In this document: positions 1-64,000 of the stretch, one piece after another
How the letters are laid out: every line of letters begins with the position of its first letter
Position numbering within the stretch: position 1 is the first letter of the stretch
Source of the DNA: an uncultured Clostridia bacterium
GTDB taxonomy: Bacteria; Bacillota; Clostridia; Christensenellales; Borkfalkiaceae
Direction: 5' to 3'
NCBI GenBank assembly: GCA_944376295.1
Contig: CALWCE010000001.1
Span: 218,586-282,585, forward strand
Length of the DNA: 64,000 nucleotides
Notes under the pieces: model-generated
Told to the model about the DNA's origin: nothing
Databases searched by the model: none
What the model saw: the letters and a program-made list of their open reading frames with translations, nothing else
Program-made: the position numbers and the translations under genes

Positions 1-1938
1 GTAGTAGGCAAAGAGCGCATTCGCACGGGCGGAACGCTCCGTGCCGAGAGGCGCCATGAGGAGCTGATACCGCCTCATGCTCTCCGACTCTTCCCGATAG
101 GCAGTCGTCTTCCCAGAGTAAGAGATCTCGTTCATGAGGGAATGATAGCTGCGGATGACCTGATCGGAATATCCGCCGCCGTACCGCTCGTAGAACTCGT
201 CCGACACGAACACCACGGAAGACATGGAACGAAGGAAGTGCTCTTTGAGCGCCGCCGTGAGCTCGTTCTTCTCCTCCGTTTCCAATTCGTTCCCCTTCAG
301 GGCGTCATAGGCGGAAAAGTCCTCGCCCGCGTCGAAGACGCCAACGACGCGGAAGGTGTACTGCCTCGTCATATAGGTCACGCTCACCGCTTTCCCGATG
401 ATATCCTCGTAAGAGTTGACCGCCTCGGAGTCCGCCGAAGCCTCGGGGCGGTACCCGAAGTTCCGGAACCCCTCAAAGACCGCCAGGGAGATGAGCCCTT
501 CCGAAGGGTCGGAGGGATACTCTCCCGCAAGGAGGGAAAATCCCGTCTCCGGGAAATAGGAGACGTCCGCGAAGCCCGACAGGACGTTGATGGAATAGTA
601 ATAGTTGCTGTAATGATAGACGTCGGCGTCGGGATGCCCGTGCGACGCGCTCAGGCTGAGATTCGCCGCCCCGTAGTTATAGACGGGGATGAACGCGATC
701 CCGCTCTCCTCGCGGAGGGCGGCGACGTCTTCCTCGACAAAGTTGCACACCGCCGTTCCCGACGGCATGACGGAGACGGTCTCCTCCCCGTCCTTGCCCG
801 TGCCGTGCGCAATGAGTTTCTTTTGCAGGACGGCGGCGCCATAGGGAGAGTCGGAAAGCCCCGAGATCCCCATCTGCCTGGGCGAATAGGTGATCATCGT
901 CGAAAAGACCCCGAAGACGAGGAAGGCGATGGCGGCAAGGAGGGTCGTCACGATGAGGCGCAGGGGTTTTATCCGAAGCCCTGCGATGCCCATCTTGAAG
1001 GCATAGCGCGCGGGGAAGCGGGAAGGCAGGAAGGAGGCGGTATCCTCCTCAAGGGGACGGGGATGTGCGTCCGTGGGAGAAAACGTTCCCGCCTCCCGCC
1101 GCTCTTCTGCGGCGTCCTCCTTTTCTGCGGAAAGCACGATGCTCCCCTTGTTCGCGCGCAGGAAGGCGATGACGCGCTCCTCGTCCTCTCTGCTCATCGC
1201 CGCGCCGCTTGCAACGGTCAGCCGCTTCGGTCCCGCCTCGACGACGTTCTTCGCCTCCTTCCCCTCCCCCGAACGCGTCACGTCGGAAATGGCTTTCCCG
1301 TCCTTGAGCTCGATGATGCGGTCGCCGTACGTTTCGGCAAAATCTCTGTCATGCGAAACGACGACGACGAGTTTTTCGCGGGAGAGCTTTTTGAGGGTAT
1401 CGAACACCTGCGCGCCCGTCGCGGAATCGAGCGCACCCGTGGGCTCGTCCGCCATGATGATCTCGGGCTCCTTGACGAGCGCCCGCGCGATGGCGACGCG
1501 CTGTTTCTGCCCGCCCGAGAGCGTGTTGGGCCTGCGGTCGGCATATCCCTGCATGTCGACCATGGATAAAAGCTCGTCGATGCGCGCCTTGTCGCGGGGT
1601 TTTCCCTGCAGTTCGAGCGCGAGGGCGACGTTCTCCCCCACCGTCAGTTCATTTAAAATATTGTATTCCTGAAAGATGAACCCGACGTAAGTGTTGCGGT
1701 AGGAATCGAAGTCGCTCCCCGTGAAGTCCTTCGAAGACTTGCCCTTGACGACGATCTCGCCCTCGTCGGGAACATCCAGCCCGCCCGCAAGGTTCAGGAG
1801 CGTCGATTTGCCGCTCCCCGACCTCCCGAGCAAAAACACCATGCCCGTCTCGGGGAAATCGAGAGACACATGATCGAGCGCCCCGACCGTCTCTCCTTTG
1901 GTCGTATATCGTTTGGTAAGATCTCTGACTTGCAGCAT
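1..1938 (-). CDS. ABC transporter, fused ATPase and FtsX-type permease (3' end outside window)
   Basis: This is a MacB/BceAB-like exporter component with the ATPase and permease on one chain. The ATPase fills about the first 220 residues: Walker A near 38-46 (GRSGSGKST), Q-loop Gln near 90, signature LSGGQ near 140, Walker B IIMADEP near 160 and switch His near 196. A charged linker and a membrane segment near residues 310-335 follow, then a long extracytoplasmic domain typical of FtsX permeases. The frame is open to the left edge (646 codons seen), so the remaining membrane segments are missing. The ATG at 1938 has AAGGAG upstream and begins 8 nt after the isomerase stop, so it is the third gene of a minus-strand operon. 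Such proteins export lipids, peptides or antimicrobials; the substrate is unknown. Confidence 0.9.
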   Translation of the reverse strand, partial: MLQVRDLTKRYTTKGETVGALDHVSLDFPETGMVFLLGRSGSGKSTLLNLAGGLDVPDEGEIVVKGKSSKDFTGSDFDSYRNTYVGFIFQEYNILNELTVGENVALALELQGKPRDKARIDELLSMVDMQGYADRRPNTLSGGQKQRVAIARALVKEPEIIMADEPTGALDSATGAQVFDTLKKLSREKLVVVVSHDRDFAETYGDRIIELKDGKAISDVTRSGEGKEAKNVVEAGPKRLTVASGAAMSREDEERVIAFLRANKGSIVLSAEKEDAAEERREAGTFSPTDAHPRPLEEDTASFLPSRFPARYAFKMGIAGLRIKPLRLIVTTLLAAIAFLVFGVFSTMITYSPRQMGISGLSDSPYGAAVLQKKLIAHGTGKDGEETVSVMPSGTAVCNFVEEDVAALREESGIAFIPVYNYGAANLSLSASHGHPDADVYHYSNYYYSINVLSGFADVSYFPETGFSLLAGEYPSDPSEGLISLAVFEGFRNFGYRPEASADSEAVNSYEDIIGKAVSVTYMTRQYTFRVVGVFDAGEDFSAYDALKGNELETEEKNELTAALKEHFLRSMSSVVFVSDEFYERYGGGYSDQVIRSYHSLMNEISYSGKTTAYREESESMRRYQLLMAPLGTERSARANALFAYY

Positions 1939-1946
1939 ATGTCTCC

Positions 1947-2735
1947 TTATTTGCTGTGTTCGATGGTATCGGAAAGCCACTCGAAGGAAGCTTTGAGCTC
2001 GTCCTCTTCCCCGAAGTCGCCCGAATAGTTTTCGATGAGGAGCGGCCCGTCGAAGCCGACGTCGCGAAGCCGCTTCAAAAGCAGCGGAAAATCGGTGACG
2101 CCCCGCCCCGGCAGGCACAGTATGCCCTCCGCCGTGATATCGCTCACATGGACGTGGGAAAGGGAAGCGCCCATCTCCTTCAGATAGTCAAAGTAGTCGT
2201 ATCCCGTGATGCGCGCCTGCTTGAGATCGAGCACCCCGCGAAGAGTGGGACAGTATTCTTTCAGAACGGAAAAGACGCCCGGGCGGTTATACAGCGCCCA
2301 CTCCACGTTCTCATAGCACAGCGAAACGCCGGACTTTTCGCACACTTTTGCGATCTTCTGCGTCTGCTTCCCCGAACGCACGAGATTTTCGCGGTAGGTG
2401 CGCTTGATGCGCGCCACTCCATGGAAGGTGTAATGCTTTGCCCCGAGGATGTTCGCGCACTCCAACGTGCGGGAAAGGAGGGAAAAGGCGTCCCCCACGA
2501 CGCGCGGATGCTCGGCATACAGCTGCGGTTCGAACTGCGTGTTGAGAACATGCACGGAATGCGCCTTCACCGCCCCCTTTTTCTCGGCGCACAGCCGCGC
2601 AAAGGAAGGTTCGTACTCGCAGAAGGAAGTTAAAAACACCTCGCAGACGGGCACGCCCCACTCCGAAAAGAGGGCGAGCGCGTCCTCGTTGTTGCGGCGC
2701 AAAAACAGCGTCGCAGTCGAAATGCCCGCCTGCAT
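1947..2735 (-). CDS. Sugar phosphate isomerase/epimerase family protein (TIM barrel)
   Basis: 262 residues, the usual length for the xylose-isomerase-like TIM-barrel (AP endonuclease 2) superfamily. Visible features are the N-terminal strand MQAGISTATLF, acidic and His residues that usually form the divalent-metal site (YENVEW, DLKQAR, HVHVSD) and a C-terminal LLIENYSG strand. The members isomerise or epimerise sugars, sugar phosphates or inositols; the substrate cannot be read here. The ATG shares one base with the stop of the upstream dehydrogenase (TGATG), so translation is likely coupled, which suggests that the two enzymes act on the same polyol or sugar phosphate pathway. Confidence 0.85.
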   Translation of the reverse strand: MQAGISTATLFLRRNNEDALALFSEWGVPVCEVFLTSFCEYEPSFARLCAEKKGAVKAHSVHVLNTQFEPQLYAEHPRVVGDAFSLLSRTLECANILGAKHYTFHGVARIKRTYRENLVRSGKQTQKIAKVCEKSGVSLCYENVEWALYNRPGVFSVLKEYCPTLRGVLDLKQARITGYDYFDYLKEMGASLSHVHVSDITAEGILCLPGRGVTDFPLLLKRLRDVGFDGPLLIENYSGDFGEEDELKASFEWLSDTIEHSK

Positions 2736-3859
2736 CAGTAGAATTTCTCCAAAAGCTCCTCCGCGGTATCCTTCATCAGCCCTTCCTCGTTGTAGAGGGC
2801 GAGGATGGTGAAGCGGTCGCGGATCTTGTACGCCTCGAAGAACATGGTGCGCACCGTCTCGCGGGAAACGCCCAATTCGGAAAAGCGCGTAGGGCAGCCG
2901 AGTTTGCCTAAGGTGTCGAGCACGAATTCAGAGGAAGGCAGCCCTTCCGCCTCTTTGAGGACAACGTCCTTCCCCTTGAAATCGGCGCGGCTGCCGAGGG
3001 TATGATAGAGATAGAGCGAGACCGCCGTCCCCAGCCCCACTTTGATGCCGTGCAGGGGAATGCGCTCGCCGCGGCGCAGAAAGTCCATTTCGAGGAAGTG
3101 GCTCATGTGGTGTTCCGCGCCCGAAGCGGGGCGGGAACTGCCTGCAATGACCATCGCATAGCCCGAGATGAGCAGCGCTTCCATGAGCTTTTCCACGCCC
3201 TCTTCCTTCCCCGCGAACAGGGCGGGCAGGCTGTCGTTGGAGGCGCGCACGGCGTTATACATGAGGGAAGCGGCTTCCTCGTTGTACTTCTCGCCCTTGA
3301 GATCGCGCGAGATGCGCCAGTCGGTGAGGCAGCAATATTTGGCGAGGATATCCCCCACGCCCGCGCCGATCATGACGGAGGGCGCCGCTTTGAGAACGGA
3401 AAAGTCCATCAGAACGTCGGAAGCCGTCTGCGCGTCGCGCGTGATCTTGAACCCCTTTTCGATGAGGGGCGTAACGCCCGACGTATAGCCGTCCATCGAG
3501 GGCGCCGTCGCATACACGCCGCTCTCCTTGTGGAGAAGAAAGCCCGCGCGCTTGCAAAGATCGTTCAGGGTGCCCGACCCCACGGCGAGGAGATAGTCAT
3601 ATCCTTCCCCCGCCGCCATCACGCGGGCGACCGTCTCCTCATCGGCGACGGGCTCCTCTTCGGGAAGGGAAAAGAGCGAAGCCTGAACGCCGCTTGCTTG
3701 AAAAGAAGCGAGCAGAGGTTCTGCAAAACAGCGCGTAACGGCGTCCGAGACGAGCAGCACGCGCTTCTCCTTCACGCGCCCTTCAAAGACGGGGAACGCC
3801 CCGTTTACGGCGCGCTCCGCATTGACATGAAACCTTGCAGAAAGTGCAGAAATATCCAT
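2735..3859 (-). CDS. sn-glycerol-1-phosphate dehydrogenase (AraM/EgsA-like)
   Basis: 374 residues, close to B. subtilis AraM. Members reduce dihydroxyacetone phosphate to sn-glycerol-1-phosphate with NAD(P)H using a Ni or Zn ion. The nucleotide-binding stretch AVGSGTLNDLCK lies near 92-103; YATAPSMDGYTS near 116-127, the Asp of GVGD near 170, AEHHMSH near 245-251 and the His of LHGIKVGLG fit the family's metal and substrate residues. In Bacillus AraM supplies G1P for archaeal-type glycerolipid precursors. No PcrB-type prenyltransferase is seen here, so that role is only inferred. The start has AGGTG at a normal distance. It is the first gene of the operon with the isomerase and ABC exporter; other iron-alcohol-dehydrogenase superfamily activities remain possible. 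Confidence 0.85.
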   Translation of the reverse strand: MDISALSARFHVNAERAVNGAFPVFEGRVKEKRVLLVSDAVTRCFAEPLLASFQASGVQASLFSLPEEEPVADEETVARVMAAGEGYDYLLAVGSGTLNDLCKRAGFLLHKESGVYATAPSMDGYTSGVTPLIEKGFKITRDAQTASDVLMDFSVLKAAPSVMIGAGVGDILAKYCCLTDWRISRDLKGEKYNEEAASLMYNAVRASNDSLPALFAGKEEGVEKLMEALLISGYAMVIAGSSRPASGAEHHMSHFLEMDFLRRGERIPLHGIKVGLGTAVSLYLYHTLGSRADFKGKDVVLKEAEGLPSSEFVLDTLGKLGCPTRFSELGVSRETVRTMFFEAYKIRDRFTILALYNEEGLMKDTAEELLEKFY

Positions 3860-3871
3860 ACGATCACCTGA

Positions 3872-4410
3872 AATACCTTATTTTAAGTGGGGGACCCGCC
3901 TCTCCCTTGCCTCCCTCCTCGGGGTCCCCAAAAAAATACTGCGTCTTTTTTTGGGGTGAGTTTGAGGGCGAGAAAGCGCTTTCTTGTCTTTCAGGGTTCC
4001 CACAAAACTCGCTACGCGAGTTTTGTGGGAAGAGGAGCGGCAGGCATATAAGGTCATGCGGCAAACGAAGCGCGCCGCAGACCAAAACGCCTTGCCGCGA
4101 CGAGGTGGGGCTTTGACCGCTTTCGAGCTTGGAAATGGCACATGGAGCGTGCCATTTCCTGACCGAAGCGCGGTCTCTACCGCGCGAGACGGTGTCTGCG
4201 GAGCAGACGGAAGGAGTCTTATCCATCAACCGCCAGCGCCAATGAACGCGAAGTTTGGATGCTCTCAAAGCCAGTGAAAGCGAAGTGAGAGGAAAGAGAT
4301 GCAAGAAAGACGAGGAGAGCGCGGCTTTGCCGCAGGGAGTTTACTATGCGTAAATGACCAAGGCAAAACGCAAGCTCGACAAAGTATTTCGCCGCATACA
4401 TTTCCTCGAA
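3872..4410. repeat. Intergenic repeat island 1
   Basis: Noncoding 540 bp built from several repeat modules that recur elsewhere in the window: an A7/T7 hairpin (3926-3956), a CCCACAAAA hairpin (3999-4032), hairpins C and D of the four-hairpin element (4131-4159 and 4168-4185), the 3' part of a GAGGGAGT-type repeat (4191-4217) and one multi-stem GACGAGG element (4289-4407). ORFs through it differ between copies and are not genes. Confidence 0.75.
4289..4407. repeat. Multi-stem GACGAGG element, copy 1
   Basis: A structured repeat matching a second copy at 46523-46640. The outer stem pairs 4289-4295 (GAGGAAA) with 4401-4407 (TTTCCTC), then ATGC 4299-4302 with GCAT 4394-4397. Inner stems are GAGC 4317-4320 with GCTC 4374-4377, TTTGCC 4326-4331 with GGCAAA 4362-4367, and TTTAC 4340-4344 with GTAAA 4350-4354. 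Unpaired AAGACGAG and GACAAAGTATT are nearly identical in both copies while most stems differ by compensating changes. Confidence 0.75.
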
Positions 4411-5322
4411 CTATTTGCAGACGAAATTGCACACGATCCCCTCATCATAATCTCCGAACCCGCGGCCGAAGAGGGTCACGCCCCCGCGGTGCACGGCGTC
4501 TTCGGGAACAAAGATGCGGAAGCGGATCTGATCGCCCGCCTTTAAGTCGAGGTCGTCGAGCGTCGTTTCGGAGACTTTGAGCCCGCAGATGTAGCTCCCC
4601 TTGCGGTTGACGACGACGAGCACCTTCTTGCCGTACTGGCCGAGGTTCCCGCTCCACCAGGCGGGGTTACAGTTGCCCGGGCGGTCGTTGTACTCGCCGC
4701 GGCTCTTGAAATACCCCAGCTCGTGCCCGTTGACGGCAAAGTAGATGTCGCTCGGATAGTACGCGGCATAGCCGGGCGCCTCGCTCGCAAGCTCCATGGA
4801 AAACTGCAGTTCGAGGAGCTCGGACTCGGGCGTCAGATAATTGGGGATGAGGTACTCCACATGCCCCCACGCGAACCACAGAATGCCCGCCTTGATGCGC
4901 TCGGGATAGGAAAAGCAGCACGGGTCGTCGAAACGGCCGATGGCTTTTTCGGACGTGCCGAGCCCGCAGGTCGGGTGGATGTCGTAACTCACATAGTGGC
5001 CGATGTCGATATGCGCGCTCTCCACCCTGCCTTCCGCCTGCACCTCGTTGACGAAATCGATGACGATCTTATCGGCGGCGAGGCGGCAGATCTTCTGCGT
5101 GCCGCGCTTCCCCGAAGAGGTCGTGATCTCGATGAGCCCCGCCTCGTAGAGCTTTTTGATGTGCGCCGTGATCGCCCCGTTGGAGACGTTGAATGCCTTC
5201 GCAAAATAGGCGAGGTTGAGCTCCCCCTTCTGCAGCAGCTCGTTGAGGATGCCGAGACGGATATCCGAATCGAGCGCCTCATACAAAAGCCTCCCCTGTC
5301 TGAAATCTTTGAGATAGATCAT
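4411..5322 (-). CDS. Winged-helix transcriptional regulator with an uncharacterised C-terminal domain
   Basis: 303 residues from the ATG at 5322, chosen over a longer frame because GGAGGG lies just upstream and the MIYLKDF start gives a clean domain. Residues about 15-90 form an ArsR/MarR-like winged helix (DIRLGILNELLQKG then FAKAFNVSNGAITAHIKKL). The remaining 200 residues, rich in aromatic residues and Gly (HPTCGLG, CNPAWWSG), look like a beta-rich sensing domain that I do not recognise. The protein probably binds DNA near its own promoter, where a perfect TTTAGA-N4-TCTAAA palindrome lies at 5431-5446. Its ligand and other targets are unknown. Confidence 0.75.
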   Translation of the reverse strand: MIYLKDFRQGRLLYEALDSDIRLGILNELLQKGELNLAYFAKAFNVSNGAITAHIKKLYEAGLIEITTSSGKRGTQKICRLAADKIVIDFVNEVQAEGRVESAHIDIGHYVSYDIHPTCGLGTSEKAIGRFDDPCCFSYPERIKAGILWFAWGHVEYLIPNYLTPESELLELQFSMELASEAPGYAAYYPSDIYFAVNGHELGYFKSRGEYNDRPGNCNPAWWSGNLGQYGKKVLVVVNRKGSYICGLKVSETTLDDLDLKAGDQIRFRIFVPEDAVHRGGVTLFGRGFGDYDEGIVCNFVCK

Positions 5323-5430
5323 AGCCCTCCTCCCGCGGCGGACGCTCCCCGCGCCCCCCGACGATCGCCTGTCTTTATTATAACAAATGATAACAAATCC
5401 CGCACGCCTTGTCAATCAAATCAAGAACAT

Positions 5431-5446
5431 TTTAGACAAATCTAAA
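5431..5446. promoter_or_regulatory. Palindromic candidate operator upstream of the winged-helix regulator
   Basis: TTTAGA, CAAA spacer, TCTAAA: a perfect 6-bp inverted repeat in an AT-rich patch about 110 nt before the regulator's start. Facing the gene, a TATAAT lies at 5382-5377 and a TTGACA at 5415-5410, but their 27-nt spacing is too long for one promoter. An autoregulatory operator is inferred from position only. Confidence 0.4.
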
Positions 5447-5530
5447 CCATATTGCGCGCAGGCATCCCCCAAAGCGCCCCGTCAAGGAAAAATATGGCGC
5501 CCGAGGCGGGCAGGAACGCCTCGGGCAGAA

Positions 5531-5568
5531 CAAAAGCGCCGCCCGCGGCTTTGAGCCGCGGGCGGCGC
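5531..5568 (-). terminator. Rho-independent terminator of the phosphoglucomutase gene
   Basis: A perfect 15-bp GC stem pairs 5536-5550 with 5554-5568 around a TTG loop. On the minus strand TTTTG follows immediately, 15 nt after the stop codon. Confidence 0.8.
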
Positions 5569-5582
5569 CCGGAAATCAAATG

Positions 5583-7298
5583 TCATTTCACGCTTGCAAG
5601 CAGCGCTTCGACGGAAGCCTTGCATTTTTCCAACTCCGCCTCTGCCGCCGCCTCGTCCTTGGCGCGGATGGAGTAATAGATCTTGAGCTTGGGCTCGGTG
5701 CCCGAAGGACGCACGCAGACGAAGGAACCGCCCTGAAGTTCGTAGTAGACGCAGTTGCACTTGGGGATGTCGATGTGCGACTCCTTCCCCTCCCTGTCGC
5801 GGCGGACGGAGGAAGAATAATCGCGCACTGCCTCCACTTCGAGCGAGCCGAAGCTTGCGACCTTGTGCGTCTTGAGCGCGTCGACGACGGCGTTCATCTC
5901 CTTCATGGCGTTGAGACCCGAATACTGGATGGAGATGTTCTTATCGAGCACGAAGCCGTATTTTGCGTAAATTTCCTGCAATCTGCCCCAGACCGTCTTG
6001 CCGATGTAGGTGTAATAGCAGACCATCTCGGCGCAGAGCATGGAAGCGACGACGGCGTCCTTGTCGCGCGCATGGGTGCCGCGCAGATACCCGCACGATT
6101 CCTCGAACCCGAACACATAGGTGTGCGAGCCGTCCTGTTCCCACTGCTTGATCTTTTCGCCGATGAACTTGAAGCCGACGGGCGTTTCGAACATGGCGAC
6201 GCCGAAATCATCGCAGATCGCCTTCGCCATGCCCGTCGAAACGAAGGACTTGACGACGGCGGCGTTCTTAGGCAGCGCGTTCTCCTCTTTCAGGCGGGTG
6301 AGGATATAGTCGAGCAGCAGAATGCCCACCTGGTTGCCCGAAAGCGCGATGAACTCGCCCTTGTCGTTCTTGACGGCGACACCGAGGCGATCGGAGTCGG
6401 GATCGGTGCCGAACACGACATCCGCATCGATCTTATTCGCAAGGTCGATGCCCATCGAGAGCGTCTCCTTGAACTCGGGGTTGGGCACCTTGACGGTGGA
6501 AAATTCGGTATCCTTGACGGTCTGTTCCTCGACGACGGTCACGTTGATGCCCAGCTTCTTCAGAATGGTCATGACGGGCACATAGCCGCTGCCGTGGACG
6601 GGGGTGTAGACGAGCTTCAAGTCCTTCCCGCACTTCTCGACCGCCTCTTTGGAGAGGGTGAGCTTGGAAAGTTCCTGAATATATGTCTCGTCCACTTCCT
6701 TGGGAACGCTCTCAATGAGCGGGCTCTTGTCGTCCCCCGTGACGGAGAGATAGTCTTTGATCTCTTCGATGTATTTGACGACGATGGCGGTCGCCTCGGG
6801 GGACATCTGCGCACCGTCCTCGCCGTAGACCTTATAGCCGTTGTATTCCTTGGGATTGTGCGACGCCGTGATCATGATGCCCGCGATGGTCTTTAAGTAC
6901 CTGACGGCATACGAGAGCATGGGCACGGGATGCACGTCGTCGAACAGATAGGCTTTGATGCCGTTCTTTGCAAGGACGGAAGCCGCCTTCTCGGCAAAGA
7001 GGCGGCTGTTCCTTCTCGTATCGTAAGAGATGACGACGCCGCGCGCCTGTTCTTCGGACGAAAGCGTCTTGATATACATGGAAAGCCCCTGCGTCGCGCG
7101 CATGACGGTGAAGACGTTCATCATGTTCATGCCGCAGCCGATGATGCCGCGCATGCCCGCGGTGCCGAACTCGAGCTCGCCGCCGAAGCGGTACTCGATC
7201 GCCTTCTCGTCATCCTTGATGGCAAGCAGTTCTTCCCTGCACGCCTCGGGAAGGCGCGCGTCATTCAGCCAGCTCTGATAATTTTCCCTGTAACTCAT
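5583..7298 (-). CDS. pgcA: Phospho-sugar mutase (alpha-phosphoglucomutase type)
   Basis: 571 residues, typical of the long Firmicutes PgcA-type alpha-D-phosphohexomutases that interconvert glucose-1-phosphate and glucose-6-phosphate for glycogen, cell-wall and glycolipid sugars. All four active-site loops are visible: phosphoserine loop TASHNP near 144-149, metal loop GTDPDSDR near 303-310, sugar-binding GFEESCGY near 400 and phosphate-binding RPSGTEPK near 545. The ATG has AAGGAG upstream. It follows two membrane-protein genes on the same strand after 63 nt holding an 8-bp GC hairpin (7315-7333), so co-transcription is possible. A phosphomannomutase or mixed specificity cannot be excluded. 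Confidence 0.93.
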   Translation of the reverse strand: MSYRENYQSWLNDARLPEACREELLAIKDDEKAIEYRFGGELEFGTAGMRGIIGCGMNMMNVFTVMRATQGLSMYIKTLSSEEQARGVVISYDTRRNSRLFAEKAASVLAKNGIKAYLFDDVHPVPMLSYAVRYLKTIAGIMITASHNPKEYNGYKVYGEDGAQMSPEATAIVVKYIEEIKDYLSVTGDDKSPLIESVPKEVDETYIQELSKLTLSKEAVEKCGKDLKLVYTPVHGSGYVPVMTILKKLGINVTVVEEQTVKDTEFSTVKVPNPEFKETLSMGIDLANKIDADVVFGTDPDSDRLGVAVKNDKGEFIALSGNQVGILLLDYILTRLKEENALPKNAAVVKSFVSTGMAKAICDDFGVAMFETPVGFKFIGEKIKQWEQDGSHTYVFGFEESCGYLRGTHARDKDAVVASMLCAEMVCYYTYIGKTVWGRLQEIYAKYGFVLDKNISIQYSGLNAMKEMNAVVDALKTHKVASFGSLEVEAVRDYSSSVRRDREGKESHIDIPKCNCVYYELQGGSFVCVRPSGTEPKLKIYYSIRAKDEAAAEAELEKCKASVEALLASVK

Positions 7299-7361
7299 AA
7301 TATACTCCTTGATTCGGCGCGCGGTGCGCGCCGTTGATTCCCCGCTATAAAATTGACTTTT

Positions 7362-8339
7362 TCAGCTCTCGAGGTCGAGGTCGATCTCGCTCTCGACAGG
7401 CATATCCTCGGCATCCCCCACCACTTTGCGCGCGTGGAGGTAGTACTTGCGGCCGTTCTCGTGATAATACAGAACGAGCTGCAGCCACAGAAGATAGAGC
7501 GCGCTTGCGGGCAGCGTGATGAGGAGGAAGCTCCCCAGCGTGCAGAACCCGCACACGGCGTTGATGACGACCATGAGATAGACGGAAATGAGATAGCTCA
7601 CGAAGCGGCGCAAAAATTTGCCCTTCAGCGTGAAACTGTCGCGAAGCCCCGCAAGGACCTTCCTATGTTCCACGGCATAGGGCATCCAGGAGGAGATGAA
7701 CGTCAGCTTGAGCGCCTGCAGAACGATATAGACGGCGACGGTGAGCGAAAGCCCGACGAACGCTCCCGCAACGCTCGTTCCCTCCCCCGCCAGCGAAGGG
7801 GTATAGAAGAAGAAAAACCAGCAGAGAACGAGCGCGAGCACGTCGTAAATGAAGGAGAGCGGCACATACAGGAGGTGATAGCGCACCGCCCTGCCCAGAT
7901 TTTCAAAGAATGCCGCCGAAAAGCTCGTCCTCCCGAAAGCGGACATCCTGTCGTAAGAGATGCCCATCATGCCGAAGGTCGCCATGCCGTTCAAAAAGCG
8001 GAAGATAAGATAGAGCATGACAACGCCCACAAAGGAGCCGATGACCGAGCCGATATCGGCGAAGAAAGCGGTGCCGAGCGCCGTGAGCGCCGCGCGGAAA
8101 TTTTCTTCGAAGGAGGCAAGATAACTTGTATCGCCCGAAAAGAGCGCCTCGAAGAACTTGCCCGCCATCGTGACGACTTCCTTCATCTCCTCGCCCTCGA
8201 GGAGGCTCCTCAATCCCAGATCGAGGATAAAATAGGAAAGCCCGATAAAGAGCGCTCCCATCACGAGACGGTACAAAAGCAGCTTAAAGACATTGGTAAA
8301 GTTGTCGGTCAACAGCCGGAACGCACGTCTGATCGCCAT
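7362..8339 (-). CDS. Polytopic membrane protein, function unknown
   Basis: 325 residues with about six hydrophobic segments (for example VMGALFIGLSYFILDLG, IGSVIGSFVGVVMLYLIF, VLALVLCWFFFFY, CTLGSFLLITLPASALYL) and a short acidic C-terminus (ESEIDLDLES). No catalytic or transport motif is recognised. It starts one base after the stop of the other membrane protein (8341-9162), and both have the same layout, so they are probably paralogous or partner proteins made together from the promoter at 9198-9226. Confidence 0.7.
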   Translation of the reverse strand: MAIRRAFRLLTDNFTNVFKLLLYRLVMGALFIGLSYFILDLGLRSLLEGEEMKEVVTMAGKFFEALFSGDTSYLASFEENFRAALTALGTAFFADIGSVIGSFVGVVMLYLIFRFLNGMATFGMMGISYDRMSAFGRTSFSAAFFENLGRAVRYHLLYVPLSFIYDVLALVLCWFFFFYTPSLAGEGTSVAGAFVGLSLTVAVYIVLQALKLTFISSWMPYAVEHRKVLAGLRDSFTLKGKFLRRFVSYLISVYLMVVINAVCGFCTLGSFLLITLPASALYLLWLQLVLYYHENGRKYYLHARKVVGDAEDMPVESEIDLDLES

Positions 8340-8340
8340 A

Positions 8341-9162
8341 TCAAAGCTCCCTGTAACTTAAAAGAAGGTCTTCCCGATCGAGCTTGTCCGTCTCGAAGTA
8401 GAAGGTCTCCATACGGACGCAGTAGCTCATGAAGAGGAAGGTGAAGAGCACGAGGCAGATGAGGACGGATGCCGCCTCGGGCAGGAAGGACGCCCCCCAC
8501 ACGATGAGCCCCGCGGGCGCGAAGGACATGAGGAGGGATAAAAGCAGCTTTCCGCGCACGCCCACCATCAGGCGGTAGGAATAAAGCAGCGACTGGAAGG
8601 GCCCGAGCCCCGTCATCTGCATGCACGGAAGGCAGAGATAGACGAGCGAGATGAGATACAGCAGCACCGCCAGGAAGAAGAGGACGACGAGCAGCGAAAG
8701 CGCGATGATCCCGCCCGCAGACCCGACCGAAACGATGGAATAGAGCATGGCGGAAAGGACGAGCGCCCACACCTCGTAAAAGAAAAAGATGACGAGCATC
8801 ATGCCTAAGACGGGCGGGAAGACGCCGCTGAGCTGCGAGAGGATGCCGCTCAACGTGCGCTTGCCGATGCGCATATGCTTTTCGACGAACGCCAGAATGA
8901 GCGACATGAAGACGAGCGTACATACGATGCCGCAGACGGCATAGATGATATCGAGCACGCTGCCGAAGCCGAAGAGGCTCCATGCGCAGAAAATTTCAAA
9001 CCAGTCGGTGACGAAGTCTCCCGAAAAGAGCCCCCGCCAGAACGCCTCGATGGCGGAAAAGTCCATGGAAAGGGAGAGAAAGAGCGCGGGGATGACGGCA
9101 AAGGGCAAGATGAACCAAATGTGCTTGACGATATACTTCCAATGCTCGTAGACGATCTGCAT
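8341..9162 (-). CDS. Polytopic membrane protein, function unknown
   Basis: 273 residues from the ATG at 9162, placed by AAAGGAGG eight nt upstream; a longer frame would start inside the ribosome binding site. About six membrane segments are seen (IWFILPFAVIPALFLSL, CGIVCTLVFMSLILAFV, FPPVLGMMLVIFFFYEVW, ALSLLVVLFFLAVLLYLIS, LICLVLFTFLFMSYCV). No known motif is visible. It is the first gene of a two-gene membrane operon that may continue into phosphoglucomutase. A role in envelope physiology is only a guess from that context. Confidence 0.7.
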   Translation of the reverse strand: MQIVYEHWKYIVKHIWFILPFAVIPALFLSLSMDFSAIEAFWRGLFSGDFVTDWFEIFCAWSLFGFGSVLDIIYAVCGIVCTLVFMSLILAFVEKHMRIGKRTLSGILSQLSGVFPPVLGMMLVIFFFYEVWALVLSAMLYSIVSVGSAGGIIALSLLVVLFFLAVLLYLISLVYLCLPCMQMTGLGPFQSLLYSYRLMVGVRGKLLLSLLMSFAPAGLIVWGASFLPEAASVLICLVLFTFLFMSYCVRMETFYFETDKLDREDLLLSYREL

Positions 9163-9197
9163 CCGCACCACCTCCTTTGCAGAATTCACTCTTTCTT

Positions 9198-9226
9198 ATT
9201 ATATACCAAAATCGCCCCCGTGTAAA
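9198..9226 (-). promoter_or_regulatory. Promoter of the membrane-protein operon
   Basis: On the minus strand TTTACA (9226-9221), a 17-nt spacer and a perfect TATAAT (9203-9198) lead into a leader of about 28 nt before the AAAGGAGG site. Confidence 0.75.
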
Positions 9227-9285
9227 GGGTTTTTTGCAAATTTCCCTTCTTCCTGCCCCGCATCACCGCCACAAGGCATCTCCTC

Positions 9286-9475
9286 ATGATAGGCGCCCTC
9301 TTGGCTCCTTCCCTGAGGGAGCTGTCGAGCGAAGCGAGACTGAGGGAGTCGCCTTATTATAAAAAGTGAGATATCCGATAAAAGCGCTTCTCTCCACCAC
9401 GCGCGGCGGAGGGGTTGTTAAGCTCGGCGCTATGGCCGAAGCAGCAAAAGGGCGCGCAGCGGAAGGAGTCCCGCC
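9286..9475. repeat. Intergenic repeat island 2
   Basis: The gap 9163-9515 holds a GAGGGAGT-type repeat (about 9291-9350: CTCCTT...GAGGGAGC hairpin, then GTC...GAC and TGAGGGAGT). Its 3' flank to about 9402 is repeated almost exactly at 11807-11870. GTTGTTAAG and GGAAGGAGT fragments follow, then the promoter of the Tet-like gene at 9481. Confidence 0.65.
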
Positions 9476-9480
9476 CGTTC

Positions 9481-9509
9481 TTGACATTCTCCCCCGTCCG
9501 TGTTACAAT
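9481..9509 (+). promoter_or_regulatory. Near-consensus promoter giving a probable leaderless mRNA
   Basis: TTGACA (9481-9486), a 17-nt spacer and TACAAT (9504-9509). The ATG begins at 9516, seven nt past the -10 box, where transcription would normally start. No Shine-Dalgarno is present. Confidence 0.8.
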
Positions 9510-9515
9510 ACACGC

Positions 9516-11411
9516 ATGAAGACGCTCAACATCGGGATCTTCGCGCACATCGACGCGGGCAAGACGACGCTTTCCGAACGCATCCTCGTGGAGGGCGGCG
9601 TCCTGCGGCGGGAAGGCAGCGTGGACAGCGGCACCGCCGCCACCGACTTTTTAGCCATCGAACGCGCCCGCGGCATCTCCGTGCGCGACGCGACCGTCAC
9701 ATTTGCATACAACGGCACCGCGATCGACCTCATCGACACCCCGGGGCACGCCGATCTTTCCGAAGAGACCGAGCTCGCGATGGCAGCCATCGACGCCGCC
9801 GTCCTCGTCGTCTCCGCGCGCGACGGCGTGGAAGCGCAGACCGAGCTCCTTTTGTCCATGCTCGAGGCGCGCCGCCTGCCCTTCGCCGTCTTCGTGAACA
9901 AGTGCGACTTAGAGCCCGATCCTTCCGCCGTCACCGCGGCGCTGCTTTCCCGCATCGGGCGCGAAGTGCTTTCCTGTAACACGCCCGCCTCGCTCCCCTC
10001 CCCCGCGTTCGAAGAGGACGCCGTGACCGCCCTTTCCGACGAAGCCCTGCTCGAGGGCTATCTTGCGGGTACGCTCTCCGAAGAGCGGCTCAGATCCGCC
10101 CTCACGCAGGCATGTTCCGAAGGCAAGATCGTTCCTCTCCTTTACGGCAGCGCGCGCACGGGCGCGGGCGTCAGAGAGCTCCTGTTCGTCCTCACGTCGT
10201 ATTTCTCCTTTCAGCGTCACGAAGACGCCCCCTTCTCCGCCTTCGTCTATCAGGTGGAACACCGCCCGAACCTCGGGAAACTCGCCCACATCCGCCTCTT
10301 CGGCGGCACGCTTTCGGTGCGGCAGGAAGTGGAAAACGCCCGCACGGGCAGCTTATTCAAAGCGGGGCAGTTAAAGCGCATCCGCGGCGGAAAATATGAA
10401 GATACCGACCTCCTCCGCGACGGCGAAACGGGCGCCGTCGCGGGGCTTTCCGACGTGCGCGCGGGCGACTTCTTAGGCGCGCCCCCGCCCGTCTTCTATA
10501 CCGTTCCCGAAGCCTATCTCCGCGTACAGGTGACGGCAGAGCCCGACAAACTCCCCGCCCTCAAAGCGGCGCTCGAAGAACTTTCCGACGAATGGCCTTC
10601 GCTCGCCCTCGAATGGGTGCCCGAAAAGCGGCATTTGAGCGTTGCGATCGCAGGCTCGGTGCAGGCGGAAGTCTTAAAAGACACCCTTCTCGAACGCTTC
10701 CGGCTCAACGCCGCGATCGGCGCGCCCTCCGTCGTCTACCGCGAAACGATCGCCCGCCCCGCATGGGGCTTCGAATGCTACACCATGCCAAAGCCCTGCT
10801 GGGCGGTCGTCAAGTTTTATCTCGAACCGCTTCCTCCCGGCAGCGGGCTCGTCTATGAGAGCGTGTGTTCGGAAAAAAAGATCGCCTATCGCTATCAGGA
10901 GCACGTCCGCGTCTCGGTGCCGCGCGCTTTGGAGCAGGGGCGGCTGGGCTGGAAGGTGACCGACCTCAAAGTGACGCTTGTCGACGGCGAAGACCACCCG
11001 CAGCACACCCATCCTCTCGACTTTTTCGTCGCGACCCCGATGGGCATCCACGACGGCCTCCGCAATGCGGGGAGCGTGCTTTTAGAGCCCGTCCTGCGCC
11101 TTTCCCTCACCGCGCCCGAACAGGCGATGGGAAAGCTCCTTTCGGCGCTCAGGGAGCGCCGCGCCGTTCTCGATCCCCCCGTCGTGGAAGGCGGCGCATT
11201 TTCGCTGGAAGCCGACATCCCTGCGGGCGAGACGTTCGGGCTCAACGAGCTTGCCGCCTCGCTTTCGGGCGGCAGGGCGGCGTTCCTTTTGAAACTCAAA
11301 GGATATTATCCCTGCCCCGAGGGCGTGGGCGAAGCGCGCGGGCGCGTGGGCGTCGACCCCCTCGACCGATCTCTCTGGATCCTCCACGCAAGAGGAGCGT
11401 ATAAGAAATGA
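9516..11411 (+). CDS. Tet(M)/EF-G-like ribosomal protection-type GTPase
   Basis: 631 residues against 639 for Tet(M), with the same domain order as EF-G-like ribosomal protection proteins. The P-loop AHIDAGKTT lies at 10-18, DTPGHAD near 73 and NKCD near 128; domain II, the domain III-IV region (YRETIARPAWGFECY) and a C-terminal TELKGY-like stretch (LLKLKGYYPCPEG) follow. Members remove tetracycline from the ribosome or act as less-defined translation factors. The C-terminal tail differs from classical Tet(M), so a diverged chromosomal homologue is as likely as a resistance gene. The start at 9516 rests on the adjacent promoter; upstream codons of the frame run through a repeat. The mRNA is probably leaderless. 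No mobile element flanks it. Confidence 0.8.
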   Translation: MKTLNIGIFAHIDAGKTTLSERILVEGGVLRREGSVDSGTAATDFLAIERARGISVRDATVTFAYNGTAIDLIDTPGHADLSEETELAMAAIDAAVLVVSARDGVEAQTELLLSMLEARRLPFAVFVNKCDLEPDPSAVTAALLSRIGREVLSCNTPASLPSPAFEEDAVTALSDEALLEGYLAGTLSEERLRSALTQACSEGKIVPLLYGSARTGAGVRELLFVLTSYFSFQRHEDAPFSAFVYQVEHRPNLGKLAHIRLFGGTLSVRQEVENARTGSLFKAGQLKRIRGGKYEDTDLLRDGETGAVAGLSDVRAGDFLGAPPPVFYTVPEAYLRVQVTAEPDKLPALKAALEELSDEWPSLALEWVPEKRHLSVAIAGSVQAEVLKDTLLERFRLNAAIGAPSVVYRETIARPAWGFECYTMPKPCWAVVKFYLEPLPPGSGLVYESVCSEKKIAYRYQEHVRVSVPRALEQGRLGWKVTDLKVTLVDGEDHPQHTHPLDFFVATPMGIHDGLRNAGSVLLEPVLRLSLTAPEQAMGKLLSALRERRAVLDPPVVEGGAFSLEADIPAGETFGLNELAASLSGGRAAFLLKLKGYYPCPEGVGEARGRVGVDPLDRSLWILHARGAYKK

Positions 11412-11904
11412 GTTTCGGCGCAAATCTTTCCCTTCGGGAAATCTTCGCACCGAGGAGCGAGCGCTGTGCATTCCAATCGCATTTCCTCCCGCCCACGTTA
11501 TTGTCATTCTAAGAACAATAAGTACCAAGTATGGTATGTATGCCCTGCGGGTACAAATTGAGTCCCGCAGCGGAGGGGAACCCTCCTCGCGGAAGTTATT
11601 TTTGGAAAAGATTCCTCATTTTAGCCTCCTCTTCGGGGAGGTGGCGCGTTGTCCAACATTTATGTTGGCGACGCGGCGGAGGGAGTAATAGGGCTCCCGC
11701 AAAGATTTTGCGAAGCAAAAGATTTGTGGGAAAAGGAGGAGCAGGCATCAAAGCCCTGCCCCGACCTAAGGAGGGGCTGGCGAAGTTTGCCTTGCTCCGA
11801 CGCGACTGAGGGAGTCGCCTCATGATAAAAAGTGAGATATCCGAAAAAGACGCTTCTCTCCACCGCATCACTCATGACGGCGCTCCGCCACGCAAATTCA
11901 GACC
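11412..11904. repeat. Intergenic repeat island 3
   Basis: No gene. It holds a GAGGGAGT-type repeat (about 11616-11686, inner hairpin around CCAACATTTATGTTGG), a CCCGCAAAG hairpin repeat (11695-11731), then a variable stretch ending in TGAGGGAGT (11808-11816). The 60-nt sequence after that is shared with 9340-9402. The first 150 bp carry small hairpins but nothing I recognise. The MATE gene starts directly after the island. Confidence 0.7.
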
Positions 11905-13422
11905 ATGAACATATCCGACGATATCAAAAACGACTTCTCACAGGGAAGCGTCAAAAAACACATCGTGCGGCTCGCCGTGCCGATGACCGTTGCCATGCTC
12001 GTGCAGATGCTCTACAACCTTGTCGACCGCATCTACATCGGGCATCTCCCCGAAGATTCCGCGAACGCCTTCACGGGGCTGGGACTCACCTTCCCCATCG
12101 TGACGCTCGTGCTCGCCTTCACCAACCTCTTCGGCACGGGCGGCGCGCCCCTCTGCTCCATCGACAGGGGCCGTCACGAGACGGCGCACGCCGAAAAGAT
12201 CATGGGCAACACCTTCACGGCGCTGCTTGGCTGCTCCCTCCTCGTGATGGCGCTGTGCTATCCCCTCATGAAGCCCATCCTCTATCTCTTCGGCGCGAGC
12301 GACGCAACGTACCCCTACGCCGCGGAATACCTCAACATCTATCTCATCGGCACACCGCTCGTGATGCTCGCAACGGGCATGAACGGCTTCATCAACGTGC
12401 AGGGCTACACCAAGTACGGCATGATAACGGTGGCGGCGGGGGCGGTCGTCAACATCGCGCTCGACCCCCTCTTCATCTTCACCTTCGGGCTCGGCGTCAA
12501 GGGCGCCGCCATCGCGACCGTCCTCTCGCAGGCAGTCTCGGCGGCGTGGGTGCTGCTCTTCCTCTGCGGGAAGAAGACGACGCTCCGCCTTAAAAAACAA
12601 TATTTCAAGCCCGAAGCGCGGATCCTCAAAAGCATCATCGCGCTCGGCACGACGGGCTTTGTGATGAACGCCTCCAACGGAGCCGTGCAGATCGCCTGCA
12701 ACGCGACCTTGAAGAGCGTGGGCGGCGTCATGCTCGGCGATATGTATATCGGCATCATGACGGCGCTCAACTCCCTGCGCGACGTCGTCTCCCTGCCCAT
12801 CCAGGGACTGACGAACGCTTCGCAGCCCGTCATCGGCTATAACTTGGGCGCAGGGCAATATCGGCGCATCTGGAACGCGATGGCGTTCACGGCGGTCATC
12901 GGCATCGTCTACATGGCGCTCGTGTGGCTCATCCTCTTCCTGTTCCCGCGCCCGCTCCTTTCCATCTTCGTGGAGGATCGAGAGCTCCTTAATCTCGGCG
13001 TTCCCGCCATGCACCTGTATTTCTTCGGCTTCTTCTTCATGGCGTTCCAATTCACGGGGCAGAGCACCTTCGTCGGGCTCGGCAAGGCGAAACAGGCGGT
13101 GTTCTTTTCGCTCTTCCGCAAGATCATCATCGTCGTGCCGCTCACCCTTCTGCTGCCCCGCATCGGCGCGCTCGGCGTCAACGGCGTGTTCATCGCCGAG
13201 CCGATCTCCAACCTCATCGGAGGGCTTGCGAGCTTCCTCACGATGATCTTCACGCTGCGCAGGATGCTGAAAAGCGCACCCGAAGCTACGCCCGCCCCGC
13301 CCGCAGCGGAGACGACAGAGACAGACATGGCGGCAGAGCCCGAGACGGCAAAGACAGCGCCCGCGAATGAGGCAGCCGAAACGGCAGAACTTCCGCCCGC
13401 ACTCCCGCCGACAGAAGAATAG
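11905..13422 (+). CDS. MATE family efflux transporter
   Basis: 505 residues with twelve membrane segments in two homologous halves and MATE hallmarks: N-terminal IVRLAVPMTVAMLVQMLYN, the GYTKYGMI loop, DPLFIFTFGLGVKGAAIAT and QPVIGYNLGAGQYRR. It exports drugs or metabolites with Na+ or H+. After the last membrane helix there is an unusual tail of about 50 residues made almost only of Ala, Pro, Glu and Thr, probably disordered and cytoplasmic. No good ribosome binding site precedes the ATG, but the N-terminus aligns with MATE starts. The gene stands alone between repeat island 3 and a two-way terminator. Confidence 0.9.
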   Translation: MNISDDIKNDFSQGSVKKHIVRLAVPMTVAMLVQMLYNLVDRIYIGHLPEDSANAFTGLGLTFPIVTLVLAFTNLFGTGGAPLCSIDRGRHETAHAEKIMGNTFTALLGCSLLVMALCYPLMKPILYLFGASDATYPYAAEYLNIYLIGTPLVMLATGMNGFINVQGYTKYGMITVAAGAVVNIALDPLFIFTFGLGVKGAAIATVLSQAVSAAWVLLFLCGKKTTLRLKKQYFKPEARILKSIIALGTTGFVMNASNGAVQIACNATLKSVGGVMLGDMYIGIMTALNSLRDVVSLPIQGLTNASQPVIGYNLGAGQYRRIWNAMAFTAVIGIVYMALVWLILFLFPRPLLSIFVEDRELLNLGVPAMHLYFFGFFFMAFQFTGQSTFVGLGKAKQAVFFSLFRKIIIVVPLTLLLPRIGALGVNGVFIAEPISNLIGGLASFLTMIFTLRRMLKSAPEATPAPPAAETTETDMAAEPETAKTAPANEAAETAELPPALPPTEE

Positions 13423-13434
13423 GATATACAAAAA

Positions 13435-13485
13435 ATACGCGGCGGCGCGCCCTCTCGGGCGCGCCGCCGCTTCCTGTTTTCCTTT
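13435..13485. terminator. Two-way terminator between the MATE gene and the P-loop kinase
   Basis: A perfect 14-bp stem pairs 13439-13452 with 13457-13470 around TCTC. T-rich sequence follows on the plus strand and an A-run precedes it, so it can serve both converging genes. Confidence 0.8.
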
Positions 13486-13491
13486 CAAATG

Positions 13492-14010
13492 TCATTGCGC
13501 CTCAAAACTTTCCAGCCATGCCCAAGCCTCCCCGCGCGAAGGGAAGACAAAGAGCGGCACTCCCGACGCTTGCACGGCGCGGAGCACCTTGCCGCGCGTC
13601 TCGTCCGCATACGTCTCGATCCACGTCTTAAATTCGTCGTCGAGCCGCTCCTCGCAGCCCTCCGTCATATCGGGGCGCGTCCTGCCGCGGTACTCCTCGG
13701 CGCGCGCCCGCACGCTTTTGAGGCATTCCTCGGCGGAAAGATCCAGAAACACCGCCGCCTCGGCATAGCACAAACGCCAAGAAAGAGTGCGCTCGTAGTT
13801 GCCGTCCATCACCCACGCGGGCGTATCCAGTTCGCGTGCGAGGAGCGCATCGAATTCCTCGCGGCTGCGGTTCACCCATCCCGGCAGCCACCAGATCCGA
13901 TCGAGATGGACGACGGGCAGAGAAAACCGTTCCCCCATCGCCCGCGCGAAAGTCGACTTCCCCGCGCCTCCGTTCCCCAAAACGAGCACTCTTTGATACG
14001 GAAACTTCAT
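13492..14010 (-). CDS. P-loop kinase-like protein (FlaR/adenylate-kinase-like)
   Basis: 172 residues from the ATG at 14010, placed by AAAGGAGAG upstream. Walker A is LGNGGAGKST near 10-19, followed by LPVVHLDRIWWLPGW, VMDGNYERT and a lid-like Arg-rich stretch (VRARAEEYRGRTRPD). This pattern matches proteins often named DNA topology modulation protein FlaR, which are small nucleotide or metabolite kinases of uncertain substrate. It may share a transcript with the helicase upstream, whose stop lies 126 nt away. Confidence 0.75.
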   Translation of the reverse strand: MKFPYQRVLVLGNGGAGKSTFARAMGERFSLPVVHLDRIWWLPGWVNRSREEFDALLARELDTPAWVMDGNYERTLSWRLCYAEAAVFLDLSAEECLKSVRARAEEYRGRTRPDMTEGCEERLDDEFKTWIETYADETRGKVLRAVQASGVPLFVFPSRGEAWAWLESFEAQ

Positions 14011-14136
14011 TTTGCTCTCCTTTCTTATCGGCCGTCGGCCGTCCGTCGCCCGCCGGGCATCCCTTCGGCGGCCATTCCCGCCGCGCGCCCGCGCCGCCCC
14101 TCTTGTGCGGCGCGGGCGCGCCAACTTCCAAACCGC

Positions 14137-15396
14137 CTATCTCACGATGATGAGCTTCTTCTTTGCCCGCGTGATGGCGGTGTACAGCCAGCGCGAACTG
14201 TCCTCGAAGAAGCGCGACTCGTCGAAGACGATGACAAAGTCGTACTCCGATCCCTGCGCCTTGTGGCAGGTGACGGCATAGGCAAATTCAAAGCGGTCGA
14301 TGGTATCCTCCCGCCGCACCTTGAAGCGCCGCAGCATCGCCGCATTGCGCTCATGCACGAGCACGCCGCTTTCGAGCAGGCACGCCTTGTCGCCGTAGCC
14401 GTGGAAGTACCGCCCCTCTGTAAAGATGCCCGCGTCGGCGGGTAGATCGCGGCACACGTCGGGCAGAAAGTCCGCCTGAAAGTCGAGCTGCAGGAGCCCG
14501 TCCTGCTGCTCGCGCACGTTGTAGCACTTGCCGATGATGCCGTTGACGAGGTGGAACGTCTTATCTTTATCGAGCGCCTTGCTCCAATTGTTCAGCGTGC
14601 AGATGAGCTTTTCGCCGTCGATGGGGAGCTTTGCATCGGGCGAGATGCCCAAGTATCGCCTTGCATCCGCATTGATGCGCGCCCGCGTGCGGTTGGTGCC
14701 CGCGATGATCTGATCGGCTTTCGGAAAGAGCCGCGCCCGCTCCTTCTCCCCGAAATCGCGCGCCGGAATGACAACGGCGTGCTCACCGTACTCCCCGATG
14801 GGGATATGCTGCCCCGCCCGCGCCATCGCCGCGAGCCGCACGATGGGATCGTTCTCCTCCTGCCGCACGATCTGCGTCAGCGTACAACAGGGCATGGAAA
14901 GCAGCGTGTTGCTCCCCCCGACGGGCGGCAGCTGCGCGGGGTCGCCGCAAAAGAGGCACTTGACGCCGTACGAGAGAAGATCTTTGAGCATCTCGTCGGA
15001 GACCATCGACGTCTCGTCCACGACGATGAGCCTGATCTCCTGCGGGATCTTCTCCCGCCGCACGAAGCGCAAGAATCGTTCGGAGACGACCTCGCCGTCC
15101 TCGTTGACCTCCACCTCCTCCTCCAAAGTATAGATGAGGCTGTGCAGCGTGCCCGCGGGGGTGCCTGCGCGCAGCAAAACGGAGGCCGCCTTGCCCGTCG
15201 GCGTGACGAACACGGCGCTCTCCCCGGCCTTCAGCCCCAGCGCGCGCACGACGTGGTCGACGAGGTACGTCTTCCCCGTGCCCGCATAGCCGCAGAGGAC
15301 GAATATCTGATTGGAAAGGTGTAAAAACCACTCCTCGATGAGGGCGGCCGCCTCCTCCTGGTCATGGGTGAGGCGGAAGGGCTCCAACGCTTCCAT
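14137..15396 (-). CDS. RecD-like ATP-dependent DNA helicase (AAA_30/UvrD_C_2)
   Basis: 419 residues from the ATG at 15396. Walker A LCGYAGTGKTYL is near 33-44, motif II VVDETSM near 125, GDPAQLPPVGGSN near 150, and the C-terminal UvrD_C_2 block AYAVTCHKAQGSEYD then LYTAITRAKKKLIIV. It resembles the standalone RecD/Pif1-like helicases with a single ATPase core and no RecBC-interacting N-terminus. Superfamily 1B members move 5'-3' on single-stranded DNA in repair. A perfect TATAAT ends 6 nt before the ATG and GGAGG sits only 1 nt from it, so the message is probably leaderless. Confidence 0.85.
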   Translation of the reverse strand: MEALEPFRLTHDQEEAAALIEEWFLHLSNQIFVLCGYAGTGKTYLVDHVVRALGLKAGESAVFVTPTGKAASVLLRAGTPAGTLHSLIYTLEEEVEVNEDGEVVSERFLRFVRREKIPQEIRLIVVDETSMVSDEMLKDLLSYGVKCLFCGDPAQLPPVGGSNTLLSMPCCTLTQIVRQEENDPIVRLAAMARAGQHIPIGEYGEHAVVIPARDFGEKERARLFPKADQIIAGTNRTRARINADARRYLGISPDAKLPIDGEKLICTLNNWSKALDKDKTFHLVNGIIGKCYNVREQQDGLLQLDFQADFLPDVCRDLPADAGIFTEGRYFHGYGDKACLLESGVLVHERNAAMLRRFKVRREDTIDRFEFAYAVTCHKAQGSEYDFVIVFDESRFFEDSSRWLYTAITRAKKKLIIVR

Positions 15397-15402
15397 GCCT
15401 CC

Positions 15403-15431
15403 ATTATAGCACACCCCGCGCAAAAATACAA
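15403..15431 (-). promoter_or_regulatory. Promoter of the RecD-like helicase, start-adjacent
   Basis: On the minus strand TTGTAT (15431-15426), a 17-nt spacer and TATAAT (15408-15403). The ATG follows after only 6 nt. Confidence 0.65.
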
Positions 15432-15459
15432 ACGTATGTTCTATGATTTTGCCGCGAAT

Positions 15460-15867
15460 TTAAGGCGCGGGCGCAAATTCGGCGCAGAGGAGCCTGCCCA
15501 AGACGGTCATCTCCAAAAAAACGCGCCCGTTTTCGTAAGGGAAGCCGCGCTCGCTCTCCCCTTCCGCGCCGCGCACCCGCAAATAGATGCGCCCCGCCGC
15601 CTCGTCGATGCGGTATGTGCCCGAAACGCCGCCCTCGCCGCCGCCCGCTTTTTTGTAGGCAAGGGAAAAGCTCCCGTCGCGCTCCAAGGTCAGAACTGCC
15701 CGTTCAAAGTAAGGGAGCACGTCCCTTCCGCCCAGGGTGAGGCTTTCACAGAAATACTCCCCCGCATAGGGCAGGGAGAGCTCTTTGAGGGAGGACATCT
15801 CGCGGACATCGCAGCCCGAAAAAACAAGGCAGCCCGCAAGGGCCAGGATAAGGAAAAACTTTCGCAT
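15460..15867 (-). CDS. Small lipoprotein, function unknown
   Basis: 135 residues from the ATG at 15867. A signal peptide MRKFFLILALAGCLVFSGC ends in a lipobox (VFSGC, lipidated Cys near 19), so the protein is probably anchored outside the membrane. The mature part contains two to three beta-strand-like segments (AVLTLERDGSFSLAY, GTYRIDEAAGRIYLRVRG) that suggest a small beta-barrel or lipocalin-like fold. There is no Shine-Dalgarno before the ATG. It is divergent from the amino-acid-kinase gene at 15981. Confidence 0.7.
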   Translation of the reverse strand: MRKFFLILALAGCLVFSGCDVREMSSLKELSLPYAGEYFCESLTLGGRDVLPYFERAVLTLERDGSFSLAYKKAGGGEGGVSGTYRIDEAAGRIYLRVRGAEGESERGFPYENGRVFLEMTVLGRLLCAEFAPAP

Positions 15868-15980
15868 GGGAAAAGTATTTGCAATTTTTTGCCGTTCATG
15901 ATAAGATAAGGCAGAAAAGACCGCGCCGCTTTGCAAGCGCGCAGCGCGCTCCCAAAGCGGCGCGCAAAAAAGGAGACAGT

Positions 15981-16799
15981 ATGACTTTCGATACCGAGCT
16001 CGTCGGCAAGATCGGTTCGATGGCGCTCATCGACAGAGAGGACGGCATCATCGACTATACGCGCGTGGCGCGCCTTTCGCGCGAGCTGCGCCCGGGCTAC
16101 ATCTGGGTGTCGAGCGGCGCGACGGAGATCGGCCGTCTCGACCATCTTTCCCGCGGCGGCAAAGAACTCACGGGCGAAAACGCCAAAACGGACTATGCCG
16201 CGCAGGGGCAGGCGATCCTCATGCAGACCTATCGCCAGTTCATCGACCCCGGCTATTCGGTGCGGCAGGTGCTCGTCGAGCACGGGCATTTCAACGACGA
16301 GAAAAAGAGCGAGCATCTAAAATCGCTGCTCCTTCGCTGCCGCGAGCAGAACGCCGTCCCCATCGTCAACTACAACGACCCCGTCTCCAACGAGGAGAAC
16401 AGGCGCATGGAGATCGCGGCGCTGCGAGAAAACGGCGGGCACGTCTTTGAAGGCGTCGACAACGACGAGACGGCTTCCCGCATCGCCTGCCTCGTGAAGG
16501 CGAAGAACCTTCTCATCTTCACGAGCACGGAGGGGATCTACGCCGACCCCGAGGACCCTTCCACCCTCATCCGTACGATATGCGGCAAGGACGCCTACGA
16601 GCTTGTTGCCAACATCGAGGCGTGCAAGCGCTACTGCGCGGGCGCTTCGCGCGCAGGCGCGAACGGCGCCAAGGCAAAGCTCGAGTATGTGAAGGAGGCG
16701 GCGGCGCAGGGCACGACCGTGTATATCGCCAGCGCCCGCTACACCATCCGCTCCGTCCTCTTGGGCGAAGTCCCCTGCACCAAGATCTCCATCGGCTGA
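15981..16799 (+). CDS. Amino acid kinase superfamily protein (glutamate 5-kinase/uridylate kinase-like)
   Basis: 272 residues with AAGGAGAC before the ATG. The pattern fits the amino-acid-kinase fold: KIGSMAL near 10, IWVSSGATEIG near 43-53, VPIVNYNDPVS near 133, VDNDETASRIACLV near 160-173 and FTSTEGIYADPEDPS near 185. The DNDETAS block resembles the acceptor site of glutamate 5-kinase, but there is no PUA domain and the N-terminus is not that of ProB. Homologues in Clostridia are annotated loosely as uridylate kinase. The reaction is a phosphoryl transfer; the substrate is uncertain. The gene stands alone, convergent with the leucine-rich-repeat gene. Confidence 0.7.
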   Translation: MTFDTELVGKIGSMALIDREDGIIDYTRVARLSRELRPGYIWVSSGATEIGRLDHLSRGGKELTGENAKTDYAAQGQAILMQTYRQFIDPGYSVRQVLVEHGHFNDEKKSEHLKSLLLRCREQNAVPIVNYNDPVSNEENRRMEIAALRENGGHVFEGVDNDETASRIACLVKAKNLLIFTSTEGIYADPEDPSTLIRTICGKDAYELVANIEACKRYCAGASRAGANGAKAKLEYVKEAAAQGTTVYIASARYTIRSVLLGEVPCTKISIG

Positions 16800-16802
16800 C
16801 CT

Positions 16803-16945
16803 CTCGCCTCCCTCTTTGAGAGAGGTGCCGCGCGTCCGCTTCCGCGGGCGCGCGGCGGAAGGAGTCACCTTAACTTAGCCTCCTCTTCGGGGAGGTGGAC
16901 TTTCGTTCGAGGCTTGCCGAAGGCAAGACGGAAGGGTTGTTAAGC
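16803..16945. repeat. Two GAGGGAGT-type intergenic repeats in tandem
   Basis: Copy one (about 16803-16868) has the CTCCCTCTTTGAGAGAGG hairpin, a GC stem and GGAAGGAGTC. Copy two (about 16870-16945) has CTCCTCTTCGGGGAGG, a TTCGTTCGAGG...GCCGAAGGC arm and GGAAGGGTTGTTAAG. Both lie between converging genes. Confidence 0.65.
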
Positions 16946-16962
16946 CCAAAGGTATAGAAGGA

Positions 16963-16998
16963 GTAAAAGCGGGCGTTTGCAGTACTGCAAACGCCCGC
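16963..16998 (-). terminator. Terminator of the leucine-rich-repeat lipoprotein gene
   Basis: A perfect 30-nt palindrome at 16969-16998 (15 pairs, starting GCGGGCGTTTGC). On the minus strand TTTTAC follows. It ends 10 nt after the stop codon. Confidence 0.8.
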
Positions 16999-17008
16999 CG
17001 TTCAGTTC

Positions 17009-19738
17009 TCACTCGCCCGTGTAATTAAAAATAATATTTGCGTCTTCGAGCCTATGATTATAGGATCCGATCTCGATCTCATTCCACTCCTCTTCGCTGC
17101 CTCGATAATAGACAGTTTCAAGGCCGTCGCAATCCCAAAACGCGCCATCACCGATGAAAGTAACACCATCGCCGATCGTGACGCTTTCCAAACTGCTGCA
17201 ATCCCGAAACGCCCTCTCGCCAATAGAAGTGACGCTGTCGGGGATCATGATACTTGTCAGACCGACGCAATTATAGAACGCATAGTCATCAATGGATGTG
17301 ACGCTTCCATCGGCAGAGATCACGCTTGTCTTGCACCCTACGATCAAAGTTTTGCTCTTCGTTTTAATCAAACAGTTCCCATCGCTGTGATAGACGGGAT
17401 TTCCCTCATTCACTGTGATGCTCTCCAAACTGCTGCAACCATTGAACGCACTATCGCCGATGGAAGCCACACTGTCGGGAATGACAATGCTCGTCAGACC
17501 GCTGCAGTCCGAGAACGCAGAATCGCCAATGGAAGTCACACCGTCACCAATTGTAACACTCTCTAAACCGCCACAACCCAGGAACGCCCTCTCGCCGATG
17601 AAAGTCACACTGTCGGGGATGACAATGCTCGTCAAGCCAATGCACCAGTCGAACGCCCTATCGCCAATAGCCGTGACGCCGTCGCCAATCATAACGCTCG
17701 TAAGCCCATCGCAACTAGAGAACGCACTATCGCCGATCACAGTGACGCTATCGGGAATCGTGATACTCATCAAACTCTCGCAATTCGAAAACGCACCTTC
17801 ACCGATGGAAGTGACACTGTCGGGGATCGTGATGCTCGTCAGACTGCTGCAATCTTCGAACGCGCTATCGCCGATAGAAGTGACGCCATCAGGAATGACA
17901 ATGCTCGTCAAACTGCCACAATCAAAGAACGCACCTTCGCCGATGGAAGTCACACTGTCGGGGATGACAATGCACGTCAAGCCAATGCACCTATAGAACG
18001 CCCTATCGCCAATAGCCGTGACGCCGTCGCCAATCGTAACGCTCTCTAAACTGTCACAATCAAAGAACGCACCATCACCGATGGAAGTGACGCTACCGGG
18101 GATCGTGATACTCGTCAAGCTACTGCAATCTTCGAACGCGCTATCGCCGATAGAAGTGACGCCGTCGGGAATAATAATACTTGTCAGAGCGCTGCAATCT
18201 TCGAACGCCTCGCCGGCGATCGTTTTCGTCCCTTCTCGCACAGAATAATTTTCGGAAATAGTTTCTTCTGCCTCGATCAAATGATTTCCGATATAGAGCA
18301 CGCCGTCTTCCCAATTAGACGCGTTATTATAATATGCGGTACCAGAAAACGCACCATAACCGATAAAAGTTACGCTGTCGGGGATCGTGATGCTCGTCAG
18401 ACCGAGGCACCTTGCGAACGCCCTATCGCCAATAGCCGTGACGCCGTCGGGGATCGTGACGCTCGTCAGGCTGTCGCACCAAGAGAACGCACTATCGCCG
18501 ATAGAAGTAACGCTGTCGGGGATGTCGATGCTCGTCAAGCCGTAACAATACATGAATACACAATCGCCGATAGAAGTGACGCTGTCGGGGATCGTGATGC
18601 TTGTCAGACTGTTACAAGATGCAAACGCACAATCGCCGATGGAAGTCACGCTGTCGGGAATTACAATGCTCGTCAGACCGCTGCAGTCCGAGAACGCAGA
18701 ATCGCCAATGGAAGTGACGCTGTCGGGGATCGTGACGCTCGTCAGACTGTAGCAGTCAAGGAACGCATAATCGCCGATGGAAGTGACGCTGTCGGGAATT
18801 ACAATGCTCGTCAGACTGCTGCAACCATTGAACACAAGCTCGCCGATGTAAGTGACCCCGTCGGGGATCGTAATACTCTTTAGACTGCCGCAATCATAGA
18901 ACGCCCCATCGCCAATAGAAGTGACGCTGTCGGGGATCGTTATGCTCGTCAGGCTGTCGCAATATGCGAACGCCTCACAGGCGATCGTTTTCGTTCCCTC
19001 TCGTACAGAGTAGTTTCCGGAAATAATATTATATCCTGCCCCGATCAAATGGTTTCCGATATAGAGCACGCCGTCTTCCCAATTAGATTTATCGTTATAA
19101 TATGCAGTACCATAGAACGCCCTAACGCCAATAGAAGTGACACTGTCGGGGATCGTAATGCTCGTCAGACTGCTGCAACCCAAGAACGCCGCAACGCCGA
19201 TGGAAGTGACGCTTCCGTCGGCAGGGATCACGCTTGCCCCGCACCCCGCGATCAAAGTTTTGCTCTCCGTTTTGATCAAACAGTTCCCATCGCTGTGATA
19301 GACGAGATTTCCCTCATCAACTGTGATGCTCGTCAGACTGCTGCAATCTTCGAACGCCCCATAGCCGATGGAAGTGACGCTGTCGGGGATCCTGATGCTC
19401 GTCAGACTGCTGCACCCATAGAACGCCTCATCGCCAATGTAAGTGACGGGCAGTCCTTGATAAGTGGAGGGGATATAAACCTCTGCGGAAGTGCCTACAT
19501 ATTCCATAACGGCATAGGAAACCCCATCTATCAAATCGAAAATAAGCCCTTCTGTCGCTTCCTGCTCGTCCGGTTCGTCCGGCTCGCCGGGCACATCGGG
19601 ATCATCGGGCTCGTCGGGCTCGGGGGTGACGATGGGATCGTCGCCGGGGCCGAGCGTTTCTTCGTTGCAAGCGGCAAACGTCATCAGTCCGCAAACCGCA
19701 AAGGCAGCTGCAAGCAGCAAAATGCCAAGCTTTTTCAT
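17009..19738 (-). CDS. BspA-like leucine-rich-repeat (LRR_5) surface lipoprotein
   Basis: 909 residues from the ATG at 19738, placed by TGGAGGG upstream and a signal peptide (MKKLGILLLAAAFAV...) ending in TFAAC with the lipidated Cys near 24. A Pro/Asp/Glu linker follows, then I count 29 units of about 23 residues with consensus IxIPDSVTSIGDxAFxxCxSLTS. Two YHSDGNCLI and two NWEDGVLYIGNHLI insertions interrupt them, and a C-terminal YYRGSEEEWNEI cap closes the array. Family members (Bacteroides BspA, Treponema and Trichomonas proteins) bind host matrix or other bacteria. At DNA level the array is a run of imperfect 69-bp repeats that could change length by recombination. Its mRNA has a structured 5' leader. 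Confidence 0.92.
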   Translation of the reverse strand: MKKLGILLLAAAFAVCGLMTFAACNEETLGPGDDPIVTPEPDEPDDPDVPGEPDEPDEQEATEGLIFDLIDGVSYAVMEYVGTSAEVYIPSTYQGLPVTYIGDEAFYGCSSLTSIRIPDSVTSIGYGAFEDCSSLTSITVDEGNLVYHSDGNCLIKTESKTLIAGCGASVIPADGSVTSIGVAAFLGCSSLTSITIPDSVTSIGVRAFYGTAYYNDKSNWEDGVLYIGNHLIGAGYNIISGNYSVREGTKTIACEAFAYCDSLTSITIPDSVTSIGDGAFYDCGSLKSITIPDGVTYIGELVFNGCSSLTSIVIPDSVTSIGDYAFLDCYSLTSVTIPDSVTSIGDSAFSDCSGLTSIVIPDSVTSIGDCAFASCNSLTSITIPDSVTSIGDCVFMYCYGLTSIDIPDSVTSIGDSAFSWCDSLTSVTIPDGVTAIGDRAFARCLGLTSITIPDSVTFIGYGAFSGTAYYNNASNWEDGVLYIGNHLIEAEETISENYSVREGTKTIAGEAFEDCSALTSIIIPDGVTSIGDSAFEDCSSLTSITIPGSVTSIGDGAFFDCDSLESVTIGDGVTAIGDRAFYRCIGLTCIVIPDSVTSIGEGAFFDCGSLTSIVIPDGVTSIGDSAFEDCSSLTSITIPDSVTSIGEGAFSNCESLMSITIPDSVTVIGDSAFSSCDGLTSVMIGDGVTAIGDRAFDWCIGLTSIVIPDSVTFIGERAFLGCGGLESVTIGDGVTSIGDSAFSDCSGLTSIVIPDSVASIGDSAFNGCSSLESITVNEGNPVYHSDGNCLIKTKSKTLIVGCKTSVISADGSVTSIDDYAFYNCVGLTSIMIPDSVTSIGERAFRDCSSLESVTIGDGVTFIGDGAFWDCDGLETVYYRGSEEEWNEIEIGSYNHRLEDANIIFNYTGE

Positions 19739-19825
19739 AAGTTCCCTCCAAAAGTTTTTTTGCAGAGCGTAAAAAAGCGCATCTCCGAACGGAGACACGC
19801 CCTGCATCCTGTATCCCCGTTCATT

Positions 19826-19909
19826 GGCGTAAAACTTTCCAGTTATAAGGAAATAGAGATACGAAATGCCCTTCCGTATCCACTTACAAGGATCATGCAG
19901 TTTTACGCC
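19826..19909 (-). promoter_or_regulatory. Stem-closed structured 5' UTR of the LRR lipoprotein gene
   Basis: A perfect 11-bp inverted repeat (GGCGTAAAACT on the minus strand, 19909-19899, pairing with 19836-19826) closes an 84-nt region at the predicted 5' end of the mRNA. Inside lies a GATACG/CGTATC hairpin (19858-19863 with 19875-19880) and two similar 12-mers (19839-19850, 19880-19891). A second stem (19761-19770 with 19797-19806) precedes the ribosome binding site. It does not match any riboswitch consensus I know. Confidence 0.5.
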
Positions 19910-19915
19910 GCCTTC

Positions 19916-19943
19916 ACTATACCATAAATCTCAGAAAATGCAA
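19916..19943 (-). promoter_or_regulatory. Promoter of the LRR lipoprotein gene
   Basis: On the minus strand TTGCAT (19943-19938), a 16-nt spacer and TATAGT (19921-19916). Transcription would begin near 19909, the first base of the closing stem. The rest of the gap up to 20130 holds an inverted GAGGGAGT-type repeat at about 20057-20106. Confidence 0.65.
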
Positions 19944-20056
19944 GCCCCCTCTGCACATTTCCCGAAAAATACTTGTAAGCGTGAGCGCGCCGCGGCTCAA
20001 AGCCGCGGCGCGCCCAAAAAATTTCATGCCGCCGACGCGCTGCGTCGGCGGCGCGC

Positions 20057-20106
20057 CAACTCCTTCCGCCCCTTCGGGGCACCTCCCTCTTTGGGGAGGC
20101 AAGGGG
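20057..20106. repeat. GAGGGAGT-type repeat, inverted orientation
   Basis: Read on the minus strand: a CTCCCCAAAGAGGGAGG hairpin, a CCCCGAAGGGG hairpin, then GGAAGGAGT. This is the same architecture as copies at 16803 and 23467. Confidence 0.6.
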
Positions 20107-20130
20107 CGGCGTTTCACTTCCAATTTCCTC

Positions 20131-21075
20131 TCACCAAACCGCGCGCTCTTCTTCGGGGGCGTTTTCATAGCCGCACGTCTCCTCGCATCCGAAGCCGAAC
20201 AGCTTCTCGTACTCCTCGTCGATCTTCGCAAAGTACTTGATATAGCACTTGTAAAACCCGCGGCTGTTTTCGGTGATATAGGGCTTTGCGGGCGGCCCCG
20301 CCTCGTCGAGCGCACGAAGCCCGTAGTCGCCGTTGACGCGCCAGCCCTCCAAAAAGCCGATGCGCACGGCGTCCTGCGGGCAGTAAAAGGAACAGCGCAT
20401 GCACATATCGCACCTGTGGCCGAACTTCACCCTGCCCTCTTCCAAGCGGATGTTCTTTTCGGGGCAGTTTCTCACGCACAGCCCGCATTTTACGCACTTC
20501 TCCTCATCCACGCGGTACAAAAAGGAGTTGATCGCCCCGCCCGCCTTCTGGATGCCCACCGCCGCCGCGGCTGCGTCGTACAAAAGATTGCTCTCGATCC
20601 TTTCCACGATGCCGTGCTCCAACCGATACATCATGATCCGCAAAAGCTTGTTGTCGTAGTCCAGAATTTCGCGCACGAAGTCCTTCTCGAAGGGGAAATG
20701 GATGTTGTAGGGCATCACGAAGTGATACTCCCCTTTGAGCACCGCCCCCTTTCTTTGCATGCGCCGCAGCAGAATGCGGGAAGAGGCGTTGTTCATCGCC
20801 AGCGTCTCGCCGCTGTTCTTGTAGATGAAAAACTTTTGCCCCGCCCGCACGTTGAGTTTTTTCGTGTAGCGGTTGAAGGGCAGCGGCGAATTGAACCCGT
20901 AGATGGGATAGCCGAACCCTAAAAGATCGTAAGCGGAGACGTCTTTCACGGGCGTATCGCAATTGATCTCCACGCGGTCGACCTCATGCCCGCGGCGCAC
21001 AAATTCCGCCTCGACCTTATCGGTGAGGTAACGCGTGTTGTATGTTCCCGTGTAGTAGATGAGTAAAATCTTCAT
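20131..21075 (-). CDS. EFR1-family flavodoxin/ferredoxin protein
   Basis: 314 residues from the ATG at 21075, placed by GGGAGAT upstream. The N-terminal 150 residues are flavodoxin-like (MKILLIYYTGTYNTRYLTD for FMN phosphate binding, LLGFGYPIYGFNSP). The C-terminal half carries two 4Fe-4S motifs, CVKCGLCVRNCP and CDMCMRCSFYCP. Such fusions are soluble electron carriers in anaerobes and transfer electrons to unknown partners. It is monocistronic by context: a repeat follows it, and about 250 bp with no recognisable gene precede it. Confidence 0.88.
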   Translation of the reverse strand: MKILLIYYTGTYNTRYLTDKVEAEFVRRGHEVDRVEINCDTPVKDVSAYDLLGFGYPIYGFNSPLPFNRYTKKLNVRAGQKFFIYKNSGETLAMNNASSRILLRRMQRKGAVLKGEYHFVMPYNIHFPFEKDFVREILDYDNKLLRIMMYRLEHGIVERIESNLLYDAAAAAVGIQKAGGAINSFLYRVDEEKCVKCGLCVRNCPEKNIRLEEGRVKFGHRCDMCMRCSFYCPQDAVRIGFLEGWRVNGDYGLRALDEAGPPAKPYITENSRGFYKCYIKYFAKIDEEYEKLFGFGCEETCGYENAPEEERAVW

Positions 21076-21250
21076 GCGTATCTCCCGCCTTCTTCCGCCG
21101 CGCCGATGATGCTTCCGCGCGATATGCGCCGAGCCGTGCGCGCACTCTTCTTCTGAGCCGCCCTCGCCGTGCGCACAAGGGGGCGCTGTCATGCCTTTTT
21201 ATGACTTATCTTGATTTTATCATGAAATTCCCCGATTGTAAATAGATTTG

Positions 21251-21283
21251 GCAAAAAAACCGGCACGGAGTTTTCCCGTGCCG
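21251..21283 (-). terminator. Terminator of the acetyltransferase operon
   Basis: An 8-bp stem pairs CGGCACGG (21261-21268) with CCGTGCCG (21276-21283). A seven-T tract follows on the minus strand. The gap 21076-21328 contains nothing else recognisable. Confidence 0.75.
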
Positions 21284-21328
21284 CTCTGCTTACAAAATTC
21301 CAATTTTACATTCGAAAAGAGAGCCCCC

Positions 21329-21928
21329 TCACAAAAGCGGGCTTTCACCACTCAGCCATTTGTCCCCTTGGGTGATCTTGCGGAGCACCCTGCACGGGTT
21401 CCCCGCCGCGATGACGCCTGCGGGAATATCGTGCGTCACCACGCTGCCCGCGCCGATGACGCTGCCTTCGCCGATGGTCACGCCCTGCACGATCTTGACG
21501 TCCGCCGCCACCCACACGCGATCTCCGATCGTCACGGGCTTGGATACGACGATGTTTTTCGCGCGCTCTTCGGGGTCGAATGCGTGGTTGGTGGTATAGA
21601 TCCCCACGCGCGGGCCGAACATGACGCCGCTGCCGATCGTGACTTCGCCCATATCGAAGATGATGCAGCCGAAATTCATGAACACGTTGTCGCCGATCGT
21701 GATGTTGTTTCCCATCTCGCAGATGAAGTCGGGTTCGATGAACACGTTCTTCCCGACGCTGCGAAAAAGCTGCCGCATGATCTCTTCGCGGACTTTGATG
21801 TCCTCTTCCGTCGTCTTGTTATATGCGCGGAACAGCCGCTTCGCGACCAGCCTTCTTGCTTCCAATTCGGGCGCGCGGTCGTTCTGCGGCAGCCCCGCGA
21901 GCATCTTTTCCCATTCCGTCATTTTCAT
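21329..21928 (-). CDS. Maltose/galactoside O-acetyltransferase-like protein (hexapeptide repeat)
   Basis: 199 residues of the Maa/LacA type. The N-terminal cap (MTEWEKMLAGLPQND), left-handed beta-helix turns (ITIGDNVFMNFGCIIFD, VTIGEGSVIGAGSVV), catalytic His in TTNHAFDP near 115 and C-terminal AGNPCRVLRKI are all present. It moves acetyl from acetyl-CoA to a hydroxyl of a sugar. The ATG overlaps the stop of the DUF1349 gene by 4 nt (ATGA), so they are coupled, and both may act on plant or mucin sugars under control of the divergent AraC regulator. Confidence 0.9.
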   Translation of the reverse strand: MKMTEWEKMLAGLPQNDRAPELEARRLVAKRLFRAYNKTTEEDIKVREEIMRQLFRSVGKNVFIEPDFICEMGNNITIGDNVFMNFGCIIFDMGEVTIGSGVMFGPRVGIYTTNHAFDPEERAKNIVVSKPVTIGDRVWVAADVKIVQGVTIGEGSVIGAGSVVTHDIPAGVIAAGNPCRVLRKITQGDKWLSGESPLL

Positions 21929-22512
21929 TTCCCCGCGCGGATATTCTTGACCGTCTTTTGTTCGATGGTGAGGTTTTCAAAGACGCGCACCCCGCCCTCG
22001 CCCTGCGGCGACTGAGCGACCAGCCCGACCTTGACGGTATCCCCCACAGGCAAGTGGAAATAGCGCGTCATAAAAAACCGTTCGCCGTCCAAAGAGTAGT
22101 GGAACGCAAACGCATTCCCCATGCGCACCGCCTGCAGCCACACGGTGTTCCCATCGATATTGCACCCGTTGGCATCGTCCGATTCGCCGTTCGTGACGAC
22201 GCTGACGACCGCGTGCGTCCCGAAGTCCGTTTTTTCAAAGCTGTGCTTTGCCCAGCAGGTCATGTCTTTCATGATCATGACGACCGCCGCGTCGTATGTA
22301 GAAACGAAATCATGCGAAACTTTCACTCTGAAAACAAAATCGCCTTTGAGTTCGGTATAGTAGTACGGCGCGTTGCAGAGCGACTCGGGCGTGATGCCTT
22401 CCTCTCCCGCGCTTTCGCTGCTGCAAAAGAAGTCGGTATGCGCGGGGGCATACAGTTCGAGCCGGTTCTCACTTTCCGAAAGCCTGCTTTCGTTCATCCA
22501 TTTGGATTGCAT
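21925..22512 (-). CDS. DUF1349 concanavalin-like carbohydrate-binding protein
   Basis: 195 residues from the ATG at 22512, preceded by GGAGGAGA. The pattern of DUF1349 proteins is clear: an early FFC/TDFF region, YYYTELKGDFVFRVKVS, AAVVMIMKDMTCWAKHSFE, VWLQAVRMGNAFAFHYSLDG and a final VGLVAQSP strand. Members fold as a beta-sandwich and are related to the C-terminal domain of beta-xylosidases; many stand alone without catalytic residues. It is the first gene of a two-gene operon with the acetyltransferase, divergent from the AraC gene. Confidence 0.85.
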   Translation of the reverse strand: MQSKWMNESRLSESENRLELYAPAHTDFFCSSESAGEEGITPESLCNAPYYYTELKGDFVFRVKVSHDFVSTYDAAVVMIMKDMTCWAKHSFEKTDFGTHAVVSVVTNGESDDANGCNIDGNTVWLQAVRMGNAFAFHYSLDGERFFMTRYFHLPVGDTVKVGLVAQSPQGEGGVRVFENLTIEQKTVKNIRAGK

Positions 22513-22569
22513 TTCATTCTCCTCCGTTAAGATATGATATGATGATATCACAGATCGGCTTTGATTTCA

Positions 22570-22599
22570 TTGCAATATCCCGCCCGTTTTTGGTATGAT
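22570..22599 (+). promoter_or_regulatory. Promoter of the AraC-family regulator
   Basis: TTGCAA (22570-22575), an 18-nt spacer and TATGAT (22594-22599), about 21 nt before the start with AAAGGAGC between. It shares a 107-bp divergent region with the DUF1349 gene. Confidence 0.6.
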
Positions 22600-22619
22600 A
22601 TCGCAAAAGGAGCACTGCG

Positions 22620-23282
22620 ATGGACATTTCCTGCAAGACGAAGAAAGACGAGCGCTTTTTAGAGCAGACCCGCAACATCGTCTTTTCCCCCGAACTCCTC
22701 GGCGCAAAGAGCGGCAGGATCTATCAAAACTATATCGCGCCCGTCATCGAGAGCGCCGCTCCATATCTCCTGTTCCGCCCTTCCGCAGATGGGCAGCGCG
22801 AAATGTTGCAGCATCTTCTCCGCATTTTCCGCTTGCAGGAAACGAAAGAGAACGAAATGAAGACCGTCGCAGCCCTCCTCGAACTATGGCAGCAGGTATA
22901 TCTGCATATCCCGCTGCCGAGCGGGCAGGGATCGGGCGACAAGGGCAGAAGGGCGCAGCTGCAAGTGATGATGCAATTCATCCACGCAAATTTCAACAGG
23001 CAGATCACCTTGCAGGAGATCGCTCAGTCCGTCCATATCAGCGAGAGCAGCGCCCTGCAGCTTTTCCGACGGGGCATCCATCTGTCGCCCGTTGCCTATC
23101 TCATTCAATACCGGTTGAAACGCGCCGCCGACCTGCTTGCAAGCACCAACAAAACGGTCGCGGCGATCGCCTATGAGAGCGGTTTTTCGGACGCGGGCTA
23201 TTTCTGCCGCACCTTCCGCAAGTTTTACGGGCAGACTGCCACAGAGTACCGGACGGGTCAGGCCGACCGCTCCGCCCCATGA
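22620..23282 (+). CDS. AraC-family transcriptional regulator, short N-terminus
   Basis: 220 residues. The C-terminal 100 carry the two helix-turn-helix units of AraC/XylS proteins (ITLQEIAQSVHISESSALQLFRR, then VAAIAYESGFSDAGYFCRTFRKFYG). Full-length relatives have about 280-300 residues with an N-terminal cupin; here only its last part and linker helices (PYLLFRPSADGQREMLQHLLRIF) remain, although the ATG has a good AAAGGAGC site. It may therefore be a naturally shortened regulator or one that has lost its sensing domain. It is divergent from and probably controls the DUF1349-acetyltransferase pair. Confidence 0.85.
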   Translation: MDISCKTKKDERFLEQTRNIVFSPELLGAKSGRIYQNYIAPVIESAAPYLLFRPSADGQREMLQHLLRIFRLQETKENEMKTVAALLELWQQVYLHIPLPSGQGSGDKGRRAQLQVMMQFIHANFNRQITLQEIAQSVHISESSALQLFRRGIHLSPVAYLIQYRLKRAADLLASTNKTVAAIAYESGFSDAGYFCRTFRKFYGQTATEYRTGQADRSAP

Positions 23283-23530
23283 AAAGCCCGCGCTTCCCCC
23301 AAAAAACCGACGCCGTAAAAAATCTCAGGGCGCGGCGCCGCTTGCAAAAGCGTCGCCGCGCCCGTTCCCTCGCCTCCGCGTCGGAGAAAACGTCTTCCCC
23401 TCGCCTCCCTCACTCTCTTCCCACAAATCTTTTGCTTCGCAAAATCTTTGCGGGAGCCCTATATAAGAGGGAGGTGCCCCGGAGGGGCGGAAGGAGCCAC
23501 CCTATTATAGCCTCCCCTGTGCAAGGGGGT

Positions 23531-23640
23531 GAGCCGCGCATGATACGCATCGCCACGGTGTGGCGTGCGTGCGCGGCGAACTGAGGTTTTTGCCATTGTG
23601 GGCAAAAACCGTGACTGAGGCGGCGTTCCCCTTGCGCCGC
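23531..23640. repeat. Four-hairpin element, copy a
   Basis: Stem A GCCGCGCA (23532-23539) pairs with TGCGCGGC (23569-23576). Inside is hairpin B, CGCCAC-GGT-GTGGCG (23550-23564). Hairpin C is GGTTTTTGCC/GGCAAAAACC (23584-23593, 23600-23609). Hairpin D is GGCGGCG/CGCCGCC (23618-23624, 23634-23640). GTGAGC precedes stem A and GAACT follows it, as in the other copies. Confidence 0.7.
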
Positions 23641-23740
23641 CGAGACGGTGTCAGGCGAGGAAGGAGCCTGACGGAAGGGTTGTCGACCCCGCCCACTCGT
23701 GTTCCGTCGTCTTTCACCCTATTTCAGCCTCCTCTTCGGG

Positions 23741-23852
23741 GTGAGCAGACGCTTTCTTGCAAAGAGCCCGGTGGGCTTTTTGCCGTCTGCGAACTTGGAA
23801 ATGGTGCATTGTGCGCACCATTTCCTGACCGAGCGCGGTTTCTACCGCGCGA
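23741..23852. repeat. Four-hairpin element, copy b
   Basis: Stem A GCAGACG (23745-23751) with CGTCTGC (23784-23790). Hairpin B AAGAGCCC-GGT-GGGCTTTT (23762-23780). Hairpin C GGAAATGGTGC with GCACCATTTCC (23797-23807, 23815-23825). Hairpin D GCGCGGT with ACCGCGC (23833-23839, 23844-23850). Linkers GAACTTGG and TGACCGA are conserved. Confidence 0.75.
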
Positions 23853-23925
23853 GAAGGTGGCGCGCTGTCCAACATTTATGTTGGCAGCGTGACGGAGGGA
23901 GTATTCTCTTCCCCCACCTCGCCCC

Positions 23926-24372
23926 TTACAACACGCCCCGCGCGAGGAGCATCTCCTCCAAAATCGCGGCGGCGTCGTACACCAACTGCGGGCAGGGGCG
24001 CTTCTCGTAATACTCGGGCGTACGCGGCTCGGCGACGGGCTCCGTCTCGGCGGGCAGCCCCGCGTTATTCAGAAGCTCGCCGCAACGGAATGTCTTGTTT
24101 TTCTCGCGGAATTTGTAGGCGTGCTCCTGCACGAGGGCGTAGATGTCGTTCTTGGAAACGTCGGGGAAGAGCATCCCCAGACACATCGCCGCCGCCGCGA
24201 CGGTGCCGCACATCTCCCTCAGCCGCCCGATGCCGCCGCCCAACGGCCGCGACGCCGCCAGGAGCTGTTCCTTCGCGATGGGCAAAACGTCCGCAAACGC
24301 CGCCGCCACCGACTGCGCGCAGTTCATGCCGTTCAAAAAGTTGCTCTTTGCCTGTTCTGCCCGTTGAGACAT
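23926..24372 (-). CDS. C-GCAxxG-C-C family redox protein
   Basis: 148 residues from the ATG at 24372, placed by GGGAGGAT upstream. The family pattern is visible: first Cys in FLNGMNCAQSV near 21, GGGIGRLREMCGTVAAA near 52-68 and later Cys residues in FRCGELLNNAG and RPCPQLVYDAA. Proteins of this family are small, often next to redox or selenium genes in anaerobes, and have no settled function; conserved cysteines suggest metal or thiol chemistry. It lies downstream of the MBL hydrolase on the same strand after 109 bp that contain short GC-rich repeats of AGAGCCGCGCGGGCGGC. Confidence 0.8.
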   Translation of the reverse strand: MSQRAEQAKSNFLNGMNCAQSVAAAFADVLPIAKEQLLAASRPLGGGIGRLREMCGTVAAAAMCLGMLFPDVSKNDIYALVQEHAYKFREKNKTFRCGELLNNAGLPAETEPVAEPRTPEYYEKRPCPQLVYDAAAILEEMLLARGVL

Positions 24373-24481
24373 TTTATCCTCCCGTGCCGCCCGCGCGGCT
24401 CTTGATTTTGACCACACCCGCGGCTCTAATTTTTCGCCAGCCGCCCGCGCGGCTCTTATTATTTCCCGCCCGAACGGCGGT

Positions 24482-25267
24482 TCAGACCTCGTACCACTCG
24501 CCCGTCTTCGGCACCCACGCCCGCATGGCAGGGTTGAACGCCTTCACCGAAGGCACAAATTTTCCCATCTTCATCTCATGGGTGAGGGGCGGAAAGGCGT
24601 CGTCGAAGTGATCCGCCATCACCGCCTCGGGGCGGAAGCGCCGCAAAAAGCGCCTCATGTAGCGATGCATCCCCGCCCGCCCCTGATAGGGAAAGACGAG
24701 AAGATCGGCGCCCGTCGGGTACTCCGTGTTCTTGTCCATGCCCGCCGAGCCCAGCACCACAACGCGCTTCCCGCCGCCCGAAATTTCGAGGGCGAAGATG
24801 TCGTCCTTGATCTTCCACTTCTTGGTCTGCCTGAGCAGAGCGACGGCGTCCTTTGCGCGAAGATAGGTGCGGGGAGAAAAGAGGACGGAGAGCACCGTCC
24901 AAAGGTCGAACCTGCAATGCCTGCTCCGATGGGCGCGCACGGTCATCTCCCCCACGCGGAACACGTCTCCCGCCGCAAGAGGGTGCATCGCCTCGGCACG
25001 AATGCCCTGCGCCGCCGCATGACGGATGCCGTTTTCGGAGACGTACACCCTGCCGATACCCGCCTCCAAAAACGCGCCGATATCCGCAAAGTGGTCGAGG
25101 TGCGGATGCGTGATGAAGACGGCGTCCGCCGCGGAGAGCTCCCGAAGGGGCAGCGGCGCGCCGTCCCTTTGATATTGTCTGAGGTACGGGTCGATGAGGA
25201 TGCGTGTTTCGCCGCACGCGAGCATCAACGTCGCCGTGCCGTACCATGCGATCTTCATGCCGTTCAT
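24482..25267 (-). CDS. MBL-fold metal-dependent hydrolase
   Basis: 261 residues with a metallo-beta-lactamase fold: ILIDPYLRQY, the metal motif THPHLDHFAD near 56-65, VLGSAGMD near 175 and MADHFDDAFPP near 218. It resembles UlaG-like or NAPE-PLD-like phospho(di)esterases; the substrate cannot be told. The ATG at 25267 is 6 nt after a TACAAT box with an ideal TTGACA upstream and has no Shine-Dalgarno, so I choose it over the frame's earlier Met and predict a leaderless message. A second in-frame ATG lies 9 nt later. Confidence 0.85.
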   Translation of the reverse strand: MNGMKIAWYGTATLMLACGETRILIDPYLRQYQRDGAPLPLRELSAADAVFITHPHLDHFADIGAFLEAGIGRVYVSENGIRHAAAQGIRAEAMHPLAAGDVFRVGEMTVRAHRSRHCRFDLWTVLSVLFSPRTYLRAKDAVALLRQTKKWKIKDDIFALEISGGGKRVVVLGSAGMDKNTEYPTGADLLVFPYQGRAGMHRYMRRFLRRFRPEAVMADHFDDAFPPLTHEMKMGKFVPSVKAFNPAMRAWVPKTGEWYEV

Positions 25268-25273
25268 AAGATG

Positions 25274-25302
25274 ATTGTAACAAATGCGCCCCACGATGTC
25301 AA
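25274..25302 (-). promoter_or_regulatory. Consensus promoter giving a probable leaderless mRNA for the MBL hydrolase
   Basis: On the minus strand TTGACA (25302-25297), a 17-nt spacer and TACAAT (25279-25274). The ATG begins at 25267, so the first transcribed base is near the A of the start codon. Confidence 0.8.
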
Positions 25303-25313
25303 CAACTTTGCAT

Positions 25314-25340
25314 AAAAAAAGAGAGCCCTTTCGGACTCTC
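25314..25340 (-). terminator. Terminator of the beta-helix lipoprotein gene
   Basis: An 8-bp stem (25321-25328 with 25333-25340, one G-U pair in RNA) is followed on the minus strand by seven T residues, 20 nt after the stop codon. Confidence 0.85.
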
Positions 25341-25359
25341 TCTTGTGTTTTTTGAGACG

Positions 25360-27771
25360 TTATGCCTCAGGCTGGGTCGAGGGCTCTTCAACCGGACTAA
25401 CTTCCTTTCCGTTGATGGTGACCGCGCCCGAATCTTTCCCGATCACGATATCTGCATTAGAAATTCCCGTTTCTTCCCTGTAATTGAGCGTCGTTTCATA
25501 TTCTGCCGCAGTCGTGTCCACAGTGCCGTCGTAGACATAGATCTTAGGCACAGCGGAATCCTTCGCAATTTCAAACTTGATTACGCCGCTGAGCGTGCAA
25601 GTTGCGTCGGCATAGTATGTGCCGTTACGATTTCCGACGACGAGCGCCGCCTGAGGAGCCTGATTGCCTGATCCCCAATCTTCCTCCAAACGTATAATCT
25701 CGTTCTTAGAATATGCTTTCGTCGTACCAAGCGTCGAGTCTGTAATAGTTCCTGTCCCTGCACGGAGGAATACAGCTTGATCAACTGCTTTAATAGTACT
25801 GCCGCTCACCTCTAATTCTCCGGCCACATTCAGCATGATCCCTACAGCGCCTTGTTCATAAGTAGCAGTAATATCCGAGTCTTTCACAACAATATGCACG
25901 TTAGCAAATTGATTCACACCCTCTGAAACCGTGGCATTCGTACCGATTCCATAACTGCCCGAAGTGTTAATTGTGCTTTTGCCCTCAACCGTGACAGTCG
26001 CACAAGTCTCTTCATTATACTTCGTGCTGCCGTCGCCCATAACGAAAATTGCAGTCCCGTCTGCCGTATAATTTACCGATTTCAGCGTCAGCGAAGTCTT
26101 CGCGCCGCTGACTTGGATATTGGAAAATGCAAGTTTTGCATTACCCGCTTGCTTGCCGATGAGATCTCCGTTCTGAATTATGACCTGCGCTCCTCCGCTG
26201 ATACTATTGGTTGATTTATTAGATTCGTCGGAATACAATGTGAGCTGCTTCCCGCCGAGATCGAGCGTGATGTTCTTGTTGAACGTCAGCGCTTCCGTCA
26301 TCGTGACATCGGCGTTAAGCGTCACTTTGGAGGCTCCCAGGGCAAGGGCTGTCATGAGTTCGTCCTGCGTCGCTGCCTCAACCTCAAAGCCCGAAGGCAC
26401 TTCCCCGTCGATCTTCCATTCCGTTGCAGAGATATTTGCACAGTCCTCATTCGTGAAATTCCCCGCACCGGAGATCATCGCATATAGGGAATCGACGGTA
26501 AACGCTTCTTCTGCGTACTCACACTTACTGAACTCAACGGAAGTAGCTGCAAGGGCTGTATCCATCGTCATATCTTCAGAGAACTTACAGTTCGTCAGCA
26601 CGGTTTCACTGTAAGGGCGGAAGTGTGCATAGGTATTGGAATACGTCTCCTTTCCAAAGGTGCAGTTCGTGAAAGTTGCCTTACCGCCCTCACCGAGGCT
26701 ATAACTTGTCCAACCATTAAGAGCAGTATCCTCCACCGTCAGCGTAACGCCATCCCCGCCGTTCACATTAATCGGATAAACGGCATCCAGGACACAATTT
26801 CGAATGGTCACTGAATCTGCCGCCGTAACGTAAACCGCACGGAAAGAACCGGAGAAATTGCAATCTTCAATCACAACGTTGGAGGCTTTATTCTCGACAA
26901 GTACATGGCCGGTATATGTATCGGCAGGGCCTTCGGTAAACGTGCAATCACTGATCTTCACGTTATCTCCCGTGACATTGATCGTATAGTCCGCATCAGG
27001 ATCACCCGTAAACTGAATGCCCGTAAACGTGACATTATTGGAAGAAACCGTATAGCCGGAGGGCAAATCGATTTTCGTTTCTCCCGTGCCAACAAGCGTA
27101 AAACCTTCGGGAAGCGTGACATCCGTCAAATTATACTCCCCTGCCGCGAGCGAAACCATACCGTTTTCACCCGCCGTCTCAATAGCTTCCTTCAAAGATT
27201 CCTGATCGTCCGCCTGACCGACATTGGAATCGCCAAGAGAAGTAACAACGACCCACGCTGCGTCCTTATAATACCAAATCGAATTATTAGCAGAACAGAG
27301 ATACATATCGCCTTCCTGGAGAGACACATCACTGTCAAAGACGTGGGCCGAAGGAACATCACTGCCATAGAACCAAAGGGAGCCGCGGTCGCCGTCGGCG
27401 CCGGGGGTACCGGAGGGACCCTGAGGACCGCTCGCGCCGTCCTGGCCATCCTTACCGTCCTCGCCGTCCTGACCCTCGGCTTTGACGTCCGTCACTTCCC
27501 CGTTGATAACCCAATAGCCGTCCTCGTTGATGGTGATGCTCGGCGTCGTACCGGGCGTACCGGCTTCGCCCTGCTCGCCCTGTTCGCCCTTTTCCCCCTG
27601 CTCACCCTGCGGACCGCGCAAGGATTCGAGCCATTCTTCCTCCGTTCCGACAAACCCGTGCTCGACGGCGATGTCGTATGCGGACTTGACCGCCTCCCCG
27701 CACGCTGCAAGCGGCAGAGCCATGGCGGCTGCAAGGCCAAGTACGGCAACGGCCTTGACTAACTTCTTCAT
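25360..27771 (-). CDS. Collagen-like and right-handed beta-helix surface lipoprotein
   Basis: 803 residues from the ATG at 27771, with GGAGG 11 nt upstream. The signal peptide MKKLVKAVAVLGLAAAM... ends in PLAAC (lipidated Cys near 24). Then come an AYDIAVEHGFVGTEEEWLES module, a collagen-like run of GPQGEQGEKGEQG type, a short domain, a second collagen-like run (GQDGEDGKDGQDG) and about 550 residues of right-handed beta-helix repeats (VTFTGIQFTG, VKISDCTFTEG, VVIEDCNFSG, VTIRNCVLD), as in pectate-lyase-like adhesins. No lyase catalytic residues are evident, so it is more likely an adhesin or structural surface protein. Its promoter has a G8 tract. Confidence 0.85.
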   Translation of the reverse strand: MKKLVKAVAVLGLAAAMALPLAACGEAVKSAYDIAVEHGFVGTEEEWLESLRGPQGEQGEKGEQGEQGEAGTPGTTPSITINEDGYWVINGEVTDVKAEGQDGEDGKDGQDGASGPQGPSGTPGADGDRGSLWFYGSDVPSAHVFDSDVSLQEGDMYLCSANNSIWYYKDAAWVVVTSLGDSNVGQADDQESLKEAIETAGENGMVSLAAGEYNLTDVTLPEGFTLVGTGETKIDLPSGYTVSSNNVTFTGIQFTGDPDADYTINVTGDNVKISDCTFTEGPADTYTGHVLVENKASNVVIEDCNFSGSFRAVYVTAADSVTIRNCVLDAVYPINVNGGDGVTLTVEDTALNGWTSYSLGEGGKATFTNCTFGKETYSNTYAHFRPYSETVLTNCKFSEDMTMDTALAATSVEFSKCEYAEEAFTVDSLYAMISGAGNFTNEDCANISATEWKIDGEVPSGFEVEAATQDELMTALALGASKVTLNADVTMTEALTFNKNITLDLGGKQLTLYSDESNKSTNSISGGAQVIIQNGDLIGKQAGNAKLAFSNIQVSGAKTSLTLKSVNYTADGTAIFVMGDGSTKYNEETCATVTVEGKSTINTSGSYGIGTNATVSEGVNQFANVHIVVKDSDITATYEQGAVGIMLNVAGELEVSGSTIKAVDQAVFLRAGTGTITDSTLGTTKAYSKNEIIRLEEDWGSGNQAPQAALVVGNRNGTYYADATCTLSGVIKFEIAKDSAVPKIYVYDGTVDTTAAEYETTLNYREETGISNADIVIGKDSGAVTINGKEVSPVEEPSTQPEA

Positions 27772-27807
27772 AACAACATATTCCTCCTTTTTAATAAGAT
27801 TAACTCC

Positions 27808-27834
27808 ATTATAGCCCCCCCCTGGGTTTGTCAA
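27808..27834 (-). promoter_or_regulatory. Promoter of the beta-helix lipoprotein with a G8 tract in a 15-nt spacer
   Basis: On the minus strand TTGACA (27834-27829) and TATAAT (27813-27808) are both perfect but only 15 nt apart, and eight of the spacer bases are an unbroken G run (27822-27815). The rest of the gap 27772-28148 holds an AT-rich patch near 27860 and a GC-rich hairpin near 28088-28126, with no gene seen. Confidence 0.7.
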
Positions 27835-28087
27835 GAGGGAAATGAAAAAATGTAGAATTATACATATAATTTTTTCTCCGCATAACGGCCTGCCTGTTTG
27901 CGGTACTCTGTTCACCTCACCCCCGTGCGGCCAAAAAGACGTTCGTGCGCAGGTTCGCCGATGAAGCACCTCGACCGCGGCGCAGCGCCCCTTCCCCGAT
28001 CACCGCTTCCCAATAACCCGCCCGAAAAAAACGGCGCCGCGCGGCGGCGGGGCGCACTTTTTATGCAAAGTGCGGCTTATGCAAAGT

Positions 28088-28126
28088 GCGGCGGCGCCGC
28101 AGGCAAGAAGCCTGCGGCGCCGCCGC
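28088..28126 (-). terminator. GC-rich hairpin after the ferritin-like gene
   Basis: A 17-bp near-perfect stem (28088-28104 with 28110-28126) lies 22 nt after the stop. No T tract follows on the minus strand; instead GCACTTTGCATAA occurs twice next to it. It is probably a terminator or transcript-end stabiliser. Confidence 0.5.
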
Positions 28127-28148
28127 GTCAGATGTTTTCTTTCGCGGT

Positions 28149-29393
28149 TTACTTTACTCTTCCCACATCGATATTATCCTTCGTGCGGTCGGAAAGTTCT
28201 TTGATGGGGTGCTCCTTGTCCTGCCACCGCCTGTCCTCCCCCCACTCGCGGATGGCGCGCTCGATGACCTCGTGCGTGCCCGCCGCCTCGGGCTTTCCGC
28301 CGTGGACGCGCGCGTTGTAGGAAAAGAAGCGGAAAGAGTCGGGCAGTTTTTCAAGCTCCTCCCAGCCCTCTTCAACGGCGGTGAGGCGCACGCTCTTCAA
28401 CACCTCGCGGATATACGCCTTCTGCGAGCGGAACTTCAAAAGCTCGGGGAACTCCCCGCCCGAAGGGAAGAGCTGCTGCCACACCTTGCCCTCGTAGGCG
28501 CGCAGAAGCTCCGCCGCCTCGTGAAGATGCGCCACTTCCTCTTCAAAGTGCATCTCCCAGACGCCCTTGATGCGCTCGTCCGTCTCGTCCTCATAGCAGG
28601 AATAATAGAGATAGCACTCGGTGTACTCGTTCATGAGCAAATTCTCAAAGGGCGTCATGCAGGGGTCTTTGAGGCACCCGTACCCCGTGACGTGCTGTTC
28701 CTCGATCATGGCGATCTCGTTGAAGAGCTTCCTCCCGAGCGGCGTCGTATACAAATTCGCGACGTTCATATAGAAGTTCATCGTCTGCTGTTCCGCCGCC
28801 GTAATAATATTGACGGCGAGCTTGGTCTTGAGATCGCTCAGATACCCGTTGAGATAGAAGTTGACGTCGTCGAAGGGATGACGGTACTCCGCGACGGTGG
28901 GGCGGCCGGGCATGATCTCGGTATAATCGCCCACGAGGCGGGCGGGATCGCCGCACTTTTCCAGCTCCATAAGATCGGCATAGCGATAAAGATGATCGAA
29001 GTCTTCGAGGAGGGCGAAGTCGAGCTGCTTTTTCACATAGCTGTTCTTCTCGTTCACGGCAAGATTGGCGGTGAGGTCGACGGCGAGCTGTTCATACCCG
29101 ATGGTATGCTCCAAAATACCCTCGTCGGCGGGCTTCAACCCCGCGACGCGCTTTTGCTGCAACTGTTCCCCGCGCCGAAGGAGGGCGAGACGGCGCCTTA
29201 CGTCGTTGTTGGCGCACATCCGCGTAAAGGAATGCTGCAGCCGCACCGATTCGAACTCCGTGCCCGACATCAGGATGATGCGGGTGCGCGTGTAGGGGTC
29301 GACTTCGTTCTTGTTGTAGGGCTTCAGAAACACCTTGTTCCACGAGGTGAACACCTTATCCATCTTTTGCGGTTTCAGAGAAAACGGATCCAT
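28149..29393 (-). CDS. Ferritin-like fold protein, function unknown
   Basis: 414 residues from the ATG at 29393, with GGAG 7 nt upstream. I do not recognise a named family. The sequence is mostly helical and contains two ExxH-type pairs typical of diiron four-helix bundles: EIAMIEEQHVTGYG near 240 and MHFEEEVAHLHEAAELL near 290, plus helices FALLEDFDHLYRYADLMELE and NEYTECYLYYSCYED that could supply the partner Glu residues. This suggests a ferritin-like or rubrerythrin-like metal centre for oxygen or peroxide handling in an anaerobe. The N-terminal 60 residues (MDPFSLKPQKMDKVFTSW) are unlike ferritins. It is divergent from mtnN. Confidence 0.65.
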   Translation of the reverse strand: MDPFSLKPQKMDKVFTSWNKVFLKPYNKNEVDPYTRTRIILMSGTEFESVRLQHSFTRMCANNDVRRRLALLRRGEQLQQKRVAGLKPADEGILEHTIGYEQLAVDLTANLAVNEKNSYVKKQLDFALLEDFDHLYRYADLMELEKCGDPARLVGDYTEIMPGRPTVAEYRHPFDDVNFYLNGYLSDLKTKLAVNIITAAEQQTMNFYMNVANLYTTPLGRKLFNEIAMIEEQHVTGYGCLKDPCMTPFENLLMNEYTECYLYYSCYEDETDERIKGVWEMHFEEEVAHLHEAAELLRAYEGKVWQQLFPSGGEFPELLKFRSQKAYIREVLKSVRLTAVEEGWEELEKLPDSFRFFSYNARVHGGKPEAAGTHEVIERAIREWGEDRRWQDKEHPIKELSDRTKDNIDVGRVK

Positions 29394-29527
29394 AAACACA
29401 CTCCAAAAAAGTTTTTTGGGGCGCGGAAGAGCCCGCCGTGCAGAAGGTAACCTTGCCGCGCGGCCTGCCGTCGGCCGCCCCATACCCTCTTGATTTTACG
29501 CGACTTAGCGAAAAAGCATACGCCCCC

Positions 29528-29556
29528 TTGCATTTTTTCCCGAAACCTGTTATACT
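29528..29556 (+). promoter_or_regulatory. Promoter of mtnN
   Basis: TTGCAT (29528-29533), a 17-nt spacer and TATACT (29551-29556). The leader of about 58 nt contains a GC hairpin and ends in AAAGGAGC. On the other strand a TTGACA-15-TATAAC pair overlaps it and may serve the divergent ferritin-like gene. Confidence 0.65.
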
Positions 29557-29620
29557 GAGAAAAAAATATTGTCAACGGCCCGCGGGCGCCCCTTTTGCCG
29601 CGCGGGAAAAAGGAGCAAGT

Positions 29621-30277
29621 ATGATCGGAGCAGTCGTCGCATTGGAAGGCGAAGCGGAAGCCCTCCTCTCGCAGATGGAGATCGAAGATATCCGCACCAT
29701 TTACGGCAAGACCGTGCACCTCGGCAGGGCGTTCGGGAAGGAGTGCCTTCTCGTCGTATGCGGCGTGGGCAAAGTGAACGCCGCCGCAGGGACGTGTGCC
29801 GCCATCCACTTCGGCGCGGACGTCATTTTGAATTTCGGCGTCGCGGGAGGGCTTCACGAGCGGACGGAACTCACCGAGGTGTACCTTATCGAGAAAGCCG
29901 TGCAGTACGACTTCGACATCACCCAGCTCGAAGGAACTGAGATCGGCACCCTCGACGGCGAGACGGAAAACTTCCTTCCCCTGTCTACGCCCAACGGCAT
30001 CGACTTCCCCCGCCGAAAGCTTGCGACGGGCGACAGGTTCAACGACTCCCCCGTCGATCACGACCTTCTCCTCCGCTTAGGCGCGGACCTTCGCGACATG
30101 GAGGGCGGCGCCATCGTGGAAGTGTGCAAGTACGCGGGCGTGCCCTGCGTCTCCTTCAAGGCGGTCTCGGACGTGTACGGCTCGGGCAGCACGACGGAGC
30201 AGTACCAAAAAAACCTCTCCCGCGCCTGCCTCAATCTCAAAGCGTATATGGGCGAGGTGTTCGCCGCCCTCGACTGA
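29621..30277 (+). CDS. mtnN: 5'-methylthioadenosine/S-adenosylhomocysteine nucleosidase
   Basis: 218 residues. It cleaves adenine from MTA and SAH. Catalytic features are visible: the Glu in VVALEGEAEALL near 9-12, GVGKVNAAAGT near 48, the nucleoside-binding DMEGGAIVEVC near 163-173 and the acid Asp in AVSDVYGSGS near 187. It is followed by luxS, so the two enzymes make the consecutive SAH to S-ribosylhomocysteine to homocysteine steps. The ATG has AAAGGAGC upstream. Confidence 0.93.
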   Translation: MIGAVVALEGEAEALLSQMEIEDIRTIYGKTVHLGRAFGKECLLVVCGVGKVNAAAGTCAAIHFGADVILNFGVAGGLHERTELTEVYLIEKAVQYDFDITQLEGTEIGTLDGETENFLPLSTPNGIDFPRRKLATGDRFNDSPVDHDLLLRLGADLRDMEGGAIVEVCKYAGVPCVSFKAVSDVYGSGSTTEQYQKNLSRACLNLKAYMGEVFAALD

Positions 30278-30312
30278 ACGCGGCTGCGCCCGCACGGACG
30301 CGGCGGCAGATG

Positions 30313-30367
30313 TTATTTCGGCATAAATCGAAATAGAACGTCCGTATTATTTCGAAATTCATCGAAA
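30313..30367 (+). promoter_or_regulatory. Tandem TTATTTCG-N6-ATCGAAA operator-like sites before luxS
   Basis: The 21-nt pattern TTATTTCG-N6-ATCGAAA occurs at 30313-30333 and again at 30347-30367, 34 nt apart. Each copy is itself an inverted repeat (TTTCG-N8-CGAAA). They fill the gap between mtnN and luxS and end 13 nt before the luxS start, so a bound repressor would block transcription or translation. The regulator is unknown. Confidence 0.5.
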
Positions 30368-30380
30368 CAAGGAGCATTTT

Positions 30381-30821
30381 ATGGAAAAGATCGCCTCCTT
30401 CCAAAAGGATCACGATAAACTGCAGCCCGGGCTGTATGCGCAGACGGACAAAAACCTGATCACGACCTTCGATCTGCGCTTCAAGAAGCCCAACGCGGGC
30501 GACTATATCACGCCGAAAGCGCTGCACACGATCGAGCATCTTCTTGCGACCGTTCTCCGCAACAGCGAAAAGAAGGACGACATCGTCTACTTCGGCCCGA
30601 TGGGCTGCCGCACGGGGTTCTATCTCCTCACCCTGCGCCTTTCCTTTGAGGAAGTGCTCGCCCTTCTCCAAGAGAGCATAAAGACGGCGCTTGCGCTCGA
30701 AGAAGTGCCGGGCAGCAAGCGCGAGGAATGCGGCAACTATCTCGAACACGACCTTGCCGCCGCGAAGGAAGAGCTCAGAAACTATCTTCTCATCCTCGAC
30801 GACGTGGAGGCGCACTCATGA
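30381..30821 (+). CDS. luxS: S-ribosylhomocysteine lyase
   Basis: 146 residues, slightly shorter than B. subtilis LuxS (157). The metal ligands are in place: HTIEHLL near 49-55 gives two His, and ECGNYLEHD near 115 gives the Cys; the catalytic Cys is in GPMGCRTGFYL near 73. It splits S-ribosylhomocysteine to homocysteine and DPD, the precursor of autoinducer 2. It follows mtnN and overlaps ung by 4 nt (ATGA). AAGGAGC precedes the start. Confidence 0.95.
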   Translation: MEKIASFQKDHDKLQPGLYAQTDKNLITTFDLRFKKPNAGDYITPKALHTIEHLLATVLRNSEKKDDIVYFGPMGCRTGFYLLTLRLSFEEVLALLQESIKTALALEEVPGSKREECGNYLEHDLAAAKEELRNYLLILDDVEAHS

Positions 30822-31486
30822 TCGACCTCGGCGATTGGAAGCAGCCGCTCGCTCCCCTCTTCGCGGATGAGCGCTATCAAAAGATCCGCGAATTTTTGAA
30901 GTACGAATATTCACACTATACCGTCTACCCCGATATGTACGACCTTTATAACTGCTTCCGCTTCACGCCCTTTGCAAGCGTTAAGGCGGTGCTGCTGGGG
31001 CAGGATCCCTACCACGAGCCGGGGCAGGCGCACGGGCTGTGCTTTTCGGTGAAGGAGGGCGTCAAAAAACCGCCGTCGCTCGAAAATATCTTCAAGGAGC
31101 TCAAAAGCGACTTAGGCTTCGACGCACCCAAGTCGGGCGATCTCACCAAGTGGGCGCACGAGGGCGTGCTCCTCATGAACACGGCGCTCACCGTGCGCGA
31201 ACACCAGGCGAACTCCCACGCAAACTGCGGCTGGAGCTGGTTTACGGACAGCGTCATCCAAATTTTAAGCAAGGAGAAGGAACATCTCGTCTTTCTGCTT
31301 TGGGGCGGCAACGCCCGCCGCAAGAAGGCGCTCATCGATACGAAGAAACACCTCGTCCTCGAATGCGCGCACCCCTCGCCCCTCTCCGCCTACAACGGCT
31401 TTTTCGGATGCAGGCATTTTTCCAAGACCAACGCCTATCTCGAATCGCATGCCATCCCCCCCATCGACTGGGATCTGAACAGTTAA
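30818..31486 (+). CDS. ung: Uracil-DNA glycosylase (family 1)
   Basis: 222 residues with all family-1 UNG motifs: water-activating LLGQDPYHEPGQAHG near 58-72, LLMNTALTV near 112, the Ser/Thr-rich W-G-F region WSWFTD and the minor-groove loop HPSPLSAYNGFFGCRHF near 185. It removes uracil from DNA to start base-excision repair. The start overlaps the luxS stop, with GGAGG inside the luxS end. The link of luxS to ung is probably only transcriptional. Confidence 0.95.
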   Translation: MIDLGDWKQPLAPLFADERYQKIREFLKYEYSHYTVYPDMYDLYNCFRFTPFASVKAVLLGQDPYHEPGQAHGLCFSVKEGVKKPPSLENIFKELKSDLGFDAPKSGDLTKWAHEGVLLMNTALTVREHQANSHANCGWSWFTDSVIQILSKEKEHLVFLLWGGNARRKKALIDTKKHLVLECAHPSPLSAYNGFFGCRHFSKTNAYLESHAIPPIDWDLNS

Positions 31487-32032
31487 TTAAAAAGACTCCT
31501 CATTTTAGGCTCCCCCTGAATCCCCAAAAAAAGACGAAGTATTTTTTTGGGTGGGTTTGGGGGCAAGCAAATGCTTTCTTGGTTTATAAAATTCTTCATT
31601 TTAGCCTCCTCTTCGGGGAGGTGGAACGGCATCCGAAGCTCGCTTCGGTGCCGTGACGGAGGGAGTAAGCCCTATTCCCTTGCCTACCGCGTCGAAGCAA
31701 GCATTCTTTCCCCCTTGCCTCCCCATGTCCCCAAAAAAAGACGAAGTATTATTTTGGGTTGGTTTGAGGGGCGAGCAAATGCTTTCTTGATTTGTAAAAT
31801 TCCTTATTGTAGGCGCCTCCTTGGGGGAGCTGTCCTGTTGTCCGGCGAACGTCGGCAACAGGACTGAGGGAGTAAAAGCCCGCCCCGTAAAAAAGACGCG
31901 GCCCCTCACTCATCTCTTCGACAACTTAATATAAGCCACAGTATCCTTGGGGCTGTTATGAAGTTGAGCGCCGAAGCGCCCGCCGCAAATTGCGGCGGGC
32001 GCTTCGGCATTTATCAAAACGGGAAAGGACAC
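31487..32032. repeat. Intergenic repeat island 5
   Basis: No gene. It contains an A7/T7 hairpin (31522-31551), a GAGGGAGT-type repeat (about 31600-31667), a second A7 hairpin with an interrupted T run (31729-31755), another GAGGGAGT-type repeat (about 31808-31874) and a strong hairpin at 31970-32008. The phrase CAAATGCTTTCTTG follows each A7/T7 hairpin. Confidence 0.7.
31970..32008. terminator. Strong hairpin after the GNAT gene
   Basis: A perfect 17-bp stem (31970-31986 with 31992-32008) around AAATT. It lies 24 nt after the stop of the minus-strand GNAT gene. No T run follows on that strand; ATTTATC follows on the plus strand. Confidence 0.55.
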
Positions 32033-32416
32033 TCACTCACCTTTTTCGATCACAAACGACTGCAAGCTCTTTGTGCAGCCATTGCGCTCGTAAAAACCGA
32101 CCGCATCCTCCTGCGCACCAAAATATAACATTGTCGGTGTTAACTTCTTTGCAAGGGCTAAAAGCCTGCTCCCGATCCCGCGTCTCTGATACTGCGGAAG
32201 AACGAGTAATTCCGTGATCGTTCCGAAGAAATACCCATCGGAGAGAATACGAAGGCAGCCGACCAACCGCTCCCCGTCGTATGCCGTAATGTTCTGTGTT
32301 TTATCCAGGGCAGCTTGTGTCTTGACCGGATCATATTCGGCGTGCCAGAGTTGAGATGCAAATTCCGAAAACCGCTCTGCCGTTAGAGTACTGTCTTTCT
32401 CTATGTAGCGGATCAT
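32033..32416 (-). CDS. GNAT-family N-acetyltransferase
   Basis: 127 residues from the ATG at 32416, placed by GGGAGGA upstream. The acetyl-CoA-binding motif A is LLVLPQYQRRGIGSRLLALA near 77-96, with GFYERNGC near 113 as the usual last strand. It acetylates an amine on an unknown substrate. It is downstream of tuf on the same strand but separated by the tuf terminator. Confidence 0.88.
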   Translation of the reverse strand: MIRYIEKDSTLTAERFSEFASQLWHAEYDPVKTQAALDKTQNITAYDGERLVGCLRILSDGYFFGTITELLVLPQYQRRGIGSRLLALAKKLTPTMLYFGAQEDAVGFYERNGCTKSLQSFVIEKGE

Positions 32417-32429
32417 ATTTTCCTCCCAA

Positions 32430-32461
32430 AGCAAAAAGAGCACGGAAAAACCGTGCTCTTT
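32430..32461 (-). terminator. Terminator of tuf
   Basis: A perfect 11-bp stem AAAGAGCACGG/CCGTGCTCTTT (32435-32445 with 32451-32461) followed by T-rich sequence on the minus strand, 15 nt after the stop. Confidence 0.85.
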
Positions 32462-32476
32462 GCGTTTTACTCTTGA

Positions 32477-33694
32477 TTAGAGGATCTTGGAGACGACGCC
32501 GGAACCGACCGTTCTGCCACCCTCACGGATAGCGAAACGAAGGCCTTCCTCGATCGCGACGGGCTTGATGAGGTCGACGGTCAGGGTGACGTGGTCGCCG
32601 GGCATGACCATCTCAACGCCTGCAGGAAGCTCGATGGAACCCGTAACGTCCGTCGTTCTGATGAAGAACTGAGGACGATAGTGGTTGAAGAATGCCGTGT
32701 GACGACCGCCCTCGTCCTTGGTCAGGACGTAGACCTGAGCCTCAAACTTGGTCGCGGTGGGAACGGTGCCGGGCTTTGCGATGACCTGGCCCTTCTCAAC
32801 GTCCGTACGGTTGATACCGCGGAGCAGAGCGCCGACGTTATCACCTGCCATTGCTTCGTCGAGCTGCTTGTGGAACATCTCAAGACCGGTGATGGTCGTC
32901 GATCTGGGCTTCTCGATGAGGCCGACGATCTCGGCGGGATCACCGACGTGAGCAACACCTCTCTCGACACGGCCCGTAGCAACGGTACCGCGGCCGGAGA
33001 TCGTGAAGACGTCCTCGACGGGAAGAAGGAAAGGCTTGTTGTCGTCACGCTCGGGCGTAGGAATGTAGGAGTCGATGGTATCCATGAGCTCGAGGATGCA
33101 CTGGCACTCGGGAGCAGCAAGGATCTCCTCGTTGGAAGCGCCGCTCGTAGCCTTCTCGAGAGCCTTGAGCGCGGAACCCTTGATAATGGGCGTATCGTCG
33201 CCGGGGAAACCATAGGAGCTGAGAAGCTCGCGGATCTCCATCTCGACGAGCTCCAGAAGCTCGGGATCGTCCATCTGATCGCACTTGTTCAGGAAGACGA
33301 TGATATAAGGCACGCCGACCTGACGGGCGAGCAGGATGTGCTCACGGGTCTGGGGCATGGGACCATCGGTCGCTGCAACGACGAGGATCGCGCCGTCCAT
33401 CTGAGCAGCACCCGTGATCATGTTCTTGACGTAGTCTGCGTGACCGGGGCAGTCGACGTGCGCATAGTGGCGCTTGTCGGTCTCGTACTCAACGTGCGCG
33501 GTGTTGATCGTGATACCACGAGCCTTTTCCTCGGGCGCCTTATCGATCTCGTCGTAGCGCATCTTCGCTGCCTGACCCTTGCATGCCATAACCATGGTGA
33601 TAGCTGCGGTCAAAGTGGTCTTGCCGTGGTCAACGTGTCCGATCGTACCGATGTTGACGTGGGGCTTACTTCTGTCGAACTTAGCTTTAGCCAT
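32477..33694 (-). CDS. tuf: Translation elongation factor Tu
   Basis: 405 residues, about ten more than most EF-Tu. GTPase motifs are GHVDHGKTT near 19-27, DCPGHAD near 80, NKCD near 135 and the GSALKALE block near 174. The extra residues lie just after this block ([17 protein letters not shown]). It delivers aminoacyl-tRNA to the ribosome. Codon choice is clearly more restricted than in neighbours, as expected for a very highly expressed gene. GGAGG precedes the start. It is the last gene of the str operon but also has its own promoter at 33808-33836. Confidence 0.98.
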
Positions 33695-33807
33695 TTTGAA
33701 ATTCCTCCGATTTTTTTATAATTTTGATAACTTTTTCCGGTATCCACCGGAATCGCAGCTATCTATCAAACAATATGATATAAGCTGATCTCGGCTTACC
33801 GCCTACT

Positions 33808-33836
33808 ATTATAACCCAAAACGAGGAAATATGCAA
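33808..33836 (-). promoter_or_regulatory. Separate promoter for tuf
   Basis: On the minus strand TTGCAT (33836-33831), a 17-nt spacer and TATAAT (33813-33808). The leader of about 107 nt contains a TTCCGGT-GGAT-ACCGGAA hairpin before the ribosome binding site. Confidence 0.75.
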
Positions 33837-33903
33837 TTACTTTACCCAAGATTTTTCGCAAATTTTCCTCAAATTCAGGCTTTCACGGTGAAAATCGTCC
33901 CTC

Positions 33904-35988
33904 TTACTCCGCTTTTTTCGCGCGGGAGGTGATGATCTTCTCCGAAATGCTCTTCGGCACTTCGTTGTAGTGGTCGAACTGCATGGTGAACTGGCCTCTG
34001 CCCTGGGTGCGCGAACGCAGCTCCGTCGCATAACCGAACATCTCGGCAAGCGGGACTTCCGCGTCGATGATCTTCGCGCCGTTCCTGTCGTCGGTGCCGA
34101 TGATGGTACCGCGGCGGGAAGAGACGTTGCCCATGAGATCGCCGAAGTAATCTTCGGGCGTGACGATCTCGACCTTCATGATGGGCTCGAGGAGAACTGC
34201 GCCCGCCTTCTCCATACCGTCCTTGAACGCCATCGAACCTGCGATCTTGAACGCCATTTCGGACGAGTCGACTTCGTGGTAGCTGCCGTCGTAGACCTGC
34301 ACTTTGAAATCGACGACTTCGTACCCTGCAAGGAAGCCGTTCTTGGCTGCCTCCTGGATGCCCTTGTCGATCGCGGGAATGTACTCCTTGGGAATGGAGC
34401 CGCCCACGGTGAGGTCTTCGAACTCGTAGCCCTTGCCGGGCTCCTGAGGGATGAGGTGGATCTTGCAGTGACCGTACTGGCCCTTACCGCCCGACTGACG
34501 CTTGTACATGCCTTCGGCATCCACAGCTCTTTTGATGGTCTCGCGGTAAGCGACCTGAGGCGCACCGACGTTGCACTCGACGTGGAACTCGCGCAGAAGT
34601 CTGTCGACGATGATGTCGAGGTGCAGCTCGCCCATGCCGGCGATGATGGTCTGGCCCGTCTCGTGATCGGTGTAGGTCTTGAAGGTGGGATCCTCCTCCG
34701 CGAGCTTGATGAGCGCGAGCGTCATCTTCTCCTGGCCTGCCTTGGTCTTGGGCTCGAGGGAGAGCTGGATGACGGGCTCGGGGAATTCCATCTTCTCGAG
34801 GATGATGGGGTGCTTCTCATCGCAGAGCGTATCGCCCGTCGTCGTGTTCTTGAGGCCGACGATGGCGCAGATATCGCCCGAATAGATGCAGTCGATATCC
34901 TTTCTCTCGTTCGCGTGCATCTGGACGAGACGCCCGACGCGCTCCTTCTTGCCCTTGGTGGAGTTGTAGCAGTACGAACCCGCTTCGAGCACGCCGGAGT
35001 AAGCGCGGAAGTATGCGAGGGAACCGACGAAGGGGTCGGTCGCGATCTTGAACGCAAGGCCGGCGAACGGCTCGGAATCCGAAGTCTTTCTCTCCTCCTC
35101 TTCGCCCGTGTCGGGGTTGACGCCCTTGACGTGGTCGACGTCGAGAGGGCTGGGAAGGAAGGCGACGACGGAGTCGAGCAGGAACTGCACGCCCTTGTTC
35201 TTGTAGGACGAACCGCAGAGCATGGGGATGGCTTCCGTCTTGAGGCAGCGCTCGCGGAGGCCCGCGATGATCTCCTCTTCCGTGAGATCGCCCGCCTCGA
35301 AGAACTTCTCCATGAGCTCATCGTTGGCGGACGCCGCCTCTTCGACGAGCTTTGCGCGGTACTCGTTGGCGATGTCCATCATGTCTTCGGGGATGGGCTC
35401 CTTGCGGAAGTCCTTGCCGAGGTCGTCATAATAGATCTCCGCCTGCATGCGGATGAGGTCGATGATGCCGCGGAAGGTATCCTCCTTGCCGATGGGAAGT
35501 TCCACGGGCACGGGGTTTGCGCCGAGGCGCTCGCGGAGCATCCTCTCGACGCGGAAGAAGTCTGCGCCGTTGATGTCCATCTTGTTGACGTATGCGATGC
35601 GGGGGACGTGATACTTGTCCGCCTGACGCCAGACCGTCTCGGACTGGGGCTCGACGCCGCCCTTTGCGCAGAACGTTGCAACGGCGCCGTCAAGGACGCG
35701 CAGCGAACGCTCGACTTCGACCGTGAAGTCGACGTGGCCGGGGGTATCGATGATGTTGAAGCGGTGGCCCTTCCAGATACAGGTCGTCGCGGCGGACGTG
35801 ATGGTGATGCCGCGCTCCTGCTCCTGGACCATCCAGTCCATGGTCGCAGCGCCTTCATGCACCTCGCCGAGCTTGTGCGTCTTGCCCGTGTAGAACAGGA
35901 TACGCTCGGTCGTGGTGGTCTTGCCGGCGTCGATGTGCGCCATGATACCGAAGTTTCTCGTATGCTGTAAGTCGTATTCTCTCGGCAT
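33904..35988 (-). CDS. fusA: Translation elongation factor G
   Basis: 694 residues, normal length. G1 [19 protein letters not shown] near 17-35, [11 protein letters not shown] near 81, NKMDINGAD near 135; domain IV begins around [13 protein letters not shown] and the C-terminus has the typical [14 protein letters not shown]. It drives ribosomal translocation and, with RRF, recycling. AAGGAG precedes the ATG, 9 nt after the rpsG stop. Confidence 0.98.
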
Positions 35989-35997
35989 GGTAACTCC

Positions 35998-36468
35998 TTA
36001 GAATCTGAAATGCGCGAATGCCTTGTTGGCTTCCGCCATCCTGTGCATTTCTTCCTTTCTCTTGACCGAGCCGCCCGTGTTGTTGTAGGCGTCCATGAGC
36101 TCTGCTGCGAGCTTCTTGCTCATCTCGCGCTCGCTTCTCTTCCTCGTGTTGAGGACGATCCAGCGGATCGCGAGCGTCTGACGGCGTTCGGGTCTGATCT
36201 CGACGGGGACCTGATAGTTGGCGCCGCCCACTCTTCTTGCCTTGACCTCCACGACGGGGGTGCAGTTTGCAAGCGCCTGCTTGAAGATCTCCATGGGATC
36301 CATGTTCAGCTTCTCACCCATGAACGAGAATGCGTCATAGACGATCCTCTGGGCAACGCTCTTCTCGCCGTCGAGCATCACCTGATTGATGAGCTTTGCG
36401 ACGACCTTGCTGCCGTACACGGGATCGGGAAGAATATCTCTTTTGGGAACTCTCCCTCTTCTGGGCAT
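35998..36468 (-). CDS. rpsG: 30S ribosomal protein S7
   Basis: 156 residues. The [21 protein letters not shown]-terminus and [13 protein letters not shown] region are diagnostic. S7 binds 16S rRNA at the head and organises its assembly. AAAGGAGG precedes the start. The gap to rpsL is 180 bp, longer than usual, and contains no gene or clear terminator. Confidence 0.98.
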
Positions 36469-36648
36469 TGTTTTATCCTCCTTTTGAATGTTGATGCGGT
36501 GTTCCGCGGGGGCATTTCCTGCCGCCCTTTTGTTAGGCTGTCGCTTGCCGCGGTGCGGTAGCGAACCTTCTCCCCCGATGGGGAATACTGCCTACTTGAT
36601 CGGGCAAATATTCCGAAATAAGTAGGTGAACTTGGTGCTTGAAAAAGC

Positions 36649-37020
36649 TTACTTGGGGCGCTTCGCGCCGTACTTGCTGCGCGATTGCTTGCGCTTCGCA
36701 ACGCCTGCCGTATCGAGCGCGCCGCGCACGATGTGATAGCGGACGCCGGGAAGATCCTTCACACGGCCGCCGCGGATGAGCACGGAGCTGTGCTCCTGCA
36801 GGTTGTGGCCCTCACCGGGAATGTACACGGTACCTTCCTGCTTGTTGGTGAGTCTCACTCTTGCGATCTTTCTCAGAGCCGAGTTGGGCTTCTTGGGGGA
36901 AGTCGTCGTGACCGACAGGCAGACGCCGCGCTTTTGAGGGCAGCTGTCGAGGATGGGGCACTTGGACTTGTGTGCCTCGCTCTCTCTTCCCTTCTTGATG
37001 AGCTGATTGATCGTGGGCAT
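36649..37020 (-). CDS. rpsL: 30S ribosomal protein S12
   Basis: 123 residues from the ATG at 37020, placed by AAAGGAGG upstream; a longer frame has no homology. [26 protein letters not shown] and [13 protein letters not shown] are diagnostic. The two lysines where streptomycin resistance mutations occur are the wild-type form. It is the first gene of the str operon, downstream of the promoter at 37156-37184. Confidence 0.98.
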
Positions 37021-37155
37021 GGGTTTACCTCCTTTTTGAGTATTTCGGAATATTCTCCGCGGGAGCCGCCCGAAAAGGCAACGCCCGAAGAAAACTTTGT
37101 CAAGTCCGCATTTCCTGCACGCAAAAAGAGCGCCATACTCTGGCGGACAAAGCAC

Positions 37156-37184
37156 ATTTTAACAGACTCTCCCCTCTTTGTCAA
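37156..37184 (-). promoter_or_regulatory. str operon promoter
   Basis: On the minus strand TTGACA (37184-37179), a 17-nt spacer and TAAAAT (37161-37156), giving a leader of about 130 nt before rpsL. It is divergent from the pgk promoter. Confidence 0.8.
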
Positions 37185-37267
37185 ACGTTTGGAGCAAATT
37201 TTTCCCGAAGATTTTGCCTCTCCCCCGCTTTTTTCGCAATTTTCCCGCGCGAGTTGGCTTTGAGCTC

Positions 37268-37296
37268 TTGACAAACCGCAAAAAAAGTTCTATTAT
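37268..37296 (+). promoter_or_regulatory. pgk promoter
   Basis: TTGACA (37268-37273), a 17-nt spacer and TATTAT (37291-37296), 42 nt before the pgk start, with AAGGAGA between. Confidence 0.8.
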
Positions 37297-37338
37297 AACT
37301 AAGGTAAAAAAACAAATACCTGTAAGGAGAGTTTTTCT

Positions 37339-38661
<1,323 letters not shown>

Positions 38662-38674
38662 CCAGACCAACTTC

Positions 38675-38706
38675 TCTGCGGGGCGCCCTCGCCCCGCAGA
38701 TTTTTT
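38675..38706 (+). terminator. Terminator between pgk and tpiA
   Basis: An 11-bp stem TCTGCGGGGCG/CGCCCCGCAGA (38675-38685, 38690-38700) with a CCCT loop and six T residues. tpiA starts 31 nt later with no clear promoter, so some read-through is likely and this sets the pgk to tpiA ratio. Confidence 0.85.
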
Positions 38707-38736
38707 GCGGAAATCATTTTTGGAAGGAGTATTTTT

Positions 38737-39489
38737 ATGCGCAGACCCATCATTGCAGGCAACTGGAAAATGAACAACACCGCCAAGGAGGGCGTCGCCC
38801 TCATCGAGGCACTCAAGCCCCTCGTTTCGGACGCGAACTGCGACGTCGTCGTGTGCGTTCCCGCCATCGACATCCCCGCCGCCGCAGAAGCCCTCAAGGG
38901 CAGCAACATCGCGCTCGGCGCACAGAACGTCCACTTCGCCCCCAAGGGCGCATACACGGGCGAAATTTCCGCCGACATGCTCAAAGAGTACGGCGTTGAA
39001 TACGTCATCATCGGTCACAGCGAACGCCGCCAGTACTTCGGCGAGACGGACGAGACCGTCAACAAGCGCACGCTCGCGGCGCTTGCCGCAGGGCTTATCC
39101 CCATCGTCTGCATCGGCGAAACGCTCGAAGAGCGCGAAGGCGGCAGGACGGAAGCCGTCCTCGACCGTCAGATCGAGGAAGGCATGAAGGGCATCGACGA
39201 CATCTCCAAGATCGTCATTGCCTACGAGCCCGTCTGGGCGATCGGCACGGGCAGGACGGCGACCGCAGAACAGGCAAACGAGACGATCGGCTACATCCGC
39301 AAGAAGGTCGCTTCCGTCTTCTGCCCCAAGTGCGCCGAGAAGGTACGCATCCAGTACGGCGGCTCCATGAACGCGGGCAATGCCGCTTCCCTCATGGCGA
39401 TGCCCGAGATCGACGGCGGCCTCATCGGCGGCGCTTCCCTGAAAGCCCCCGACTTCTCCGCCATCGTCCACTTCGACAAGGAGAACTGA
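38737..39489 (+). CDS. tpiA: Triosephosphate isomerase
   Basis: 250 residues. Catalytic Lys in GNWKMN near 9-14, electrophilic His in GHSERR near 95, base Glu in AYEPVWAIGTG near 168 and the phosphate-binding GGSMNAGN near 212. It interconverts DHAP and glyceraldehyde-3-phosphate. GGAAGGAG precedes the ATG. gpmI starts one base after its stop. Confidence 0.98.
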   Translation: MRRPIIAGNWKMNNTAKEGVALIEALKPLVSDANCDVVVCVPAIDIPAAAEALKGSNIALGAQNVHFAPKGAYTGEISADMLKEYGVEYVIIGHSERRQYFGETDETVNKRTLAALAAGLIPIVCIGETLEEREGGRTEAVLDRQIEEGMKGIDDISKIVIAYEPVWAIGTGRTATAEQANETIGYIRKKVASVFCPKCAEKVRIQYGGSMNAGNAASLMAMPEIDGGLIGGASLKAPDFSAIVHFDKEN

Positions 39490-39490
39490 C

Positions 39491-41047
39491 ATGAAAAAGA
39501 CCCCTTACGCCATCATCATCATGGACGGCTACGGGCTCAATCCCGACGCGAACGGCAACGCCATCGCGATGGACGGCAGCCTCAACGTCCACGCTCTTCA
39601 GAAGGAATACCCCTCCGCGACGCTCGGCGCGAGCGGCCGCTCCGTCGGTCTGCCCGACGGTCAGATGGGCAACTCCGAAGTCGGCCACCTCAACATGGGC
39701 GCGGGCCGCATCGTCTATCAGGACCTCACCAAGATCACGAAAGAGATCGAAGACGGCGAATTCTTCGAAAACCCCGCCCTCATCCATGCGATGGACAGCG
39801 CCAAACTTAACAACAAACAGCTGCACCTTTGGGGGCTTCTCTCCGACGGCGGCGTGCACAGCCACATCACTCACCTCTTTGCCCTCCTTGAAATGGCAAA
39901 GAGGCGCGGCGTGCCGCAGACCTTCGTCCACTGCTTCATGGACGGCAGAGACGTCTCCCCCACCTCGGGCGCAGGCTTTGCGGAAGAGCTGCAGGCGGAG
40001 ATGGACAAGCTCGGCTACGGCAAGATCGCGTCCGTCTGCGGCAGATACTACGCAATGGACCGCGACAACAATTGGGACCGCATCGAAAAGGCATACGATA
40101 TGCTCACCGTCGGCACGGGCATCCACGCCGAAAACGCGGCGGAGGCGCTCCGCGCTTCCTATGCGGGCGGCGTGACGGACGAGTTCGTCCTTCCCACCAA
40201 CATCGTGGAGAACGGCAAGCCCGTGGCGCTCGTCGAAGAGGGCGACTCCGTCATCTTCTTCAACTTCCGCCCCGACAGAGCGCGCGAGATCACCCGCGCC
40301 TTCTCGCAGGATCCCTTCGTCGTGCCCAAGGGCACCGCGTTCGAGCGCAAGACGGGCTTTCTGCACCCCGAATATGTGTGCTTCACCGTCTACGACGCGG
40401 AGTACAAGAACGTTGCGATCGCCTTCCCCAAGCAGTCGCTCCACAACACGCTGGGCGAATATCTTGCCAAGATGGGCAAGAAGCAGCTGCGCATCGCCGA
40501 GACGGAGAAGTACGCCCACGTCACCTTCTTCTTCAACGGCGGCGTCGAAGAGCCCAACGAGAACGAAGTGCGCGTGCTCATCAACTCCCCCAAGGTCGCG
40601 ACGTACGACCTGCAGCCCGAGATGTCGGCGCCCGAAGTGACGGCGCGCGCGCTCGAGGAGCTCGATTCGGGCGAATTCGACGTGATGATCTTGAACTTCG
40701 CCAACTGCGACATGGTCGGCCACACGGGCGTCATCCCCGCGGCGGTCAAGGCGGTGCACACGGTGGACGAGTGCGTGAAGAAGATCACCGATAAGATCCT
40801 TTCGATGGGCGGCAGCGCCCTCGTGACCGCCGACCACGGCAATGCGGACAAGATGCTCGATACGGACGGTTCGCCCTTCACGGCGCACACCACCAACCCC
40901 GTGCCCGTCATCCTCGTCTCCGATAAATACAAGGGCGCGACTCTCCGCAAGGACGGCATCCTCGCCGACCTTGCCCCCACCCTCCTCGAAGTGATGGGCC
41001 TTCCCATCCCCGCCGAAATGACGGGCAAGTCCCTCATCGAGAAGTAA
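39491..41047 (+). CDS. gpmI: 2,3-bisphosphoglycerate-independent phosphoglycerate mutase
   Basis: 518 residues, usual length. Metal-binding MDGYGLNPDANGNA near 11-24, catalytic Ser in MGNSEVGHLNMG near 60, DGRDVSPTS near 155 and the second metal site NFANCDMVGHTG and TADHGNADKM near 400-460. A Mn-dependent enzyme interconverting 3- and 2-phosphoglycerate, common in spore formers. It is translationally linked to tpiA. Confidence 0.97.
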   Translation: MKKTPYAIIIMDGYGLNPDANGNAIAMDGSLNVHALQKEYPSATLGASGRSVGLPDGQMGNSEVGHLNMGAGRIVYQDLTKITKEIEDGEFFENPALIHAMDSAKLNNKQLHLWGLLSDGGVHSHITHLFALLEMAKRRGVPQTFVHCFMDGRDVSPTSGAGFAEELQAEMDKLGYGKIASVCGRYYAMDRDNNWDRIEKAYDMLTVGTGIHAENAAEALRASYAGGVTDEFVLPTNIVENGKPVALVEEGDSVIFFNFRPDRAREITRAFSQDPFVVPKGTAFERKTGFLHPEYVCFTVYDAEYKNVAIAFPKQSLHNTLGEYLAKMGKKQLRIAETEKYAHVTFFFNGGVEEPNENEVRVLINSPKVATYDLQPEMSAPEVTARALEELDSGEFDVMILNFANCDMVGHTGVIPAAVKAVHTVDECVKKITDKILSMGGSALVTADHGNADKMLDTDGSPFTAHTTNPVPVILVSDKYKGATLRKDGILADLAPTLLEVMGLPIPAEMTGKSLIEK

Positions 41048-41058
41048 CAAATGCGGAA

Positions 41059-41093
41059 GGCCGCCGCGCAAGGTTGCGCGGCGGCCCTTTTTT
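41059..41093 (+). terminator. Terminator of gpmI
   Basis: A 13-bp stem (41059-41071 with 41074-41086) with a GG loop, then six T residues (41088-41093). Confidence 0.88.
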
Positions 41094-41102
41094 CATCAAG
41101 AA

Positions 41103-41136
41103 GCCGCGCGGCGCGCCCAAAGGCGCGCCGCGCGGC
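41103..41136 (-). terminator. Hairpin after the topoisomerase A-subunit gene
   Basis: A perfect 15-bp GC stem (41103-41117 with 41122-41136) around CAAA, 20 nt after the stop on the minus strand. Confidence 0.65.
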
Positions 41137-41155
41137 ATTCCATTTATCCCTTTTC

Positions 41156-43577
41156 TTACTCCCCTTTCAGGTACTTCGCGGCATAGACGGCGCTCAATGA
41201 CGCATACGCCTTATTGACGCGCCCGCGCGTCCCCGTGGCGTCGATGGGCACGTCCTCGGTGGAAATGGCAACAAGACCCTCCTCCAACGCAAGCCCCAGC
41301 ATGTAGGGAATGGTGACGTAACTTGCAAACAGCACCTCTTCGCCCTCTTTTAAAACGGCGATCTGGATGCCCTTCCGGTATCTCGGCAGCGGGTCGACCT
41401 GCGCCACGATGATGCGCTTGATCCTCCCGCCCGTGATGGCGACGACCACTTCGCCCTCGCCGTCGATCTGCGCGGCAAAGACGACTTCGTCCCCCTCGTT
41501 GAGGTTGATGCCCTTGACGCCGCCCGCGATGCGCCCCTGCGAAGGGATATCGTCCTTTCTCGCATTCAGGCACATGCCGCATTTTGTCACGAAGAAGATG
41601 GTCTCCTCCTTGTCCTCCGTGTCCGTCTCGACGCCGATGACGCGGTCGTCCTCGTTGAGGCGGATGGCCTGGAAGACGGGCTTGCCCACATTGTATTCGC
41701 TCCACGCCGTGCGCTTGATCATGCCGCGCTCCGTATAGAAGAGCGCGTCGCCCTCTTTGGTATCGGCGGGGAAGAGCGCCACGGGAAGCTCGCCCTCCTG
41801 AGCGTCCTCGAAGAGATCGGCAAGCGAATATCCTGCTTCCGTGAAGCGGCAGGCGGCCTGTTCGGGGCGCAGGCGGTAGCAGTTGCCGCGGTCGGAGAAC
41901 ACCCACACGTCGCAGTCGGACATGATGGAGAGCGTCGTCTTCATGATGTTGTTGGGCTTGGTCTTCGCGCCGAGCTCCTTGTTGGACTGCGAGAAGTTCT
42001 TCTCGGTCACGCATTTGAGCATGCCGTCGTAGGAGATACAGAGCAAGCTCTCCACGCCGGGCGCGCGCACGTCGGCGCGCACGGGACCCGCGTCTTCAAG
42101 CGTCTCCACGAGCACCGAGCGGCGGGGGGAGGGATACTTCTTCTTGATCTCTAAGATCTCTTCCTTGACGACTTCGAGCTGCCGCTGCTTGCTGCCCACG
42201 ATGGCGGTGAGCTTCTTGATGAGTTCCTTGAGCTGTTTCAACTCCTCCTCGAGCTTGAAGACTTCGAGCTTGGTGAGCCGCGCGAGGCGCAGATCGAGGA
42301 TGGCCTGCGCCTGCCGTTCGGAAAGTTCGAAGCGCTTCCTCAGTTTGTCGCGCGCGTCGGACGTCGAATCGGCGTTCTTGATGATTTGGATGACCTCGTC
42401 GATGTTGCGCACGGCGATGATGAGGCCTTCCAGGATATGGCAGCGCTCCTTCGCCTGGTTGAGATCGAACTTCGTGCGGCGCAGCACGACTTCGCGCTGA
42501 TATTCGACGTAATAGCGGATGATCTCCGATAGCCCCATGAGCATGGGCTTGCCGCCCGCGATGGCGACCATGTTGATGCCGAACGTCGTCTCAAGGTCGG
42601 TATATTTATAGAGGAGCTTCATCACGGCGTCCACGTCGCAGTCGCCTTTGAGTTCGACGACGGCGCGCATGCCCACGCGGTCGGACTCGTCCCTCACGCC
42701 CGTGATGGCGGCAAACTCCTCCTTCTTCTCCTCGCGGAGCTCCGCAATGCGGCGGAGAAGATTGGCTTTGTTCACCTGATAGGGAAGTTCGCTGATGACG
42801 AGGAGCTTCCGATCTCCCTCGCCCGCCTCCATGCGCGTCTTGGCGCGGAGCGTTATTTTCCCCTTGCCCGTCTTGTACGCCTCGTTGAGTTCGCCCCGCA
42901 CGATATAGCCGCCCGTGGGGAAATCGGGCGCGGGGAGCTTCTTCATGAGCTCATCGAGCTTGATCGTAGGCTTGTCGATATACGCGACGACGGCGTCGAT
43001 GCTCTCTCCCAAATTATGGGGCGGGATGTTGGTCGCAAGCCCCACGGCGATGCCAGCCGCCCCGTTGACGAGAAGGTTGGGGAAGCGCCCGGGGAGCATA
43101 TCGGGCTCCTTCAGGGAATCGTCGAAGTTGAGCGAGAAGGGCACGGTCTCTTTATAGAGATCGCGCAAAAGTTCGAGGGCGATGGGCTCCAGCCGCGCCT
43201 CGGTATAACGCATGGCGGCGGCGGGGTCGCCGTCCACCGAGCCGAAGTTGCCGTGACCGTTGACGAGCGTGCGCCCCATATTGAAGTCCTGCGCCATGCG
43301 CACCATGGCGTCGTAGACCGAGCTGTCGCCGTGCGGGTGGTACTTGCCCATACAGTCGCCGACGATGCGCGCCGACTTCTTGTGCGGCTTATCGGGCAGC
43401 AGCCCCATCTCGAACATGGTATAGAGGATGCGCCGCTGCACGGGCTTCAAGCCGTCCTCGACGCGGGGAAGCGCTCTGTCCATGATGACGAACTCCGCAT
43501 ACGGGAGCATCGCCGAAGGGAGCACTTCCTCAAGCGGCGTTACGAACAGGCTGCCCTGCGGCTCTTCCACCTTTTTC

Positions 43578-43591
<14 letters not shown>
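41156..43591 (-). CDS. parC: Type IIA topoisomerase subunit A (topoisomerase IV ParC-like)
   Basis: 811 residues. The catalytic Tyr is in [11 protein letters not shown] near 130; the quinolone region [12 protein letters not shown] has the susceptible-type Ser and Asp. The coiled-coil region and beta-pinwheel C-terminal domain follow. The GyrA-box (QRRGGRG-like) is missing; [17 protein letters not shown] lies at that place, which fits a decatenating topoisomerase IV rather than gyrase. The start overlaps the B-subunit stop by 14 nt. I cannot see whether another gyrAB pair exists, so a divergent gyrase is not excluded. Confidence 0.85.
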
Positions 43592-45626
<2,035 letters not shown>

Positions 45627-45704
45627 ACGTTCCTCTGTCTCCCTTTCCCGCGAAAAACGCGCTCCGCAGCCAAAAGGGCATAATATCTCTATATTATCAT
45701 ATCC

Positions 45705-45733
45705 ATTATACCATATCTTGTTGTTCGGGGCAA
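45705..45733 (-). promoter_or_regulatory. parE-parC promoter
   Basis: On the minus strand TTGCCC (45733-45728), a 17-nt spacer and TATAAT (45710-45705), about 80 nt before the parE start. Confidence 0.65.
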
Positions 45734-45776
45734 CCGATTTCCACAATTTTTGCAAAAAAGCCAAAAAGCGCGCAAG

Positions 45777-45799
45777 CAAAAACGCCGCTTTCGCGGCGT
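45777..45799 (-). terminator. Terminator of the HAD phosphatase gene
   Basis: A 7-bp stem ACGCCGC/GCGGCGT (45782-45788, 45793-45799) with a run of five T residues on the minus strand. Confidence 0.75.
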
Positions 45800-45815
45800 C
45801 TCAGAGCAAGATAAC

Positions 45816-46493
45816 TCACATCTTCCCGATGAGCTCCAGCGCCTCATCGTAACTTTGGGCGCAGAGTCCCTTGTATCCTTCGGGCGCGCCATGCGGGCGG
45901 TAGAGGATAAAGTCGATCCCGAGAGAAGCGGCGCAGGGAGCGTCCGAGGTGAGGCTGTCCCCCACCCACACGGCGCGGCTGCGCTCGTACCCCTCGATAT
46001 GCGCCTCGACATACGCCGCATACTCCTTCGAGGGCTTGTTGATGCCGATCGCTTCGGAGATGAACGCTCCGTCCGCATACGCCCCCAGCCCGGAGGCGGC
46101 GATGCGGCGCGTCTGCGTAAATTGCGCCCCGTTCGTAACGAGGAAGATGCGCCCCTTATTTTTCAGCGCCTTCACGAACGCTTCCGCCCCCTCGTAGAAT
46201 TTCCCGCCCGAGGCGAGCTCGTAAAAATACTCCTTCGAAAATTCCTCGGGGGAGTCCGCCCGCCCGTATTCGCGGAGGAATACTTCGAAGCGTTCGACAA
46301 CCAGCCGCGCCCGCGCGATCTCGCCCCGTTCGAGCTTCTTCCAATAGCTCTCGTTGATGGCGTGATAGCGCGCGAGCATGTCCTCGTTCGGCTCGACGCC
46401 CCGCTTCTTCAGGGTGCGCCAAAGCGCCTCCCGCTCCTCCCGCGGAAAATCAAACAGCGTCTCATCGATATCCAGCAAAAAGATGTCTTTCAT
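45816..46493 (-). CDS. HAD-family phosphatase, YjjG-like nucleotidase
   Basis: 225 residues. HAD motifs: nucleophile loop LLDIDETLFDF near 6-16, motif II LVTNGAQFTQ near 117, motif III Lys in GINKPSKEYA near 150 and motif IV VWVGDSLTSDAPCA near 175. A helical cap lies between motifs I and II. The pattern resembles YjjG-type pyrimidine nucleotidases; another small phosphate ester is possible. TAGAAT ends 6 nt before the ATG and no ribosome binding site exists, so the message may be leaderless, although no -35 box is clear. Confidence 0.85.
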   Translation of the reverse strand: MKDIFLLDIDETLFDFPREEREALWRTLKKRGVEPNEDMLARYHAINESYWKKLERGEIARARLVVERFEVFLREYGRADSPEEFSKEYFYELASGGKFYEGAEAFVKALKNKGRIFLVTNGAQFTQTRRIAASGLGAYADGAFISEAIGINKPSKEYAAYVEAHIEGYERSRAVWVGDSLTSDAPCAASLGIDFILYRPHGAPEGYKGLCAQSYDEALELIGKM

Positions 46494-46522
46494 AGGTTTA
46501 TTCTACCCCACTACCTCCTCCC

Positions 46523-46640
46523 CACGGAGGAGATGCAAGCAAGACGAGGAGAGCGAGGAAAACCCGAAGGAGCTTACTTAGAGGTAAGTGACTGAGGGTT
46601 GCCAAAGCTCGACAAAGTATTGCGACGCATATCCTCCGTG
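46523..46640. repeat. Multi-stem GACGAGG element, copy 2
   Basis: Same architecture as 4289-4407. The outer stem pairs CACGGAGGA (46523-46531) with TCCTCCGTG (46632-46640), then ATGC 46533-46536 with GCAT 46627-46630. GAGC 46551-46554 pairs with GCTC 46607-46610, AACCC 46561-46565 with GGGTT 46596-46600, and CTTAC 46573-46577 with GTAAG 46584-46588. It lies between the HAD gene start and the HelD stop. Confidence 0.75.
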
Positions 46641-46650
46641 CGTACGGTCG

Positions 46651-49005
46651 TCAGATGACAATCGCCAGCTCCCGCAGGGCGCGGGTATAAGCAATATACT
46701 TCTCGTTTTCGGTCATGCCGCGGTCCAGAACGGCGACGGCGGAAAATTCCAGTCCCTTGCTCTCGAAGACGGTCATCACGTTGATGCGCGTCTTGGAAGC
46801 GCCCTGCGCCGAGAGCCGCCCGAACCCGCGCTTTTCAAAGAGCGGCAGGTCTTCCTCTCGCACGATGACGGCTTTCAAACCCTGTTTTCCGCGGAACCAC
46901 GCTGCAACGCGCTTCAAGGGGATGCGCTCCACCTCCGCGCCCGTCATGCCGATGGGCTGCATCTTCACGCCCAGCTCCCCCGCGACAAAGCTCACGATCT
47001 CATTCGTGTTGCGGTAGTTGACGTCGAGCTCGAAGTAATTTTCAAACGGCTCCCACTGCGTCAGCCCCCTCCACGGCGTGATGTTCTGTTTGAGATCGCC
47101 GAACACGTTGAAGGCGGCGTCCGAATGGATGGCGCGAAGGAGCGCATATTCGGAGGGCGAGATATCCTGCCCCTCGTCGATGAAGACGAGCCCGTAGCGG
47201 GGCGTTAAGTTCCTGCCCGCCCGAGAGAGCGCGCTGCACAGCGCATAGGCGTCCGAAGGGTACACGCCCGCGAGCGAAAAGCGCTTTTTATACTTTTTGA
47301 CGGTATGGCGGTACAGCCAGCGCGAGACGTCGAGTGTCCCCTCGCACTTCCCGAGCTCCGCGCACGCCCCGAAGAGGCGGATGACGGCGAAGAACTCCCC
47401 GAAGAGATCGACGCCCTCCTTCATCTCCCCGATGACGTCCGCGATGCGGCCGGCTTCTGCAAAGAGCTCCTCGCGCGCCGCGATGCGGTCGGCATAACTG
47501 TAATATTCGCCGTCGGGTCCCTTCTGGCGGTAGCGCTTCAAATCGGCGATCTCCTTTTCGATGCTCTCTTTGAGGGAAGCGAGATCGTCCTCGGCGCGGG
47601 AAAAGACGGCATTCGCGTGCGCGGAGAAGTCCTTCGCGCAGCGGTAAAATTCTGCAAATTGGCGGAAGAAATAGTCGGGCGTGCGCTCCCCTTCCGTGAG
47701 GACGAAGGATAAAAAGTCCTGCACCTGGGAGAGCGAACTCATCAGCCCGCGCATGGGCTTGGTAAAGTAGAAGCCCCCTTCCTTGTTCTCCTTCATCTCG
47801 CCGAGGACGGTACGGCGGATGCGCACGGAGGCGTTCTTGACGCGCACATACAGCTCGTGGCGGCGCTTGCACGAGGCAAACACTTCCTCGGCGACCGAGC
47901 GGCACTCCCTGCCCGTAAACAGCCCGAAGATATCGCCGTAGAGCTTTCCGATGTCCTTTTCAAGCTCCTTCGGGAAGGCGTCCGAATACAGCCAAGAAAG
48001 GTATTCCTTGCTCTCCGCCCCGCCCGAACATTTGAGCTCGATGCCCTCGTTCTTCAAGACCTGCAAGTAGTAATTCCGCAGGGTGATGGTGCGCACCTTC
48101 TTGAGTTCGAGCACTTTGGAGAGCTCGTCGATGAAGGCGTTAAAGGAATCGGATGGCGTGATGACGAGCACGTCGCGCGGGCGCAGGCTCTCGTTGTTAT
48201 ACATGAGATAGCTCAGGCGATGCAGAAGGATCATCGTCTTGCCGCTGCCCGCGCAGCCCTGCAAAACAAAGCTCTCGCGCTCGGGGCGGGTGATGATCTC
48301 AAACTGCTTTTCCTGGATGGTCTCGATGATGTCGCGGACGGTGAAATCGTCCTTCCTGTCCTTTAAGATGCTGCGAAGGTAGGGATCGAACAAGATCTCC
48401 TCGTCTCGCCCCGCGATCTCTTCGGGCGTGAGGTGATCGCGCACGGAGAGATATTCGTTGCGGAAGGAGAGGATGCGCCCGTTCTTGACGGAGAGCGCCC
48501 GCCGCAGCACGGTGCGGTATTCGTACTCGTTGATGGTAAAGCTGACGCGCGATTTTTGGTAGTACCGCACGGCAAGGGGAGCGCGCCAGTCGACGATCTC
48601 CAGATTGACATCCCCCTTCTTGCCGATATAATAGCTGTTGTAGCCCTCCTTGTCGTCCACGACGTCGATGCGCGCAAAGTAAGGCTCGACGAAATAGCAC
48701 TTATACGAATCGATCTTCTTCTCCACTTCCTGCTTTTCCGCCTGCTTTTCGAGGAGTTCGCGGTACTCGCCCGCCGAATACCCCTCCCGGGCGCGCAGCC
48801 CCTCCATCTCCGCCTCGATCTCGCGGACGCGGCGCTGAAGGCGGGAGAGATAATAAAAGCGGAGCATGCGCAAAACGGCGTCGAGGTGCTCTTTCTCATA
48901 GCAAAGCTGCCCTTCCTCGTCGAGGAGAGCCAGATACCATGCCTTATCCGCATCCCGCTTGGGATCGAGCATTTGTTTGAGCTTTTCGATCGTTTCCTGT
49001 TTCAT
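46651..49005 (-). CDS. helD: HelD-like superfamily 1 helicase (RNA polymerase recycling factor type)
   Basis: 784 residues. The N-terminal 130 residues form a charged coiled coil that in HelD enters the RNA polymerase secondary channel (RRVREIEAEMEG, KQAEKQEVEKK). The HelD signature YYIGKKGDVNLEIVDWRAP precedes Walker A VLQGCAGSGKTMILLHRLSYL near 243-263. Motif II VFIDEGQDISP near 620 and a C-terminal motif block (FESKGLEFSAVAV, YIAYTRALRELAIV) complete the ATPase. HelD removes stalled RNA polymerase from DNA using ATP. It is monocistronic between repeat elements. A generic UvrD-like DNA helicase is less likely because of the N-terminus. Confidence 0.85.
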   Translation of the reverse strand: MKQETIEKLKQMLDPKRDADKAWYLALLDEEGQLCYEKEHLDAVLRMLRFYYLSRLQRRVREIEAEMEGLRAREGYSAGEYRELLEKQAEKQEVEKKIDSYKCYFVEPYFARIDVVDDKEGYNSYYIGKKGDVNLEIVDWRAPLAVRYYQKSRVSFTINEYEYRTVLRRALSVKNGRILSFRNEYLSVRDHLTPEEIAGRDEEILFDPYLRSILKDRKDDFTVRDIIETIQEKQFEIITRPERESFVLQGCAGSGKTMILLHRLSYLMYNNESLRPRDVLVITPSDSFNAFIDELSKVLELKKVRTITLRNYYLQVLKNEGIELKCSGGAESKEYLSWLYSDAFPKELEKDIGKLYGDIFGLFTGRECRSVAEEVFASCKRRHELYVRVKNASVRIRRTVLGEMKENKEGGFYFTKPMRGLMSSLSQVQDFLSFVLTEGERTPDYFFRQFAEFYRCAKDFSAHANAVFSRAEDDLASLKESIEKEIADLKRYRQKGPDGEYYSYADRIAAREELFAEAGRIADVIGEMKEGVDLFGEFFAVIRLFGACAELGKCEGTLDVSRWLYRHTVKKYKKRFSLAGVYPSDAYALCSALSRAGRNLTPRYGLVFIDEGQDISPSEYALLRAIHSDAAFNVFGDLKQNITPWRGLTQWEPFENYFELDVNYRNTNEIVSFVAGELGVKMQPIGMTGAEVERIPLKRVAAWFRGKQGLKAVIVREEDLPLFEKRGFGRLSAQGASKTRINVMTVFESKGLEFSAVAVLDRGMTENEKYIAYTRALRELAIVI

Positions 49006-49242
49006 AAAGACGGAGAGAGTCTCCTCATTTTAGCCCCCCGGGGTCCCCAAAAAAAGACGAAGTATTTTTTTGGGGTGAGTTTGAGGGGCGAGCAAATGCT
49101 TCCTGAATTTGACTAAATTCCCTATTTTAGGCTCCTCTACGGGGAGCTGTCGCGGCATCCGAAGCTTGCTTCGGTGCCGTGACTGAGGGAGTAATAGGGT
49201 TCCCGCAAAGATTTTGCGCAGCAAAAGATTTGTGGGAAGAGG

Positions 49243-49353
49243 GTGAGCAGGCGCATTCTTGCGAAGAGCCCGGTGGGCTCTTTGCCGCCTGCGAACTTGT
49301 AAATTTCCCATAGTGGGGAAATTTCCTGACCGAGCGCAGGCTCTACTGCGCGA
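49243..49353. repeat. Four-hairpin element, copy c
   Basis: Stem A GCAGGCG (49247-49253) with CGCCTGC (49286-49292). Hairpin B AAGAGCCC-GGT-GGGCTCTT (49264-49282). Hairpin C AAATTTCCC with GGGAAATTT (49301-49309, 49316-49324). Hairpin D GCGCAG with CTGCGC (49334-49339, 49346-49351). Confidence 0.75.
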
Positions 49354-49496
49354 GACGAGCGAGCATCTAAGCAAAGCCGCGAGAATAACGAGCGGCTTGC
49401 AAAATTTGCTCCGCTGCGACGAGGGCTCCCACAAAAATCGCATCAGCGATCCAGGGCTCCCGCAAAAGTCGCGCAGCGAGTTTTGTGGGAAGAGGG

Positions 49497-49608
49497 TGAG
49501 CAAGTGCTTTCTTGGCAACGCCACGGTGTGGCGTTGACCACTTGCGAACTTGGAAATGGCACATAGTGCGTGCCATTTCCTGACCGAAGCGCGGGCTCTA
49601 CCGCGCGA
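49497..49608. repeat. Four-hairpin element, copy d
   Basis: Stem A GCAAGTG (49500-49506) with CACTTGC (49539-49545). Hairpin B AACGCCAC-GGT-GTGGCGTT (49517-49535). Hairpin C GGAAATGGCAC with GTGCCATTTCC (49552-49562, 49570-49580). Hairpin D GCGCGG with CCGCGC (49589-49594, 49601-49606). Confidence 0.75.
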
Positions 49609-50017
49609 GACGAGCGAGCATCTAGGCAAAGCCGCGAGAATAACGAGCGGCTTGCAAAATTTGCTCCGCCGCGACGAGGGCCGTGCTCTTTATCATACCA
49701 TATTCCCGCCCAAAAGAAAAGACCCTCGCGCAAAATTTTTGCACTTTTTTCCGCGAAAACAACGCCGCGCGAAAAACGCAAGCGGCGGGCGGGGCTTTGC
49801 GCCCCGCCCGCCGCAGAAAAAATCATATGCGACCCATTCTAATTCTTCTTAAGAAAGATCGGTTGCTTCCCCGATTTGTAAAATTCCTCATTATAGGCGC
49901 CTTCTTGAGGGAGCTGTCATTCCGTTCGCGGCTTGCCGCGGCGGGATGACTGAGGGAGTCATCCCTTCGGAAAGCCTTCACCCCTCGATGAAAGATTTTT
50001 GCCTCGGCAAAAAGATT

Positions 50018-51079
50018 TCATCGAATAATTTTCCGCCATCCGTAAACATCCTCGAGTTTCCCGTATTGGATGCCCGTGATGGTATCATACAGCATTTTGG
50101 TGATCTCGCCCATCTTGCCGCCGTTGATGACGTAGTCCTCGTCCTTATAGCGGATGAGCCCGACGGGGGAGATGACCGCCGCCGTACCCGTGCCGAACGC
50201 CTCGTCGAGCGTGCCGTTCTTGGAAGCTTCAATGACTTCGTCGATGGAGATACGGCGCTCGCTGACGGGATAGCCCTTGTCGCGCAGCACCTGCAAACAG
50301 CTCTTCCGCGTGATGCCGGGAAGGATGGAGCCGACGAGCGCGGGCGTCACGACTTCGCCGTTGATGACGAAGAACATATTCATGCTGCCCACTTCTTCGA
50401 CGTACTTCTTGTCCTTGGCGTCCAGCCAGAGCACCTGGTCGAAGCCCTTCTTTTCCGCCTCTTCGCCCGCCTTCATGGAAGCGGCGTAGTTGCCGAGGCA
50501 CTTCGCCTCGCCCGTGCCGCCGATCGCCGAACGCACATAGAAGTCCTCGACGAGAAGTTTGGTGGGCTCCAGTCCGTGCGCATAGTAACTGCCGACGGGC
50601 GAGAGGATGATGAAGAAGAGATACTCGGTCGAAGCATGCACGCCGAGCATGACGCGCGTCGCGACGATGGTGGGGCGGATATAGAGCGCCGTGCCGGGCT
50701 TCGTGGGGATCCAGTCCTTTTCGAGCTTCAGAAGCTCTTCAAGCCCTTCTTCCGCAACGTCCGCGGGGAACTGCGGGATGCACATCCTCTCTGCCGAGCG
50801 GTTCATGCGCGCCCAGTTCTCCTCGGGGCGGAACACCGCAATGGAGCCGTCGGGCTGGATGAACGCCTTCATGCCCTCGAAAATGCCCTGCGCATAGTGG
50901 AAAATAGAGGTGCCGAGGTCGAACCGCTGCGGTTCGTTGGGCTCGATCACGGGATCGTGCCAGCCCTCGCCCTGCGTATATTTCATCGTGAACATGTAGT
51001 CGGTGAAATAGTGTCCGAAACCCAGCTCCGTATCGGGAGAAGGCTTCTGCTTCAAAGTTTCCCGTTTGATGATCTTCAT
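50018..51079 (-). CDS. ilvE: Branched-chain amino acid aminotransferase
   Basis: 353 residues, the class IV long form (BCAT type II, as human and Firmicutes enzymes). Recognisable blocks: IFHYAQGIFEGMKAF near 59, the GTGEAKCLGNYAAS region near 188-201, QVLWLDAKDKKYVEEVGSMN near 215 and the C-terminal EAFGTGTAAVISPVG cofactor loop near 294. It makes Val, Leu and Ile from their keto acids with Glu as donor. The ribosome binding site is weak (GTGAGGT). It stands alone between repeats. Confidence 0.95.
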   Translation of the reverse strand: MKIIKRETLKQKPSPDTELGFGHYFTDYMFTMKYTQGEGWHDPVIEPNEPQRFDLGTSIFHYAQGIFEGMKAFIQPDGSIAVFRPEENWARMNRSAERMCIPQFPADVAEEGLEELLKLEKDWIPTKPGTALYIRPTIVATRVMLGVHASTEYLFFIILSPVGSYYAHGLEPTKLLVEDFYVRSAIGGTGEAKCLGNYAASMKAGEEAEKKGFDQVLWLDAKDKKYVEEVGSMNMFFVINGEVVTPALVGSILPGITRKSCLQVLRDKGYPVSERRISIDEVIEASKNGTLDEAFGTGTAAVISPVGLIRYKDEDYVINGGKMGEITKMLYDTITGIQYGKLEDVYGWRKIIR

Positions 51080-51114
51080 ACGATTACCTCACAAGCCGCT
51101 TGAAAAGCGGTGAA

Positions 51115-51255
51115 ATTCCATATTATAGGCTCCTCTTCGACGGCAAACAAATGCTTCCCGAATTTAGCTAAATTCCATATTGTAGGCGCCTTCTTGAGGG
51201 AGCTGGCATTCCGTCCGCGGTTTGCCGCGGCGGGATGACTGAGGGAGTATTAGCC
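51115..51255. repeat. GAGGGAGT-type repeat after a partial copy
   Basis: A truncated CTCCTCTTCG half (about 51123-51140) is followed by a full repeat (about 51177-51248) whose GGCATTCCG...CGGGATGAC arms and CCGCGGTTTGCCGCGG inner hairpin match the copy at 49892-49960. Confidence 0.65.
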
Positions 51256-51290
51256 GGGCTTTTCTCCGTCAAACTTTATACGCCAACGCC

Positions 51291-51920
51291 CTACTCCACG
51301 GGGAAGGGGCGGAAATAGCTCTCCCCTTCGATAATATCGGTGCGCCCCAGCAAAAGCTCGGTGACTTCCGCCCGGAACGCCTCCGCGTCCGCCTCCTTCA
51401 CGGCGACGGTAAACAGCGCCCGCGCTCCGAATTCCCGCGAAAGCACCATCGTCCCCTTCGCACCGAAAAAGCGCAGGAGCGGGTCGACTTCGGGGTAGTC
51501 CGTCTCGATGAGGAGCTCGCGGCAGACGGTAAAGAGGACTTTCTTTGCGCCCTCCACGCCCTCGGCTGCAAGGGAGGCATAGGCGCGCGTCAGCCCGCCC
51601 GCTCCCAGCTTGATGCCGCCGAAATAGCGCACCACGGCAACGGCGGTCTCGCGGAGTTCCTTCGCTTTCAGAACGCCTAAGATAGGCATCCCCGCCGTGC
51701 CCTGCGGCTCGCCGTCGTCCGAAAAACGCTGCAGATTCCCGAGCCTGTCGCTGATATACGCCCAGCAGACGTGCGTCGCGAGCGGGTGCTCCCGCCTCAC
51801 GCGGTCCAGAAAGGCGCGCGCCTCCTCTTCGCCCGCCGCATGGGCGACATAGGAAAGAAACCGCGACTTTTCGATGGTGCGCTCCGCCGTATACTCGCCC
51901 GCGACGCTCAGAAAGTCCAT
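51291..51920 (-). CDS. YigZ/IMPACT family protein (UPF0029)
   Basis: 209 residues. The N-terminal IMPACT domain shows KSRFLSYVAHAAGEEEARAFLD, HPLATHVCWAYI and SDDGEPQGTAGMPIL, then VRYFGGIKLGAGGLTRAY. The C-terminal 70 residues are the DUF1949 ferredoxin-like domain. Eukaryotic IMPACT regulates the translation kinase Gcn2; the bacterial role is unknown. It starts one base after the tyrS stop, so it is in the tyrS transcript. Confidence 0.92.
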   Translation of the reverse strand: MDFLSVAGEYTAERTIEKSRFLSYVAHAAGEEEARAFLDRVRREHPLATHVCWAYISDRLGNLQRFSDDGEPQGTAGMPILGVLKAKELRETAVAVVRYFGGIKLGAGGLTRAYASLAAEGVEGAKKVLFTVCRELLIETDYPEVDPLLRFFGAKGTMVLSREFGARALFTVAVKEADAEAFRAEVTELLLGRTDIIEGESYFRPFPVE

Positions 51921-51921
51921 G

Positions 51922-53118
51922 TTATTTTCTCACGATCTTGACGCGCACCTTCTTGCCCTTGAAGAGGGTGAACTCCCCTTCGGGCAGCGCCGCGTTGGGG
52001 TCGGTCGCCTTCTCGCCGTTCAAAGAGACGCCGCCCTGCTCGACGAGCCTTCTCGCTTCGCCGTTGCTCTTGCAAAGCCCCGCCTCGACGAGCGCCTGTG
52101 TAAGCGTTGCCGCCTCTTTGGAGATGGCCTTTTCGGGCATCTCGCCCTCGCCGCCGAACGCGGCGCGCGCCTGCGCCTGCGCAAGAGACGCCTTCTCCTC
52201 GCCGTGAACGAGCTTGGTGAGCTCGAAGGCGAGCCGCTCTTTTGCTGCGTTGATGCGCTCGTCGCGGTGCGCGCAGAGCTCCGCGATCTCCTCAAGCGGC
52301 AAAAACGTTAAAAGCTTGAAGCACTTCTCGACGTCGTCGTCCGCCGTATTGCGCCAGTACTGATAGAATTCGTAAGGGCTCGTCTTGTTCTCGTCCAGCC
52401 AGACGGCGCCCTTCTGCGTCTTGCCCATCTTCTTGCCCTCGCTCGTCGTGAGCAGGGTGAAGGTCATCGCAAAGGCGGGTTTCTGCTCCTTGCGGCGGAT
52501 GAGGTCGGCGCCCGCTAAAATGTTGCTCCACTGGTCGTCGCCGCCCAGTTCGAGCTGGCAGCCGTACTTGCGGAAGAGGACAAGGAAGTCATATGCCTGC
52601 ATGAGCATATAGTTGAATTCGAGGAAGGTGAGCCCCTTCTCCATGCGGGAGCGGTAGCACTCCGCCGTGAGCATCTTGTTGACGGAGAAGTTCGCGCCGA
52701 TCTCGCGCAGGAAGTCGATATAGTTGAGGTCCAAGAGCCAGTCGGCGTTGTCGACGATGATGGCGCCATTCTCGCCCTCGAAGCGGATGAAGCGCGACAT
52801 CTGCTTTTTGAAGCATTCGACGTGGTATTTCACCGTCTCGCGCGTCATCATGGAGCGCATATCGGTGCGGCCCGAAGGGTCACCGATCATGCCCGTGCCG
52901 CCGCCGATGAGGATGATGGGCTTGTGGCCCGCGTCCTGCATATGGCGCATGGCGATGAGCTGCATGAAGTGCCCGACGTGCAGGCTGTCCGCCGTAGGGT
53001 CGAAGCCGATATAGAAGGGCACGCTCTCTTTGCCGAGCTTTTCGTAGAGCTCGTCCTCGTACACCGTCTGCTTGATGAAGCCGCGCGCACGCAGCGTGTC
53101 CATGACATTTTGTGACAT
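51922..53118 (-). CDS. tyrS: Tyrosyl-tRNA synthetase
   Basis: 398 residues, the TyrZ-like form. Class I motifs: the HIGH-type HVGH in [12 protein letters not shown] near 42-53 and KMSKS-type KKMGKT near 228; an S4 RNA-binding domain forms the last 65 residues ([18 protein letters not shown]). It charges tRNA-Tyr. AAGGAG lies 8 nt before the ATG. The 170-nt leader contains no T-box but a 25-codon ORF with three Tyr codons and a terminator hairpin. Confidence 0.96.
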
Positions 53119-53142
53119 TGTTCTTTACTCCTTGTGTTCAAA

Positions 53143-53181
53143 TAAAAAACGGTCTGCGCCCCGCATTTGAGCGCAAACCGT
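53143..53181 (-). terminator. Terminator hairpin in the tyrS leader (attenuator candidate)
   Basis: An 11-bp stem (53171-53181 with 53149-53159, one G-U pair in RNA) followed by TTTTTT on the minus strand, placed between the leader ORF and the tyrS ribosome binding site. It would stop transcription unless an upstream event prevents folding. The segment ACGGT also occurs just upstream, giving a possible competing pairing. Confidence 0.75.
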
Positions 53182-53210
53182 GCATGACCGTTTATTCTGC
53201 CGCACCCGAT

Positions 53211-53288
53211 TTACGCGCAAAAGCACCCCGACGCTTCGCCGCGGTAAAGATACTTGCCGTAAATTGCGAGGGACATTTCGTGCTTCAT
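53211..53288 (-). CDS. Putative 25-residue leader peptide of tyrS
   Basis: A 26-codon ORF whose ATG is 7 nt after an ideal TATAAT, so it would be translated from a leaderless 5' end. The middle reads IYGKYLY with three Tyr codons within six and the end reads GCFCA. It ends 30 nt before a rho-independent terminator. This is the layout of a classical amino-acid attenuator: Tyr starvation would stall ribosomes on the Tyr codons. It is a short ORF without homology support, so coding is an inference. Confidence 0.5.
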   Translation of the reverse strand: MKHEMSLAIYGKYLYRGEASGCFCA

Positions 53289-53295
53289 GCCACTC

Positions 53296-53324
53296 ATTAT
53301 ACACGCAAGCCCCCCGTTTGTCAA
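53296..53324 (-). promoter_or_regulatory. tyrS promoter, full consensus
   Basis: On the minus strand TTGACA (53324-53319), a 17-nt spacer and TATAAT (53301-53296). The leader ORF ATG begins at 53288. Confidence 0.85.
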
Positions 53325-53399
53325 CGAAACGCGCGTACCCTTTGTGAAATTTATGCATTTCCCGCCCGCAAACGCCGCTCAGCGGCGCGTTGCCCCCTC

Positions 53400-53428
53400 T
53401 TGACAAAACGCAGCGATCATGCTATCAT
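53400..53428 (+). promoter_or_regulatory. Promoter of the WYL regulator
   Basis: TTGACA (53400-53405), a 17-nt spacer and TATCAT (53423-53428), with a 34-nt leader and GAAGGAGG before the start. Confidence 0.75.
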
Positions 53429-53468
53429 ATTGAAAACGGCGGCAACGCCGTGAGAAGGAGGAAGGGAC

Positions 53469-54395
53469 ATGAAGACGCAGACGCTCATCGGCATCCTCTT
53501 CACGCTGCTCGACCGGCAGCGGGTGAGCGCGGGCGAACTTGCCCAAAAATACAACTGTTCGGTGCGCAGCATCCTGCGCTATGCCGACGAGCTCACCTGC
53601 TCGGGCATCCCCATCGACGTCGTTCGCGGCGTTAACGGCGGCATCGGCATTTCGGACGCCTTCAAGCTCCCCCGCGGGCTGCTCACGCGCGAAGAAGCCG
53701 CACGGCTCCACGAAGCGCTCCTTGCGATCAACGAACAGCTGCGCGACCCTGCGCTCTCCGCCGCCGTGAAAAAGTTCGAATCGCGGTATGTGAGCGGGCG
53801 TACGGACGCCGCCTCTCTCGGCAACATCCTCGTCGACAGCGGCTCCTGGGGGGACGAGCACACCTTTTCCGATAAGCTCGCCCTCATCGACCGCGCCATC
53901 ACGGAACGGGAAGAACTTGCGATCGACTACGTCGACCGTGAGGGCGAACGCTCCCGCCGCCACATCCTCCCCCATCTTCTGGTGCTCAAACAAAACGTGT
54001 GGTACGCCTTCGCCTGGTGCCGGATGCGTAAGAAATTCCGTCTCTTCAAGTTGGGGCGCATGCGCACGGTCATGAAGACGGGCAGGCACTTCGAGCGCTT
54101 CCCCTTCTCCCGCGAAAACGTCCCCCTCGGCTTCTGGCAGTCGGAAAAGGGCAGCGTGACGGCGTGCTTTGCAATCTCTCCCGAGGCGCTCCCCTTTGCA
54201 CAGGACTGGCTGGGCGTCGAGAATATCGTGATGCGGGAGGGCGTGCATACGGCGGAAGTCGTTTTGCCCGACGACGAATCGCTCATCGGCAAGATCTTAT
54301 CGGCAGGCGCGGGGCTCAAGGTGCTCTCTCCCGACTCCCTGAAAGAGCGCGTCGCCGCCGAAGCCCGCCGCCTCGCCGCACAGTACGACGCCTGA
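53469..54395 (+). CDS. HTH and WYL domain transcriptional regulator
   Basis: 308 residues. An N-terminal HTH_11 winged helix (MKTQTLIGILFTLLDRQRVSAGELAQKYNCSVRSILRYADEL written in parts: LAQKYNCSVRSILRYAD near 25-41) is followed by a WYL domain near 140-215 (LAIDYVDREGERSRRHILPHLLV then WYAFAWCRMRKKFRLFKLGRM) and a C-terminal WCX-like extension. WYL proteins sense nucleotides or nucleic acids and often regulate stress or defence genes. It stands divergent from tyrS and alone, so it may regulate a distant target. Confidence 0.88.
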   Translation: MKTQTLIGILFTLLDRQRVSAGELAQKYNCSVRSILRYADELTCSGIPIDVVRGVNGGIGISDAFKLPRGLLTREEAARLHEALLAINEQLRDPALSAAVKKFESRYVSGRTDAASLGNILVDSGSWGDEHTFSDKLALIDRAITEREELAIDYVDREGERSRRHILPHLLVLKQNVWYAFAWCRMRKKFRLFKLGRMRTVMKTGRHFERFPFSRENVPLGFWQSEKGSVTACFAISPEALPFAQDWLGVENIVMREGVHTAEVVLPDDESLIGKILSAGAGLKVLSPDSLKERVAAEARRLAAQYDA

Positions 54396-54414
54396 CGGGG
54401 CACGAAAACAGGGA

Positions 54415-54493
54415 GGCGCGGCGGAAAAATTCCGCCGCGCCGAAAAAGAAACGCCGCGGGGCGGACGCTGCTTGCGTCCGCCCCGCGGCGTTT
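54415..54493. terminator. GC-rich double hairpin after the WYL gene, duplicated at 55293
   Basis: A first hairpin (GCGCGGCGG...CCGCCGCGC, about 54417-54440), AAAAAGAAA, then a perfect 18-bp stem (54451-54468 with 54474-54491). It serves converging WYL and XRE genes. Nearly the same 80 nt recur at 55293-55374. Confidence 0.7.
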
Positions 54494-54499
54494 CAAATA

Positions 54500-54940
54500 T
54501 CAGACCCTTCCGAGTACATGGTCGACCGAGCAGCCCAAATGATCCGCAATGCGCACCAGACTGTCGGCAGAGGGCAGACACTTGCCCGTGAGCCAATGAT
54601 AAAACACGCTCCACGATATGCCCGTATCGTTGACAAAGCGGTATTGACTTTGCCCCGCCTCCCGCAAAAGAACGCGCAGCCGATCCCCGAAAGGAGGCGC
54701 GGGTTTATACTCGGCTTCCTCTTTCGGATATTCGGTCAATCCCAGCACGAAGTCCGCCGAGCAATGAAAATATTCCACGAGCGATAAAAGCGTCTCAAAA
54801 TTCGGAGCCCTGCTGCCCGTGAGATAGGACGACAATTTGGAACTGCACGTTTTGATCTCTTGGGCGAGCGCCGTCTGCGTCAGGCCCCGTTCATCCAACA
54901 ACTCCTGCAAGTTTTCTGCGACTTTCGACAAAATAACCAT
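54500..54940 (-). CDS. XRE-family regulator with two helix-turn-helix domains
   Basis: 146 residues with two tandem Cro/cI-type domains: residues about 7-65 (NLQELLDERGLTQTALAQEI, LSSYLTGSRAPNFETLLSL) and 84-145 (LRVLLREAGQSQYRFVNDTG, FYHWLTGKCLPSADSLVRIA). A Pro-rich linker joins them. Two DNA-binding units in one chain suggest recognition of two half-sites, which fits the large imperfect palindrome at 54970-55013 between this gene and the divergent small gene. AAAAAGG is a weak ribosome binding site. Ligand unknown. Confidence 0.85.
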   Translation of the reverse strand: MVILSKVAENLQELLDERGLTQTALAQEIKTCSSKLSSYLTGSRAPNFETLLSLVEYFHCSADFVLGLTEYPKEEAEYKPAPPFGDRLRVLLREAGQSQYRFVNDTGISWSVFYHWLTGKCLPSADSLVRIADHLGCSVDHVLGRV

Positions 54941-54969
54941 AGAATAGACCTTTTTCTACAATCTATTCT

Positions 54970-55020
54970 CTTCTGAATTGAAAGAAAATGTTTGCATTCT
55001 TTCAGTTGAGAAGTTATACT
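54970..55020 (+). promoter_or_regulatory. Promoter of the 61-residue ORF overlapped by a large palindrome
   Basis: Arms CTTCTGAATTGAAAGAA (54970-54986) and TTCTTTCAGTTGAGAAG (54997-55013) match in 15 of 17 positions around a 10-nt centre. The promoter TTGCAT (54992-54997)-17-TATACT (55015-55020) has its spacer inside the right arm, so a protein bound here would repress it. The XRE protein is the obvious candidate. Confidence 0.65.
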
Positions 55021-55085
55021 ATTGTCAAATAAGTCGATCTGCGCAGAGAACTTATCATTTTTAAACAAAGGAGCACCACAAAAGT

Positions 55086-55271
55086 ATGCTGCGATCACAA
55101 GAGAAAAATCAAACGATGGACGAAACCCGTCTTTTCGAAGAACTTCTGCTCGCCGTGCGCGATGTTTTCGACTGCCTCATCGTGCAAAGCGGACAAAAAG
55201 CCCTTCTGCACTTCGAAGAGGGCGTCTTCTGCCTCTCCCTGCAAAAGCTGCCAATGCGGGATGACGCATAA
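55086..55271 (+). CDS. Small protein (61 residues), function unknown
   Basis: It follows a good promoter and AAAGGAG, though the site is 12 nt from the ATG; an internal ATG at 55116 would give 51 residues. The sequence is amphipathic (DETRLFEELLLAVRDVFDCL then ALLHFEEGVFCLSLQKL) with no motif I know. Divergence from the two-domain XRE gene and the shared palindrome suggest a regulator-target pair such as a toxin-antitoxin or phage-type switch, but nothing proves this. Confidence 0.55.
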   Translation: MLRSQEKNQTMDETRLFEELLLAVRDVFDCLIVQSGQKALLHFEEGVFCLSLQKLPMRDDA

Positions 55272-55292
55272 GAGAATACCCCCGTAACATGC

Positions 55293-55374
55293 AGGCGGCG
55301 CGGCGGGATTCTCCGCCGCGCCCAAAAAGAAATGCCGCGGGGCGGACGCTGTTGCGTCCGCCCCGCGGCGTTCA
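55293..55374. terminator. Second copy of the GC-rich double hairpin
   Basis: The stem 55334-55349 pairs perfectly with 55354-55369; the preceding hairpin and AAAAAGAAA spacer match 54415-54493 with few changes. Together the copies flank the XRE gene and the 61-residue ORF. Confidence 0.7.
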
Positions 55375-55390
55375 TCGTTCATCAAAGCAG

Positions 55391-55948
55391 TCAGATCACG
55401 CGATACATTTGGACCAGACTGCTCTTATGTTTGTGTTGTAAAAAGCGAAATCCTTCCTTTTCATAATAGTCCTGCTTTTCCGGAACGCAGTCCAGATAGA
55501 CAAACCGCCCGCCGACAATATCGCTCGCCTCGGCTATGTACTGCAATGCAAGCCTTAAATATTCCCTTCCCGAGCCCTTCTTCGCCGTTTCGCTGCGGGC
55601 AAGCTGTCCGATCAGAAAGGCAGGGCAATTGACCTGCTTCGGATTCCCGAATGTTTCTTCCAGCAGCGCGGCATCGATATCTTTGGAAAAGAACAAGACC
55701 TTCAGGGCAATAGAAAAATATCCTTCGATCAGGACTTCACCATCTGCCCAGCGCTCGTCATTCAGAATGAGGTACGTCCTTGTCGTTCCCCTTCTTTCCA
55801 TATCGACCGCGTCCTCGGTCAGAAAGCGCATCACGTCCTGCGAAGACGCCTCTTCGGGATCCGCGCACCGGAACAGCGACGAAGCCTCCCGGAAAGAGGC
55901 CTCGTCGAACTCGCTCAATTCAATTATTTCGCGCAGCGCTTGAACCAT
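55391..55948 (-). CDS. GNAT-fold acetyltransferase, probable toxin of a toxin-antitoxin pair
   Basis: 185 residues. The GNAT signature is recognisable: a central strand (VLIEGYFSIALKVLFF), pyrophosphate loop region ARSETAKKGSGREYLRLALQYI near 118-139, VYLDCVPEKQDYYEKEGFRFL near 153-173 with the late Tyr used by TacT-type toxins. It starts inside the end of a 55-codon ORF (overlap 25 nt), the arrangement of GNAT toxins that acetylate aminoacyl-tRNA and their antitoxins. The low GC and codon use differ from housekeeping neighbours, suggesting transfer. An ordinary acetyltransferase role remains possible. Confidence 0.7.
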   Translation of the reverse strand: MVQALREIIELSEFDEASFREASSLFRCADPEEASSQDVMRFLTEDAVDMERRGTTRTYLILNDERWADGEVLIEGYFSIALKVLFFSKDIDAALLEETFGNPKQVNCPAFLIGQLARSETAKKGSGREYLRLALQYIAEASDIVGGRFVYLDCVPEKQDYYEKEGFRFLQHKHKSSLVQMYRVI

Positions 55949-56091
55949 ACGGCACCGGCATCCTTCGGCAGCTTTTCGGGCCGGACAGACTGAACGGTCT
56001 TATCTCTCGGCAGCCGCAGCGCACGGGCGATCTCTTCCGCTTTTTTCTCATCGGAAACGATCAGATCTTCTTTGAAAGAAATAGTAGCCAT
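55924..56091 (-). CDS. Small antitoxin-like protein (55 residues) overlapping the GNAT gene
   Basis: Starts MATISFKEDLIVSDEKKAEE, with a strong AAAGGAGGG ribosome binding site and a full-consensus promoter. The first 12 residues look like the beta strand of a ribbon-helix-helix antitoxin and the rest is charged. The last 25 nt overlap the GNAT start in another frame, so translation is coupled. By position it is the antitoxin and likely autoregulator. No family name can be assigned with certainty. Confidence 0.65.
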   Translation of the reverse strand: MATISFKEDLIVSDEKKAEEIARALRLPRDKTVQSVRPEKLPKDAGAVWFKRCAK

Positions 56092-56133
56092 CTCGACCCT
56101 CCTTTTATATTTTTCAACCTATCTCTTGATTAT

Positions 56134-56162
56134 ATTATATACCAAGAACCCCCGTTTGTCAA
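56134..56162 (-). promoter_or_regulatory. Full-consensus promoter of the antitoxin-GNAT pair
   Basis: On the minus strand TTGACA (56162-56157), a 17-nt spacer and TATAAT (56139-56134). The spacer begins AACGGGGG, like that of tyrS. Confidence 0.85.
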
Positions 56163-56225
56163 CCCGATCCTTCAATTTTCCTTCCCCGCGCGCAAGCTTT
56201 GCGTGCGCCTGCATATACTGATAGG

Positions 56226-57275
56226 ATGAAACATATCCTCTTCTGCGGCGGAGGGAGCGCGGGGCATACCGTGCCCAACCTCGCCGTCATGCAAGAACTG
56301 GAAGGCAAGTGCCGCCTTACCTATGCGGGGAGCAGCGGCGGCATCGAAGAACGGCTCGCCAAAGAGGCGGGCTACCCCTTTTTCGGCGTTCCCTGCCCCA
56401 AACTCGTGCGCAGCCTCACGCCCAAAAACCTCACGCTGCCCTTCCGCATGGCGCAGTCGGAGCGGCGCGCCCTCGCCCTTCTGAAAGAGCTGAAACCCGA
56501 CCTCGTCTTTTCCAAGGGGGGATACGCGAGCCTTCCCTATCTTTTCGCCGCCCGCCGCCTGCGCATCCCTGCCCTCACGCACGAGAGCGACCTTTCCCCG
56601 GGGCTTGCGACCCGCTTCACGGCGCGCCGCTGCAAGCTCGTCCTCACCTCCTTCGAGGAGACCGCCCGCCGCTTTGCAAACGGAAGGCACGTCGGCTCGC
56701 CCATGCGGAAAGAGCTGTTTGCGGGCAGCCCGGGCCGCGCCCGCGCAAAATACGGCTTTTCAAGAAAGAAGCCCGTGCTCCTCGTGCTCGGCGGCGGAAG
56801 CGGCAGCCACACCCTCAACGAGGCAGTGAGGGCGCATCTTCCCACCCTGCTCGGACAGTTTCAGATTTTGCACCTTAGCGGGAAGGGAAGCCCTCTGCAC
56901 AGCGCGCCCCGCGGATATACGGCGCTTTCTTATGAGCCCGATATGGCAAGCGCCTATGCGGCGGCGGACTTCGTCCTCTCGCGGGCGGGCAGCAACACGG
57001 TATTCGAAGCGCTCGCCCTCAAAAAGCCCGCTCTTCTGGTGCCCCTCGAGCGCGCCTCCCGCGGCGACCAGCTCGAAAACGCGCGCTATTTCGAAGCGCG
57101 CGGGCTCTGCCATGTCCTGCGCGAACGCGAGCTCGCCCGCCCCGAAGCCCTCCCTTCGGCGCTCTTTACGCTTATTCAGGACGAAGCGCTTCGGGCGCGC
57201 CTGCAAAATACCCCCGTCCAAAACGGCACGCCCGCGATCTTGCGCGCCATCGAAGAAACGCTCGGTACGCTCTGA
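56226..57275 (+). CDS. murG: MurG-like UDP-GlcNAc:lipid I N-acetylglucosaminyltransferase
   Basis: 349 residues with a GT-B fold. The N-terminal lipid-binding loop CGGGSAGHTVPNLAV is near 8-22, FSKGGYASLP near 96, LTHESDLSPGLA near 116, and the UDP-binding half has LVLGGGSGSHTLNEAV near 183, SRAGSNTVFEAL near 253-264 and VPLERASRGDQLENARYF near 273. It adds GlcNAc to lipid I on the cytoplasmic membrane face. TATACT ends 6 nt before the ATG and there is no ribosome binding site, so it may be leaderless. It is not next to other division-wall genes, so it could be a second copy. Confidence 0.85.
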   Translation: MKHILFCGGGSAGHTVPNLAVMQELEGKCRLTYAGSSGGIEERLAKEAGYPFFGVPCPKLVRSLTPKNLTLPFRMAQSERRALALLKELKPDLVFSKGGYASLPYLFAARRLRIPALTHESDLSPGLATRFTARRCKLVLTSFEETARRFANGRHVGSPMRKELFAGSPGRARAKYGFSRKKPVLLVLGGGSGSHTLNEAVRAHLPTLLGQFQILHLSGKGSPLHSAPRGYTALSYEPDMASAYAAADFVLSRAGSNTVFEALALKKPALLVPLERASRGDQLENARYFEARGLCHVLRERELARPEALPSALFTLIQDEALRARLQNTPVQNGTPAILRAIEETLGTL

Positions 57276-57364
57276 CCCGAAGCGTTCGGGCGCGCCTAAA
57301 AAATACCCCCGTCCAAAACGGCACGCCCGCGATCTTGCGCGCCATCGAAGAAACGCTCGGTACG
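57182..57364 (+). repeat. Tandem duplication of the murG 3' end
   Basis: 57182-57269 (last codons of murG) is repeated at 57278-57364 with only a one-base deletion and one substitution. The second copy is noncoding and ends in its own TAA. It appears to be a recent duplication already losing frame. Confidence 0.85.
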
Positions 57365-57376
57365 TTGTAACACTTT

Positions 57377-57422
57377 GCGGGGCGCGCCGCCTTCGAAACG
57401 AAGGCGGCGCGCCCCGCTTTTT
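57377..57422 (+). terminator. Terminator of murG
   Basis: A perfect 19-bp stem (57377-57395 with 57399-57417) around AAA, then five T residues. The T run overlaps the stop codon of the converging yunB-like gene. Confidence 0.85.
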
Positions 57423-58059
57423 ACCCGAATAAGTCGGAATGCAGAATAAAGTCGGGCACTTCCCCCGAAAGCACACTCTCGATGATCATCACCTCGGCGC
57501 ACTCTGTAAATTCGCTCGTGCCCGCAGGGAGCACGACGGTGATCTCGAGGACGATGTCGAGGTAGACGGCATGGCGCGTCTGATTGATGCCCGCCGAGGT
57601 GAAGGCGGAGCGGAAGGAGCAGTGCGCCGCGCCCACGGGCAGCAGCTTGAAGGTGACGGGCGGACCGAAGCCCGAAAGCGCCTCGATGCCCGAAAACGCC
57701 CCGAGCGGCACTTTGACGCCCGCTTCGGAGAGCGCCTTAAAATTCTTCTGCGCAAGGTACGCCGCATCCCGTGCGATGGTGTTGATGCGCTGCGCGTCGG
57801 CGGTCATCGCCGCGATCTCCCCCGCGCTGTTGCGTTCCACCTCGATCAGATCGTCGTACCCGACGCCCGAGAGCGTCGCCTCGATCGCCTCGTGCATGGC
57901 GGAGGCGGCATTGGCGCGGAGCGCCGCCTCTGCGACCGAGCGGATGACGCCCGCCGCGCTGAAAAAGAGGATGAGAAAGAGAAGGAGAGGCACGAGCAGG
58001 ACGAGCGCAAAGAAAATGCGCCGCCTCCATCTCGTCCGCGGCGTCACATAATGTCTCAC
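57421..58059 (-). CDS. yunB: Sporulation protein YunB-like
   Basis: 212 residues starting with GTG. One N-terminal membrane helix (RIFFALVLLVPLLLFLILFF near 13-32) and a YunB-type domain: IRSVAEAALRANAASAMHEAI, LIEVERNSAGEIAAMTADAQRINTIA, VPLGAFSGIEALSGFGPPV and a C-terminal EVMIIESVLSGEVPDFI. YunB is made in the mother cell and needed for normal spores in Bacillus. Only a weak ribosome binding site precedes it. With YlbJ at 60955 this suggests a spore-forming ancestry. Confidence 0.85.
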   Translation of the reverse strand: MRHYVTPRTRWRRRIFFALVLLVPLLLFLILFFSAAGVIRSVAEAALRANAASAMHEAIEATLSGVGYDDLIEVERNSAGEIAAMTADAQRINTIARDAAYLAQKNFKALSEAGVKVPLGAFSGIEALSGFGPPVTFKLLPVGAAHCSFRSAFTSAGINQTRHAVYLDIVLEITVVLPAGTSEFTECAEVMIIESVLSGEVPDFILHSDLFG

Positions 58060-58129
58060 GCCTCATCTTATGCCGCGCGCCGCGCAAAAAGAACGGCACG
58101 CTTCGCCCCTTTCTTGCATACAATGGAGC

Positions 58130-58636
58130 ATGGAACTTCTCGAAAAGCAATATTCACGGGAAAAAGCCGTCGCCTACGCGCGCCGCTGGGCGTTCGGAAG
58201 AAACCCCGACTACTACGATTTTTCCCGCCTCGGCGGGGACTGCACCAACTACGCCTCGCAGGTGCTCTTCGCGGGCGCGGGCGTCATGAACTTCACCCCC
58301 ACTTACGGCTGGTACTACCGCTCGCTCAACGACCGCACCCCTTCCTGGACGGGCGTCGAATACCTCTATAACTTCCTCGTCTCAAATGAGGGCGAAGGCC
58401 CGTACGCGAAGGAAGTCCCCCTCGAAGAGCTCGAAAAAGGCGACCTTGTGCAGCTCGGCAGAGCCACGGGAGACTGGTACCACACGCCCGTCGTCGTGGG
58501 CTTCAAGGACGGAGAAATTCTGGTGGCGGCGCACTCCTACGACGCCTACAACCGCCCGCTCTCCACCTACCCTGCGGCGAAATTCCGCGGGCTGCACATC
58601 CTCGGCGTGCGCGAAAAAAAGACGCAGACTACATAA
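58130..58636 (+). CDS. Putative amidase domain protein (Amidase_6 type)
   Basis: 168 residues. The pattern YSREKAVAYARRWAFGRNPDYYDF, GGDCTNYASQVLFAG (putative catalytic Cys near 38) and HTPVVVGF with YDAYNRPLSTY matches Amidase_6 proteins, papain-like peptidase-fold domains of sporulating Firmicutes. The likely substrate is a peptide or wall amide. No signal peptide is seen. TACAAT lies 5 nt before the ATG and GGAGC only 1 nt from it, so the message is probably leaderless. It is divergent from yunB. Confidence 0.85.
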   Translation: MELLEKQYSREKAVAYARRWAFGRNPDYYDFSRLGGDCTNYASQVLFAGAGVMNFTPTYGWYYRSLNDRTPSWTGVEYLYNFLVSNEGEGPYAKEVPLEELEKGDLVQLGRATGDWYHTPVVVGFKDGEILVAAHSYDAYNRPLSTYPAAKFRGLHILGVREKKTQTT

Positions 58637-58645
58637 TTTTTACGC

Positions 58646-58676
58646 AAAAAGCGGCGCTCTTCGGCACCGCTTTTTT
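58646..58676 (+). terminator. Terminator of the amidase gene
   Basis: AAAAAGCGG (58646-58654) pairs with CCGCTTTTT (58667-58675), with a T run at the end. The next 60 nt hold an 18-nt direct repeat (58695-58713, 58717-58734). Confidence 0.7.
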
Positions 58677-58773
58677 ACGAAAATGTGTCGGTTTTGGCGA
58701 AAAATAAAGTGAATTCTGGCAAAAATAAAGTGAAAATGCCGCTCAACAGTGTGAAAATTTGCCCGTTTTTGCG

Positions 58774-60081
58774 CTATTCCATGCCCTTTTCTTTGCGGAT
58801 GCGCCTCACTTCCCGCTCGAATCCGTTCTCACTCGGCGTATAGTAAACGCGGTCTTTGAGCTCGTCGGGAAGGTACTGCTGTTTGACCCAGCCGCCGAAA
58901 TCGTGCGGGTAGAGGTAGTTCTTCCGCTCCGCCTTCCGCTTGTCGTCCCCGTAGGAAATATCGCGCAAATAGGGCGGAACTGCCCCCAAAGGCGCCTCTT
59001 TGGCGTCCTTTTGCGCCGCGAACATGGCGACCTTCGTCGACTGGCTCTTGGGCGCTTCCGCAACGTAGATGACGGCTTCCGAAAGGGGCAAAAGCCCCTC
59101 GGGCGCGCCTAAGTGCTCGAAGGCGGCAAGAGCGCTCGTTGCGACGGTGAGAGCGTTCGGATCCGCAAGCCCCACGTCCTCGGCGGCATGCACGACGGTG
59201 CGCCGTAAAATGAGGCGGGGATCGCATCCCCCCTCGATGAGCCGCATGGCGTAGTAGAGCGCGGCGTTCGCATCGCTCCCGCGCAGCGATTTGCAGAATG
59301 CGGAGAGCATATCGTAATATTGGTCTTCACTGAAGGCGAGCGAGCGCCTGCCCGTCGAATTTTCCGCGTCCCGAAGTGTCACGCGGATACGCCCGTCGCT
59401 CCCCGGCGGCGTCGTGAGGACGGCGAGCTCCAGCGCGTTGTAGGCAAAGCGAAGATCTCCCGCCGCCGCCCTTGCGATGTGCTCCATCGCCTCTTCGTCC
59501 GCCTCCGCCATGTAATTGCCGAGGCCCTTGCGCTTATCTTTGAGCGCCCGAAAAAGCGCCTTTAAGATATCGCTCTCTTTGAGCGGTTCAAATTCGAAGA
59601 CGCGGCACCGCGAGACGATGGCGGGCGTCATGGAAGCGTACGGGTTTTCCGTCGTCGAGCCGATGAAGATGAGGATGCCCTGCTCGACGGAAGGGAGCAG
59701 GGAATCGAGCTGCGCCTTGTTGAAGCGGTGGCACTCGTCCAAAAGGAGATAGGTGCGGCGGCCGCGAAGGCGCAGGTTTTCCCGCGCTTCCTCGACAGCG
59801 CGGCGCACGTCCGCAACGCCCGCCGTCACCGCGTTGAGGCGCACGAACTCCCCTTCCGCCTGCGCGGCGATGACGTTGGCAAGCGTCGTCTTGCCGCAGC
59901 CGGGCGGCCCCCAAAAGATGCAGCTGCCCAGGCGGTCGAGCGAGATGGCGCGGCGGAGGAGCGAGCCTTCCGCGACGAGCTTTTCCTGCCCCACAAAATC
60001 TTTGAACGAGGAGGCGCGCATGCGCTCGGCGAGCGGCTTTGCCTTCTCCTCGTTGTCGTTGAAGTCGAAAAGATCGGTCAT
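58774..60081 (-). CDS. rarA: Replication-associated recombination protein RarA (MgsA)
   Basis: 435 residues. AAA+ motifs: RPxx-like MRASSFKDFVGQEKLV near 20-36, Walker A FWGPPGCGKTTLANV near 55-69, Walker B LLLDECHRFNKAQLD near 108-122 and sensor 1 IGSTTENPY near 139. The C-terminal MgsA tetramerisation domain (KSLRGSDANAALYY, GCDPRLILRR, YLPDELK) is complete. It acts on stalled replication forks. It follows the patatin gene after 3 nt. Confidence 0.95.
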   Translation of the reverse strand: MTDLFDFNDNEEKAKPLAERMRASSFKDFVGQEKLVAEGSLLRRAISLDRLGSCIFWGPPGCGKTTLANVIAAQAEGEFVRLNAVTAGVADVRRAVEEARENLRLRGRRTYLLLDECHRFNKAQLDSLLPSVEQGILIFIGSTTENPYASMTPAIVSRCRVFEFEPLKESDILKALFRALKDKRKGLGNYMAEADEEAMEHIARAAAGDLRFAYNALELAVLTTPPGSDGRIRVTLRDAENSTGRRSLAFSEDQYYDMLSAFCKSLRGSDANAALYYAMRLIEGGCDPRLILRRTVVHAAEDVGLADPNALTVATSALAAFEHLGAPEGLLPLSEAVIYVAEAPKSQSTKVAMFAAQKDAKEAPLGAVPPYLRDISYGDDKRKAERKNYLYPHDFGGWVKQQYLPDELKDRVYYTPSENGFEREVRRIRKEKGME

Positions 60082-60084
60082 GCC

Positions 60085-60924
60085 TCACTTCCCCTCGGGG
60101 GCGCCCTCGCCCTTGTCGCTCTTTCCTTCTGTTTCCCCGTCGACGAGCGTTTTGATCTCGTCGCGGTACTTTACCCCGAGCTCATAGCCCTTGTCGAGCG
60201 CGAAATCGAGGTTCTTGACGAGGTACTGGTCCATTGCGCCGAGCTCGGGCTCCAACCACAGGTCGATATAGCGGGCGCGCGCGCGTTTCTTCCTCTGCGT
60301 GAGGCGGGTATCCATGATGTCGATGCAGCGAAGGAGGGTATCGACGAGGTTGGGCGACGCTTTTTTGACGGTGAGATCGCCCAGAACGTCGACGGCGACG
60401 ATGACTTCGGCGCCCATCTCGCGCACTTCCTTGGTGGGCACGCGCTCCAAAATGCCGCCGTCCACGAGCGTCTTATCGCCGATGACGGCGGGCGTGAACG
60501 CCCCCGGGATAGAGCTCGAAGCGAGGATGGCATCGATGACGCTGCCCTCCTTGAGTTCGACCACCTTCCCTGCCGCGAGGTCGACCGCGATGCAGGAGAA
60601 GGGGATCTTGAGGTCTTCAAAGGTGATGTCGCCGAGGTACTCTTCAAGGAGCTGGCGCGCCTTGTTGAAGCGCAGCAGCCCGTTGGCGCGGATGGGATTG
60701 ATGTTGAGCGTCGCGATCTTGGAAAGCTTCAGCGAGAGCGCGACTTCCCTCAGCGTTTCGAGCGGGAGCCCCGCGCAATAGCACGCCCCCACGATGGCGC
60801 CCATCGAGCAGCCCGTCACATAGTCGGGACGGATGCCCGCTTCTTCGAGCGCCTGCAAAAAGCCGATGTGCGCGATGCCGCGCGCCCCGCCCGAACCGAG
60901 GGCGAGCCCCAAAGTTTTGCGCAT
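60085..60924 (-). CDS. Patatin-like phospholipase (RssA-like)
   Basis: 279 residues from the ATG at 60924 with AAGGAGGAG upstream. Oxyanion loop SGGARG near 11-16, nucleophile GCSMGAI near 40-46 (GXSXG) and catalytic Asp in DGGI near 165. It hydrolyses acyl esters of phospholipids, location cytoplasmic or membrane-associated. It is first gene of a pair with rarA, divergent from ylbJ. Confidence 0.92.
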   Translation of the reverse strand: MRKTLGLALGSGGARGIAHIGFLQALEEAGIRPDYVTGCSMGAIVGACYCAGLPLETLREVALSLKLSKIATLNINPIRANGLLRFNKARQLLEEYLGDITFEDLKIPFSCIAVDLAAGKVVELKEGSVIDAILASSSIPGAFTPAVIGDKTLVDGGILERVPTKEVREMGAEVIVAVDVLGDLTVKKASPNLVDTLLRCIDIMDTRLTQRKKRARARYIDLWLEPELGAMDQYLVKNLDFALDKGYELGVKYRDEIKTLVDGETEGKSDKGEGAPEGK

Positions 60925-60954
60925 AATCTCCTCCTTCGGGGCGTAGGGTAACGT

Positions 60955-61887
60955 ATGCCCCGTATGAAAAAAATAACGTCTGCCGCCGCCTTTTTGCTGC
61001 TCGTTCTCTTTGCGGCGGTCTTTCTCTCGTCGCCCGCCCGCTTTGGGCAGAGCGTTCTCAATGGCCTCATGCTGTGGCTCACCGCCATTGTGCCGACGGC
61101 GCTGCCCCTGCTTGTCGTCCTCTCGCTGATGGTGCGCTCGCCCGCCTTTTTGTCGCTCACGAGGCGGCTCTCCCCTTTTGCGGAAAAGCTCTTCCGCATC
61201 CCGGGCGCGGGAGCGGGCGCCATGCTGCTTTCGCTGCTTTCGGGCTATCCCGCGGGCGCGAGGACGGTCGCGGAGCTCGCTTCGGACGGGCGCCTGAAAA
61301 AGGGCGACGTCTTTTGTACCGCCTGCCTTGCCTCGACGTCGGGACCTGCGTTCTGCCTCGGCGCGGCGGCGGCGATGTTCTCCTCCCCTGCGGCGGGGCT
61401 CGTTCTCTTTGGTTCGCATCTTCTGGCGGTGTGGAGCGCAGGGCTTTTGCTCCCCCGCCTCACGCGGCACAAGGCAAACCCCGCGCCGCCGCCCCTGCCC
61501 AAAGCGCGGGAGCCCTTCTCCGCGCTCCTTATCTCCGCCGTGCAGGCGGTGCTCTCGGTCGGGGCGCTCATCGCGCTCTTTTTCTGCATCAAAGAGATGA
61601 TCTTTTCCCTTCTCCCGCCCCTTTCGGGGTACGGGGAGGGCATCCTTTCGGGGCTTTTGGAGGTGACGGCGGGCGTTTCGGCGCTTGCAAAGCTCAAAAC
61701 GCCGTTATCCCTTGCCCTTGCCGCCGCAGAGGTGAGCTTCGGCGGGCTGTGCGTCAACGCGCAGCAGCTCTCCTTTCTTGCGGGAACGGGCGTCAAAGCG
61801 CTGCCCTTTCTCCTTGTCAAATGCGCGCACGGGCTGCTCGCCTTTGCGTTTTGCTATCCCCTCGCGCTGCTTATATTCCCTGTTTAA
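60955..61887 (+). CDS. ylbJ: Sporulation integral membrane protein YlbJ-like
   Basis: 310 residues with about eight membrane segments and nucleoside-recognition (Gate) motifs: LMLWLTAIVPTALPLLVVLSL and SLLSGYPAGARTVAEL near 93-108 with TSGPAFCLGAAAAMF. YlbJ-type proteins are needed for spore cortex formation in Bacillus. A start 9 nt downstream (MKKITS) is equally possible and neither has a good ribosome binding site. The stop overlaps the converging pheA stop by 3 nt. Confidence 0.82.
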   Translation: MPRMKKITSAAAFLLLVLFAAVFLSSPARFGQSVLNGLMLWLTAIVPTALPLLVVLSLMVRSPAFLSLTRRLSPFAEKLFRIPGAGAGAMLLSLLSGYPAGARTVAELASDGRLKKGDVFCTACLASTSGPAFCLGAAAAMFSSPAAGLVLFGSHLLAVWSAGLLLPRLTRHKANPAPPPLPKAREPFSALLISAVQAVLSVGALIALFFCIKEMIFSLLPPLSGYGEGILSGLLEVTAGVSALAKLKTPLSLALAAAEVSFGGLCVNAQQLSFLAGTGVKALPFLLVKCAHGLLAFAFCYPLALLIFPV

Positions 61888-62687
61888 TAGGCGCCGATGA
61901 TATGGAACTGACGGCAGAATTCCTCCGCCTCTTTGAGGGCGGAAACGACTTCTTCGCGGGCGATGTCGCCGTCGATCTCGATGAAGAAGCGGTACTCGCC
62001 GAACACGTCGCGGATGGGACGGCTCTCGATGCGGGTGAGGTTGATGCCCGAGCGGGCAAAGACGCCCAAAAGCTCGTACAAAGAGCCGGGGCGGTGCTTG
62101 CAGGTGGCGCAGAAGAACACTTTCTCGCTGCGCTTCGGATGCGCTTCCTCCCGCCGCACGAGGCGCAGAAAGCGCGTGAAGTTGCGCTTTTCGTCGGCGA
62201 TATTCTCCTTCGAGAGCACGACGCCCTGCGTTTTCACATGCGCGCCGACGATGCCCGCCGAATGCGCGTCGAGCTTTTCGAGGCTTTCCGCCGTCGAACG
62301 GGTGTAAAGCAGCTTGGCGTTCGGGAAGTGCGCATGAAGGTACTCCGCACACTGGCCGATCGCCTGTTCGTGCGAATAGATGCGCTCGATCGCATCGCAG
62401 GAAACGCCCTCGAGCGTTGCAAGGCGGTGGTCGATCGCAAGGACGAGCTCTTCGACGGCGAAGGGCGCGTCGGGGCGTTCGAGAAGGTCCAAATTTTTCA
62501 GTACGCCCCCCTGGATGGAATTTTCGATGGGCAGAACGGCAAAGTCCGCCTCCCCCTTTTGAAGGGCGGAGACGGCGGCGTAAAAGTCGGGGCAGAGGAC
62601 GATCTCCCCCTCTCCCCCCGAAAAGCGCAGGGCGGCGAGCTCGGAATAGCTCCCCTTGGGTCCGAGACAGCTGTAGCGCGCGCTCAT
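61884..62687 (-). CDS. pheA: Prephenate dehydratase
   Basis: 267 residues: a PDT domain (YSCLGPKGSYSELAA near 5-19, VLPIENSIQGGV near 52, and the catalytic Thr in NFTRFLRL near 165-172) and a C-terminal ACT domain with the Phe-binding GALYELLG-like RPGSLYELLGVFA and LTRIESRP. It turns prephenate into phenylpyruvate and is feedback inhibited by Phe. It overlaps aroF by 4 nt (ATGA), so it follows that gene in one operon. Confidence 0.95.
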   Translation of the reverse strand: MSARYSCLGPKGSYSELAALRFSGGEGEIVLCPDFYAAVSALQKGEADFAVLPIENSIQGGVLKNLDLLERPDAPFAVEELVLAIDHRLATLEGVSCDAIERIYSHEQAIGQCAEYLHAHFPNAKLLYTRSTAESLEKLDAHSAGIVGAHVKTQGVVLSKENIADEKRNFTRFLRLVRREEAHPKRSEKVFFCATCKHRPGSLYELLGVFARSGINLTRIESRPIRDVFGEYRFFIEIDGDIAREEVVSALKEAEEFCRQFHIIGAY

Positions 62688-63712
62688 GCCTTCTCCGCAA
62701 TGTCGAGGATGAGCCGCTCGGTATCCTCCCAGCCGAGGCAGGGATCGGTGATGGACTGCCCGAAGACGATATCGTGCTTCTGATTGCCCTCGACGAGGAA
62801 GCTTTCGATCATGAACCCCTTGACGATCTGCTTGAAGTCCGCGTCGTAGAGGCGGTTCTGCATGACCTCTTCGCAGATCCTGATCTGCTGGCGGAACTGC
62901 TTGCCCGAATTGGAGTGGTTGGCGTCGATGATGACGGCGGGGTTTTTGAGCTCGCCGTTGGAGCGGCGGTAGCCTTCGAAGACGCGCATCACCGTCTCGT
63001 AGTGGAAGTTGGGGATGTCGTTGCCGTAGGAATCGACCATGCCCCGAAGGACGGCGTGGGCGTACTCGTTGCCGTCCGTCGCCACCTGATAGTTGCCGTA
63101 CTTGAAGACCTGCGGGCTCTGCGCCGCAAAGATGGAGTTGAGCATGACGGGGATGCTGCCGCCCATGGGGTTCTTGATGCCGACGGGAAGATCGATGCCG
63201 CTCGAAACCAGGCGGTGCATCTGATTTTCGCTCGATCGCGCCCCCACGGCGATATACGTTAAAAGGTCTTCGAGGAAGGGATAATTTTCGGGATAAAGCA
63301 TCTCGTCCGCCGCCGAGAGCCCGCTCTCCTCGATGGCGTGGATGTGCAGCTCGCGGATGGTGCGGATGCCGCGGACGATGTCTTCCTTGTTTTCGGGATC
63401 GGGCTGGGAGAACATGCCCTTATAGCCCACGCCCTTGGTGCGCGGCTTGTTGGTGTAGATGCGGGGAACGAGGACGAGCTTATCCTTGACGCGCTCGTTG
63501 AGCTTGCCCAAGCGGCGCACATATTCGAGCACGGGCGCGCTCTCGTGCGCGGAACAGGGCCCGATGATGAGGAGGAGCTTATCGGTGCGCCCCGCGATGA
63601 CGTCCATCGTAAGGCGGTCGCGCTCCTTTTTGATGGCGGTGAGTTCTTTGGTCAGCGGCAGCTCGTCGCGCAGCTGCTCGGGGGAAGGGATGTGAGCCTG
63701 TCTTGTGAACAT
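62684..63712 (-). CDS. aroF: 3-deoxy-7-phosphoheptulonate synthase (class I AroF/G/H)
   Basis: 342 residues. LLIIGPCSAHE near 47-57, PRIYTNKPRTKGVGYKG near 82-98, GIKNPMGGSIPVML near 178 and metal ligands in DANHSNSGKQF near 253 are diagnostic. It starts the shikimate pathway by joining PEP and erythrose-4-phosphate. Operon: coaD, aroF, pheA; the ribosome binding site AGAGGA spans the coaD stop. Confidence 0.96.
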   Translation of the reverse strand: MFTRQAHIPSPEQLRDELPLTKELTAIKKERDRLTMDVIAGRTDKLLLIIGPCSAHESAPVLEYVRRLGKLNERVKDKLVLVPRIYTNKPRTKGVGYKGMFSQPDPENKEDIVRGIRTIRELHIHAIEESGLSAADEMLYPENYPFLEDLLTYIAVGARSSENQMHRLVSSGIDLPVGIKNPMGGSIPVMLNSIFAAQSPQVFKYGNYQVATDGNEYAHAVLRGMVDSYGNDIPNFHYETVMRVFEGYRRSNGELKNPAVIIDANHSNSGKQFRQQIRICEEVMQNRLYDADFKQIVKGFMIESFLVEGNQKHDIVFGQSITDPCLGWEDTERLILDIAEKA

Positions 63713-63715
63713 AAA

Positions 63716-64000
63716 TTATCCTCTTGTTGTGATATATGAGTAAACTGTCTTCGGGACGTATTGTTCAAACGGCTTCCCGAACGAAATGCAGTTTTTGACT
63801 AAGGTCGAACTGATGTGCAGATGCTCCTTCTCGCAGGGGAGATAGAGGGTGATCATCTCCTTGTCGAGATCGCGGCTCGCGTAAAAGTCGGCGTTCTCGT
63901 ACTCGAAGTCCACCGTATTGCGGAGCCCGCGCACATAGAAGCGGGTGTTTTCTTTTTTCAAAAGGTCGACGATGACGCCGTCCCATGCGAGCACTTTGAC
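63716..64000 (-). CDS. coaD: Phosphopantetheine adenylyltransferase, C-terminal part (5' end outside window)
   Basis: 95 codons seen. RFYVRGLRNTVDFEYE is the conserved CoaD substrate loop, LPCEKEHLHISSTLVK gives the ISSTxV nucleotide loop and FGKPFEQYVPKTVYSYI is the usual end. It makes dephospho-CoA from phosphopantetheine. The N-terminal HxGH half lies to the right of the window. Confidence 0.93.
   Translation of the reverse strand, partial: VKVLAWDGVIVDLLKKENTRFYVRGLRNTVDFEYENADFYASRDLDKEMITLYLPCEKEHLHISSTLVKNCISFGKPFEQYVPKTVYSYITTRG

Follow-up and report, generated by a model that had tools for sequence, protein, structure and literature searches.

A stretch of 64,000 nucleotides from the genome of an uncultured Clostridia bacterium (here called the window) carries several copies of a unit whose hairpins keep their order while their stem sequences differ. 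This raised the question of what kind of element the unit, here termed E1, represents, and which strand adopts the fold. As detailed below, E1 is a real, lineage-restricted and structure-defined repeat of one gut Clostridia lineage, and it is very probably a mobile element recognized by its structure.

Copies and fold of E1 in the window

The window belongs to a genome of 2.03 Mb in 30 contigs (G000), and its sister genome is referred to as G001. E1 is non-coding and 112 to 116 nt long. All five copies listed in a preliminary description of this DNA, four full and one partial, are present; the boundaries of the full copies set by our covariance models of E1, R1 and R2, lie within a few bases of those given there (Table 1). 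Copy 1 represents a divergent subfamily, E1b, with relatives at L016 (two copies), L015 and L026 as well as at L071 of G001. The window also encodes, on the minus strand, a BspA-type leucine-rich repeat protein of 932 aa (17009-19807) and a protein of 869 aa with collagen repeats (25360-27969), both perhaps surface proteins.

Table 1. E1 copies, parts of copy 2 and host repeats in the window
Feature	Position	Strand	Basis or remark
E1 copy 1, divergent subfamily E1b	23530..23645	+	R1 57.9 bits, R2 89.1 bits
E1 copy 2	23742..23854	+	R1 135.8 bits; predicted fold -60.3 kcal/mol
Copy 2, stem A	23745-23751/23784-23790	+	
Copy 2, bulge	23752-23758	+	
Copy 2, stem B (loop GGT)	23759-23769/23773-23783	+	
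Copy 2, hairpin C	23797-23807/23815-23825	+	
Copy 2, linker TGACCGA	23826-23832	+	
Copy 2, hairpin D	23833-23838/23845-23850	+	
Copy 2, GAGA end	23851-23854	+	
E1 copy 3	49244..49355	+	R1 122.4 bits; alignment with L063
E1 copy 4	49497..49610	+	R1 129.4 bits; alignment with L063:2015-2127
Partial E1 (3′ remnant of A/B, hairpins C and D)	4101..4189	+	R1 72.1 bits; most of A/B missing
Host repeat E3 of copy 2, left part GCCTCCTCTTCGGGG	23727..23741	+	empty counterpart CCTCCTCTTCGGGGAGGTGGCGCGCTGT
Host repeat E3 of copy 2, right part AGGTGGCGCG...GACGGAGGGAGT	23855..23902	+	empty counterparts, sequence
Host repeat E2 of copy 4, left hairpin AGGGCTCCCGC...GTGGGAAGAGGG	49453..49496	+	similarity to other E2 hosts

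Four hairpins, A to D, had been proposed. Because A and B form one two-part hairpin, in which the 7 bp of stem A and the 11 bp of stem B are separated by a 5′-side bulge of 7 nt (5 nt in copy 1), E1 consists of three: A/B, C and D. The linkers had been taken as fixed, but copy 1 instead carries GAACTGAGG and GTGACTGAGG. Similarly, the GGT triloop of B, described as constant, is found in the four full window copies but varies among 42 diverse relatives, in which the second G is kept in 35 and the T in 39, and the first G in less than 80%. Minimum-energy folds of ten members ranged from -49 to -64 kcal/mol and contained the A/B hairpin in all ten cases; in those of L245, G242 and G407, hairpin C or D deviates from the model.

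Covariation, probable hairpin exchange and the folded strand

Covariation was examined in progressively more diverse sets of copies. The first comprised 31 copies from G000 and G001 and one of G027; three divergent copies of the 34 first aligned were omitted, among them window copy 1, which entered the later sets. In this set, 98.3% of the pair cells were paired, compared with 84.5% after shuffling, and 21 of 35 pairs changed on both sides. Among 68 matches (65 distinct) from more species, the values were 96.9% and 67.6%, with changes on both sides at 34 of 35 pairs, and among 45 family-wide matches (44 distinct), 94.5% and 54.8%. The covariation thus grows with the diversity of the copies and does not vanish, which supports the selection on structure that had been proposed from the window alone. 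A tree-based null was applied to 42 rows (the 45-match set less two partial rows and one identical row, from sources picked for diversity; median identity of 52%), and 24 of the 35 pairs covaried at an E value of <0.05; this was a simplified test of our own design, similar to R-scape, for which the alignment had been fitted to the model, and it assumes a single tree, an assumption violated by hairpin exchange between copies. Only 1 of 5636 other column pairs covaried, namely columns 1 and 62, which close the tandem G.A at the foot of stem A from outside. Conservation at ≥80% was found in 21 of 39 unpaired and 4 of 69 paired columns. Wobbles occupied 92 of 3834 cells (2.4%) in 111 distinct copies, compared with 47 of 585 bracketed pairs (8.0%) in 28 tRNAs of the fetched loci, a rough comparison because ARAGORN brackets standard pairs only. 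At 23.4-23.9 kb of the window, E1 is not more conserved than its surroundings and the spacers are equally conserved, so no special constraint on E1 is visible there.

Orthologous sites pointed to an additional source of covariation. Orthologous blocks of more than 740 bp in G000 and G001 are 88-98% identical, and copy 4 is identical to its G001 orthologue except for the inner part of hairpin C, where three pairs differ on both arms and the loop region shows one substitution, along with one 1-nt gap. As each of the two C alleles is also found in other copies, the difference is most simply read as a single exchange. In total, five G000/G001 locus pairs were read: L061 and L063 show a clear change, L071 shows none, L060/L030 shows a change within a poor alignment, and L059/L022 is ambiguous. 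At one G001/G000 site, both genomes have the same D hairpin, and the part next to it is E1 in one genome and an E2 hairpin in the other, the rest being poorly aligned. Across the 31 copies, hairpin alleles were combined nearly at random for A-D, B-C, B-D and C-D (p values of 0.40-0.69), with some association for A-B (p = 0.0085) and A-C (p = 0.047), although the power of this test is limited by the many rare alleles. The two arms of one hairpin, by contrast with shuffled data, were linked, the mutual information being 1.97 (A), 2.09 (B) and 2.78 (C), against shuffled values of 0.79, 1.2 and 1.75, respectively. Part of the within-genus covariation therefore probably stems from exchange of hairpin alleles between copies and need not all be base-by-base compensation; the deep divergence of the subfamilies is not explained by such exchange alone.

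These observations bear on the possibility that covariation reflects mutation and not selection, with template switching copying one arm of a hairpin from the other and moving hairpins between similar repeats; stems would then be perfect without a function, because one arm is copied from the other. Columns 7-46 fit this expectation, with 16 GC, 15 AT and zero GT or AC intermediates, as do the rarity of wobbles, the two-armed difference in the inner hairpin C of otherwise identical orthologues, the almost random combination of B, C and D alleles, and the differences that the neighboring repeats E2 and E3 also display at orthologous sites. However, intermediates do occur at other pairs (8 GT at 23-37 and 4 GT at 20-40), and template switching leaves unexplained why unpaired bases are conserved, why the pair closing the tandem G.A covaries, and why insertion follows GG with a constant GAGA end. 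We regard this explanation as improbable.

The foot of the terminal hairpins was informative with respect to the folded strand. Among the 135 rows of the alignment, a large number of which are near-identical, stem A starts at its base with TGA/GAA in 62, CGA/GAG in 9 and GGA/GAC in 2, and 47 other rows have the Watson-Crick combination GAA/TTC. The pair closing the GA/GA foot is standard in all 74 rows that carry it (T-A in 62, C-G in 9, G-C in 2 and the wobble T-G in 1). This foot recurs at hairpin D, as CGA...GAG, in 113 of the 135 rows, so that the hairpins at the left (A/B) and right (D) ends commonly share the foot N-GA...GA-N. Since the tandem G.A and its covarying closing pair are meaningful on the plus strand only, folding of one strand is favored over a cruciform. 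The excess of G.T over A.C cells (38/13, 92/52 and 24/17 over the 35 pairs, the last becoming 24/7 once two often-unpaired pairs are dropped) is weak and also points to folding of the plus strand. Of the two forms originally envisaged, RNA or a DNA cruciform, the folded structure as such holds, and a two-strand cruciform fits worse than single-strand folding. The GC skew of the flanks gave no consistent preference for a replication strand, being positive on the element strand at 7 of 30 sites in G000, 3 of 17 in G001 and 9 of 11 in G018.

Distribution, insertion sites and hosts

Of the 103 genomes searched from the host genus, at least 57 matched R1. Whenever a search covered more than 40 genomes, 36 or 9 candidates were scored in each, and the counts are lower bounds. 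With R2, ten genomes of the genus yielded 10 to 47 matches each. Among the matches listed, at least 14 of 396 genomes sampled from the order carried E1, all of its own family and in three genera, and at least 2 of 391 genomes sampled from the class, both of its own genus. E1 is also present in a record of Candidatus Gallimonas gallistercoris (L114). A pattern scan of genome contigs returned 60 stretches, 24 of which were given to R2; 11 were recovered, all of them from MAGs labelled Clostridia or Gallimonas, and 13 were not, including stretches from Exiguobacterium, Kocuria, a Coriobacteriaceae MAG and a rumen Clostridia MAG. A blastn search of plasmid and phage collections with copy 3 gave no match; in viral contigs, one pattern hit two stretches, which R2 did not recover, and another pattern hit none. 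Several contigs of G117, such as C83, C31 and C102, end inside E1; assembly is probably interrupted by the repeat, and the true copy numbers may be higher than those counted.

In agreement with the initial impression that E1 has no named family, neither the gathering score nor an E value of ≤1 gave an Rfam match at E1 in the window and in the loci of 20 relatives; one weak Rfam match ends on the last base of an E1 copy. Literature searches returned nothing recognized as E1, and those with E3 host strings no bacterial-repeat paper among the matches listed. At L083, a cobalamin riboswitch (RF00174, above the gathering score; 1638-1805, minus strand) adjoins an E1 copy.

As judged by comparison of sequences, E1 is mobile, since sites with and without it correspond exactly and identical copies lie in hosts of different kinds, and the suspicion of an undescribed structured or mobile repeat proved well founded. 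Near-identical copies recur within species; in G117, 11 copies (query included) are identical over 112 nt and sit in several kinds of E3 host. Copy 3, together with the halves of its E2 host, is present in G000 and absent at the orthologous G001 site, and one G001 copy is missing from the matching E3 of the window near 31.6 kb. The empty counterpart CCTCCTCTTCGGGGAGGTGGCGCGCTGT was matched for L071, the G001 orthologue with the same flanks as copy 2. Some of the other E2 hosts have empty counterparts (GAAGAGG^AG), and copy 4 itself had no empty counterpart matched.

For the insertion site, the 135 rows were reduced to 132 distinct flank pairs by dropping two rows that lie close to the end of a locus and one whose flanks occur repeatedly. 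G occupies position -2 in 131 and position -1 in 121 of these, and E1 ends in GAGA in 127, AAGA in 4 and GGGA in 1. E1 thus lies after GG and, in its usual hosts, next to AG (GG^AG), inside other hairpin repeats. Patterns of the joined flanks, compared with the fetched loci at the boundaries of the model, with one mismatch allowed per side and the junction bases free, were matched for 57 of the 132 pairs; two of these are junctions within the tandem array of L084, which leaves 55 empty matches. No target duplication was seen at these 55 insertions. Many filled sites nevertheless differ from the empty match by the loss or change of one to three bases at the junction, so the E1 boundaries are not clean to the base. 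The start of E1 (TGAG or GAAA) and its end (GAGA) are not inverted repeats. A/B begins 0-3 nt from the left boundary and D stops 4 nt before the right one; the three bases before D in the 135 rows are CGA (114), GAA (10), TGA (6) or others (5), and those before A are TGA, GAA, CGA, GAG, GGA and single others.

The hosts are E3 hairpins (CTCCCC-loop-GGGG^AG), E2 repeats, tRNA-Thr and, in L086, a hairpin loop. E3 (window 23646-23682, 23855-23902 and other intergenic sites; L188-L227) consists of CTCCCC-loop-GGGGAG followed by a second, variable hairpin and ends, for example, in GACGGAGGGAGT or GACTGAGGGG; its hairpins also vary between orthologous sites. E2 (window 49453-49496 with 49611-49680; L028, L032) has the form AGGGCTCCCGC...GTGGGAAGAGGAG..., and elsewhere it was found within E1, where it replaces the linker between hairpins C and D. 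tRNA-derived sequence surrounds E1 at L084 and L326-L331, and L084/L326 holds three E1-like copies in tandem. Of six fetched loci where E1 lies in tRNA-like sequence, five have a tRNA-Thr or tRNA-Arg gene nearby that is intact; at the sixth, L329, no intact tRNA gene was found and the contig ends shortly past E1.

Candidate mechanism and known systems

Our preferred reading, held with moderate confidence, is that E1 is a small non-autonomous mobile element recognized by the folded shape of its plus strand. A putative enzyme would read the terminal hairpins A/B and D formed in single-stranded DNA and, by analogy with HUH/Y1 single-strand transposition, would cut and rejoin at the ends of E1. 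Such a helper need not be a known Y1 enzyme, and that an HUH-type enzyme moves E1 is possible but rather doubtful.

IS200/IS605 and REP/RAYT elements insert without target duplication, and E1, like them, inserts 3′ of a fixed short sequence without one. E1 shares with both groups hairpins at or near both ends and many intergenic copies (further papers on these systems are PMC3116915 and PMC2817692); for IS200/IS605 and REP/RAYT (REPIN) elements, a short motif at the foot of the terminal hairpins is reported in PMC6006769. The same paper describes a guide tetranucleotide 5′ of the hairpin foot of IS200/IS605 that interacts with a terminal tetranucleotide, and a rare Y1 class, mainly of Planctomycetes, Acidobacteria and Proteobacteria, with a CnGA foot that resembles the CCGA or CTGA before hairpin D of E1. 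Against our reading, the hairpin at the left end of E1 stands so close to the target that a classical guide has no room there. GTAG repeats, too, comprise subfamilies whose stems carry alternative complementary residues (PMC3733652). Unlike REP/RAYT, E1 is a unit of three hairpins of about 113 nt inserted after GG inside other repeats, it carries the foot N-GA...GA-N and not the REP tag GTAG/GTGG or CGTC, and 8 of 13 copy-rich genomes have no Y1 match. E1 appears to work like the single-strand hairpin elements, without the REP tag and mostly without their enzyme.

The search for a helper covered several enzyme families. Y1 genes were found in 25 of the 103 genus genomes, without a positive association with E1 (11 of 57 E1-positive versus 14 of 46 E1-negative genomes; G034, negative by R1, nevertheless has weak R2 matches), and a Y1 transposase as a resident helper was rejected on this ground. 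No Y1 match was obtained in 46 of the 57 E1-positive genomes and in 8 of the 13 copy-rich genomes, which are MAGs of 71-98% completeness, so that gene loss is possible as the genomes are incomplete. Reverse transcriptase RVT_1 (PF00078) was detected in only 3 of the 13, and a group II intron or other retroelement was dismissed because 10 lack it. The TnpB zinc-ribbon (PF07282) was found in 0 of 13 and the IS110 transposase (PF01548) in 1 of 13, which led us to discard a TnpB-associated guide RNA and an IS110 bridge RNA, respectively. As the tested families are missing from most of the copy-rich genomes, some other enzyme is pointed to. The IS200-like Y1 genes of G000 (L036, L037 and L038) have end hairpins unlike E1, and two of them lie within near-identical stretches of about 746 nt.

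The distribution of Y1 genes also bears on a view of E1 as an ordinary MITE, left over from an IS200/IS605 or REP system after most genomes had lost the transposase gene. The lack of target duplication, the terminal hairpins and the CnGA-like foot agree with it, as does the presence of Y1 genes in 25 of 103 genus genomes. We nevertheless consider it unlikely, since the three Y1 loci read by eye, all from G000 and out of 34 Y1 matches in the genus, have other ends and none like those of E1, Y1 is not positively associated with E1, and identical copies occur in G117, which gave no Y1 match at 96% completeness.

Alternatively, E1 might be a functional RNA (a binding site, processing signal or ribozyme-like fold) dispersed through its usefulness or by RNA copied back into DNA. 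The plus-strand polarity of the covariation, the conserved single-stranded bases, the copies in tRNA-derived sequence beside intact tRNA genes and, in L330, the position of E1 behind an apparent promoter (by eye) are consistent with this idea. On the other hand, wobbles are rare (2.4% of E1 cells versus, roughly, 8.0% of tRNA pairs), RVT_1 is missing from 10 of the 13 copy-rich genomes, and insertion is site-specific, into non-coding hairpin repeats, and this origin appears quite improbable to us.

Mobile DNA recognized by its fold, as we prefer to read E1, has further parallels. Cyanobacterial small dispersed repeats are very small and are placed precisely inside other repeats and structured genes; as far as their general description goes, they resemble E1 in this precise nesting. 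The pneumococcal BOX, RUP and SPRITE elements are, like E1, small structured non-autonomous repeats, BOX being modular, and BOX and RUP are stated in PMC3049150 to have terminal inverted repeats and to produce target duplications. E1, unlike these two, has neither, and a classical MITE, including BOX/RUP, was accordingly rejected. E1 is filed under the known kind of small structured non-autonomous repeats. Only tentatively do we propose that it is the founding example of a novel class of transposable elements, whose information would reside in a small number of single-stranded bases, kept in place by three freely changing and traded hairpins, and which would be moved between structured hosts, namely hairpin repeats and tRNA-derived sequence, by a recombinase of an undescribed kind. 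As a natural and well-sampled mobile DNA defined by structure and not by sequence (nearly all pairs are kept at a median identity of 52%), E1 opens two questions to testing, namely by what means the hairpin repeats of bacteria move and whether one arm of a hairpin is copied from the other. In seven copies from G099 and G111 (L310-L316), hairpins C and D are separated by an extra hairpin module, which is about 55 nt long, begins with CCCCGC or TCCCGC and ends with GAAGTA.
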